Origin: a virus | IMG/VR virus record: IMGVR_UViG_3300030118_002208 | Span: 1-39,958 of that record | Direction: 5' to 3' (one strand) | Length of the DNA: 39,958 nucleotides | Shown: in pieces, positions 1-39,958 of the stretch | Numbering within the stretch: position 1 is the first letter of the stretch | Layout of the letters: each line of letters opens with the position of its first letter | Notes under the pieces: model-generated | Database searches by the model: none | What the model was told of the DNA's origin: nothing | The model's input: the letters and a program-made list of their open reading frames with translations, nothing else | Made by a program: the position numbers and the translations under genes

Positions 1-1325
1 TAGTAATTCACATTACTTCCTGATGTTGCATTCACTCCTCCTGACATGCCACTTACAGTTACGTCACTTGTCAAGTTACTCCCTCTTGTGATAGTGTTGT
101 TGTAACTAGCAAACGTAGATGAAGAAGTGCTAAGAATTGTAGTAAGATTGATTGTTTTGCCTGATACACTACTGGAATAGAGATTAAGCCCACTGATATT
201 TGCTGACAGATTATTAGTGCCTATCACTGTTGCTAGATTGTCGGCATTCTGCCAAGAACTACCGGATGAAGCATTTGTTATCTCAAAAATGAATATGTTG
301 TTGTTGGATACGCCTGATGTCGGTAGTATATTACCGGGAGTTCCAGTCAACAGTGTCGCTAAGTTATCACCAGTTCTAGCACTACCCATATTACTAGTGG
401 CAATAGGAACGAAGACGAATGTATCAGCAGCAGTAGTTCCATCATTGAATATCTTTATCGATTTGTTATTGACCTCATTTTCTAGAGGATTTGTTAGTCC
501 ATCATTCTCTTCTCCAAACGCACTGAAGCAGTCACTAGCAGAAAGACTGTCAATTGTAATGCTACCAGTAGGAGCAGTTCCTGAACTTCCCGGAGTATCT
601 AGATGGGAAGAACCCGGTTGAGCATCAATTGTAAATGTAGCAGTACCCAATGTTGCTGGAATAGAAGCAGTATTAGTGAAACTAGCCAAGTCTCCTGTTA
701 TCTGTGCTGTCGCAGATGGTAGAGAGCCAGTCGCACTTGCTGTTATCTTAGTCTTATCTGTGGTAATACCATTGTAGAAACCATCAGCATCGTAATATCC
801 AGTTAGAGATTTCTTAGAGGTAAAAACAGCAGCATCAGTATCAATTGTATGTGTTATCGGTGTTCCAACAGAGTCTGTTATCTCCACTACCATCTTGTAC
901 TCTGCGGGTTGATTGAAGTTAGAAGATGTAGTATTCTGCAAGTAGAACTTTAGATATGAATTAGAGAATATCATCATCTTGTGTGTGCTTCTACCTGCTC
1001 CGAAATAACTGACACTTTCATAGTTGGATGTCGTATCTGCTTGGTCGTCTAGTGATAGGTTCGGACTAGGGGGAGTCTTGGTGCTATCGAGTCTTCCCTG
1101 TCCTGATGTTCTATGACCAATCCCATTCACATCATAAGGGGTGATTATGGCTTCAATGCTGAATGGGCCTCCATAGTCCCAAAGAGGATGCTTTGACGTA
1201 TCTATCGTATTACTACCAACCAAGTCATTACTGTTGTAGTCATCATACTCTATCTTTAGATGCCCATCACACAATACAGGAAATACCAATGCCCTTGTAT
1301 CTCCTACATGTGTGCTTGTTGCCAT
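1..1325 (-). CDS. Tail fibre / tail-tip structural protein, LamG-like N-terminus (3' end beyond window)
   Basis: The minus frame is open from an ATG at 1325 to the left edge without a stop (441 codons visible). An AGGTG Shine-Dalgarno sits six bases before the start, and the gene begins eight bases after the preceding tail gene. Residues about 20-150 contain FSIEAIITPYDVNG followed by a beta-rich stretch, reminiscent of concanavalin A/LamG-like folds in virion adhesins. The rest is rich in Ser, Thr, Asn and Gly, with two related segments (DNLATLLTGTPGN and DNLATVIGTNNLS) that look like repeats of a beta domain. Being downstream of the tape measure, a receptor-binding or tail-tip role is likely. 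The LamG assignment is by eye. Confidence 0.75.
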   Translation of the reverse strand, partial: MATSTHVGDTRALVFPVLCDGHLKIEYDDYNSNDLVGSNTIDTSKHPLWDYGGPFSIEAIITPYDVNGIGHRTSGQGRLDSTKTPPSPNLSLDDQADTTSNYESVSYFGAGRSTHKMMIFSNSYLKFYLQNTTSSNFNQPAEYKMVVEITDSVGTPITHTIDTDAAVFTSKKSLTGYYDADGFYNGITTDKTKITASATGSLPSATAQITGDLASFTNTASIPATLGTATFTIDAQPGSSHLDTPGSSGTAPTGSITIDSLSASDCFSAFGEENDGLTNPLENEVNNKSIKIFNDGTTAADTFVFVPIATSNMGSARTGDNLATLLTGTPGNILPTSGVSNNNIFIFEITNASSGSSWQNADNLATVIGTNNLSANISGLNLYSSSVSGKTINLTTILSTSSSTFASYNNTITRGSNLTSDVTVSGMSGGVNATSGSNVNY

Positions 1326-1333
1326 TCTTTCAC

Positions 1334-2119
1334 CTACAAGTTGTTGATTGGATTCTCTGCGAGAACCTTAGCAACTTCAAACTCTAAGGTGAATTGTACG
1401 CTGTTAGGTTGCTCTCCTGAAAAAGTAGTATTGAAAGAACGGATGAATCCGAACATTCCCGGTAGTTCATCTGCCTCTGATATATCTGTAAAGGAACTGG
1501 CTGATACTTCATCTATTAAATCTGAGATACCAGTGTTCTCCTCTATGAAATCATTAGAGGCTCTCTTGAATCTCTCATCGTATCTCCTGTTGTCAAACGT
1601 GAATGGTATCAATGGCAGTTCATCCATGTCCAGTGTTTCCGAACCTTCAGGTGCGCTAGGATTACCGGGGTTATGGCTTGTATGATACTCAAAGTTAGTA
1701 TCAATCCTACTAGGAATCAATATGATTATCTTATTCATAGACTGGTCATCCTGTGCGGCACTGCTATCTACATAGGAGTGTATTAGTTGTGCCATCTCAA
1801 ATGGTGTGAGTATCCTGTCTTTTGCTGAATTACCAGTTTCCCCTGTGTCTTTGGAAACTCTCTGATTTAGTAGTATACCATTCAGAGATACGTTCTTGCT
1901 CGCTATACCCATATCGAAGGCTAGTGTCTCGGACTTTCCTGTTGCTATCGAACCGAATGGAATAGGAAGTGTGGGAACAGTCTTCTGAGTTCCAATAGAT
2001 ATCTCATTGACGAATAGGGGTATCCTATTCATTGCCCTATCGCCACCAATCTCTTGCCTTCTTTGTAGTTCCAACCAAACCCGAAAGTTAGTCGCTGTGT
2101 ATGCTTCGCTCGTTGCCAT
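1334..2119 (-). CDS. Tail protein downstream of tape measure (distal tail-like, unassigned)
   Basis: A 261-residue soluble protein that begins MATSEAYTATNFRVW. Its ATG overlaps the tape-measure stop (TAATG), so translation is probably coupled. The position directly after the tape measure is where tailed viruses encode distal-tail or baseplate-hub components. I see no enzymatic motif and no clear family signature. The middle (about residues 115-160) alternates beta-type hydrophobics with acidic loops, and the C-terminus (TFSGEQPNSVQFTLEFEVAKVL) resembles the end of a beta-sandwich. The structural role is inferred from gene order only. Confidence 0.7.
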   Translation of the reverse strand: MATSEAYTATNFRVWLELQRRQEIGGDRAMNRIPLFVNEISIGTQKTVPTLPIPFGSIATGKSETLAFDMGIASKNVSLNGILLNQRVSKDTGETGNSAKDRILTPFEMAQLIHSYVDSSAAQDDQSMNKIIILIPSRIDTNFEYHTSHNPGNPSAPEGSETLDMDELPLIPFTFDNRRYDERFKRASNDFIEENTGISDLIDEVSASSFTDISEADELPGMFGFIRSFNTTFSGEQPNSVQFTLEFEVAKVLAENPINNL

Positions 2120-4110
2120 TAGAATTTCACCACCGATGTTGATGTCCTATTCATTCTTGAGTTTATTTCTCTCGCCACCTTGTTTGCGATGTCTCGTATC
2201 TCAGTATCAGAAGCACCGACTCTTCCTGTGACTTGCACTGTTATGTGATTAGTGACTGAAGAGGCTATTGCCTTTGATGCTGAGTTAGAGTGTACTTGCG
2301 CTCCTCTTGGTAGTTGCACTAGTTCAGGCCCACGCTCACCAACAACAGCAAGACCGCTTTGACTTATCTTTCCGCCTTCTGCTAACCCAATAAAGTTCCT
2401 AGCACTACTTAATGCTCCTCCGACTTTATCCTTGACCTTTCCGCCAACATCCATTGCTTCCTTGAACTTATCACCGATAAACTCAGCAATCTGTGCTGGT
2501 AGTTCTCTTATGGCATCAGGGATACCCATGATGAAATCCTTTATTCCAAACAGAACATCTGCTATTTGGTCAGAGTATTGATAGAGGAACTCTGCTGCTT
2601 TCATGACCACTAGAGCAATTCCAGCAACCAATAGAGCAATCCAACCCCCACCAAAGAACACAGCGAGGAAAGCCACTGCTGCCACTATCTTTGCAGCGAT
2701 TCCAACTACCTTGAGAATAGCACCAACAACTGCTGCTCTAGCATCATCAAACTTACCGAAGGCTTCATTGTAAAATCGATTATACAACTCTACGAAGTAT
2801 GTTCCAATACCAGCAAGAACTGCTCCTAATGTAGCAACTAGTAAACCACCTAGTATCTTGAGTCCTGCTATTAGTAAATCTCCTACACCATAGACCACTT
2901 CCATTATCTTGCCTTCTTGGAAACCAGCCCATATTCTCTGTAATGCATCTTTAGCCTGTCCTAGTCCCTCTGATACAATCGCCATCCCTATTGCAAAGAC
3001 TTCCTTTAGAGTAGCAAAACCTGCTGCTAGTTCGTCTTTTGTCTCATCGAATACGCTCTTCAACAGAGTGAGACCTAGCATTAGGATTAGGAGATACCCT
3101 GCTGCCATTGCCATGTATCTGACAATAGAGAGTATTCCCTTTGATAGTCTCACCATTTGTTTTGCTATGTTTGTGATTGGCGTAGCAGCGAACTTGAAGA
3201 AACCAGCAGTTTTTCGTGCCATTTTCTTTCTCGTTCTTCTGCTTTCCTCTGCCAACATTACCAGTTCATTGAACTCCTTTATCTGCTCTGCACTAGCAAA
3301 AGAACCCTTACCTTTTCCAATCTTGCCCGGCTTTCCATCTTCAGCCATCTTTACAAACTCTTTATCGCTCTCACTGCGACCCATTGCCTCAAATCTCTTA
3401 GCAATCTCCTCTTCGCTGATTCCAAAGAATCCCTCCTTAGCATCAGTAGCAGCCTCTGCGATATTGCTTAGTTTAGTATTGGCGATTCCCTTTGTGCTAC
3501 CAAAGACACTCTTCATCTTCTGCTCTAACCCACTAACCATCTTGAATGTCAATGAATTGGCAATCAATCCTTCTTTTCTTCTTCTTGCTGTTTTCGTTGC
3601 AATCTTCTCTAACTTCTCCATGTCCTTAGTCTGTCTGCTCATCAGATGGGACATTTCCTTGAGGGCTTTGTTTGAGTCTTGATACTGAAAGAGAAGCCCA
3701 CTGAATATCACTGATTGCCCTTTCAATTTCTCTATTGCGGCTTCTCTAGCCTTTCCAGTGCTACTCTCAGCCGCTTCTATGTTAGCCTGTATTTCTTGTA
3801 TCTCTTTGGATTGGTTTGCAATTTCCGCATACACCTTGAGTTGTTTTACTTCCTCTAGTCTTCTTCTCTCTGTGGAACTAGCCATCTCATTGAGAAGTTG
3901 AACAGTAGCCTTGACTCGGTTCTGAACTCTCCAAAGTCCTGTTCCCGATATGAATCGAGAGAATATTTCCCAATTCTTTGAACCTAAAACTGCATTTGTC
4001 TTACTGAGCGTTGATTGTAGGTTTCTCATGTTTTTTGCGCCATCGATAATGGCTCGGTCAATACCCTCAAACTCTGACCTGAGTTCCTTGATATCATCCT
4101 CAACTGCCAT
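2119..4110 (-). CDS. Tape measure protein
   Basis: A 663-residue protein with the usual tape-measure layout: helical, charged coiled-coil N-terminal half (residues 1-300), then very hydrophobic segments at about 327-353, 405-442 and 460-505, then a Gly/Ser-rich tail with GERGPELVQLPRGAQV. That last motif is common near the C-terminus of phage tape measures. It sets tail length and is ejected with DNA. By the usual rule of about 1.5 angstrom per residue, the tail would be near 100 nm. I prefer ATG 4110 over an in-frame TTG at 4116. It follows the two tail assembly chaperone frames, the classical order. Confidence 0.88.
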   Translation of the reverse strand: MAVEDDIKELRSEFEGIDRAIIDGAKNMRNLQSTLSKTNAVLGSKNWEIFSRFISGTGLWRVQNRVKATVQLLNEMASSTERRRLEEVKQLKVYAEIANQSKEIQEIQANIEAAESSTGKAREAAIEKLKGQSVIFSGLLFQYQDSNKALKEMSHLMSRQTKDMEKLEKIATKTARRRKEGLIANSLTFKMVSGLEQKMKSVFGSTKGIANTKLSNIAEAATDAKEGFFGISEEEIAKRFEAMGRSESDKEFVKMAEDGKPGKIGKGKGSFASAEQIKEFNELVMLAEESRRTRKKMARKTAGFFKFAATPITNIAKQMVRLSKGILSIVRYMAMAAGYLLILMLGLTLLKSVFDETKDELAAGFATLKEVFAIGMAIVSEGLGQAKDALQRIWAGFQEGKIMEVVYGVGDLLIAGLKILGGLLVATLGAVLAGIGTYFVELYNRFYNEAFGKFDDARAAVVGAILKVVGIAAKIVAAVAFLAVFFGGGWIALLVAGIALVVMKAAEFLYQYSDQIADVLFGIKDFIMGIPDAIRELPAQIAEFIGDKFKEAMDVGGKVKDKVGGALSSARNFIGLAEGGKISQSGLAVVGERGPELVQLPRGAQVHSNSASKAIASSVTNHITVQVTGRVGASDTEIRDIANKVAREINSRMNRTSTSVVKF

Positions 4111-4116
4111 TGCCAA

Positions 4117-4685
4117 TCACTTCTTTGTTCCTTCTTTCAACGCCTCCGATTCCAGTCTCTTTATCTCTCCATGTATCTCTAACATTTCCTTAATTACCGT
4201 CACTGGTGTATCATAAGCCTCCAAAGGGTTGATTGAGAAAGCAGTACAGTAAGTGTATAGCATAATCTTCATTGCCACCTCACTGCTTACACTTCCACCT
4301 TTCAGACCTCTTCGGATTAGTTTTCGTTTCCCGTATCATCCCCTATAACATCCGTAAACGGATTTGGGAGAATTTCTTTTAGTTGTGAACCAATATAGGG
4401 ATTGAGTCTAATTAAGTCAGTAGTAGATAGTTGAGGTTCTGTCTTCTCTACGAAGTTCTCAACCATGTATCTATACATCTTGTTCAGATTGATGCCCATT
4501 GTCTGACCTTGTGCATCCATATCCATAACAGACGACAACGCCTGTTCTACCTGTAACCAAGTTGGTTCTTTAATCCAAACTTGTAGGTACTCATCAGAAT
4601 CAGGGGCTACCCTAATCTGATGGCATTCGGTTGCTGTTCTTGCGAACAGCCTAGTCTTATCGCTTACAATTTTTCTTTCTGTCAT
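4117..4685 (-). CDS. Tail assembly chaperone, -1 frameshift product (gpGT-like)
   Basis: Reading the shorter chaperone frame to the heptamer G GGA AAC at 4332-4326 and slipping back one base enters an open frame. It continues KRKLIRRGLKGG, then MKIMLYTYCTAFSINPLEAY, and stops at 4117, one base before the tape-measure TTG/ATG region. The extension adds about 70 residues. Production of G and G-T proteins by -1 slippage just upstream of the tape measure is a hallmark of long-tailed phages, and GGGAAAC is a classical slippery heptamer (lambda uses GGGAAAG). The alternative is independent initiation at the internal ATG, which has GAGGTGG just upstream. Confidence 0.7.
4317..4685 (-). CDS. Tail assembly chaperone, unshifted product (gpG-like)
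   Basis: A 122-residue acidic protein starting MTERKIVSDKTRLFARTA, placed between the tail tube and the tape measure. The ATG at 4685 has AGGTGG eight bases upstream; a GTG at 4697 is also in frame but lies on the Shine-Dalgarno. Size, position and the slippery heptamer near its 3' end match the shorter tail assembly chaperone that keeps the tape measure soluble during tube polymerisation. No enzymatic motif is present. Confidence 0.72.
   Translation of the reverse strand: MTERKIVSDKTRLFARTATECHQIRVAPDSDEYLQVWIKEPTWLQVEQALSSVMDMDAQGQTMGINLNKMYRYMVENFVEKTEPQLSTTDLIRLNPYIGSQLKEILPNPFTDVIGDDTGNEN
4326..4332 (-). other. -1 programmed frameshift slippery site GGGAAAC
   Basis: On the minus strand the zero frame reads ACG GGA AAC GAA AAC TAA, giving a perfect X XXY YYZ heptamer four codons before the stop. 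The -1 frame stays open for about 70 codons. Position and heptamer agree with the G/GT system of long-tailed phages. Confidence 0.75.
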
Positions 4686-4700
4686 TTTTCTTTCCACCTA

Positions 4701-4744
4701 ACTAATATACCAACAAACAAACGTGTTGGTGGAATCGAAAAAAA
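4701..4744 (-). promoter_or_regulatory. T-tract terminator and TATA-like element between tail tube and chaperone genes
   Basis: On the minus strand the 77-base gap after the chaperone promoter side reads, in order, TATA-like TATATTAGT (4709-4701) just upstream of the chaperone Shine-Dalgarno, and behind it an inverted repeat ACCAACA/TGTTGGT (4709-4715 with 4724-4730). A run of seven T on the minus strand (4744-4738) precedes the inverted repeat. Archaeal transcription stops at T-tracts, and a TATA box about 20 bases before the start codon fits a short leader. The signals are weak alone but cluster in one of the few gaps in the operon. Confidence 0.4.
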
Positions 4745-4774
4745 GGATAGCGTTACCTAACTTGGTCACGCCTC

Positions 4775-6349
4775 CTAATTACCTGTTGCACTACCGCCAA
4801 GAGTCATGATTGCCCACTTACCCTTGTAAGTAGCAGTCGTCAGAGTCCTTGCTGTTATAGATGCCTCTACTTCTACTGGCCCTTTGTCTTCAGGGAAAGG
4901 CACTGTAACTGAGTTGATTAGATAATCAGCAAGTTGAATGTCTATCTCTTCACCTGAGTCTTTGGTGAACTTCAATCTCAAAGCACCAGTTGATTCGTTG
5001 TCGTTTCTCAATTCATCCCACAGTTTCGTATCTGTTATGAGCATGGTCAGAGTCAATTCGTATGTTCTCTGTCCGGGTAGATGTGCAGATACAATCTCTC
5101 TGTTGTAGTTACCAATGAACCTCTGTGGGAGTATGTTGTTGTTGATGACAAGAGAGCCACCTTTTACTCTAGCCAATGATTGACCAAATAGTGTTATTGT
5201 TCCATCAGAGAAAAGGAATGGGTAGTTGTCTGTTAGAGTGGAACTGTAATTGACGAAGCCTCTTCCGCCATCACTGTTGTCTAGGGCAGTTAGAGAAGCG
5301 TTACCACCGAGAGGCAAGTATCCATCAGGAGCATCAAAGGCTCTTCTTGTTACTAAGTCCATTGAACACTTGAGTTCTTGACCCTCTTCAAAATTAAGAG
5401 TAAGAGTGTTGACTTGGCAACCTGTGAAGATTCGGGAATACATGTTCTCGTTTGGTGACAATGCATCTAATGCAGTAGTGTTGCCATGTCCTGCTTTGCG
5501 GTAGACTACATCAAGAGCGAAGGATGGTAGAACATCATCATCTGCTTCACTGAAGGTGTAGTTGAACATATCATTTCCTGCAAGGAAGTTGAAGTGTGTC
5601 TCTGCTAAGTCTACATTGCTGTTGTTAACTTCAGGGAAGTTGTTAGCATCGACAATCCTCACTATTCTCTCAGTGCTAACATTGAATCCAACACCATTCT
5701 GAGAACCAGTGCCAACACCGGATGAACTGCTTCCAGTCATTGCACCTAGAGCAACTTTACCTAGTGCGTAGTACAACCAAGAAGCATTGTTGAGTGAGAT
5801 ATCTAGAGAGCCACCTGATACGGTTTCTGCTCCCTTGTATTGGTAATCGAAGTTTCTACCACCAGCAGCAGCGAGATTCAGTTGCTTCATCTCAACCTCT
5901 ACGTTTGGTGGGGTAAATGTGTTTACTAGACCTAGCCAGTTATCAGATAGAATAGTTCCAGTGGATGACTTGATTGGCCCATAGGCTGGTGCGCCAAAAG
6001 AGAGTATTGTGAACTCTATCGTTCCTGATGAAACAGCACTTCCATTGCTATCGGTTGGAGCAGAGTCTAGAGTGAAGGCAGTTGCAGTGTTAGCAGTGAC
6101 TGTCCTGTATGTGGTTGCTACGTTTGACTGAGTTGTAATCTTAGCAGTGCAGCCAACATAGAGATTTGGAATTAGTTTGGTAACTGCTTGTTGACCACCG
6201 CTTGAGATATCCCCACCAGTGTCACCACTAGATGACATAGTGACTGTCAGACCACTGTTGCTCAATACTGCTTGGTCAAAGAAAAGGTCTAGTTCAGGGC
6301 ATAAACCCACTTGTGCATTTGCTCCTACGAATACTTCATTGCTCACCAT
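4775..6349 (-). CDS. Major tail tube protein
   Basis: A 524-residue protein, MVSNEVFVGANAQVGLCPEL, with GAGGGA seven bases before the ATG. It is Gly/Ser/Thr/Asn-rich and beta-dominated, ending in TYKGKWAIMTLGG. The C-terminal third (about residues 310-510) has alternating strands such as VNTLTLNFEEGQELKCSMDL and YELTLTMLIT. These resemble tail tube proteins, which keep the phrase 'F E E G x E L K C S M D L' type of strand. It lies directly before the tail assembly chaperones and after the tail completion genes. It is longer than most tube proteins, so an added surface domain near residues 60-150 is likely. Confidence 0.72.
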   Translation of the reverse strand: MVSNEVFVGANAQVGLCPELDLFFDQAVLSNSGLTVTMSSSGDTGGDISSGGQQAVTKLIPNLYVGCTAKITTQSNVATTYRTVTANTATAFTLDSAPTDSNGSAVSSGTIEFTILSFGAPAYGPIKSSTGTILSDNWLGLVNTFTPPNVEVEMKQLNLAAAGGRNFDYQYKGAETVSGGSLDISLNNASWLYYALGKVALGAMTGSSSSGVGTGSQNGVGFNVSTERIVRIVDANNFPEVNNSNVDLAETHFNFLAGNDMFNYTFSEADDDVLPSFALDVVYRKAGHGNTTALDALSPNENMYSRIFTGCQVNTLTLNFEEGQELKCSMDLVTRRAFDAPDGYLPLGGNASLTALDNSDGGRGFVNYSSTLTDNYPFLFSDGTITLFGQSLARVKGGSLVINNNILPQRFIGNYNREIVSAHLPGQRTYELTLTMLITDTKLWDELRNDNESTGALRLKFTKDSGEEIDIQLADYLINSVTVPFPEDKGPVEVEASITARTLTTATYKGKWAIMTLGGSATGN

Positions 6350-6360
6350 TTTTCATTCCC

Positions 6361-6891
6361 TCATGTTGCTCTTGCAAACCGCTTTAGTTCTACTCCAATC
6401 TTATATCCCAATAGTCTTTTCCCTCTATCATTAGCCTCATTTCTCGATGTTAATCTTACTAAATCTGCATCTCCCAAAGCCGCCGAAGTGTTATCGGCGG
6501 GTGTTGCATAGACAGTTGGCCTAAAAGCATTGTTTTCAAAGATGTATCTGACTATCTTGTAGAGAGCCTCTAGTCTGTCTCTAGAAAACGTGTTACTAGT
6601 CATGTCTCTTCGATGCAGAACTCTTAGATGAAGAGTGAATGAGAAGTCCTCATTTCTAGCAGCATAATCTATGGTTGGATAGGATGTAGCAGAACTATCC
6701 TCAAAGACGATGATAACAGATTCTGAATCTATGTCTACCCTTCTTCCCTCTTGAGGTTCTATCGAGCGTATGTCAATGAACTTAGGAGTGGCATTGTGAC
6801 TGGCAGATATTGTACCAGCACTGACCAAAGCCGCCGCCGATGATGACCAGTTATCTTTCAGAAGCCTGATGATTAATGTCACTTCATCCAT
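6361..6891 (-). CDS. Tail completion / head-tail joining protein
   Basis: A 176-residue protein starting MDEVTLIIRLLKDNWSSSAAA. Mixed alpha/beta with SVIIVFEDSSATSYPTIDY and FTLHLRVLHRRDM in the middle, the pattern of tail terminator proteins (an N-terminal helix, then a beta sheet). It lies immediately before the tail tube gene, where the tail terminator is normally encoded. It overlaps the 3' end of the upstream small gene by 13 bases. Assignment is by position and secondary-structure pattern only. Confidence 0.55.
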   Translation of the reverse strand: MDEVTLIIRLLKDNWSSSAAALVSAGTISASHNATPKFIDIRSIEPQEGRRVDIDSESVIIVFEDSSATSYPTIDYAARNEDFSFTLHLRVLHRRDMTSNTFSRDRLEALYKIVRYIFENNAFRPTVYATPADNTSAALGDADLVRLTSRNEANDRGKRLLGYKIGVELKRFARAT

Positions 6892-7073
6892 ATTTTCATC
6901 TTCTCCTGAAGTTCCTTTTCATATGCTTTAGTAAATGCATCTCTAGCGTTTCTCATAACCATCTCATCAGAGAAACTAACATCGAATCCTATGATATCCT
7001 CCATCTCTTTCAGAAGTTCATTCCTTTCTTGTTCCTTCTTTAGAATCTCAAGAAACTTACTTTCTGCACTCAT
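6879..7073 (-). CDS. Small helical protein in head-tail connector block
   Basis: A 64-residue protein starting MSAESKFLEILKKEQERNEL. It is almost entirely helical and charged, with a likely coiled coil over residues 1-30. An upstream in-frame start at 7115 would lie inside the preceding gene, so ATG 7073, just after that gene's stop, is preferred. Small helical proteins of this kind are common among connector or chaperone genes; no family recognised. Confidence 0.6.
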   Translation of the reverse strand: MSAESKFLEILKKEQERNELLKEMEDIIGFDVSFSDEMVMRNARDAFTKAYEKELQEKMKIWMK

Positions 7074-7080
7074 AGTATCA

Positions 7081-8157
7081 CTAATCAATGAAATGTATGA
7101 TATCCTTCTTTCCATTTAGTATCTTATTAGCCTCTTCAAGAAGTATATCGTGCTTAGTTTTCAGGTCTATGTTAGAGCCTGTCTCAGCAATGAGTATTGA
7201 GTTGTCATCATGTCTTATGACCTCGGCTGCAACCAGTTTTGTAGTAGCATCGTGTATCGTAGCAGGTACTCTCTTTTCCCCACTGACATATGTGACACGA
7301 ACAGAATGCGAATGTAGGAATGGATAGTTCTTCAAGAAGAATATCTTACCATCCTTACCTATTGTCCAGTAATCCCCTAACCTTCTTTGGTCTTGGTTAT
7401 CTGTAAACTGAGTCACTGTGCCAACTGTTGATGATATCGTGCAAGCAGAACCATCTTCTCCCATTAAGAGAGAGGAGATTACAACTGTGTCTCCTGCTTC
7501 GCTATCTGTTGTCGCATAGAAGAAATCAGATACATTCACAGTAGGCGCACCGTTTGCGGTGACAGACTTAGCAGAAGTCTCGCCAGTGAACTTCGCAGTC
7601 TTATGTGGGAAGACCTCATTGATTGCATCTGCTATCTGACTAGCAGTTGTCTTTGGGCCATAGTTGTCGAAGAAGTCAGTTCCCTTCGTTATGTTGAATG
7701 TATACGCACCTACACCTAGAGCAATAACCCAAGCACCTCCTGTGGGACTTGATGGAACTTTTATTTTAGCAGAGGCAGATGCCAAGTCAACATACTCAGT
7801 TCCCTGCCATACCTCTAGCCTTACAATCTTCTGAACATCAGGTCTCTCTAGTTGAACAAAGCCAATGTAATCCTTGAATCTGTTTACTGGATAAGCACCC
7901 ATCTTGAAAGCCTCAAAACCATGAAACTCATGATGGTAGATTACTGGTCGGTAAGAATGCCCTACGACATCATCTACTCTCTCCTCTGCTCTCTTGATTA
8001 GACTACCAACTTCAGCGATTGAAGGTGTTGTAGATGAACTGAATGCTGCTATCTGCAATAATTGTGACACATCACTATGCGTAGTATAGAATCCTCTTCC
8101 TTGGGAGTAGTTTGGATTTATGTTCGTAAAGTCACTTGGGGAGGATAGTTTTGACAT
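7081..8157 (-). CDS. Head-tail connector protein (adaptor-like)
   Basis: A 358-residue protein starting MSKLSSPSDFTNINPNYSQG. The Shine-Dalgarno AGGAG lies about nine bases before ATG 8157. The N-terminal region includes IAEVGSLIKRAEERVDDVVG, a helix typical of gp6-like adaptors where 'xxIxxAExxVDxxTG' marks the first helices. A beta-rich insertion (about residues 130-270) follows, then helices at the C-terminus. Gene order (capsid, small proteins, this, tail completion, tube) supports a connector that binds the portal and tail. An adaptor with an extra beta domain is the best guess. Confidence 0.6.
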   Translation of the reverse strand: MSKLSSPSDFTNINPNYSQGRGFYTTHSDVSQLLQIAAFSSSTTPSIAEVGSLIKRAEERVDDVVGHSYRPVIYHHEFHGFEAFKMGAYPVNRFKDYIGFVQLERPDVQKIVRLEVWQGTEYVDLASASAKIKVPSSPTGGAWVIALGVGAYTFNITKGTDFFDNYGPKTTASQIADAINEVFPHKTAKFTGETSAKSVTANGAPTVNVSDFFYATTDSEAGDTVVISSLLMGEDGSACTISSTVGTVTQFTDNQDQRRLGDYWTIGKDGKIFFLKNYPFLHSHSVRVTYVSGEKRVPATIHDATTKLVAAEVIRHDDNSILIAETGSNIDLKTKHDILLEEANKILNGKKDIIHFID

Positions 8158-8162
8158 TTTAC

Positions 8163-9566
8163 TCAACTCCTGAATCTTCGGGTCTTAGCCATGAAGGTCT
8201 TAACCCCCTTGACTATATCAGATATACTCTGTGCCTTATCTCTTTCAGTAATGGCAAAAGCACCTTCTTCCGCTAATCGTAATTCTCCTGTTTTATCAAG
8301 AATCATCCCATAAACAGTGATTTCTCTTGTTTCTGACTCACCCTCTTTTAAGTCCGGCAGTGATATTGTTCCTTTCTTGAGCGATTGATATCCATATACA
8401 GCGATAACAAACGTCACCTTTCCTACATCTAGGTCTAGGTAGTTTCTAGTAAGTTCAGAAAGAGTTGGCTCTTTTCCTTCACCTACTCCTCTCAATGCCT
8501 TGTCTCTATCTCGTACTCTTCTTGCTTTCATGAAGTTAGACTTTTCTAGAATCTCTTTAGCAACCTTAGACACTTGATTATCTTCTAGTTTTATCATACT
8601 GGTGAGGAAAGAAGCAGCCTTATCCCTGCCCTTTTGTGTCTTGGCATCAAACTCATTGTTTCCTATTCTATACACGGTAGGAACAACGTCTTCCATCTCC
8701 TTAACGTATCCTCTCTCTATCTCTATCTTATCAGAAGACATTCCTAGAAGTCTGTCAAATCTAGTTTTATTCAGAGTAACAGTTTCTTCCTTTTCGTTCT
8801 TGGGGATGAAACGAAGATGCTCACTATCAAAATCATCGAATCCATCATCTTTCAGTAGGGACTTTAGATATGCCTCTAAATCCCATGTGTAAGAGATTCT
8901 ACCTTTTGTCTGCTCATCACTTTTATCTTCTGTTTTATATTTTTCAATTTTACTTGCATCAAAGAGGCTTTCGTCTTTGTCAATAGTTTCCATGACTTTA
9001 GACATCTTACCATTCTTCGCAGTCCCTTCGTATGTCTGACCTAGATATGCGGGTAACAGCAGTTGCTCAAAAGTCACTTCCTTTTCTTTTATGACTTTAG
9101 CCACAGGGCTTGGTTTACCTTTTACTGATTCTAAGTATTTCTCATATGCCTCATCCGAGTTGAAATCACTTCTTTCCTTTGCACCACTGCCAAACAACTC
9201 AAACATTGCAGAACCCTTCTTACCGGGCAAGTTGTCATCTATCTGATTGACAGTCTCATACACAGGAAGAGCCAGTGCCTTCTTCACAAGTTTCCCCATG
9301 TAATCCTCATACTTTTGAAAATCTTCCTCTGTCTTGAAGTCGGAATCAGTAAGTGACATCAATATTCTGAAGTCTCTCTTAACAGTGTCAGGTGTGAATC
9401 TCCTACTTGATTTCATTTGCTTCTGAAGCATCTTAAGAACGAAGGTTCGTAGAATAACAGAAGCATCATTTGTTGGTTCAACAGTCGCACTATCAACAGA
9501 TGCATCATCTAGGTTGAATGTATCTTTGAGTTCGCTATCATTGCTACTGTCGATAGTTAAACTCAT
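8163..9566 (-). CDS. Unassigned virion-module protein, 467 residues
   Basis: I do not recognise this family. It is highly charged (many Lys, Glu, Asp) and predicted largely helical in its first 330 residues, beginning MSLTIDSSNDSELKDTFNLD. The last 110 residues are more beta-like, with VTFVIAVYGYQSLKKGTISL and ITVYGMILDKTGELRL. There are no transmembrane segments or catalytic motifs. It lies between a proline/glutamine-rich protein and the connector, so a structural or neck role is possible but not shown. Confidence 0.65.
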   Translation of the reverse strand: MSLTIDSSNDSELKDTFNLDDASVDSATVEPTNDASVILRTFVLKMLQKQMKSSRRFTPDTVKRDFRILMSLTDSDFKTEEDFQKYEDYMGKLVKKALALPVYETVNQIDDNLPGKKGSAMFELFGSGAKERSDFNSDEAYEKYLESVKGKPSPVAKVIKEKEVTFEQLLLPAYLGQTYEGTAKNGKMSKVMETIDKDESLFDASKIEKYKTEDKSDEQTKGRISYTWDLEAYLKSLLKDDGFDDFDSEHLRFIPKNEKEETVTLNKTRFDRLLGMSSDKIEIERGYVKEMEDVVPTVYRIGNNEFDAKTQKGRDKAASFLTSMIKLEDNQVSKVAKEILEKSNFMKARRVRDRDKALRGVGEGKEPTLSELTRNYLDLDVGKVTFVIAVYGYQSLKKGTISLPDLKEGESETREITVYGMILDKTGELRLAEEGAFAITERDKAQSISDIVKGVKTFMAKTRRFRS

Positions 9567-9580
9567 ACATTAAATTCCAC

Positions 9581-10282
9581 CTATGCCAACCACTTCGCCC
9601 AAGCAACCCCTTTACTCAAAGCACCAGCGAGTCCAAGACCACTAGTTGGTGGGGTGTATGATGGTTGACCAGTATTGGGGTCTATCCAATACGGGTTATT
9701 GTATTGGTCATATCCAGCAGGTGGAATAGGATATCCTGATTGATTGTTGAAAGCCATCTGCTGTTGCATCATTTGCTGGTTCATTCCTCCCATAGCAGGT
9801 GCGCCCTGTATGTTAGCAGGTACGCCTTGTTGTGGCATTCCTTGCTGTTGCATACCGCCCATCTGTGTTTCTTGTGATGGTGAAGCAAAGCCTTGTGACT
9901 CTAGATACTGCTGCTTTGCCATTCTTCTCTGCATTATTACTTCAGAGTTAACTGCACTGGCTAGTAGATTGACTATATCCAAGTCTATGTTCTCTTGAGT
10001 GATAGAAGTAAACTCGCTGAGAGAATCAGGGTGTATCTCTAAGTCTCCATTGGTATTAGATACAAATTTCATTTTGACTAGCATCTGACTGACAACTCTA
10101 GTCATTACATCTTCCATCATTTTCTCAAACGCATTTAGGAATGGTTCTCCATGATACTGAAAGAATTCTTCCACATGATTCTCTTGCAAAGTTAAGAGAT
10201 TGTTAGTCATTTTAAAGTTGGCTTGCCCCATTGTATTAATCTGAGAAGACAAGGCCGAGTTGCTCGTTCCGAATACACCCAT
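9581..10282 (-). CDS. Met/Gln/Pro-rich structural protein
   Basis: A 233-residue protein. The ATG at 10282 overlaps the upstream stop (TGATG) and has AGGTGG six bases before it. Residues 1-125 are helical (NLLTLQENHVEEFFQYHGEP). Residues 140-185 form a low-complexity Met-Gln-Gly-Pro tract, such as MGGMQQQGMPQQGVP, and the C-terminus includes YWIDPNTGQPSYTPP. A helical head plus a flexible linker looks like a virion or scaffold-associated protein. No homologous family recognised. Confidence 0.65.
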   Translation of the reverse strand: MGVFGTSNSALSSQINTMGQANFKMTNNLLTLQENHVEEFFQYHGEPFLNAFEKMMEDVMTRVVSQMLVKMKFVSNTNGDLEIHPDSLSEFTSITQENIDLDIVNLLASAVNSEVIMQRRMAKQQYLESQGFASPSQETQMGGMQQQGMPQQGVPANIQGAPAMGGMNQQMMQQQMAFNNQSGYPIPPAGYDQYNNPYWIDPNTGQPSYTPPTSGLGLAGALSKGVAWAKWLA

Positions 10283-10962
10283 CACTCGCCACCTTCCTGT
10301 GCTTCAATCTTAACGCCTTCGGTCAATAAAGATTTAATCTTAGCAGACATGGCAGTATTCTGTATCATCAAAGCATAGAGTTGCTCTTCTTTTGATGAGT
10401 TCTCACTAACTGGTGGCTCTATTGTCCATCCTAGAGAGGTAAGAGAATTAATGTCCTCTTGCTTTAGTTGTGTTATTGGCCCTGATTTTACAAGATTCAC
10501 TGGATTCAAACTTTTAGCAGATGGCATGTAGGCACTAAATGAAAGTCCGTGTTCCTCTGCTAGTATCTGTTGCTCTAGCATCTCATATTGCATGTGTATC
10601 CCTGCGTGTTTCTCACAGTAAGTTCCCCTCATTGGATATCCCTTGCGAACCTTGTGCAGTGGAAGCGGGGGTCTTCTGCTATCATTGGCAGTCCACACTT
10701 TCTGAGTTCCACATATCACACATCTATCCTTTATGTTATATTTGAAACTATAAGGTATCTTGAGAAAGGTTTTCTTCTCAGGTCTAAGAACCTTAACAAT
10801 CTCTTTCAACTGTTTCTTTGGTTTCATAGATTTATACTCATATGGCATTATTGGCCCTGCTGCTCTTGCGGCAGTCAACCTATCCATGAATGGATTAGGG
10901 CCAGCATTCACTGTTGCATTCGTTGCTCCTATTAAACTAGGGGGGTTAAATTGCATAGACAT
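10282..10962 (-). CDS. Zinc-finger protein in head module
   Basis: A 226-residue protein beginning MSMQFNPPSLIGATNATVNA, with AGGAG nine bases upstream. A single metal site is visible around residues 80-120: CVICGTQKVW followed by CEKHAGIH, a CxxC...CxxH arrangement. The N-terminus is low complexity; a Lys-rich stretch (about 45-65) precedes the zinc site. It is stop/start-coupled to the Met/Gln-rich gene. Likely a structural zinc protein; nucleic-acid binding is possible but unproven. Confidence 0.65.
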   Translation of the reverse strand: MSMQFNPPSLIGATNATVNAGPNPFMDRLTAARAAGPIMPYEYKSMKPKKQLKEIVKVLRPEKKTFLKIPYSFKYNIKDRCVICGTQKVWTANDSRRPPLPLHKVRKGYPMRGTYCEKHAGIHMQYEMLEQQILAEEHGLSFSAYMPSAKSLNPVNLVKSGPITQLKQEDINSLTSLGWTIEPPVSENSSKEEQLYALMIQNTAMSAKIKSLLTEGVKIEAQEGGE

Positions 10963-11022
10963 TTTTTATTTCTCCTATCAATCTAAGTCTACCCTGCGGT
11001 AAGACCTGACTAACCTGACGCA

Positions 11023-11694
11023 TCAGTAGTCTTTTATCATTGTTAATATTCCACGGTAAACCATTTCAGAGTCTGACTTAGCACTTACTATGTATTTATG
11101 GCAAGGTATTCCAGTTTCATTCAACTTCTGCAAACCCGGTTTGAATGATTCAAAAATAGGGTGATTCTCTATTTTACCATCATAGGGATACTTGTCTTTC
11201 CATAAGTCGTACTTGTTTGCCCAAAGACCGACAGCCAAGGGATAGTCGTGGTCTTGTTTCTTCTTCTTTCTACCACCAATTGTCCAATATGGATTACAGA
11301 TTGTATCAACTAGAAATGTCCAAGACAACTGTTGCTCTATATCATAGTGCTTGCTTAGATGCCTGTCATCAAACATGAAGATGATGTATTTGACATGCCT
11401 TCCTCTCATGTCTCTGACCCATTCCTCCCAATAAACAGTCTGCCCACCTATGTCAGCAGTCTTTACAGTGTGAGCATCTCCATCTAGTTTGACGAACTTG
11501 CGAGTAGCCCTATGTCTGCCTACTGTACGTTTTTGTATTTCAGGTACTTCTCCTCTAGTCATCAGTTGTTTGTGTAGTGTAGTCTTACCTGCTTGACTAG
11601 CACCATAGATGCCGAAATTGATAGCATGAAGGCGGTTGTATAACTTGTTCATGGCTTCTACAATGAGTATTGCGAAACCTGCCATTACCGACAC
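11023..11694 (-). CDS. Arf/Ras-superfamily small GTPase
   Basis: A 223-residue protein (GTG start at 11694, GAGGTG five bases upstream; ATG 11685 is an alternative). All G motifs are visible: G1 GASQAGKT at 31-38, a switch I threonine in RTVG at 57, G3 DIGGQ at 81-85, G4 NKYD at 160-163 and G5 SAK at 204-206. The T-V-G and DxGGQ combination is the Arf / G-alpha / SR-beta signature rather than that of translation GTPases. The N-terminus has a short hydrophobic helix (AGFAILIVEAM) that could touch membrane. Its neighbours are three small membrane proteins and the capsid genes. A nucleotide-switch role in assembly or entry is inference. Confidence 0.85.
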   Translation of the reverse strand: MSVMAGFAILIVEAMNKLYNRLHAINFGIYGASQAGKTTLHKQLMTRGEVPEIQKRTVGRHRATRKFVKLDGDAHTVKTADIGGQTVYWEEWVRDMRGRHVKYIIFMFDDRHLSKHYDIEQQLSWTFLVDTICNPYWTIGGRKKKKQDHDYPLAVGLWANKYDLWKDKYPYDGKIENHPIFESFKPGLQKLNETGIPCHKYIVSAKSDSEMVYRGILTMIKDY

Positions 11695-11780
11695 ACTATC
11701 ACCTCGTCAGTGAGTCGGATGTCGAAGAGCATTAAAATGGTTGAGAAGTCAATGACCGCCCCAAAGAGAACTGAGTACAT
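11685..11780 (-). CDS. Hydrophobic microprotein, 31 residues
   Basis: A short frame, MYSVLFGAVIDFSTILMLFD then IRLTDEVIVCR, starting at an ATG with GAGG about 14 bases upstream. Its TAA overlaps an ATG of the GTPase gene (TAATG). It overlaps the 3' end of the upstream membrane gene by about 32 bases. The first 20 residues could form one transmembrane helix. The stop-start coupling on its 3' side supports it being real; the long overlap argues against. Confidence 0.4.
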   Translation of the reverse strand: MYSVLFGAVIDFSTILMLFDIRLTDEVIVCR

Positions 11781-11970
11781 GCCATCCAACCTCATACAAG
11801 TTGATTCCCCAAAGGGAAATAGCATGACCAACAAAGAAACTAGTTACTGAAGCAATTGCACCCCAAAGATAGAATCTAGCCCTTAGAAACCATACATCAG
11901 CAGAATGCGCTCTTTGAAGGTCATACGCTAGAGTAGATTCATCCATCCCAAATAGGATTTCACTTACCAT
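11749..11970 (-). CDS. Small membrane protein, 73 residues
   Basis: Begins MVSEILFGMDESTLAYDLQR, followed by a basic/aromatic stretch and a hydrophobic region from about residue 30 (FYLWGAIASVTSFFVGHAIS) to the Trp-rich C-terminus, so one or two membrane helices. It sits between another membrane protein and the GTPase. I see no holin-specific signature, but a role in membrane passage or lysis is possible. Confidence 0.62.
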   Translation of the reverse strand: MVSEILFGMDESTLAYDLQRAHSADVWFLRARFYLWGAIASVTSFFVGHAISLWGINLYEVGWHVLSSLWGGH

Positions 11971-11975
11971 CTAAA

Positions 11976-12404
11976 TCACTCATTGAAACCTGTCAAGAAA
12001 GTAGGGCTGACCGTTTGAACTTCCTGTGATGGCTGCATCACTGGAAGGTTTGGGTCTCCGTATACTGTTGGTGTTGTACCAAACTGCTGTTGGAAGCCTC
12101 TGAAAGACTCCCTAACTCTCTTACGGTTCTCCTCATCTCTTGCCTTTCTGTTCCAATAAGCGTTGATTTGTCGCTGAAGTAGAAAGTCCTCTATGTAGTC
12201 ATTAATCATCAAGTCGAACAATGCTTTCAGTATGACAATGCCACCTACCGTGAGAACACCGAATATCATAGCCACTGGATAAGGGCCATAGGCATTTACG
12301 AATGTAGAGCCGTATTGTGAGAAGAAGTACACATTGACTCCGCTAACTGCACCGACAAAAAGGACAGTCATTATTAGTCTAGTATCTGTATCTATGCTTG
12401 GCAT
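11976..12404 (-). CDS. Membrane protein with two helices and helical cytoplasmic tail
   Basis: A 142-residue protein. ATG 12404 has GAGGTGG five bases upstream, better than the TTG at 12422. Two hydrophobic segments, about residues 9-32 (IMTVLFVGAVSGVNVYFFSQ) and 41-64 (VAMIFGVLTVGGIVILKALF), are followed by a charged helix (YWNRKARDEENRKRVRESF) and a Pro/Thr-rich tail. Topology resembles a viral membrane protein or holin-like hairpin, but neither function is demonstrated. It is adjacent to a second small membrane protein and the GTPase. Confidence 0.65.
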   Translation of the reverse strand: MPSIDTDTRLIMTVLFVGAVSGVNVYFFSQYGSTFVNAYGPYPVAMIFGVLTVGGIVILKALFDLMINDYIEDFLLQRQINAYWNRKARDEENRKRVRESFRGFQQQFGTTPTVYGDPNLPVMQPSQEVQTVSPTFLTGFNE

Positions 12405-12414
12405 ATTAACCACC

Positions 12415-12711
12415 TCAAGCAAAGTTCACAGAGACAGTTCCTGTGCCACTAATCTGAACAAATATTCCATTGGCTACGAGAACACCATGTAGGTCTTGCT
12501 CGATAGTTTGAGCAGTGCCTCCTGCGTGTAATACTATTCGGGCAACCTCCTTCTTGCCCGATGTACTTGAACTATCACTGTCCCAAATCTTGACAGTCAT
12601 TAGAGCGTTAGCCGTTGATGTGGCATGAACGCTCATTATCTTGCAGTGATGCTTTACTGCAACGGTGCTTGTAGAAAGGACTCCTGTGCTGTTGCAGGTA
12701 GGTGATGACAT
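12415..12711 (-). CDS. Small beta-rich virion protein, 98 residues
   Basis: Begins MSSPTCNSTGVLSTSTVAVK; the start overlaps the upstream stop (TGATG). The sequence is Ser/Thr/Val-rich with alternating strands (ALMTVKIWDSDSSSTSG, IFVQISGTGTVSVNF), resembling a compact beta sandwich. Capsid decoration proteins, spikes and head fibres often look like this and lie near the capsid gene. No family recognised. Confidence 0.6.
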   Translation of the reverse strand: MSSPTCNSTGVLSTSTVAVKHHCKIMSVHATSTANALMTVKIWDSDSSSTSGKKEVARIVLHAGGTAQTIEQDLHGVLVANGIFVQISGTGTVSVNFA

Positions 12712-13217
12712 CACTCTGCCCCCGACATCCTCTCTACTAGGTCGGCTTTCTTGCCATCAGTAGATAGTCCCTTTTCCTCAAGCATTTCTTTTAGTTGCTT
12801 CACAGTATATTGTGAGTAGTCAACAGCCTCTTCTTCAGCCTCTTCTTCAACCTCTTCAGGCTCTTCTGCTGCTGGCTCTTCCTCTACGGGAGTCTCCTCT
12901 ACGGGAGTATCCTTAATGAGATTTGGAATGAAAGACTTCTTCGCAGAGGGGAATAGTGCAGTCCTTACTGCCTTTGCATCTCCCTCAAGGTCGAACTCTT
13001 TCTTGAGTAGGTTAAGGAGATACTCGTTAAGTCCTAGTATCTCACTTGAATCCGTTGAATCAAACTCAACGACTAATCCGCTATCTCCTAGCATTCCTAT
13101 TGCTATTCCTAACGGAACTTTTGTTTCTTCTTGCGCTGTTAATGCGTATGTTTGACCGCCTCTTCTCAATACGAGAGGGCCAGTTGGTCTATGTCTAACT
13201 AACTTTACTTTTGCCAT
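12711..13217 (-). CDS. SAP-domain protein of head module
   Basis: A 168-residue protein starting MAKVKLVRHRPTGPLVLRRG, with AAGGTG just upstream. Residues 1-60 are beta-rich. Residues 95-130 form an acidic linker (TPVEETPVEEEPAAEEPEEV). Residues about 133-168 form a SAP-type helix-extended-helix, YTVKQLKEMLEEKGLSTDGK then KADLVERM, which in other proteins binds DNA. The acidic linker overlaps a 14-base tandem DNA repeat. A similar architecture (virion-side domain, acidic linker, SAP tail) occurs in many phage head-completion or capsid-associated proteins. DNA packaging or gating is inference. Confidence 0.7.
   Translation of the reverse strand: MAKVKLVRHRPTGPLVLRRGGQTYALTAQEETKVPLGIAIGMLGDSGLVVEFDSTDSSEILGLNEYLLNLLKKEFDLEGDAKAVRTALFPSAKKSFIPNLIKDTPVEETPVEEEPAAEEPEEVEEEAEEEAVDYSQYTVKQLKEMLEEKGLSTDGKKADLVERMSGAE
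12880..12908 (-). repeat. Short tandem repeat, 15-base period
   Basis: The plus-strand unit TCCTCTACGGGAGT occurs at 12880-12893 and 12895-12908. It encodes the duplicated TPVEE of the acidic linker in the SAP-domain protein and is likely a slippage duplication. Confidence 0.8.
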
Positions 13218-13307
13218 AATAACACCTTATTTTTTTTGTTGGTAGTAACCCCTGCCCTGTTACGGGCAGAGGCCACTACTTTACGTTATCACTTAATCAT
13301 TGTTGTT
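13218..13307 (-). promoter_or_regulatory. Intergenic leader with GC hairpin
   Basis: A 90-base gap, long for this operon. It holds a perfect hairpin, CTGCCC (13252-13257) with GGGCAG (13264-13269) and a six-base loop. On the minus strand it is followed by an A8 run (13237-13230) and AAGGTG before the next ATG. There is no T-tract after the hairpin on the coding strand, so it looks more like a processing/attenuation hairpin or promoter region than a terminator. It separates the abundant capsid genes from the rest. Confidence 0.45.
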
Positions 13308-13643
13308 TCAGAGATTACCATAGACACGGACTCTTACCATGCCTTCATCCCCTGTACCTGATTGTTGTGCAGAACCAGTAGACAGGATAAGTTTGGCACT
13401 TGTTCCTGACTCGTATGCCCCTGCTGTACTGATGACGGCTCTTGCACTGTGTCCAATCTCCTCTACACCTGTTACTAGAACGCAGTGTAGGGAAGACAGA
13501 CCCAATTCAGCAGCAGTCAGAGTTATTCCACCCTGAACGTATGCAGTTATGTTGACTATTGCATCAACCACATACTCGTCACCTGCGACCTTTGGGGCAG
13601 TTACGCCCTTATGGTCAGCAACTAGAGTAACTGCGTGTGTCAA
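13308..13643 (-). CDS. Capsid decoration-like protein
   Basis: A 111-residue protein with a TTG start preceded by GAGGTGATTAGAG. It is beta-rich and Ala/Gly/Val/Thr-rich (ITLTAAELGLSSLHCVLVTG, SAKLILSTGSAQQSG), ending MVRVRVYGNL. Phage decoration or small structural proteins downstream of the capsid gene commonly share this composition. It lies eleven bases after the capsid stop and just before the hairpin leader. The assignment rests on position and composition. Confidence 0.55.
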   Translation of the reverse strand: MTHAVTLVADHKGVTAPKVAGDEYVVDAIVNITAYVQGGITLTAAELGLSSLHCVLVTGVEEIGHSARAVISTAGAYESGTSAKLILSTGSAQQSGTGDEGMVRVRVYGNL

Positions 13644-13654
13644 CTCTAATCACC

Positions 13655-15016
13655 TCAAGCACTCTTGATGTTGGTTATCTTTCCTTGTCCCTTGAAGAAC
13701 GAACATCCGGTTTCACCCATCGTTCGGTACATTCCTTGGTTTCCAAGTTTGCCAACACCGAATGGGTTTCCGCTAGTGATACCATCCTCAAAGTATTGAG
13801 TAGGCTTCATCACCGATAGCCACAGATGGTCTGTGTCTAGGATGAGTATGTCACTCAACTCGTTGGTTGTGTTGCTACCAGTAGATGGCATGTCCTTGGT
13901 TGGGATAATTGGGATGTCGTAGTATGTTGCAACTCTGAATCCAACTTCCTGTCCCTTAACTCCACGAACTCCGTTGTGGGTTGGAACAATCTCTTTCCTG
14001 TCCATGAACCTCTCTTGGCTTTGTAGCAAGTCAGCAAGGTGCTGAACAGTGTCGTAGCCAGTCAAGATAACTTTCGGGTTTCCGCCGTTCTGCCTGATTC
14101 TCCTAATCATGTCGTTAAGCATGGTTAGGGTTAGAACTCTAGCATCGCCAGCAGCATATCCTGCACCGAAGTCAACCTCTGCATCCAAGAAGGAAGCAGT
14201 TCCAGTTGCAGCGTTGCTTGAAACAGCCACAGTTCGGCTAGTACCGAATAGCCTTACTACATCAGCAACAACAGCAGACGAATCTCCGTTGTTAGCACCA
14301 GTATCCAATAGGTTTGCGTTATACATAGCAGCAATCTCACCAGCAGAGGAAACTATCTTCATCAGAGATGTGTAGTTTCGCTCGATGGTTGTTGCAGTTC
14401 CGTCATCATACCTCTCAAGAGGCATTACTAGCATCTTGCTCTGAGTCTCTGCGTGTAGTTTACCCATGTCCTCTCTAACGATTGCACGAATGTCACCAAC
14501 ACCGTCATCAATAGCAGCAAGTTCCATACCAAGTTCCGAGAACTCAAACAAGTGAGCAATCGTCTTTGGACTGACGTATAGTTTCTCATACTGAGGTGCA
14601 ATTGGTGGGATGTCGTTTCCAGTTCCTAGAGTTGCGTTCTCACCAACACCACCAATCTTGTCTGCTCTTGGTGTGTCTGAACCTTCAGCACCAGTTCCGA
14701 TTCCGAATGCAGAACCTGAGCCACCCTGCGCTCTGCTCTTTAGGACTCTCCATCCACTGGATGTGTAGGGTCTCTTTGCAAGCATAGCAAGAGGGTTAAC
14801 CTCTTGGTTTAGCATAGACCATACTTTCTGTCCGTAGAGAACGTTGTATAGGTCTCCCAATCCACTAGCAGCAGAAAACGGGTTGCTTGCTGCATCGTGG
14901 GGCGTTCCGAAACCACCGACAACACCAGCAGCCTTTAGCAGAGCATTGCCCTGTGCGCCAGCATAGCCGTAGGTGGCTGCTTCTAAGTCTTTTACTGTGT
15001 TAATATATCCACTCAT
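13655..15016 (-). CDS. Major capsid protein, HK97-fold
   Basis: A 453-residue protein immediately after the protease-scaffold. Features fitting an HK97-type capsid protein: an N-terminal helical arm (residues 1-50), NPLAMLAKRPYTSSGWRVLK, a long helix-rich centre (ELGMELAAIDDGVGDIRAIV), and a C-terminal beta part with SDILILDTDHLWLSVMKPTQ and GCSFFKGQGKITNI. DNDMIRRIRQNGG-like and VILTGYDT segments resemble the A-domain. The start at 15016 follows the previous stop by one base. Large capsid proteins in this family usually lose an N-terminal delta domain; here the separate scaffold probably plays that role. Confidence 0.88.
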   Translation of the reverse strand: MSGYINTVKDLEAATYGYAGAQGNALLKAAGVVGGFGTPHDAASNPFSAASGLGDLYNVLYGQKVWSMLNQEVNPLAMLAKRPYTSSGWRVLKSRAQGGSGSAFGIGTGAEGSDTPRADKIGGVGENATLGTGNDIPPIAPQYEKLYVSPKTIAHLFEFSELGMELAAIDDGVGDIRAIVREDMGKLHAETQSKMLVMPLERYDDGTATTIERNYTSLMKIVSSAGEIAAMYNANLLDTGANNGDSSAVVADVVRLFGTSRTVAVSSNAATGTASFLDAEVDFGAGYAAGDARVLTLTMLNDMIRRIRQNGGNPKVILTGYDTVQHLADLLQSQERFMDRKEIVPTHNGVRGVKGQEVGFRVATYYDIPIIPTKDMPSTGSNTTNELSDILILDTDHLWLSVMKPTQYFEDGITSGNPFGVGKLGNQGMYRTMGETGCSFFKGQGKITNIKSA

Positions 15017-15017
15017 T

Positions 15018-16259
15018 TTAGTTCACCTTCCTTGCGAGGTTGTGTATGTCTCCCCATGACATCTCAGCAACTGCATCAGCAGTTGTTGGGAATCCTTCAG
15101 GTAGAGAGAAAGCGACTTCTGTTGCTTTCCTTATCTCATCATCCTTTGCAGTGAGGGACTTGCGTAGTTCTGCAAACTCCTCTTTGAGAGCCGCTACTTC
15201 TGTTGAAGCATCGTACTCTGCTCGCTCTGCGGCTGATTTCTTAACTTCAAGTTCAGCAGCAAACCTGTCAGCGAATTGCTTCGATAGGTTATCGTAAGCC
15301 ATTGCCTCTAGTTGCTCTGCCTTGTAAGCCTCGTAAGCCTTCTCTACGTTCTCGGCACTGAGGTCGAGAGTTGTGAAGTCAGAACCCTCAAGACCCTTAG
15401 AGACTGATAGTGCAGCAGGTGCTGCGACTGGCTTTCCGTTTACTACAACGTTCTCGCCAGCCTCATAGTCTCTAGTCGAGTCTTCATCAAGAGCCTTCTC
15501 TTCCATATCCATGCTCTCAACTTCGTCTTCCTTCATAGACATTTTATCTTCATCCATGTCCATGCTCTCAACTTCTTCTTTTTCGGTCATCATTTTTTCA
15601 TCTTCTTTCATTTCCATTGTTTCCAATTCATCTTCTTTTGCGACTGTTTCACCAGTGACTTCACGAACCTGCGTTAACAGACCGTTGAGTTCTTCCAATG
15701 CTTTCGTCAATTTTTCCGTCATTTCTTTACCTCCTTTCGCTTTCAAAATGTCGAATTTCGCTTCAGGGTTTATTCCTTTTTCACATATAGTAACTTCATG
15801 CAACTCCAAGTTGTCAATCTCGTTGTATTCCCCGTATTCCTCCGATTTTCTTTCTCTCTTTGATATCGCTTGTCCACCGATACTAAAGGAACGTAGTGTG
15901 CCTTTTCTGATTCCTCTGTTTATTTCCTTTGCCTTCTCTATGTCATCTCTCATCTTGATAACTACATAGAATCCGACACCATCTACACCTGTCTTGTGTA
16001 ATGTACCATTGGAATCACGGTATTGCTCTATCACCTCTCCTACCTGAACGTTGGAATGATTTGACATGACGTTTCTGTAAGACTTCTCACTCATGAAATC
16101 TTTAACGGCTTTTTCTAATGCTTCTAGTGTAATCAAGTCATTCTGCTTATCTACTATTTCGATGGATGCATATCCTCCGATTACTAGATTATCTGACTTG
16201 AGAATAGTGAAATCACTAGAACTCTCTTGTCTAATCAATACCTCCTGTTCAGCAAACAC
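15018..16259 (-). CDS. Prohead protease (XkdF/S78-like) fused to scaffold; carries a C-terminal tag
   Basis: A 413-residue protein with a GTG start preceded by AGGTG. Residues 1-155 resemble XkdF/S78-like serine proteases: VIGGYASIEIVDKQNDLI, the MSNHSNVQVGEVIE histidine site (H68) and GTLRSFSIGG with the likely catalytic serine (S124 or S126). Residues 160-400 are a Lys/Glu/Met-rich coiled scaffold. The extreme C-terminus reads EMSWGDIHNLARKVN, closely like the MSWxDILK peptide that begins many other proteins here. In P22 and herpesviruses the scaffold C-terminus binds the capsid protein. The same peptide here as a cargo tag suggests shared docking (inference). Confidence 0.85.
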   Translation of the reverse strand: MFAEQEVLIRQESSSDFTILKSDNLVIGGYASIEIVDKQNDLITLEALEKAVKDFMSEKSYRNVMSNHSNVQVGEVIEQYRDSNGTLHKTGVDGVGFYVVIKMRDDIEKAKEINRGIRKGTLRSFSIGGQAISKRERKSEEYGEYNEIDNLELHEVTICEKGINPEAKFDILKAKGGKEMTEKLTKALEELNGLLTQVREVTGETVAKEDELETMEMKEDEKMMTEKEEVESMDMDEDKMSMKEDEVESMDMEEKALDEDSTRDYEAGENVVVNGKPVAAPAALSVSKGLEGSDFTTLDLSAENVEKAYEAYKAEQLEAMAYDNLSKQFADRFAAELEVKKSAAERAEYDASTEVAALKEEFAELRKSLTAKDDEIRKATEVAFSLPEGFPTTADAVAEMSWGDIHNLARKVN

Positions 16260-16276
16260 TCACAGCACCTATTCCT

Positions 16277-16287
16277 TTTACTATAAG
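16277..16287 (-). promoter_or_regulatory. Possible TATA box before protease-capsid genes
   Basis: In the short gap between the ligase and protease genes the minus strand reads TTATAGTAAAA, 18-28 bases before the GTG start. This could serve as an archaeal TATA element for the head operon. It is a single weak match. Confidence 0.3.
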
Positions 16288-16297
16288 AAGTAGGCGG

Positions 16298-18862
16298 TTA
16301 TTCAGGTAGTTCTAAATTGCTAAACTTGTCCTTTGTAATATCGATGATACCTTCATCAGAAGAATCTTCTAACATGTCTTGCTTCTTACCAGTAAAGACA
16401 ATCCAAGACTTCTTTTCATCTAAAGGCACGACTCTGAAATGTATTCTAGTTTGGAACTTGTCTCCTTCCATTCTATATTCGTGATAGCCATCTCTTTGAA
16501 CACCGAAGATAAGTTGACCACTATCTATTATCTTTGAACTGTCTATCTTCTCCGACACCTTTGCAGGATACTTACCTGACTTACCAAACAAGTCAAAGAT
16601 GTCTTCAGGCTTCTCTATGTCAATTAACCAAGCCATTCTATTCTTATCTGTCTCAATCACAAAATCTAGATTACCATCTTCACGCTGTCTGACTTCAAAC
16701 TCCCCTGCTAGTTCTTCATCCTCATCCTTTTCTATGTTCTCAGGAGATATATCGAACTTGTTAGGCGAAAGGAAAACAAAAGCGTCTTGATTCTTCATCC
16801 AAGATAGCAGGTTCTTTGGTTTACCTTCAAAGATTTCATCATAAGCATCCTCTTCCGTAGCCCTAAGTTTCTCCTCTAGGTCATCGAACTCCATCGCTTT
16901 TTGATTCTCTTCTATTATCTTTCTAATCGCAACTCTGAGTTTGGACTTCCTTGACTTCATTAGTTTCTCTAGTTGTCCCTTCCATTCATCCATATTGTAG
17001 AGAGCATTCTTCTGCATCAGGGAATCGCCATCGAAACCATAGATTGTGAATCCCTCTAGTTCATGCTTGCAGATTATCTCTGCTTCACCATGAACATAGT
17101 CTGTAACAAGATACTTTCTTATCTTCTTCTTGTCCTTTTTTTCTCTCTGTAATTCTGCAATAACAGTCAAGGGGTTTGCTAAGTCTGATGGTTTGATGAA
17201 GGGATGCTTTGGCACTAGTGCTTTCTTCGTCTTAGTGGCTAGTTGCTCCAATGTCTCTAACTTGTCTGACTCCTCTACTTCAGGCAACTCTATGACCTTA
17301 GCAGAGTAGAGGCTGAATCCCTTGCCCTTCTTAGTAACCTCATCAACCTTGACACGAATGATATCTCCAATGTCAACCTCTACTTTGGTATTCAATGCCT
17401 TACCAACAGGGAGGTAGTTCTTATCATCAAGTTCGATTGTCTTCATCTCTCTTGTTTGTTCGGCAGTCAATGGGCCTATGCCCATAGTGTATGAATGCAA
17501 ACCGCTTTTGGTCTTCTTGTCCTCTAGAACTATAACATCCAAGTCTACGAACTTCTTCCACTTAATCCACTTAGGATTCTTCTTCCTGCCCATGTAGTAT
17601 GTGGATTCAATGTCCTTGACAACAACTCCCTCTGAGGTTGGCATCTCCATTATCTTCTCTGCATACTCCCCAACTTCCTCCATAGAATCAGCGATTCTTG
17701 TATCCTTCTTGGAAGGGAAAGCCAACTCTTCAGAGGAATGCTGAGAGTATTGGTAGAACATTATGTTGATTCTTTCCCTCAGTGGTTCATCCATCAAGTC
17801 CTTCCCTTCATGCTTCATGACATCAAAGACATGCGCCCTAAGTTTCGTATCAGGTATTTTCTTCTTGAAGATGTGAGTTATCACACTTGCTCGATGAAGG
17901 GCATCCTTTCCTTGGAATAGGAGAAGTTCACCATCCAGTATGCAATCACCTATTCCTTTCTTCTCCATTCTTTCTACAATCTCAGGACACTTATCGGTAA
18001 TATCCTTCTCATTGTAAGAGTATATCTTGATGTTATCTCCTGTCTTGTGAATCTGTATTCTCATTCCATCATACTTCTCTTGAACGACAAACTCCCCACT
18101 CAATCCCTTGATGTCCTTCATGTCATCGAGTTCAAATATTCGATACATCGGCTTGTTTGGTATGATGAAATCTATCTCCTCTTTCTGCTCTTCTGACTTG
18201 GCAATGTCAATCTCCTTCAGAGATTCCCATTTGTCCTCCGAGTAACTCTCATCGTATACCTCCTCTAGTAATTGCAGTGCTTCCTTGAACTTTCCTTGCA
18301 CTCTCCTAGAGTCCTTATCATCACCGTAATGCTCGATGATATAGAGAGGTATATCCTTCTCCTCTAAATCCAAACCCATGTATCCCTGTGTTATCTCATC
18401 AGGTTTGAGTTTCGCCTCCTCCCATGCTTTCTTAGGCACAGGATTAGAATGACTTCTCAATGCATAATGAACGAAGGCTGCAAATGTCGCCTTGTCATCT
18501 AGTAGAACATCGAGAACCTTATCGCCTAGTTGCTCTGAAAATGGGTCTGCTGCTCCCTTTGATTCAAATCGCATTTTCTTTACGTCTTCGTACACCCTTC
18601 TTGCAAGAAGACTTTCTGCATCGAATACCTTGTCATCGAAGAGTTCCTTCTCTGTGATATGCTCTTTCAGTTGAGATGCAAACTCGCCTAGACCATCGTA
18701 CTCCTCACGGATGGACTTGACGGTTTCCTTCCACTTCTTGCCGTATTCCTTCGGGTTCTCCTTTGCAGATAGGTATGCATAACGCACCCTCTCAAAGAAA
18801 TCTAGAACTCTTTTTGATAGAGCCTTAGTTTCCTTCTCAAAGGATACGCCTGATGTTGTCAT
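16298..18862 (-). CDS. ATP-dependent DNA ligase with long N- and C-terminal extensions
   Basis: An 854-residue protein. Nucleotidyltransferase motifs are complete: motif I EKYDGMR (Lys263 would be adenylated), motif III ILDGELLLF at about 308-316, motif IIIa AHVFDVMKHEG at 343, motif IV EGVVVKD at 411 and motif V KWIKWKK at 431. An OB-fold follows to about residue 530. Residues 1-230 form a helical domain, and residues 690-854 (FEVRQREDGNLDFVIETD, then WIVFTGKKQ) weakly recall the phosphoesterase domain of LigD. It seals nicks in DNA. Unusually it sits beside the protease-scaffold and capsid genes rather than with replication genes. No tag is visible at its N-terminus. Confidence 0.88.
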   Translation of the reverse strand: MTTSGVSFEKETKALSKRVLDFFERVRYAYLSAKENPKEYGKKWKETVKSIREEYDGLGEFASQLKEHITEKELFDDKVFDAESLLARRVYEDVKKMRFESKGAADPFSEQLGDKVLDVLLDDKATFAAFVHYALRSHSNPVPKKAWEEAKLKPDEITQGYMGLDLEEKDIPLYIIEHYGDDKDSRRVQGKFKEALQLLEEVYDESYSEDKWESLKEIDIAKSEEQKEEIDFIIPNKPMYRIFELDDMKDIKGLSGEFVVQEKYDGMRIQIHKTGDNIKIYSYNEKDITDKCPEIVERMEKKGIGDCILDGELLLFQGKDALHRASVITHIFKKKIPDTKLRAHVFDVMKHEGKDLMDEPLRERINIMFYQYSQHSSEELAFPSKKDTRIADSMEEVGEYAEKIMEMPTSEGVVVKDIESTYYMGRKKNPKWIKWKKFVDLDVIVLEDKKTKSGLHSYTMGIGPLTAEQTREMKTIELDDKNYLPVGKALNTKVEVDIGDIIRVKVDEVTKKGKGFSLYSAKVIELPEVEESDKLETLEQLATKTKKALVPKHPFIKPSDLANPLTVIAELQREKKDKKKIRKYLVTDYVHGEAEIICKHELEGFTIYGFDGDSLMQKNALYNMDEWKGQLEKLMKSRKSKLRVAIRKIIEENQKAMEFDDLEEKLRATEEDAYDEIFEGKPKNLLSWMKNQDAFVFLSPNKFDISPENIEKDEDEELAGEFEVRQREDGNLDFVIETDKNRMAWLIDIEKPEDIFDLFGKSGKYPAKVSEKIDSSKIIDSGQLIFGVQRDGYHEYRMEGDKFQTRIHFRVVPLDEKKSWIVFTGKKQDMLEDSSDEGIIDITKDKFSNLELPE

Positions 18863-18868
18863 CCACCA

Positions 18869-19354
18869 TCAAAACCTTCGTGATTCGGGGCTTCTCTCAA
18901 TATCTTTAGATGGAAGGCCACTTGTTGTTAACATACTGAGTTTATCGACTTCTCTTTTCAAGTCGTTACCAATTCTAGTTGCCTTGTCTCCACTAGCCTC
19001 TCTTAATAGGGCTGCAAGTTCGCTTATTCTGTTCATTGATACGTTCATCGCACCACTTGTTACATCTCTATCTTGTTGCTCTGCCATCACTTTCAGCAAG
19101 TCATCAACAGCAGCCAAGATGGATTTCTTCATAGTTCCATCATTGGTCTTATCCTCCTTGCCATCGATGTTGCTCAACTGAGGCATCTTCTCCTCAGAAG
19201 GGTTCTTCTTGGGTTTCTTGACTTTCATCTCCTCTCCCATGACATCCTCATCAAGTTTCAATCTTCCAAGATGTCCTGCCTCTTGTAGAATCTCTTTGGC
19301 TTTCAGTATTGCTAATTCAACTATTTTCTCTTCTTTCGTAACTCTCTCAGGCAT
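18869..19354 (-). CDS. Helical charged protein, 161 residues
   Basis: Starts MPERVTKEEKIVELAILKAK. It has an N-terminal helix, a Lys/Glu/Pro-rich linker (KKPKKNPSEEKMPQL) and a C-terminal helical region (ILAAVDDLLKVMAEQQDRDV). No tryptophan and no tag peptide. It lies between the tagged 74-residue protein and the ligase with only short gaps. Function unknown; possibly a scaffold-associated or ligase partner protein. Confidence 0.65.
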   Translation of the reverse strand: MPERVTKEEKIVELAILKAKEILQEAGHLGRLKLDEDVMGEEMKVKKPKKNPSEEKMPQLSNIDGKEDKTNDGTMKKSILAAVDDLLKVMAEQQDRDVTSGAMNVSMNRISELAALLREASGDKATRIGNDLKREVDKLSMLTTSGLPSKDIERSPESRRF

Positions 19355-19359
19355 TCATC

Positions 19360-19584
19360 TCACCCCATTTTCTCCGTCATCTTGCGAATCTCATCCCAAG
19401 ACATTTGACCACCATCAGGGACTTGTGTATTGCCCATTGCTGGTGTTGGAGTCTCACGAACAACGAAACCTGACTTCATCAGTATGTTGTCCTTGTTGTA
19501 TACCGCTTGTTCCAAGGCATTCACCTTGTTCACAAGTTCTTTCATTAATAGTAACATTTCATCTTTTTCTTCTTTTTTACTCAT
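19360..19584 (-). CDS. Coiled-coil protein with C-terminal MSW tag
   Basis: A 74-residue protein, MSKKEEKDEMLLLMKELVNK, with a coiled coil over residues 5-40. It ends GQMSWDEIRKMTEKMG. That ending is a C-terminal version of the tag that opens its neighbours and strongly resembles the C-terminus of the protease-scaffold. Its start overlaps the upstream stop (ATGA). A coiled coil plus tag looks like a small adaptor or auxiliary scaffold (inference). Confidence 0.7.
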   Translation of the reverse strand: MSKKEEKDEMLLLMKELVNKVNALEQAVYNKDNILMKSGFVVRETPTPAMGNTQVPDGGQMSWDEIRKMTEKMG

Positions 19585-19895
19585 ACTTTTCCTTCTCCTT
19601 CTAGTTTGAATGACAACTCACCATCGCCTATGGCAAGTATTCTGTTATATCCCTTGTTAGCGTACAACTCTTTTGCCACTTCTTTTGCCTTCTTTGCTGA
19701 CATTTTCAAATCAGCGAGTTTAACATTTGCAAATCTGTGTTTCTTCTCACCTGCTTCTCTTATTATTGGGTCTACTTTCTCTCTAAACAAATCAATATAC
19801 TCAGGCATTGTTAGATTATCATTAGAATTATCACTAAATTCTGATTCTCTAGGATTCCTTATCGGTGGTGCTTTTAGTATGTCTTCCCAACTCAT
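19581..19895 (-). CDS. MSW-tagged small protein, 104 residues
   Basis: Begins MSWEDILKAPPIRNPRESEF. After the tag comes an acidic stretch and then a helical, basic region (KKHRFANVKLADLKMSAKKAKE) ending in a short beta hairpin (ILAIGDGELSFKLEGEGKV). ATGA overlaps occur at both ends, showing tight translational coupling. No known family. Confidence 0.68.
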   Translation of the reverse strand: MSWEDILKAPPIRNPRESEFSDNSNDNLTMPEYIDLFREKVDPIIREAGEKKHRFANVKLADLKMSAKKAKEVAKELYANKGYNRILAIGDGELSFKLEGEGKV

Positions 19896-20074
19896 TTACT
19901 TTCCCTCGCTTTCTTGTTTCGCTCTCGTATCATAGCCAATAGTTCTGCTTCTGTATCCTCAGTCCTCTTGGCCGCTTCTTTGTCCTGTCCGGTGGAGGCT
20001 GTCGTTGTAACTCTTGCCATCTCATCTGACTTCTCTGTGCCACAATCTCCCTTTAGTGTTTCAAACCAACTCAT
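19892..20074 (-). CDS. MSW-tagged small charged protein, 60 residues
   Basis: Starts MSWFETLKGDCGTEKSDEMA. The remainder is a charged helix (KEAAKRTEDTEAELLAMIRE). The ATG overlaps the stop of a 24-codon microgene, and its own stop overlaps the next ATG. Apart from the tag there is no fold signature. Confidence 0.66.
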   Translation of the reverse strand: MSWFETLKGDCGTEKSDEMARVTTTASTGQDKEAAKRTEDTEAELLAMIRERNKKARESK

Positions 20075-20145
20075 TCTAAATCACCTAACATTGGAAGGCT
20101 CATACCCTTATGCCACTCTATATCTTCAACGATTCTGAGTTTCAT
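20071..20145 (-). CDS. Microprotein, 24 residues
   Basis: The minus strand reads AAGGAGGAAAAGAAATGA, giving a strong Shine-Dalgarno and an ATG overlapping the upstream stop. The frame continues MKLRIVEDIEWHKGMSLPML then GDLE, and its TGA overlaps the next gene's ATG. Stop-start overlaps at both ends and a good ribosome site make it credible despite its size. Confidence 0.55.
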   Translation of the reverse strand: MKLRIVEDIEWHKGMSLPMLGDLE

Positions 20146-20471
20146 TTCTTTTCCTCCTTCTTCCCTTTTGGATATGCTACACTTCTGATTTGGTCATAAA
20201 GCGTTTGATAGTCTTTGCGAAGTTCGGCAGCACTTGCGAGTATGTCTAGGTTCTTCTCACGGAAGGACTTCATCTTCTTTGTGAGCAGTTTATCCGTCTT
20301 GACTAAATCGAGATTTTCCATCTCCTTGATGACTTCCTCTAACTTCGTCATCTCCTGTCCCATGTACTCAGTTGGTTGAGTTGACTGAAGAAGTTTCTTT
20401 ATCTTCTTCTTCTGTTTTGGCTCTAGTTTCTCTAGAAACTCGGAGGCTTTCAGTATCTCCTGCCATGTCAT
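20142..20471 (-). CDS. MSW-tagged helical protein, 109 residues
   Basis: Starts MTWQEILKASEFLEKLEPKQ. The tag is followed by Lys/Glu-rich helices throughout, with a probable coiled coil (ITKLEEVIKEMENLDLVKTD-like). Strongly basic C-terminus. The stop overlaps the ATG of the 24-residue microgene. Function unknown. Confidence 0.67.
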   Translation of the reverse strand: MTWQEILKASEFLEKLEPKQKKKIKKLLQSTQPTEYMGQEMTKLEEVIKEMENLDLVKTDKLLTKKMKSFREKNLDILASAAELRKDYQTLYDQIRSVAYPKGKKEEKK

Positions 20472-20492
20472 GTGGTTGCCTCCTGTGTATGC

Positions 20493-21632
20493 TCAGTTAA
20501 TTTTAATTGCCCTCTTTTTGCCTTTTCCAAGGTCAAACTCATAGTTACCTACTGTGACTTTAACAAGTTGCTTCATCTGCTTTTTTGTTTTCTCCAACTC
20601 ATTTACTTTGTTATCTTCTACTGCATTGTTTCTTAGATTTACAACATGCTCTAATATTTCTTCAATTTTATCGATTAAGGCAGGTATCTGTCCTGTTATC
20701 TTACGATAACTATCAAAGGCATCTAATTGCTCATCATAGATTTCCTTGCCCTCTAACGTATCTTCGATTTCTTCAGTAGTACCAAATATTGGAAACTCAT
20801 CGTCAGCAACTGCTTCTCTCACTGCGAGTTGCCAGTTTTTATCTTCTTCATCAAGAGATTTATTCAAAATGTTTTCCTGCTCATCTTTTATTCTGTCTAA
20901 GGTGAGAAGAAGTTCCCTAAATTGCCTTAGCAACATGTTAGTGTCTTCACCTAATTCATCCACATCTATTCTTTCACTGTCTCTCAACATTTCTACTAAT
21001 TTGTTGAGTTTGCCTCTCGTCATCTTCTTTCCAGTAAGTAGATTCCTTGGCATATCAGCAGCAGCCTCAAAGAATTCTCTTATTATCTCAAGAGATTCCT
21101 TGCCATTGTATTCCTTTTCTTCTTGACGATACTCGGCTGTATCTTCACTCATCTGTCTGAACTGTGATAGCAAACCCTCCTCGTCTTGCTCCATTGTGTC
21201 ATACCCCTTGAAGAATAGAGCCAATATTTCATCAGGTGCAGTTTGTTTTAGCAGACTCTGATAGAAGTCGTCTATCTTTTGCTTGCTTGTGCTTCTAGGA
21301 AACAAGTACGATTTGACGAACTCTCTCATTGTTCCTCTCATACCTGAATCAGTGACATCACCTGTTCGGCTGAATGTCTCTAGAATCTCCTTCCACATCC
21401 TGACTGTCTTGGCGGTAGCACTACGGCGTTCCTTATCTGCCTCTGCTACTTTCTTTCCCTCTTCGGCTTCTTGTTCTTCCTTTCTTTTCTTCTCTTCAAC
21501 AAGTTGTGTTCCAGTCGTGCCTTCCTCTTCTGAGGGGTCTATATCATCTTCTTTCTCTCTTCTGCTTCTGAATCTCTCTGTTACACTCTTCTTACGCAAG
21601 ATATCCATGAAATCCTGCGCCATCTGAATCAT
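20493..21632 (-). CDS. Helical protein with degenerate N-terminal tag, 379 residues
   Basis: ATG 21632 overlaps the upstream stop (ATGA). The first residues MIQMAQDFMDILRKKS contain FMDILRK, a degenerate form of the WQDILK tag. The remainder is helical and acidic with long charged runs (KKRKEEQEAEEGKKVAEADK), and near residue 80 an internal MWKEILETF also resembles the tag. It looks like an elongated coiled-coil protein. No catalytic motif is seen. Confidence 0.66.
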   Translation of the reverse strand: MIQMAQDFMDILRKKSVTERFRSRREKEDDIDPSEEEGTTGTQLVEEKKRKEEQEAEEGKKVAEADKERRSATAKTVRMWKEILETFSRTGDVTDSGMRGTMREFVKSYLFPRSTSKQKIDDFYQSLLKQTAPDEILALFFKGYDTMEQDEEGLLSQFRQMSEDTAEYRQEEKEYNGKESLEIIREFFEAAADMPRNLLTGKKMTRGKLNKLVEMLRDSERIDVDELGEDTNMLLRQFRELLLTLDRIKDEQENILNKSLDEEDKNWQLAVREAVADDEFPIFGTTEEIEDTLEGKEIYDEQLDAFDSYRKITGQIPALIDKIEEILEHVVNLRNNAVEDNKVNELEKTKKQMKQLVKVTVGNYEFDLGKGKKRAIKIN

Positions 21633-21859
21633 CCCCAAGGGTTGTTTGGTGTTCTTGACCGCTTTTTCTTAGGTAGTAGGATTGCATCGGGAACATCTGC
21701 TGAATCAGGTCTCTCCTTCTTCACAGCATTAGGGTCAACACCCCCAACAGAGAAGTCCCTGTTCTTCGTCACACTTCTACTGTGGTGAGCGTATTGCTCT
21801 GCTCTTGCTTTCGCTAGTTCTCTTTCCAGTTCTCTTACTCCTTTCTTTTCTTCTGTCAT
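21629..21859 (-). CDS. Small basic protein, 76 residues
   Basis: Starts MTEEKKGVRELERELAKARA, a short coiled coil, followed by a disordered basic tail ending KKKRSRTPNNPWG. ATGA overlaps on both sides. No tag and no recognised family. Confidence 0.62.
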   Translation of the reverse strand: MTEEKKGVRELERELAKARAEQYAHHSRSVTKNRDFSVGGVDPNAVKKERPDSADVPDAILLPKKKRSRTPNNPWG

Positions 21860-22110
21860 TTCTTTTCCTCCCTTAGTTCTCTCAAATCCTTTTCATCGAT
21901 GTCTCCATCTTTGTCTTTGTCGAGTTTCTTCTGACCACCGTATAGTGTCTTTTCCATCTCCTCTTCTGCAACAGCCGGGTCAACCGGATGCTCTCTTGCT
22001 TCATACATGTCCTTAGCAGGTTTGATTTTACCCTCTTCTGTATCCATCATATCACCACCAGCATCAGGCATTTCCATATCAGTTTGCTTAATTATGTTCC
22101 ACCATTCCAT
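21856..22110 (-). CDS. MSW-tagged EF-hand protein, 84 residues
   Basis: Begins MEWWNIIKQTDMEMPDAGGD, a variant tag. At residues 64-75 it has DKDKDGDIDEKD, a complete 12-residue EF-hand calcium-binding loop (D1, D3, D5, G6, I8, D9, D12 all in place). Only one loop is present, so it may dimerise or resemble a dockerin half. It is strongly acidic in the middle. The gene lies in a run of small basic tagged genes. Calcium binding is predicted from the loop only. Confidence 0.7.
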   Translation of the reverse strand: MEWWNIIKQTDMEMPDAGGDMMDTEEGKIKPAKDMYEAREHPVDPAVAEEEMEKTLYGGQKKLDKDKDGDIDEKDLRELREEKK

Positions 22111-22114
22111 TTTA

Positions 22115-22537
22115 TCACCATTTTACTTTGTTCGCCCAATACGCAGCAGAGGTCTTCCCACGCTTGATGTTCTTAGCATGACGAGCCTTGAACGAGGCTT
22201 GCTTCTTTTTTCTCTTTCCCTTTGGATTCTTCTCGGTTACTGTATCTGCACCTTGTTGTCCAAAGCGAATAGTCTTGACTTTCTTACCATCTCTGACAAC
22301 CACTACATGTGATTTAGTAGGATGCTTAGGAGTTCTCTTTGGTTTACTGAAACCACTCACACCTGCTCTTTTCAAAGCAGGGTGTTTCTCCCTCTTTAGT
22401 GTATCAAACCAATCCATAGATTTCTTGTATCCTGAAGCATAAGCGGCTGCTGCTTGTTTCTCCGCATCCTTGCGGTTGCGATAGACCTTGCCTTTACTTC
22501 CCCACTTGTATCCTCCTTTGACTTTACGAATCGGCAT
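22115..22537 (-). CDS. Two-module basic protein with internal MSW-type tag
   Basis: A 140-residue protein, ATG 22537 preferred over the GTG at 22546. Residues 1-38 (KVKGGYKWGSKGKVYRNRKD) look like a small phage module. A tag-like MDWFDTLKREKHP follows at 41-53. The C-terminus (SFKARHAKNIKRGKTSAAYW) resembles a short basic module seen in phage and giant-virus proteins. The internal tag suggests that a module was fused in front of a formerly tagged protein. Very basic overall, so nucleic-acid contact is likely. Confidence 0.68.
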   Translation of the reverse strand: MPIRKVKGGYKWGSKGKVYRNRKDAEKQAAAAYASGYKKSMDWFDTLKREKHPALKRAGVSGFSKPKRTPKHPTKSHVVVVRDGKKVKTIRFGQQGADTVTEKNPKGKRKKKQASFKARHAKNIKRGKTSAAYWANKVKW

Positions 22538-22542
22538 GATAA

Positions 22543-22815
22543 TCACTTCTGAGAGAACTTCCTTCCTGTTGGGACATGTTGCTTTCCTTTCTTACGACCC
22601 TTTCTTTTCTTTCTGTCTTGGTAGTCCAATGTCTTCTTTGGGGTTCTTTTGTATGTGGCCTTTGGCATGTATCTCCCCTTTGTTTTGGAAGGTACTTTCT
22701 TACCCTTCTCCTTTGCACGATGTTGTTCTTGACTTCCCCACTCCTCATCTGTCCAAGTAGCCAAGTCCTGTTGTGTCTTCTTCTTGGCCTTGAGAGTTGT
22801 AAACCAATCAGTCAC
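22543..22815 (-). CDS. MSW-tagged basic protein, 90 residues
   Basis: I place the start at GTG 22815, giving MTDWFTTLKAKKKTQQDLAT with AGGTGG upstream; longer frames upstream lie inside the PAP2 gene. It contains WTDEEWGSQEQHRAKEKGKK and GRYMPKATYKRTPKK, a short basic module that I associate with small phage and giant-virus proteins of unknown function. It overlaps the PAP2 stop by eight bases. The net charge is strongly positive. Confidence 0.68.
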   Translation of the reverse strand: MTDWFTTLKAKKKTQQDLATWTDEEWGSQEQHRAKEKGKKVPSKTKGRYMPKATYKRTPKKTLDYQDRKKRKGRKKGKQHVPTGRKFSQK

Positions 22816-23626
22816 GGTATCCACCACCTGCTTTCTTGTATCTCTGAGCAAGCAACTGTGCCTTTCTCGCTGACCACTTACCAGCAGGGCCACCTTTGCT
22901 ACCTGCTTTGATTCTCTGAAACATTCTTGCTCTCATACCGGGTTTGGTATAGTTACCTGCGGCATTAACGTTTGACTTCTTCCTCCTTCGTCTAGCCTTC
23001 TTCTTTTTTCTCTTCACGATATCTTGCCACTTCTCAATCTTAGACTCAGATAGATATGCATCAGCAATCAGAAGCCCTGCTTTTTTTCCGACCTCTATAT
23101 CGCTTGGATAGTGATTCCCCATTTTCACCCTAGAGAGTGATATCTTCTCTGCCATCTTGTTCAACTCCTCTTGCTTGTCAGGATACTGCTTTCCTAGAAT
23201 TCTTGCTAAAGCATGAGCCTCTATCGCATGACCGCTTGGGAAAGATGGGCTGTCATCCGTATCAGTTGTGGATTCTATCTCATCAGAAATCTCGTAAGGT
23301 CTTGGTCTGCCATACTTGACTTTCAGTTTGATGGTGTGGATATCGATATCCTCAATCAAATCCTCCCTGTCTTCCTTCTCCTCACCGACAATCTTCAACA
23401 TCATCTCGTTGTTGTTTTGGTCTAGGTCTTCCATCTCATCCTCGTCAATCTTATTGTCCTTCATCATGGCGAGAACCTTTGGCAGTTCCTCTTCGTTATC
23501 AGGATGCTCATAATCAGGAAAGTCTACCTTGAAGGATGGCTCAGACTCAAACAACCTTCTTTTCTCCTCGGATAGATTCTCAGGAGTGAACTTTGATTCC
23601 TGCTTGATTGCGTCAAACCAACTCAC
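22808..23626 (-). CDS. MSW-tagged soluble PAP2-family phosphatase
   Basis: With the GTG start at 23626 (GGAGGGA upstream) it has 272 residues and begins MSWFDAIKQESKFTPENLSE. All three PAP2/acid-phosphatase motifs are present: KX6RP (K100, R107-P108), PSGH (130-133) and SRX5HX3D (S165, R166, H172, D176). There are no membrane helices, so it would be a soluble enzyme removing phosphate from lipid, nucleotide or other phosphomonoesters. At 200-205 WQDIVK repeats the tag internally, followed by a polybasic linker. The C-terminal module GPAGKWSARKAQLLAQRYKK is a short basic unit frequent in phages. Tag plus enzyme suggests an ejected virion enzyme (inference). Confidence 0.82.
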   Translation of the reverse strand: MSWFDAIKQESKFTPENLSEEKRRLFESEPSFKVDFPDYEHPDNEEELPKVLAMMKDNKIDEDEMEDLDQNNNEMMLKIVGEEKEDREDLIEDIDIHTIKLKVKYGRPRPYEISDEIESTTDTDDSPSFPSGHAIEAHALARILGKQYPDKQEELNKMAEKISLSRVKMGNHYPSDIEVGKKAGLLIADAYLSESKIEKWQDIVKRKKKKARRRRKKSNVNAAGNYTKPGMRARMFQRIKAGSKGGPAGKWSARKAQLLAQRYKKAGGGYRD

Positions 23627-23727
23627 TTCTCTCCCTCCAAGTATTTCCTTATTCTCTCGTCTGTTTCTGCATTGAGTCTGTCTATCTCTTCCTTCCACTT
23701 CCTGACAAACTCAAGTATGTCGCTCAA
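23623..23727 (-). CDS. Coiled microprotein between portal and PAP2, 34 residues
   Basis: A TTG start at 23727 overlaps the portal stop (TTGA) and the TGA stop overlaps the PAP2 GTG start (GTGA). The product begins MSDILEFVRKWKEEIDRLNA and is a single charged helix. The double stop-start overlap and natural composition support it, but the TTG start and small size keep confidence moderate. Confidence 0.5.
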   Translation of the reverse strand: MSDILEFVRKWKEEIDRLNAETDERIRKYLEGEK

Positions 23728-25355
23728 CCTACTCTCCTCTCTGTCCGTGAATCAACATTCTGATTACCTGCTTCTTGTGGTAATCCTGTGAATCTCTTAT
23801 CAGGGCCAGTTTCCATAGATGGTTTGTTTCTAGTTTCCCCACCGCCTTGACCACCCATCAAAGCCTGTTCTTGTAATTGTCCTAATTGACTTGCATCAAT
23901 ATCAGTTCCTGCGTATGGGTCAGTCTCAACCTCTTCTTCTGCTCCTTCCTGTGGTGGTGCTTCGGGTTTAGGGTCAGGCTTCTTGAAAGTGAATCTTCCC
24001 TCGTCATCCATATCAACCTCAAAGCCGAGATTCTTGATTGATGCTGCTACGTTGACCTCAATCTCTCTCTTTCTTAGTTTGGCAATCTCATCCTCTTCCT
24101 CTGAAGGCGGTAGTTTTAGTTGCCAGTCTGTGATTCCAAACTCCATAGTCATGAATGGGAAGACGTACTCATTCCAAATCGTCTGTGCCATTTCGACTGC
24201 TCTGTTGGTTACGAGTATCTGCATACCCTCGTTGTTGAGACCGCCACTTGCAGAGTTATCTGCCATGAAGATTTTACTTACTCCGTAGAAGGCAGCGATT
24301 CTATCTCTCAAGTCTTCCTTGACTTGTATGTAGTCCATCTCCTTTAGGCTGTCCATGAACTTGACCCATTCAACTGCTCCCGTTTTTCCTTCACCTTCTA
24401 TACCCATCACTGGAATGAAGTGAGGGTCTTGCTCCATCTTCTCCTTCACGCCACGCCAAAAGGACTTCATCGATTCCATGTTTCTAGTTTGCACTGCTAG
24501 TATTCCTCTTGGCATTCTAGCCTTTGTGTACGAGGAGTTGACATAGTTCTCCATAGCGATAAGCGTGGTGATGTGATTCCACAGAGTCATTATCGGAGAC
24601 TGGCCGTAGAGTCTTGATGGTGCATACTTGCTGAAGTGTAGAACTTCTCCATCGATAAAATACTGCTCCTTTCCATTTGCCCTATTGACGTAATGAACAG
24701 GATGTAACTCAGAACCACACATCTCACAGGAGTCAGTCATTGACTTGCTGATGAAGTTTCGATGGTTCAAGCAAGTGAATCCCTCACTTCCTCTTTCACC
24801 ATTCTCATCAGCGTATATGTGCATACTAACAGGGTCTCCACGATAGACTTCTTTGATTCGATGCATACGAATGTCGCCATTACCATCGACATAGTATTCC
24901 TTCACCATGATTAGATATGCATCATCCATGATATTGAGGTCGTCTTCCATCTCCTTGAGAACATCAACGAACATCTGTTCTCCCTTGTTGACATACCCAT
25001 CGAGTAATTTCTTGATGTACTTCAACTGATTTCTATCGGGTTTAACTAGATTAGTGCTTCCACATTCAACACACTCTGTTACTGCTTGTTTGTGTTCCTT
25101 TGCACAGTCACCACAGCGAGCGGTGAACTTCTCTTCCCAAACATATCCTCTTCTGAATATTTCATTCTTCAACTGTGTGATGCATGTCCTAGCAATCACT
25201 GATTGATATGTGACATGGTATATTATCGGGGCTGTTATGAGATAGGATGTATCTTTCTCTTGTATTCCCGGATTGTATATCGTTCTGTCTTGGGGCTTCG
25301 GTGTTGTCCTGCGTGTTAATCGCTGAAACAACGAGGGTCTTTTTTCTTCTACCAT
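23724..25355 (-). CDS. Portal protein with two zinc-binding insertions
   Basis: A 543-residue protein. The portal signature is the region HFSKYAPSRLYGQSPIMTLW (about 240-260) with the following helices and the KIFMADNSASGGLNNEGMQI segment near residue 370. It forms the dodecameric ring through which DNA is packaged and ejected. Two metal-like sites interrupt the clip/wing side: CGDC...CVEC at 81-98 and CLNH...CEMC at 195-213. The C-terminus is Pro/Gln/Glu-rich and disordered. It starts one base after the LAGLIDADG protein. Zinc ribbons are uncommon in portals. Confidence 0.88.
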   Translation of the reverse strand: MVEEKRPSLFQRLTRRTTPKPQDRTIYNPGIQEKDTSYLITAPIIYHVTYQSVIARTCITQLKNEIFRRGYVWEEKFTARCGDCAKEHKQAVTECVECGSTNLVKPDRNQLKYIKKLLDGYVNKGEQMFVDVLKEMEDDLNIMDDAYLIMVKEYYVDGNGDIRMHRIKEVYRGDPVSMHIYADENGERGSEGFTCLNHRNFISKSMTDSCEMCGSELHPVHYVNRANGKEQYFIDGEVLHFSKYAPSRLYGQSPIMTLWNHITTLIAMENYVNSSYTKARMPRGILAVQTRNMESMKSFWRGVKEKMEQDPHFIPVMGIEGEGKTGAVEWVKFMDSLKEMDYIQVKEDLRDRIAAFYGVSKIFMADNSASGGLNNEGMQILVTNRAVEMAQTIWNEYVFPFMTMEFGITDWQLKLPPSEEEDEIAKLRKREIEVNVAASIKNLGFEVDMDDEGRFTFKKPDPKPEAPPQEGAEEEVETDPYAGTDIDASQLGQLQEQALMGGQGGGETRNKPSMETGPDKRFTGLPQEAGNQNVDSRTERRVG

Positions 25356-25356
25356 T

Positions 25357-26694
25357 TTATTCTACCTCGTTCTTTACTATGGATTCTAACTTGTCCATTT
25401 CTATTGTTTTGTCATTCTCGTAATACTTCGCAACAGTGTCAATATCAATGTTGTATTTTGCGAAGTCGTAGTTCTTATCGTCTTTATGATTCTCATACTT
25501 CATGAGTTTGAAGAGTTCTTCCTTGCGAGCGTTATACCAAGATGCCTTCTTGTGGCTCTTCTTCATACGAAGCAACTCGACCAGTATCTCTGCGTTCTTC
25601 TTCTTGAGTTTGAAATAGGGCATACACTTGCTTAGTATTTCAGTAACGTCATTACGAGAGTAGAAGTTCAATCTGTTGATTGGCTTGGTGTCCTGTGGTG
25701 ATTTTTGGTCTAGGTGTAGCCTACCACAGCCTAGTGACTTATGCATCTCTAGCATGAAGGCTTTACCTCTGTCTCCGGTGGCAACCAAACCAACTCTAGG
25801 ATTGTGGTTCTTGTCCATTGTGATGTATCCATCCGAGTCGATGAATGCAGCAGTGTAGGCATATATGTCCTTCTTTATCTCATCACTCATCTTGTATAAT
25901 GCACCATCTACAACTGTCACATTAGCAGAACGTGCCATCTTGGATATCATAGATGGGGAAGTCCTTCTGAAGAGATTGGTTGGTAGTCTTTCATGGACTT
26001 GCCTAGCAGAGATTCCTTGTTCCTCACTAACTAGTTTTACGATGTGTCTCTTAATGAGTTCCTTTGGCCCTATGTTGACTACATATTTTTTAATTGTAGA
26101 GTTTACTTCTCTCTTTGTGCTTGCCATTTCCTTTGTCAACCTAGCATACTCTTCACCATATGCCATCCCATCTCTGTCTAGCCTTGCCTCCCAATATTTG
26201 CATAGGGTGTCAATTATATCCCTACGAGTCTGCTCATCATGAATCAAAGACAGTTTGATTATATTCTCCTCGGATAGAGTCAAGTCTTTCAATGCAGGTT
26301 TGTATTTTCTAATCCAATATATCTTGTTTATGTTTTCATCTAAATGATTAGAGTATGCGTTGATTAGATTGTCTATTGATTTCGTGACTGCTATCTTCGG
26401 CTCTCCCTTCAGGGTTCTACGATAGGTTCTCAACTCCTTTATCATGAGGGGGATGTCCCTTCCTTCTATCTCATATTTCTTCAATGAGTTGCTCATTGCC
26501 TTTCTAGCCTCTGATAGACCAACGTTGTATTCCTTTGCGAATTTCTTCTCTATCTCAAAATGACTAGTTAGTGGTTGATTATCTAACCATTCACTTTTGA
26601 GCGACTCTGTGAGTTCCTTCTGCCTCTCTTGGAGTTCCTCTTCTTGGTCAGCGAGTGCAGCCGCTTCCCTGAGTTTATCTCCTTTTTCTCCCAC
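25357..26694 (-). CDS. LAGLIDADG-containing protein between TerL and portal
   Basis: A 445-residue protein. Residues 1-210 are helical and charged with no recognised fold. Residues 214-270 (IKRHIVKLVSEEQGISARQV) look like a winged helix. Residues 281-289 TAAFIDSDG are a LAGLIDADG helix, followed by GLVATGDRGKAFMLEMHKSL and LNFYSRNDVTEILSKCMPYF, typical of homing endonuclease repeats. Only one motif is present, so it would act as a dimer or be a transcription-type derivative. The position between terminase and portal raises the option that the helical N-terminal part is a packaging protein that captured the domain. Confidence 0.75.
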   Translation of the reverse strand: MGEKGDKLREAAALADQEEELQERQKELTESLKSEWLDNQPLTSHFEIEKKFAKEYNVGLSEARKAMSNSLKKYEIEGRDIPLMIKELRTYRRTLKGEPKIAVTKSIDNLINAYSNHLDENINKIYWIRKYKPALKDLTLSEENIIKLSLIHDEQTRRDIIDTLCKYWEARLDRDGMAYGEEYARLTKEMASTKREVNSTIKKYVVNIGPKELIKRHIVKLVSEEQGISARQVHERLPTNLFRRTSPSMISKMARSANVTVVDGALYKMSDEIKKDIYAYTAAFIDSDGYITMDKNHNPRVGLVATGDRGKAFMLEMHKSLGCGRLHLDQKSPQDTKPINRLNFYSRNDVTEILSKCMPYFKLKKKNAEILVELLRMKKSHKKASWYNARKEELFKLMKYENHKDDKNYDFAKYNIDIDTVAKYYENDKTIEMDKLESIVKNEVE

Positions 26695-26703
26695 ATCTTC
26701 ACC

Positions 26704-28140
26704 TCAAAAGTTGATACCCATCACACCGGATACACTACGCCGAGTAGTGGTAGGTTCATCAAAGATGTCCAAGTCATCCAACAAAACAAACTGTTCTCCT
26801 GTTCCCTGAGCAGCAGCATTTGCCAATGCTAAACTCATCACTAAATCGTCATGTGCGCCGACTCCCTCAAACTTACCACTTGTAGTTATTGAGAACATCG
26901 ATAGTTCCTCAATCAAAGCACCAGTCAGTCTTCTACTTGCATTATCACCATAAGGCATGATTATCTTCTGATTCTCTATATTCATCTGAAGATTTAGAAT
27001 TATCTCCTGTTTCTTCTTTCTAGTTGTGTTGAAGTCTCTGACATTCAAATCTGTCATATTCTTGAGTTCCTGTGTGAATGCCTTTGCGAATGTGTTAGTC
27101 TCAAATAGAATCTCTTCCGGCTCAAACACCTTACCAATCAAACGTATCTTCTCTATGTTCTCTCTGAACTCTATGTTCTTGGCTCTGTCAACATGAACGA
27201 TTGCCTTGTTCTTATTCTCATCCACCTCTAAAACTGTGATTACGTTATAGTCACCATCAGTTGAGATAGCAGGGTCAACACCGACATAGTATTTGTAGCC
27301 CTTGTCTTTCCTATTTCCTAGTTTCAAAATGTAGTCCTTGTTCTTACACTTCTCGATAAACTCAGGATTGAAGAGAGCAGTTCCAGTGGAGATTGGAACA
27401 CATAGATACTCTCTTGTAAACTTCAGAGAACCTATCTCTGCCTTCCTCTGCATTAGTGCATCGAAGTCCCAACGGTCAGGCCAAAGTGGTTCATTCAATG
27501 CATTGAGACATGGGTATTTCGTGACAGTGTATGCCTCGTTCTCTTCCAATTGTGCAAAGATATCAGTGTAGGTAAACGGTGTTCCAATCATCCTTAGTTT
27601 GGAAGTGTGATGCAAAGTAGGAATCATGTCACCGAAGAACCAATCTGTTACTCTCTGAATACCAGCGAGACTGAACTCCTTCAAGGGGTCGTCAATGATA
27701 ATCTCCTGTGGGTGAAGACCACGAATCTGAGAACCAACGGAACGCTCTAGAATCGCATTACCGTTGGTAAGTTGAATGTTCCCGATTGCCCATCCACGAC
27801 TAGGCTTGAATTGTTTCAACGCTGGATGGTTGAAGTATCTGTCAATCTCCCTCATGTGAACAAGGGTCTGCTTTTGGTTTGATGATATGTATAACATCTG
27901 AAAGGGAGGCTCTTGGAATATGAGATTCCATACAACCCAACAATGCATGAAGACTGACTTTCCGTGGTCTCTGCTACAAACGATAACTGTCCTGTCAGTC
28001 TTCTCCATAGACTCTAACCACTCTTTCATGTATTCAGGATACATCATACCCAATACGTTCTGAAAGAAATACGGAAATGAGTTTCTAGATAACTCCATAT
28101 CCATGCTAGATACGAAATCTAAGTTGTCTAGTTCAGGCAC
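26704..28140 (-). CDS. terL: Terminase large subunit
   Basis: A packaging ATPase/nuclease of 478 residues from GTG 28140 (GAGAGGTG upstream, start overlapping the previous stop as TAGTG); ATG 28173 would add 11 residues. ATPase: Walker A SRDHGKS at 56-62, Walker B IIIDDP with Asp150-Asp151. Nuclease: VGVDPA (D289), ILFETN (E347) and the HDDLVMSLALA helix (H430, D431, D432), the RNase H-like triad. It pumps DNA into the prohead through the portal and cuts concatemers. It is followed by the LAGLIDADG protein and portal. Confidence 0.95.
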   Translation of the reverse strand: MPELDNLDFVSSMDMELSRNSFPYFFQNVLGMMYPEYMKEWLESMEKTDRTVIVCSRDHGKSVFMHCWVVWNLIFQEPPFQMLYISSNQKQTLVHMREIDRYFNHPALKQFKPSRGWAIGNIQLTNGNAILERSVGSQIRGLHPQEIIIDDPLKEFSLAGIQRVTDWFFGDMIPTLHHTSKLRMIGTPFTYTDIFAQLEENEAYTVTKYPCLNALNEPLWPDRWDFDALMQRKAEIGSLKFTREYLCVPISTGTALFNPEFIEKCKNKDYILKLGNRKDKGYKYYVGVDPAISTDGDYNVITVLEVDENKNKAIVHVDRAKNIEFRENIEKIRLIGKVFEPEEILFETNTFAKAFTQELKNMTDLNVRDFNTTRKKKQEIILNLQMNIENQKIIMPYGDNASRRLTGALIEELSMFSITTSGKFEGVGAHDDLVMSLALANAAAQGTGEQFVLLDDLDIFDEPTTTRRSVSGVMGINF

Positions 28141-28625
28141 TAGAAAACACCTCTCATTAGAATGAACCTCCAACCCAAGTTCTTCTTGATGCCCCAGTCA
28201 TCACCATACCTCTGTCGAAACTTATCGACTAACTCTTCAGGTATTCCCATTAAATCATCAGTTTGAAACTTCAGATTTCTATGCAAACCAACCCATGTTT
28301 GCTGTGGTATCTTCGTAGACCGAAGCCCTAGAATCTTAGGTTTACCTGCTAACTTGTCCATCCTATACTGCAAGAGTGCCTTCCAGTTTCCACCGCCTTT
28401 CGGTGCTTTTCTGTCTCTCGCCTTCAACCCGCCTAAGATACCATAGTCTCCCTTGTCACTGTATCCAGCAATACCAACAACCTCACCATCATTTGTTCTA
28501 ATGACCCAATTATCCAAGTCATACCAAGAAGGAGCGTTTCTCACAAATGGGTCATCAGGGTTGTCCCTGTTCCACATGAAGATGGCATCTTTTTGGGATA
28601 CTTCCTTGATTTGTATATCTGCCAT
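28140..28625 (-). CDS. GNAT-like N-acetyltransferase domain protein
   Basis: A 161-residue protein; ATG 28625 has AGGTGAGGAA upstream, and longer frames overlap the preceding gene. The arrangement NWVIRTNDGEVVGIAGYSDK (strands 2-3), a basic loop KARDRKAPKGGGNWKALLQY near the pyrophosphate-binding helix and a following strand GKPKILGLRSTKI resembles the GNAT fold. The target is unknown. It abuts TerL, and its stop is fused with the TerL start, so it is co-translated with the packaging genes. Confidence 0.6.
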   Translation of the reverse strand: MADIQIKEVSQKDAIFMWNRDNPDDPFVRNAPSWYDLDNWVIRTNDGEVVGIAGYSDKGDYGILGGLKARDRKAPKGGGNWKALLQYRMDKLAGKPKILGLRSTKIPQQTWVGLHRNLKFQTDDLMGIPEELVDKFRQRYGDDWGIKKNLGWRFILMRGVF

Positions 28626-28629
28626 TTCC

Positions 28630-31593
28630 TCACCTGAAGTTCGCTTTGAGGAAATAGACCCCCTCTTGTGGAATGCCGTACTTAGTCCCAATATTACTCA
28701 TTGAGTCTAGTTCCTTGACAACCTTCTCTACTTCCATAGCAGACATGTCTACATTGTACTTGTCGTTCATCAGGTCTATCGCCTCTGAAACCGCATCGTA
28801 GTTTTCTATATTGGACATGCCGTAGTAAATCGGCTTTCCTAGCATCTTCCTGATTTCATCGTGAGCCTTGAGAATCAATGTCTGTTCCTCGGACTTCGTT
28901 ATCTTCAAGTCCGTTTCTGCTTGTTCTATATTTCCAATCAGTGATTCTGAACCCTTGACCTTATCCTTGTATGTCTCCTTATTGGATATGAGATGATTGA
29001 GAACTGCCTCAAATGGATATACCTTGCTTGCCTCATAATCCTTAGCCCACTCGCTCGTTGGTTTCTTACTTCCTCCTAGCCCGAACTCTTTGGCATCCAA
29101 GCCTGACTCATCGAATATATTGTGCAAGAAGTTTCCAAACTCCACATTGACAGCATTGGTTATCTCACCGTCATAGATGTCATCTATCTCATCTGCTAGT
29201 TTCTTGGTTGTCTGCAACAACTCCTCTTGCTTTGACCCCACATTCAGGCCAGTCAGCAGTTGGGAGAAGTCTCGTATCTCCTTTATCTGACCTAGACTCA
29301 GACTGAACTCGTTACTCTCCATCCTTAGAAGTGCTATGAGAGGACTCACCTCTGCGTTAGTCTCCATCGCTATGTTCTCAATAGGCCGACTACCAACTTT
29401 CTCAATGAACTCAAGTGGTATGTCTGATGGCTTGAACTTGCTCCTGCTAGGCTCTATGTAGAAATCCACTATCGCTTTTATTAGGTCTTCAAACTTATCA
29501 CCTATATTCAATCTGTTCAATTCCTTGATGTGAGTAAGCCCTGCTCCTGCTCTACCGAATGAGGCTCTAGGAGAACGTGCTTCTCTCATAGTCTCACCTT
29601 CCTTCGTTTTCCTCTCTTGCTGTCCAAGACCAACACTGCCAGCCTTTGAGCGTCTTTCAAAATCAGTGCCGAACTCTATGAACTCGTTGACCGTTTCCAA
29701 ATACTTCTGAATTCTTTGGTGAACCTTCTCATCATCCTCTGAAGTTCTACCTAGTTCCTTCATCACTGGAAGATACAATTCCCTTACCGAGCCAACCTCC
29801 ATCTGCTGCAAGTCCTTTATGTGACTCTCCAAGCGAGGTATCAAGTCACCCATATCGATGATAACAAGACCAGTCTTCATCCTTCTTTCGATTTCACGCA
29901 ACTGCTTCTTTAGAGATGCTCCTGCGACTAACGCTCCTGTGTCATCCCTCTCTGCTGCGTAGGCATATAGAGGGTCTACCTTTATCTTTGAGAATGAGTT
30001 TATCTTATCCTTCAAATCATCTTCACTATCTAGGCTTTCTAATTCGTCAACCATTGCAGCATAGTCCTCCATTGGTATGTCGTCTATGGTCTTCCTGTCT
30101 TCGTCAAGCATTGTGATGTCTGCCTTTGGTAATTGTGCATTCTCTTTCAGGAACTCCATTAGGAGTGAGATGGCCTTGTCTTCTATGTTGGCTATATCTT
30201 CAATCTCCACCCTTTCGTAAAGGGCAATATAATTCAACTCCTCAACCTTGAAAGCGACAAACTCATCGAAGACCTTCTTCAACTCAGGAGAATACTGGTC
30301 GCTGATTTGGTCAATGGCATCCTTGAAGGCATTGTGTGCTTCCTTGAAATCCTCAAACTCAGAGTTTATTCTCTTCCAATAATTGTAGATTTCTTGTCTT
30401 CTCTTTCTGTCCTTGGTATCTATTCTGCCCATTATCTCAGAAGCCCTCAGTGTGGAGATGCTATACCTTCCTTTGCCCTCTGTCTTCTTCTGCCCTAATT
30501 CCTTAAGCATCGTTTTGAATGGATACATGATAGGAATCAGATACTCAGGTATCGAAGTATCTAGAATCTTAATTGCTCTGTCGGTGTCCATTTTGTCGAA
30601 GCCCAATCTGATGTTCTTCTTGACATAGTTCTCCCATCCTCTATTCCTAGTTAGTGTCCTTTTCGGACTGCGGAACTTATCGAAGTAGAACTTGACTATC
30701 TTCTCATCCAAGGGTTCTCCCCTTAGCCTGAACAATCCTAGTATGTCTAGCAAGTCCTTATCCTGCTTGACATTGTTCACTACTTCAGAGGCAGTCATCT
30801 TGACTCTCTCTGAGTCACCTGCTTCTGACACTGCCTCAAACCCTAGAACTATTACCTCCTCTAGAAGAGGCTTTCTCTTTCTTGCTGGAATCTGCTTGAA
30901 ACTTGGAAACTTCTCTTCTACCTCATCTGCGACATCCTCTAGAACTGCTCTAGGTTTCTTCGTTGTTCCATCTGCATTTAGAATGAGCCTACCTTGGAGG
31001 TTCTTCCCCCTCATTATCGCAATGTCGCTAGAGGCTCTAGAGTTGGACTTGTTCTGCAAGTAGACGTAAAGCACATCATCGGGGAAGGCTTTCATGTCAC
31101 GAAGTTTCAGTTTCTCAGTAATCTCCTGTTTTGGTGCAGGTTTAGCAGAATCATCAGCATCCATATCCTCTTTGATTTGCCTTATCATTTCCTTGTCAGA
31201 ATATTTCTTCGGAATGCTTTCCTCATCCTCAAACTCAACAGTTTGGAATCCATCTATTATTTCATTTTTAGGAGTTGGTTTCTTACCCTCTTTACGATTA
31301 AGTGGAGTATCCTTAATCGCTGGAACTCCTTGACCATTGACTACCTTTATCTTCCTTCTAGTAACTTTCTTGGTATCGTACTCCTGTAATCCCCTTATGT
31401 CCATCTCCGCAACTAGTTGTTGTGTTGTCATTTGTTCAGGGTCTTTGCGAACGGGTTTCTTCGATGTTTTCTTTGGAGAGCCATCTTCATTGAAGTGTTC
31501 AGCGTTTAACCTATCCATGTATGCTTCAAGAGCATCCTCGCCACCTTCCATGAGGAAAGAAAACGCCCTGTTCAAATCGACTTCGGGCTTCAT
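28630..31593 (-). CDS. Very large helical protein, 987 residues, unknown
   Basis: ATG 31593 overlaps the upstream stop (ATGA) and follows GGGGGTGGG. The protein is helical and charged throughout, with no visible enzymatic motif, no membrane segment and no tag (it begins MKPEVDLNRAFSFLMEGGED). Three regions can be told apart: a basic linker (residues 1-150), a long helical body with acidic stretches (150-700), and a C-terminal helical part that includes a Gly-rich hinge near SFGRAGAGLTHIKE. Size and position next to a tagged 632-residue protein suggest an internal virion or ejection protein (inference). Confidence 0.7.
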   Translation of the reverse strand: MKPEVDLNRAFSFLMEGGEDALEAYMDRLNAEHFNEDGSPKKTSKKPVRKDPEQMTTQQLVAEMDIRGLQEYDTKKVTRRKIKVVNGQGVPAIKDTPLNRKEGKKPTPKNEIIDGFQTVEFEDEESIPKKYSDKEMIRQIKEDMDADDSAKPAPKQEITEKLKLRDMKAFPDDVLYVYLQNKSNSRASSDIAIMRGKNLQGRLILNADGTTKKPRAVLEDVADEVEEKFPSFKQIPARKRKPLLEEVIVLGFEAVSEAGDSERVKMTASEVVNNVKQDKDLLDILGLFRLRGEPLDEKIVKFYFDKFRSPKRTLTRNRGWENYVKKNIRLGFDKMDTDRAIKILDTSIPEYLIPIMYPFKTMLKELGQKKTEGKGRYSISTLRASEIMGRIDTKDRKRRQEIYNYWKRINSEFEDFKEAHNAFKDAIDQISDQYSPELKKVFDEFVAFKVEELNYIALYERVEIEDIANIEDKAISLLMEFLKENAQLPKADITMLDEDRKTIDDIPMEDYAAMVDELESLDSEDDLKDKINSFSKIKVDPLYAYAAERDDTGALVAGASLKKQLREIERRMKTGLVIIDMGDLIPRLESHIKDLQQMEVGSVRELYLPVMKELGRTSEDDEKVHQRIQKYLETVNEFIEFGTDFERRSKAGSVGLGQQERKTKEGETMREARSPRASFGRAGAGLTHIKELNRLNIGDKFEDLIKAIVDFYIEPSRSKFKPSDIPLEFIEKVGSRPIENIAMETNAEVSPLIALLRMESNEFSLSLGQIKEIRDFSQLLTGLNVGSKQEELLQTTKKLADEIDDIYDGEITNAVNVEFGNFLHNIFDESGLDAKEFGLGGSKKPTSEWAKDYEASKVYPFEAVLNHLISNKETYKDKVKGSESLIGNIEQAETDLKITKSEEQTLILKAHDEIRKMLGKPIYYGMSNIENYDAVSEAIDLMNDKYNVDMSAMEVEKVVKELDSMSNIGTKYGIPQEGVYFLKANFR

Positions 31594-33488
31594 TGACCCA
31601 CCCCCTGTGATATCTGAATCCAAATTGCAGGTTCTACAAAGCCACCATCGGGACTAGGTATCTTAGTACCCATGACCTTGCCCTCTGCACTGATGTCTTT
31701 CATTCTATTCTTTACGTTGTCAAGGAATGTCCTTCTTACTTTAGGATACAACTCGATAACTAAATTCTTGAAATCCTCACTGCTTATATCCCCGTCTTCC
31801 AAGTCTCGCTCATCTATACCATCAGTCTCATATTTGTCATATATTGCATCATAGGAGTCAGACTTGAAGTATTCACTCAATCTCTTTATTGTGATGACAA
31901 TCCTATCCAGCGTTCCATCGTTTGCTGGATTCTTAGATGGGGTTAAATTGTCACTTATCGTATCTTCAAGAATAGACCAAGCATCAGAAACCTTCTCTTC
32001 CACGAAATATCTGAGTTTGGGTTTGTCTACATCGAGGGATTGCATTCTATTTGTCTTTCTATTGAGTCTCATATTCTCTAAAGCACCAATGACATCATCG
32101 ATGTCTCCGACCTCTTCCTCAATAGCATCCATGTTCTCAAACTTATCATTGATTCCTAGTTTCTTTATGGCTGCGGTGAAGTTCTTTGCGGAGTCATCCT
32201 CTAGTGCTTCGACTAACTCATCCCTTATCTCTTCGGTCATAGCGTTGGTTGTGTCACCCGATACCTCTGCCATCACCTCTTTGAATGCGGCATTCGCATC
32301 CTCGTCTGCCTTGATGTCTGCAAACATCCTTCTCTTCGCATCATTGCCCTTTCTTGAGAGACTGTCATACTTGTTCCTGTTGTCTTCCCTGAGTTTGATT
32401 CTTCTTTCTTTCTCCTCATCGGACTCTCCTTTAGGCCCAAACCAGTTCTCTATGTCTTGTTTGTACTTATCGTAAATGACGCTTATGCTTGGCTCGTCTA
32501 TTATTTCGTCTATTATCTTCCGCAAGGCTCTTTCCTCTACATTGCCACGCTTCTTGTAGGATGTCGGAACTGCGGATTGATTAAACTCCTCGTTCTCTAA
32601 TACGAACTCTAAGGCAGGTGACATTACTCTAGTTCCGAACAAAAGCAAAGTTCCTGAATCCTTGCTATCAGTGATGAAGTCTCTCTTCTTATCTCTGACT
32701 GAGGAGACATTCATTATCTTCTTGATGTAGTCAATCGCTACATCGTCACTGATGCTAGTCCCAATGTCTACTTGAGGAACACCGCCTATCTTGAGAATCT
32801 TCTTGATTTCAACTAGTTCAGGATACTTGTCCTCTGCATCACTTAGGATTATTCTTCTCAGAGTCCTGTTCGTCTGTATGAATCTCCTCACTCTTTGGTT
32901 ACTCGCATCTAACTTAGCAGCATACTTCTTCTTTCCTCTTCCTTGCAGGATTTTCAGGAGTTCTTCGTACTTCTTAGTCTTGATGAAACTCTTTACATCA
33001 GCATCGAGATTGCCTCTGATGTTTCCTTTACTGGTCTTCTTTGGTTTTATGTCATTCAATCGAGCAATGACCTCATCGACATCATCCACAACTTCATCCG
33101 GTTTGACTTCTTGTAACTTGAAGTCTGTTCCTCTAATGTTCACTACCTCTCCTTGAAGAAGTCTCTTTGCCTTCTGAACAGATTGTATTTGTGAAGAGGA
33201 CAAGCCATCTTTCGTATACTCCGCCCAAGTATCGTCATTAGACGCTGCTTGCCAAATCTCAAACGTTGGTGTGCCTCGCTTCACTGGAAAGTTCTTCACT
33301 TCCTGTTTGCCGAAATCGAAGAGATTCGCATCCTTCGTCTTTGCAGACTCCTTCTGTCTCTCTAACTTTCTCTTTCTGTCTTTGTGAAACTTCGCTCTCT
33401 TACCTGACTTGTCCCAAGTTCCCATCACTGGCTTCTCAACTGGTTTAGGGCCAATTTTCTTTTCCTTGAGAACGTCTTGCCAACTCAC
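31590..33488 (-). CDS. MSW-tagged large protein, 632 residues
   Basis: GTG 33488, preceded by GGAGGG, gives MSWQDVLKEKKIGPKPVEKP. After the tag is a Lys/Arg-rich linker (residues 15-60) and then a helical body rich in Asp, Glu and Lys up to the C-terminus. An upstream ATG (33503) would put the Shine-Dalgarno inside the gene. Start and stop overlap neighbours (GTGA, ATGA). This is the largest protein that carries the tag. No homologous family recognised. Confidence 0.72.
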   Translation of the reverse strand: MSWQDVLKEKKIGPKPVEKPVMGTWDKSGKRAKFHKDRKRKLERQKESAKTKDANLFDFGKQEVKNFPVKRGTPTFEIWQAASNDDTWAEYTKDGLSSSQIQSVQKAKRLLQGEVVNIRGTDFKLQEVKPDEVVDDVDEVIARLNDIKPKKTSKGNIRGNLDADVKSFIKTKKYEELLKILQGRGKKKYAAKLDASNQRVRRFIQTNRTLRRIILSDAEDKYPELVEIKKILKIGGVPQVDIGTSISDDVAIDYIKKIMNVSSVRDKKRDFITDSKDSGTLLLFGTRVMSPALEFVLENEEFNQSAVPTSYKKRGNVEERALRKIIDEIIDEPSISVIYDKYKQDIENWFGPKGESDEEKERRIKLREDNRNKYDSLSRKGNDAKRRMFADIKADEDANAAFKEVMAEVSGDTTNAMTEEIRDELVEALEDDSAKNFTAAIKKLGINDKFENMDAIEEEVGDIDDVIGALENMRLNRKTNRMQSLDVDKPKLRYFVEEKVSDAWSILEDTISDNLTPSKNPANDGTLDRIVITIKRLSEYFKSDSYDAIYDKYETDGIDERDLEDGDISSEDFKNLVIELYPKVRRTFLDNVKNRMKDISAEGKVMGTKIPSPDGGFVEPAIWIQISQGVGQ

Positions 33489-34009
33489 TGTGACTCCCTC
33501 CATTTTCTATATGTGCCAATTTGTGTGCCACTAGCAAACACCGGAGCATTATCCGGTATGGGTAAATTATTATCTAACATATATTGAACTGTTATTTTGT
33601 AAGGAATCATAGAGCCTCGATTTCTATATGTTTTAGTTTTCCCTCCATATTTTGATTTATACCTATTTTGTTTATAGTGTTCTAGATTACCAGTCAAGAA
33701 AGTACCAAAACCATATTTCGTTAGTTGAGGTGTCTGTATTTTGTTATCAATCTTCACACGCCCAAATGAACTCATTTCTTGATTATCAGGATATGTGAAT
33801 GTTTTGTGGTCTTTATTTCCATACCCACTACCACCAAAATACTTCTTGTAGTCACTACCAAACTCTTCATTAGGTAATGGTGTAGGGTCTTCGATAAACA
33901 CCAAAGGATTACTCAATGTTCCTTGTGCTTTTACATCTGAATCATAATCTGCTTGCACTTCTCTCCAATTTATATATGGCATTTTCAAAACGTTAAACCA
34001 ATCTTCCAT
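33485..34009 (-). CDS. MSW-tagged protein, 174 residues
   Basis: Begins MEDWFNVLKMPYINWREVQA. The rest is Gly/Tyr/Lys/Asn-rich with DYKKYFGGSGYGNKDHKTFT and YKSKYGGKTKTYRNRGSMIP, and appears beta-rich. The gene is clearly more AT-rich than its neighbours, which may mark a recent acquisition. Stop overlaps the next GTG. No family recognised. Confidence 0.66.
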   Translation of the reverse strand: MEDWFNVLKMPYINWREVQADYDSDVKAQGTLSNPLVFIEDPTPLPNEEFGSDYKKYFGGSGYGNKDHKTFTYPDNQEMSSFGRVKIDNKIQTPQLTKYGFGTFLTGNLEHYKQNRYKSKYGGKTKTYRNRGSMIPYKITVQYMLDNNLPIPDNAPVFASGTQIGTYRKWRESQ

Positions 34010-34309
34010 TTACTCACCCCTTAATGCTTGAGTAGTTTTACCATTCAATGTTCTAAGCATAACATGAACATTCTTTTTGAAATCATTTAGTTCACCAATA
34101 AATTTTCTCTTATCTCCTTCTAAAGAACTAAACCACTTCATATGTGCTTCAGGTGAAACTCTTGATTTTATATCCTCAGAGTGTCTTTGATGTAGTAGTT
34201 GTAAATCGTTATTTGCTAAATCAATGTTATCTATCAATCCATACAATGAATCTAATTCTAAGGGTTCAGTTAGGTCTTGTTTAACCTTTAGAATATCTTG
34301 CCAACTCAT
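34010..34309 (-). CDS. MSW-tagged helical protein, 99 residues
   Basis: ATG 34309 (AGGAG upstream, ATGA overlap with the previous stop) gives MSWQDILKVKQDLTEPLELD. The remainder is helical (NNDLQLLHQRHSEDIKSRVS). Its first 21 bases around the start are identical to those at 37608-37628 in another tagged gene. AT-rich compared with adjacent genes. Confidence 0.67.
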   Translation of the reverse strand: MSWQDILKVKQDLTEPLELDSLYGLIDNIDLANNDLQLLHQRHSEDIKSRVSPEAHMKWFSSLEGDKRKFIGELNDFKKNVHVMLRTLNGKTTQALRGE

Positions 34310-34968
34310 TGTAACTTCTCCTGCATCTTGTCTCTCACATCTAACCAAACTTCAGGATGGTTCTGTGCTAGAACCTCCTTGATGACCTGCATTTGATGAA
34401 CGATGATAGTGTCTTGCCTCTTATGCACCAGTTTGCCCTTGAATTCTAGCAAATACTTCAGAGACTCACGAACTTCCTTCGCTAATTTCGTCAAAGAGTC
34501 GATATATTTCGGGTCTGTTGAGTCTTCAGCAAAAAGTGTATCAATTTTTTGCTCCAATCTTTGAACATTCACACTCAGAGTCTCGATTTCGTCAACTTCT
34601 CTAGTTGCAATCAGGTTTGCAGCAGATTGTTGGACAATTGGCTGAAGATGTTTATCCATATGTCGCATAACTTGAGCCTCAGAGCAGTTTAGCATCTCTC
34701 CGACTGCCGAAGGAGTCACTTCTCCGGCATGAAGTTCTGCTTCTATCTCATGTCTCATGGGACTTGTGCAGATATTGCAACTAGGATTGGCAGAATCCAC
34801 ATATCCGCCCATGTGATTCCTCTGATGCTTCGCTGTTGTGCCACTTTTCCAGTTCATTTGTTGGTCGAGAGCGTCTGCTGTGTAATTCATGGCTTCCAAA
34901 TCAGCCTCAAGTTGACTTCTATCCTCATGCATACACAAAGGACAACGCTTTCTCGTAATCATACCCAC
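34306..34968 (-). CDS. Double zinc / HTH protein, candidate small terminase
   Basis: A GTG at 34968 or ATG at 34962 starts a protein with two tandem copies of a CxxC...HTH...HxxxH unit: CPLC...HQRNH (about residues 9-52) and CNIC...RHMDKH (64-107). Each holds a short helix-turn-helix between the metal ligands, a layout seen in phage proteins often placed with terminases. A coiled-coil helix follows (about 125-185). In phages with this fold, DNA binding is expected. A small terminase role is plausible because no other candidate is visible in the window, but TerL is 6 kb away. Confidence 0.62.
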   Translation of the reverse strand: MGMITRKRCPLCMHEDRSQLEADLEAMNYTADALDQQMNWKSGTTAKHQRNHMGGYVDSANPSCNICTSPMRHEIEAELHAGEVTPSAVGEMLNCSEAQVMRHMDKHLQPIVQQSAANLIATREVDEIETLSVNVQRLEQKIDTLFAEDSTDPKYIDSLTKLAKEVRESLKYLLEFKGKLVHKRQDTIIVHQMQVIKEVLAQNHPEVWLDVRDKMQEKLQ

Positions 34969-35058
34969 TCAAATCCAACAATTGGTGTAGCAATACGGGC
35001 AACAAGTACCAACTGCCATGTTCTCGACATTCACCTTTCTTATTCCTCTACACTTCAT
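34969..35058 (-). CDS. Cys-rich microprotein, 29 residues
   Basis: ATG 35058 gives MKCRGIRKVNVENMAVGTCC then PYCYTNCWI, ending immediately before the GTG of the double zinc gene (TGAGTG). The four closely spaced cysteines (CC-PYC-YTNC) could bind a metal ion. Ribosome-site support is modest. It fills the only gap between two genes, which favours its being real. Confidence 0.45.
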   Translation of the reverse strand: MKCRGIRKVNVENMAVGTCCPYCYTNCWI

Positions 35059-35061
35059 CTA

Positions 35062-36165
35062 TTACACCGCCTTGATAATTTCTCTCCAATCCGAAAAATC
35101 CTGCTTTTCTACCTTCCCTTCTGTTTTCTTGTTCTTGAAACCAGCGATTTCTGCCATGTTCCTAAGTTGCCTTCTTGAAATCGAAAGATAGACATTATCC
35201 AAATCTAATTTTACCTTAGAGCCTAACCAAGCCAACAGTTTCTCCGACTCAGCATCTGATAACTTGAACGATATCTTCCCTCTTTTGCTTCCTTCGTCTA
35301 TGAGTTCTCTGTGAACCTTCCTGTCAAGGAAGTTACCGCTTCTCTCAAACGTGTAAGCCGGGTCTTTCACTTTGCTATCGAACCAACTTCTGAATGCACT
35401 AAGATTCTCGTAGACCCATTTTGCCGCAACTCCCCTCTTTGCTCCTCTCTCTAGTTTCTCTAGGCGAAGAGGCTTCTGAGGAGTGTTGATGAACTCTGCC
35501 TTTGGAATTGCCTCAGTGAACTCCTTGCACAATTGAAGCAAACTAGGATGTTTGAAATCCAAACCTCCATCACCGAACAATGCTTGCCAAACAGGGGGTT
35601 TTGCCTTTCCTGCTTTCGTGTTGTAATAATGAGAGGGAACACGCTCAACTGTCCTGTCTTTATGCCTTCTCTGAAACTTCACATACTTAGGTGTCCTGAA
35701 ATCACCGAAGATATCCCTTCTTCCTAGAATCTTTCCCTGTTGGTCGTAAGATGTGATATCGTTGAATTTAATATTGGCTGGATTAACCTTGGAGGTTTCG
35801 CTATTCATTGCGTCTTCCAAGTAAGTCTGCAAATCTGCAACTGCTTGAATCTGTGCTGGTGTGAAGAACCCTTTCTTACCTGCATTTTTTGCCTTATCGA
35901 GATACTGTTGTAGAGGAGACTCTGCTGTTTTTCTGCTACCATCGGCTTGCGCTCTTCCAACTTTGCCCATATTGTCGATGAACTCCAAGATGTTAGTGCT
36001 TGTCCTGCCAGTATCCAACTTGAACTTTCCAGCCTCTCTCTCCCAAGCCACATACTCCTCGGAGAAGTTAGGTAATGCATCAGGGTCTTTAGGTTCTGCT
36101 ACCAAATCTTCGGTAATTTGCACTTCGGGAGTCTTCTTTTTTACGTTTCTTTTTCCCTTTACCAC
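35062..36165 (-). CDS. Basic protein with C-terminal MSW-type tag, 367 residues
   Basis: GTG 36165 has GGGAGGA about nine bases upstream. The product begins MVKGKRNVKKKTPEVQITED and ends QDFSDWREIIKAV, a C-terminal copy of the tag (SDWREIIK). A central region (about 130-260) is mixed alpha/beta with FRTPKYVKFQRRHKDRTVER, and the C-terminal part is basic and helical. It overlaps the upstream 64-codon frame by 77 bases. No enzymatic motif recognised. A +1 slip from the upstream frame in the Lys-rich overlap is a possible alternative start. Confidence 0.68.
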   Translation of the reverse strand: MVKGKRNVKKKTPEVQITEDLVAEPKDPDALPNFSEEYVAWEREAGKFKLDTGRTSTNILEFIDNMGKVGRAQADGSRKTAESPLQQYLDKAKNAGKKGFFTPAQIQAVADLQTYLEDAMNSETSKVNPANIKFNDITSYDQQGKILGRRDIFGDFRTPKYVKFQRRHKDRTVERVPSHYYNTKAGKAKPPVWQALFGDGGLDFKHPSLLQLCKEFTEAIPKAEFINTPQKPLRLEKLERGAKRGVAAKWVYENLSAFRSWFDSKVKDPAYTFERSGNFLDRKVHRELIDEGSKRGKISFKLSDAESEKLLAWLGSKVKLDLDNVYLSISRRQLRNMAEIAGFKNKKTEGKVEKQDFSDWREIIKAV

Positions 36166-36283
36166 GCTTCTTTCCTCCCCCGTAACTTATGTTGAACAAC
36201 GCCTGTGTCCCGGAGGAGGTTGATGTAACTGCGCCCTCCGCTCGCAGGATATTAAACCAAGAAGATTCGTATGGTGATGACAC
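36089..36283 (-). CDS. MSW-tagged basic protein, 64 residues
   Basis: GTG 36283 has a strong AGGAGGT seven bases upstream and gives MSSPYESSWFNILRAEGAVT; the tag (SSWFNILR) begins at about residue 8. The C-terminal half is polybasic (GKKRGKGKKKRKKEDS). It overlaps the next gene in another frame through a homopurine tract, so it may either stop here or feed that frame by slippage. Confidence 0.62.
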   Translation of the reverse strand: MSSPYESSWFNILRAEGAVTSTSSGTQALFNISYGGGKKRGKGKKKRKKEDSRSANYRRFGSRT

Positions 36284-36348
36284 AACCTGAACCTCCTGAA
36301 TATACTGTGGACAATAAACATTGTTCTAAAATCGTTTGGTTAACGAAT

Positions 36349-36903
36349 TTAGAATTGGCCTTGTACGAACTTAGACTGAGGGTTGTCTTCAATGAATTGT
36401 CTTGCTCTTCTGTCCCTAACTAAGTTCATTGGATTGAGACCTCTTCTAGTTCGCCTAAGTGTGTTCATGAAGCCACTCCTGTTTCGCATTGCTTGTAGTT
36501 GTCTTGGGTCAGTTATTTTCTTTCCAGTACCGGGGTCTCTTGCAGTCTTAGGGATGCTAATAGTCATGTCCTTACCCATGAAAGAGCCTTTCGCTCTATA
36601 ACCTGCTTGCTTGAAAACGGCTTGCAACTTTGCCTTGATTCTATTTGGGTCTCCTCCTAACCTTCTGATTTGGTCTCGACCAACAACAAACGTGTCTCCT
36701 TGAGGGCCACTGTTAGCAGAGTTGTTGTCAACTCTCAACTTGAACTGTGGAAGTTGACCCATTTTTAGATTGCTCATTATGTTCGTAACGAATGGATTTA
36801 TCTGCTTCTCTTGGAACTCTTCTATCTTGGCATTTATTGCTCCTTCGTTTCCTTCTACGCCAAACTTAGGCACTACCTTCAGAACCTCTGTCCAATCACT
36901 CAT
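36349..36903 (-). CDS. MSW-tagged protein, 184 residues
   Basis: ATG 36903 gives MSDWTEVLKVVPKFGVEGNE; an in-frame ATG at 36915 sits against the Shine-Dalgarno. The middle contains FVVGRDQIRRLGGDPNRIKA and ISIPKTARDPGTGKKITDPR, and the C-terminus is basic (LRRTRRGLNPMNLVRDRRAR). The whole looks like a compact DNA- or RNA-contacting domain. No family recognised. Confidence 0.67.
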   Translation of the reverse strand: MSDWTEVLKVVPKFGVEGNEGAINAKIEEFQEKQINPFVTNIMSNLKMGQLPQFKLRVDNNSANSGPQGDTFVVGRDQIRRLGGDPNRIKAKLQAVFKQAGYRAKGSFMGKDMTISIPKTARDPGTGKKITDPRQLQAMRNRSGFMNTLRRTRRGLNPMNLVRDRRARQFIEDNPQSKFVQGQF

Positions 36904-36929
36904 CGTTAATCCCATACCACCTAAGTTAA

Positions 36930-37154
36930 TTATGATGTCGCTGCTGCATCAGAATAAAATCGCTTTTTGCACAAAGCACAAATCTCCCTTCCTTCAGGGT
37001 CTAAATCGCCTCTCATGAAATTCTTAGAACCACACTTGGCACACACATTCTCTGCTTCTTTCTCAGGAACTTCAGGAGTTTTGCTTCTCATTCTATCTCT
37101 CATTCTCATGTTATATTCCAAAGGGTCGAGTTTCAGAACATCGAACCAACTCAT
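36930..37154 (-). CDS. MSW-tagged zinc-ribbon protein, 74 residues
   Basis: Begins MSWFDVLKLDPLEYNMRMRD. Residues about 38-64 form a zinc ribbon: CAKCGSKNFMRGDL then CALCKKRF, with paired CxxC knuckles. The tag is connected by a short basic helix. ATGA overlap with the previous gene. A nucleic-acid or protein adaptor role is possible. Confidence 0.72.
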   Translation of the reverse strand: MSWFDVLKLDPLEYNMRMRDRMRSKTPEVPEKEAENVCAKCGSKNFMRGDLDPEGREICALCKKRFYSDAAATS

Positions 37155-37627
37155 AGTCTGCGCCTCGCAAATAACTGTTGATACTCTCTAACACTGCTTG
37201 CTATGTTTATTCCAAAACCAAGACTTACACCATCAATCTCATTACTCATCAACATCTGAAAGCCCCTATCGGTAGCGTATTCCGAATCTGAATCCTCAAA
37301 CACCTCATCAATTAATTCATCTTGTTTGGCTTCTTTCTTTATCTTTTCAAGTTCTCTCTCAGCCTGATAAGCCTTCTTTAGAGCAGAGTTTAGTTTTTGT
37401 CTAGTAAGTTCCGGGTGTTTGAATCCTTGACGAGTTATAAATTCCAACATTCGCATATCCTGTGGGATTGTTAAGTTGATTAACTGCCTCAACTTTTCTT
37501 CAACCTTCTTGAAACTAGGTTTCTCATAAGACTCTGAATATCGCTCTGCTTCAATATCTCTTCTTAGGGAATCTCTCTCAAGTTCCTCTTCAGCATCCAT
37601 CTCTTTCAGAATATCTTGCCAACTCAT
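37151..37627 (-). CDS. MSW-tagged helical protein, 158 residues
   Basis: Begins MSWQDILKEMDAEEELERDS with GGGAGAGGTG about nine bases upstream. It is highly charged and helical, with coiled coils around residues 40-105, and a more apolar C-terminal 40 residues. The tag DNA is identical over 21 bases to the start of the gene at 34309. First tagged gene in the transcription order. Confidence 0.7.
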   Translation of the reverse strand: MSWQDILKEMDAEEELERDSLRRDIEAERYSESYEKPSFKKVEEKLRQLINLTIPQDMRMLEFITRQGFKHPELTRQKLNSALKKAYQAERELEKIKKEAKQDELIDEVFEDSDSEYATDRGFQMLMSNEIDGVSLGFGINIASSVREYQQLFARRRL

Positions 37628-37689
37628 TTTCGATACACCTCTCCCTGATTGTATAGCACATCAAAATCAAAAGAAGTCGTGTAAATCAT
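37624..37689 (-). CDS. Microprotein, 21 residues
   Basis: ATG 37689 overlaps the stop of the GNAT-like gene (TGATG), and the TGA stop overlaps the next ATG (ATGA). The frame reads MIYTTSFDFDVLYNQGEVYR then K. Coupling at both ends is the only evidence, since part of the frame also carries the next gene's Shine-Dalgarno. Confidence 0.38.
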   Translation of the reverse strand: MIYTTSFDFDVLYNQGEVYRK

Positions 37690-38162
37690 CAGTCGCATCT
37701 CCATAGTTCCTCGTCTGAGATTAACTCATACTCGGACTCTAGCATGACATCCGACACATCGGCATACGATAATACTTCTGAATATCCAAGGGTCAGCAGG
37801 AAGCCAATTAACTCAGTTAGGTCTGTCTCTTCTATCGGTCTTAGAATTGCAATCTTAGGATAATGAGACAATCGTTGGTTTCTCCGATGTACCATTTCCT
37901 TCAGAATACCATTCTTCCTATGTTTTGGTTTCACATAGTTGTTGCCTATGAAATACCAAGTTCCCATATCAGCAAACGAGGTGTGGGCCACAACTTCGTC
38001 ATCTACGAACTTTCCAATAACGAATAGTCTCTCACAGATATGCTCAGGATAACCCTTCTCCAAAGCAGTCAGGAATCCATCTCCCCACCGGGCCTGAATT
38101 TCGCTTTCTTTCAAAAAACCTGAGAACCATTCGCCCTTATCATTGGTTTTAACAGGTAGCAA
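37689..38162 (-). CDS. GNAT-like N-acetyltransferase domain protein
   Basis: A 157-residue protein with a TTG start at 38162 and no better upstream start before a TGA. GNAT features: VIGKFVDDEVVAHTSFADMG (strands 2-3), YFIGNNYVKPKHRKNGILKE with the basic-Gly loop expected of the acetyl-CoA site (KPKHRKNGIL) and helix 3, then IAILRPIEETDLTELIGFLL. A nearby AAATATA could be a TATA element. Substrate unknown. It is the second GNAT-like gene in the window. Confidence 0.62.
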   Translation of the reverse strand: MLPVKTNDKGEWFSGFLKESEIQARWGDGFLTALEKGYPEHICERLFVIGKFVDDEVVAHTSFADMGTWYFIGNNYVKPKHRKNGILKEMVHRRNQRLSHYPKIAILRPIEETDLTELIGFLLTLGYSEVLSYADVSDVMLESEYELISDEELWRCD

Positions 38163-38271
38163 TATATTTATCCCCTTCTTTTTTCAAAAATTGGGCTGGA
38201 ATTTTTTTGGCACTAGCAAAACTTTTTTCCTCCTTTTCTTTCCATTCCCAAGATAAGACTTTATCATTCAT
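38149..38271 (-). CDS. Small charged protein, 40 residues
   Basis: ATG 38271 opens MNDKVLSWEWKEKEEKSFAS then AKKIPAQFLKKEGDKYIATC, stopping at 38149 inside the next gene's start region. It overlaps the upstream 3' end by 8 bases and the downstream 5' end by 14. Natural composition, with residues KKIPAQFLKKEGDKY unlike a chance frame, supports it. No clear ribosome site. Confidence 0.48.
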   Translation of the reverse strand: MNDKVLSWEWKEKEEKSFASAKKIPAQFLKKEGDKYIATC

Positions 38272-38485
38272 CAGTTGTATAGTCAGAGAGCGTTGTTTGC
38301 CTGTATATCTTCTTGTTAATCTCCTTGATTAACTCTGTAACGCCCGATTTTATAGAGTTCATTTTAATGTGTAAATCCTTTGGCAGCGTACCCGAATTTT
38401 GTAAGTTATCTATCTCTTTTACAATCTCTCTTTGTAACTTACCTGCTTTTTCCAACATTTCTTTTAGGTGTTCATCATTGACCAT
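38264..38485 (-). CDS. Helical small protein, 73 residues
   Basis: Starts MVNDEHLKEMLEKAGKLQRE and is almost all helix with a coiled-coil pattern (INKKIYRQTTLSDYTTDE at the end). A TATA-like AATATTAA about 31-40 bases before the ATG would allow a short leader. First gene of the long leftward operon. Unknown function. Confidence 0.6.
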   Translation of the reverse strand: MVNDEHLKEMLEKAGKLQREIVKEIDNLQNSGTLPKDLHIKMNSIKSGVTELIKEINKKIYRQTTLSDYTTDE

Positions 38486-38592
38486 AGCAGATAATCCGAT
38501 AACCCCTCAGTAAATGAATATTAACTTTGAAGATTAAAAAACAACAGGAAAAAAATTTTGGCATATGGTTGGATAAAAAACTGTTAGCATAT
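38486..38592. promoter_or_regulatory. Divergent intergenic region with GCATATGGT direct repeats
   Basis: About 107 AT-rich bases between the leftward operon and the plus-strand island. On the minus strand a TATA-like AATATTAA lies near 38517-38524. On the plus strand GCATATGGT occurs at 38561-38569 and 38587-38595, a 26-base period, with GGATAAAAAA between them. These look like operator or promoter elements; nothing codes here. Confidence 0.5.
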
Positions 38593-38627
38593 GGTAGTAT
38601 AACTTTGTAGAGCGTAGCGATACTACC
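38593..38627 (+). promoter_or_regulatory. Stem-loop A (leader or operator element)
   Basis: GGTAGTAT (38593-38600) pairs perfectly with ATACTACC (38620-38627) around a 19-base loop that contains AACTTTGTAGAGCGTAGCG. A related element in the opposite orientation lies at 39851-39884 with a shared loop core (AACTTT-GTAG-GCG) and a compensatory stem change. This strongly suggests selection on the structure or on a dyad operator. Confidence 0.65.
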
Positions 38628-38869
38628 TCATTAACTGAGGAGTCAGGACAGTGACAGTAGTTGCATGGTTAAGGATTCATATCCGCCTCATTGCTTGGAA
38701 TGTATTCCGGCTTCATCCAAGGCTAACTGCACTGCTACACATAATCGCATGGCGAACTTACTGTTTGTCCATCATCCCCATTGTTCAAGCAAGGCTGAGA
38801 CTGCGAACTATTCTCATAAAACATCTTCGCTGATGAAACCCTACTTTCCCCTTAAGGGTGGAGTGTGAA
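38628..38869 (+). other. Plus-strand island, coding status uncertain
   Basis: Of the few plausible plus-strand units in the window. After stem-loop A is GAGGAG (38637-38642), eight bases before a GTG at 38651 that opens a 60-codon Arg/Leu/Ile-rich frame (to 38833). A second frame, ATG 38665 to 38868, encodes 67 residues with CLECIPASSK, several His and a C-terminus SSLMKPYFPLKGGV. Neither looks like a known protein. A structured non-coding RNA is equally possible; the 3' side has GAAACCC...CCCTTAAGGG, a small hairpin. I do not commit to either. Confidence 0.35.
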
Positions 38870-38892
38870 TGAGCAGTTTTAATTCCTGCTCA
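38870..38892. terminator. Hairpin between convergent units
   Basis: TGAGCAG (38870-38876) pairs with CTGCTCA (38886-38892) over a nine-base AT-rich loop, between the plus-strand island and the 3' end of the leftward gene (stop at 38906). No long T-tract follows on either strand, so termination is only likely by position. Confidence 0.45.
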
Positions 38893-38905
38893 GGAACTTC
38901 TACGT

Positions 38906-39646
38906 TCACTCTTCTTCCGAAGAGGCTCTCTCTCTTGCTTCTCTAAGCATCGCTATTGTCGATGGCTTGCATTCAGAGGAGTGGTTTGAGACAACGTTGA
39001 ACAAACAATCAATCATTGGCTCTCCTATTGTCTTGTCAAAGGACTCTGATGAAACAGTATCCTCAAACAGTGCCTGTATCTTACCCATCAACGGTGTGGG
39101 TAGTTCAACGAGTTTCTCTTCAAGCACTGAGTCCTTCTGAACCTTCTCAGTAGGGAACTCAACAACGAACTTCAAGGTTGTAGAGAACGTATAGCATGAG
39201 AAGAAGACCGATAGCGATACATCTGTCTCACCTACATCGTTAGTAGTGATGACATGCTTGTTCTCTCTCCATGAGATATCATGAGGAACACCTTCTAGCA
39301 TTAGACACTCGCCTCTCCAAGACGGAGAAGACATTCTCTTTGTCTCAACGGTTATGTCTTCGGATGTGTAAGAGACTCCTTGCTCTGTATACTGGTCTTT
39401 CACCTTGTCTGCTGTTCTACCACTGACGAATGTAAGGGCTACACCATCATCTGTGATGACTTTGTATTGATATTCCTTATCGATAACCTCTTTCTCATCG
39501 TATTGGATTGCTGTTATATCGTCATCATACTTACTCATGTTGACAATACCCACATTCTTCAATGCTAGATGAAGAAGGTCTTTCTCAGAGGAACTAAAGC
39601 CGAAGTCATAGTTTATCTCTACCGTTCTTGTGTGGACATAACTCAT
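38906..39646 (-). CDS. Unknown beta-rich protein, 246 residues
   Basis: Begins MSYVHTRTVEINYDFGFSSS with ATGA coupling to the upstream gene. Early residues (ISYDDDITAIQYDEKEVIDK-like) and DVSLSVFFSCYTFSTTLKFV indicate a beta-sheet domain; the C-terminus is helical (STIAMLREARERASSEEE). No known motif. It is the last gene before the convergent hairpin, so it forms a two-gene unit with the following entry. Confidence 0.62.
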   Translation of the reverse strand: MSYVHTRTVEINYDFGFSSSEKDLLHLALKNVGIVNMSKYDDDITAIQYDEKEVIDKEYQYKVITDDGVALTFVSGRTADKVKDQYTEQGVSYTSEDITVETKRMSSPSWRGECLMLEGVPHDISWRENKHVITTNDVGETDVSLSVFFSCYTFSTTLKFVVEFPTEKVQKDSVLEEKLVELPTPLMGKIQALFEDTVSSESFDKTIGEPMIDCLFNVVSNHSSECKPSTIAMLREARERASSEEE

Positions 39647-39843
39647 TCAATCAACTCCTGTATGTTTGAGAGTCCTGCTCTCAACTCTGCTATCGCTAGG
39701 GATAGGTCATCACCACGAACCTTGAGGCTCTTGATGATAAGAACATGGTCAGAGCCTGATTTGGCATGACCAAGTTCCACTTCATAGGCGGGCATTTGTA
39801 TGGGTACTTGTTGTGCTTCCATGACCTTACAGATTATCATCAC
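39643..39843 (-). CDS. Small protein headed by stem-loop leader, 66 residues
   Basis: ATG 39843 follows AAGGTG directly; ATG 39822 is an alternative. The protein (MMIICKVMEAQQVPIQMPAY, then EVELGHAKSGSDHVLIIKSL) is a compact alpha/beta domain. Its start lies a few bases after stem-loop B, so expression is probably controlled by it. Confidence 0.58.
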   Translation of the reverse strand: MMIICKVMEAQQVPIQMPAYEVELGHAKSGSDHVLIIKSLKVRGDDLSLAIAELRAGLSNIQELIE

Positions 39844-39850
39844 CTTATGA

Positions 39851-39884
39851 GGTAGTGACGCTGCGCTACGAAAGTTCCACTACC
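39851..39884 (-). promoter_or_regulatory. Stem-loop B (leader element)
   Basis: On the minus strand GGTAGTG (39884-39878) pairs with CACTACC (39857-39851) around a 20-base loop GAACTTTCGTAGCGCAGCGT. Flanks ATATGG before and TCATAA after match stem-loop A at 38593. The stem end differs from A (AT/AT versus G/C) but remains paired. Confidence 0.65.
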
Positions 39885-39922
39885 ATATGGTTGTCATACT
39901 TTGGAATCTCGGACTACCTCAA

Positions 39923-39941
39923 AGACCGCAAAAAGCGGTCT
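39923..39941. promoter_or_regulatory. Perfect 7-bp hairpin near right edge
   Basis: AGACCGC (39923-39929), loop AAAAA, GCGGTCT (39935-39941). It lies upstream of stem-loop B on the minus strand and just downstream of ACTACCTCA (39913-39921), also found beside stem-loop A. It may be a terminator of an upstream transcript or part of a control region. Confidence 0.5.
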
Positions 39942-39958
39942 AAGAGTGCAGTCGCAGA

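Follow-up and report, generated by a model that had tools for sequence, protein, structure and literature searches.

We identified a short tryptophan-based peptide, with the N-terminal consensus M-[STND]-W-x-[DEN]-[IVT]-[LI]-K, that opens about 13 proteins encoded in the window, the whole stretch of 39,958 bases analyzed here (IMG/VR contig IMGVR_UViG_3300030118_002208), whose minus strand holds a cluster of head genes. We consider it probable that this peptide is a prohead-docking, or capsid-targeting, helix that loads cargo into the head, analogous to the capsid-targeting sequence (CTS) of T4. In addition, we found a C-terminal version of the same motif at the end of two further proteins, the protease-scaffold and a small coiled-coil protein.

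Magrovirales are viruses of Poseidoniales and have been described as having 90-110 kb genomes, an ATP-dependent DNA ligase, and a PolB replication module transcribed opposite the head module (PMC12999244). The genes expected of this order are present in the window, including an HK97-type major capsid protein (MCP), an S78 protease, a portal, and the terminase large subunit (TerL), along with closeness to Druskaviridae and a ligase. A relative that is nearly identical to the window (G001; MCP and TerL about 99-100% identical) is 89.8 kb long, and its PolB and clamp-loader genes lie on the strand opposite to the head genes. As matched against the published description of Magrovirales, the window fits part of a magrovirus-like tailed virus. 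A TerL scan of bacterial and archaeal genomes gave matches only in contigs of one Maricaulis MAG; the magrovirus-like contig binned there (L257, NZMJ01000101.1), with a TerL 81% identical, is probably a mis-binned virus. Another record, IMGVR_UViG_3300021958_000021 (G039, 184,733 bases), has both the TerL gene and the scaffold gene in duplicate and is probably the product of two related virus genomes joined during assembly.

Some neighbors of the head genes on the minus strand deserve mention in their own right. The ligase has several hundred residues outside its ligase domain and adjoins the scaffold within the head cluster in all relatives. Between TerL and the portal lies a homing-endonuclease-like gene (25357-26694), kept in 12 of 12 relatives, which matches a PHROG HNH family (7.5e-7) and no Pfam family. 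Downstream of the MCP, the gene at 11023-11694 may encode a Ras/Arf-type small GTPase, with matches to Roc at 5e-5 (under the curated cut-off) and Arf at 0.006.

A sequence-only reading of the window had listed the starts of tagged proteins, and every one of these bears the motif, the extent of which is far larger than first noted (Table 1). The motif of the protein starting at 36283 is present, although its Trp stands at residue 9, after the extended leader MSSPYESSWFNILR. Likewise, the copy described as internal to the protein starting at 22537 exists but is not truly internal, as it has its own ATG at 22417, which is the direct start in relatives. The degenerate copy noted at 21632 reads FMDILRK, with Phe replacing Trp, and is kept in relatives. 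Copies absent from the earlier list include three at C-termini (35062-36165, 19360-19584, and 15018-16259) and one inside the PAP2 protein. In relatives of the 35062-36165 protein, the C-termini read SWEEILKC, DWKEIVKVMA, and DWRTVMKV. The internal copy in the PAP2 protein precedes a polybasic module that in relatives (L176, L208) is a separate small tagged protein starting with MSWQDILKKKK, and this copy therefore looks like a fused tagged gene.

Table 1. Head genes and copies of the tag in the window.
Feature	Positions	Strand	Remark
Tag MSWQDILK, N-terminal, ORF 37151-37627	37604..37627	-	
Tag MSWFDVLK, N-terminal, ORF 36930-37154	37131..37154	-	zinc-ribbon-like protein
Tag MSDWTEVLK, N-terminal, ORF 36349-36903	36877..36903	-	or start 36915
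Tag with extended leader MSSPYESSWFNILR, N-terminal, ORF 36089-36283	36242..36283	-	SWFNILR..GAVTST conserved in relatives
Tag SDWREIIKAV (then stop), C-terminal, ORF 35062-36165	35065..35094	-	
Tag MSWQDILK, N-terminal, ORF 34010-34309	34286..34309	-	
Tag MEDWFNVLK, N-terminal, ORF 33485-34009	33983..34009	-	
Tag VSWQDVLK, N-terminal, ORF 31590-33488	33465..33488	-	GTG start
TerL	26704..28173	-	
Portal protein	23724..25355	-	
Tag VSWFDAIK, N-terminal, PAP2-family protein 22808-23626	23603..23626	-	
Tag KWQDIVK, second and internal, PAP2 protein	23012..23032	-	
Tag VTDWFTTLK, N-terminal, ORF 22543-22815	22789..22815	-	
Tag MDWFDTLK	22394..22417	-	start Met in relatives; upstream start 22537 also possible in window
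Tag MEWWNIIK, N-terminal, EF-hand-like protein 21856-22110	22087..22110	-	
Degenerate tag FMDILR near start, ORF 20493-21632	21594..21611	-	conserved in relatives
Tag MTWQEILK, N-terminal, ORF 20142-20471	20448..20471	-	tagged homologues in 11/12 relatives examined
Tag MSWFETLK, N-terminal, ORF 19892-20074	20051..20074	-	
Tag MSWEDILK, N-terminal, ORF 19581-19895	19872..19895	-	
Tag MSWDEIRKMTEKMG (then stop), C-terminal, 74-aa coiled-coil protein 19360-19584	19363..19404	-	
ATP-dependent DNA ligase	16298-18862	-	854 aa
S78-type prohead protease with scaffold-like C-terminal half	15018..16259	-	family match
Tag MSWGDIHNLARKVN (then stop), C-terminal, protease-scaffold	15021..15062	-	
MCP, SU10-type, candidate receptor	13655..15016	-	

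The C-terminal half of the S78 protease protein is a putative scaffold, and the motif stands at its end. In relatives with a readable C-terminus, the protein closes with [SDEA]-W-x-[DE]-[IVL], with His or Asn as the usual next residue, and this ending persists from 99% down to 45% identity while the preceding linker varies. The 74-aa coiled-coil protein, encoded two genes upstream of the ligase and present in 12 of 12 relatives, is unrelated to the scaffold, and its C-terminal Trp motif is found in 65 of 66 distinct homologues, with Phe for Trp in the remaining one. Together, the two endings can be summarized as [SDE]-W-x-[DE]-[IV]-H/R. C-terminal motifs occur in 47 of 652 MCP-strand ORFs, where 8.3 would be expected, and in 9 of 471 opposite-strand ORFs, where the expectation is 10.1. 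The presence of the motif at the scaffold's own end strengthens the idea of docking, and the cargo tag looks like a copy of the scaffold's docking end. The N-terminal tags favor Leu-Lys and the C-terminal ones show His or Arg, so the two versions could have different partners. Further C-termini resemble the motif to varying degrees. The gene adjoining TerL (28140-28691, minus strand) often ends in W-x-x-[TI]-L-[KR] in relatives (QWVDTLKKG, GWKDILRR), a possible C-terminal tag, and a possible small-terminase-like protein (34306-34968, minus strand) has the C-terminus VWLDV[RK]xxM in the 10 relatives in which we detected it; this ending may be another variant of the motif or may simply reflect the fold of the protein.

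We propose that the helix would use one face, formed by Trp, Ile, and Leu, to bind part of the head. The likeliest partner is the inner surface of the MCP, at the place to which the end of the scaffold itself would attach. Tagged cargo would enter the prohead together with the scaffold during assembly, would remain when the protease removes the scaffold, and would be released into the cell along with the DNA. Docking on the scaffold, which the earlier reading gave as an option alongside the inner shell, now seems the less likely arrangement; because the scaffold itself carries the motif, the scaffold's binding partner, the MCP inner face or the portal, is the likelier receptor. For the MCP inner face taken by itself, we would put the chances at about even. 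An AlphaFold model of the scaffold tail fused to the MCP (L110, with the stop read through) reached a pLDDT of 39.8, too low for a usable docking pose, probably because the alignment was shallow.

The proteins that carry the tag are soluble in character and highly diverse. Membrane-like segments were found in none of 94 tagged ORFs, compared to 64 of 585 and 57 of 514 other ORFs, and charged residues make up 35% of the tagged proteins. Among recognized bodies are a PAP2 phosphatase, EF-hand, zinc ribbons, GNAT, DUF5754, and DUF6321, together with 2H phosphodiesterase, pentapeptide-repeat, and polybasic bodies, and most tagged proteins fall in no family. The sequence-only reading had called the bodies unrelated, which agrees with the division of 118 tagged ORFs from 13 records into 69 body clusters; alignments of 66 and 90 cluster representatives have nothing in common except MSWxDILK. 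Across all loci, a set partly picked by the pattern itself, there are 215 body clusters. The tagged 2H phosphodiesterase (L253:7687-8100, minus strand; tRNA_lig_CPD, 2e-6) and the tagged pentapeptide-repeat protein (L164:3513-4274, minus strand), both encoded by relatives, are candidates for injected counter-defense proteins.

The nature of these bodies bears on an alternative in which the tag recruits proteins only transiently to the assembling prohead, as assembly or core proteins that are later degraded or leave, with no delivery into the cell. Both the scaffold and the coiled-coil protein that carry the motif are of an assembly type, and several tagged bodies resemble long coiled coils. 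However, this account sits poorly with enzymes, pentapeptide-repeat proteins, and zinc-ribbon proteins among the bodies, which also vary greatly among relatives, as injected effectors (the internal proteins of T4, for example) would and conserved assembly factors would not. We therefore regard purely transient recruitment as unlikely, though it is the most serious competitor to capsid targeting.

The distribution of tags was assessed across 13 related records, comprising the window and 12 stitched relatives with crudely called ORFs, using a six-position matrix (W x D I L K) with the threshold set to 12 for the strand test and to 10 for segment counts. At the former threshold, the MCP strand has N-terminal tags on 96 of its 774 ORFs and the opposite strand on 3 of its 600; shuffled proteins scored with the same matrix yield 0.1 and 0.5 matches, which excludes chance. 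At the latter, 50 of 261 ORFs upstream of TerL and 44 of 151 from TerL to the MCP are tagged (combined 94/412), as opposed to 1 of 202 in the 14 kb past the MCP, where the tail genes lie, and 3 of 600 on the opposite strand. Fisher tests of these contrasts give p values of about 1e-16 and 1e-35, which ignore the relatedness of the viruses and hence overstate independence. Ten more same-strand tags belong to G008 and G010, two records in which the cluster seems to continue from one contig end to the other. The 80 loci that were chosen by the scaffold gene and nothing else contain 169 tagged ORFs, every one of which shares the scaffold's strand. Both 10-kb flanks are present in 27 of these loci, whose 80 tags all fall 3-8 kb upstream of the scaffold gene, with 0 downstream. 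A strict DNA pattern matched 46 times in 22 relatives, each time on the MCP strand, and its reversed form had 0 matches. The link to head genes that was first suggested from one window is thus borne out in the viral records examined, with tags upstream of TerL and from TerL to the MCP and almost never among tail or replication genes. In three genomes, one tagged gene each lies on the opposite strand with its tag retained; the tag thus goes with the protein and not with the location.

This distribution also makes it improbable, more so than transient recruitment, that the tag serves late proteins for a purpose other than packaging, as a short linear motif recognized by a factor of the host or by a viral factory (for example, a degradation adaptor, a clamp, or a membrane surface). 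An amphipathic Trp helix could have many partners, and the host is uncultured, so a host partner is possible. Such a motif would nonetheless have to be limited to the half of the late cluster that encodes the head, be almost absent from tail genes on the same strand, and recur at the end of the protease-scaffold.

We also examined how specific the tag is to this virus group by scanning 2.9 million viral contigs with a DNA pattern for MSWx[DE]IxK, which gave at least 120 matches. Among the matches listed, 45 contigs of at least 25 kb were tested, and 32 of these encode a TerL 57-92% identical to that of the window, with 4 further contigs encoding relatives of the window's MCP or PolB. Most of the remaining contigs tested have single matches in a holin-like family (MSWKEIFKD) or in short or membrane ORFs, and we judged these to be chance or unrelated matches rather than true tags. 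As for the tag in unrelated viral genes, a check proposed in the earlier reading, the listed IMG/VR matches elsewhere were thus mostly contigs of the same virus group.

Several features are consistent with the tag being a short helix. In an AlphaFold model of the 74-aa protein (mean pLDDT 65, last block about 70), an N-terminal helix of coiled-coil length is followed by a disordered linker and a last helix that begins exactly at Trp63. The residue preceding Trp in N-terminal tags is S/T/N/D/G in 164 of 181 clusters, compared to 43% at residue 2 of untagged ORFs; together with D/E/N at the second residue past Trp, which is set by the pattern definition, this resembles a helix capping box. The tag would thus form a short helix that is capped by Ser, Thr, Asn, or Asp and presents Trp, Ile, and Leu on the same side. 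No conserved residue that might mark a cleavage site follows the tag Lys in the ORFs found with the matrix or in the tagged clusters, although cleavage may take place elsewhere in these proteins.

At the DNA level, all six Leu codons are seen in the tag and Lys codons are at background usage, and on this codon diversity we rejected a pure DNA repeat as the origin of the tag. AGT is the Ser2 codon of 50 of 52 tags, compared to 23 of 60 in untagged ORFs, and tag codons from the same genome agree at 0.52, where 0.39 would be expected; it is therefore probable that gene starts have, in addition, been copied from one gene to another. While these two biases would suit a nucleic-acid element, such as a translation start context or a recombination hot spot with the peptide as its by-product, the diverse codons, the C-terminal and internal copies, and the chemically conservative substitutions make that explanation very hard to credit.

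If capsid targeting is correct, this would be the first capsid-targeting code in an archaeal virus, and we know of no broader one; among open-licence papers, we found none that combines an archaeal virus with capsid targeting. A single motif would then serve as a test for virion cargo among unknown magrovirus proteins, yielding a catalogue of more than 200 candidate injected proteins. It would tie cargo loading to the docking end of the scaffold and may offer a compact, modular peptide with which proteins could be packed into capsids of this kind. Whether a whole order of viruses, abundant and infecting marine archaea, uses one scaffold-derived peptide code to load hundreds of effectors and inject them along with its genome is, in our view, evenly balanced.

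The closest cultured relatives, HVTV-1 and HCTV-1 of the Druskaviridae, have a homologous MCP (25-28%) and head maturation protease (31-34%) and share the gene order terminase, portal, protease, MCP with the window. In contrast, their protease C-terminus is without the scaffold motif, and a search of their head genes found no MSWxDILK tags. HVTV-1 gp113, gp115, and gp116 (L259), from the head region, have a common module, VYxxSxxEAPExxxV..G, possibly an unrelated structural module. In herpesviruses, the protease is fused to the scaffold, which has a short conserved capsid-binding C-terminal segment after a flexible linker. The protein described here is similarly a protease-scaffold fusion with a short conserved C-terminal end behind a flexible linker, for which capsid binding is putative. 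We know of no herpesvirus cargo that carries a copy of the scaffold's C-terminal peptide.

Among phages, an N-terminal signal directs the large P1 protein DarB into the head (PMC9024508). The P1 Dar proteins have no common N-terminal consensus (PMC9024508), whereas the consensus is the hallmark of the tags described here. The T4 CTS is a ten-residue N-terminal sequence of the internal proteins IPI-III and Alt (PMC9026906, PMC3012670) and suffices to load foreign proteins into the head (PMC9026906, PMC10229621). In both systems, about ten N-terminal residues are shared by divergent, fast-evolving soluble proteins of a virus with a prohead protease and a scaffold (a putative one here), and key residues are three apart (4 and 7 in T4, PMC9026906; Trp3 and Ile6 here). 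Unlike the T4 peptide, the tag is Trp-based, belongs to an archaeal virus lineage, marks many more cargo families, and also occurs at C-terminal and internal positions, with the same motif closing the protease-scaffold. In T4, a prohead protease cleavage site adjoins the peptide; as the tag has no such adjoining site, and as the T4 peptide was compared by positions only, we do not place it in the T4 CTS family. In outline, the tag likely works like a capsid-targeting sequence, and we infer the last steps of that scheme, in which cargo would stay in the head and leave with the DNA.
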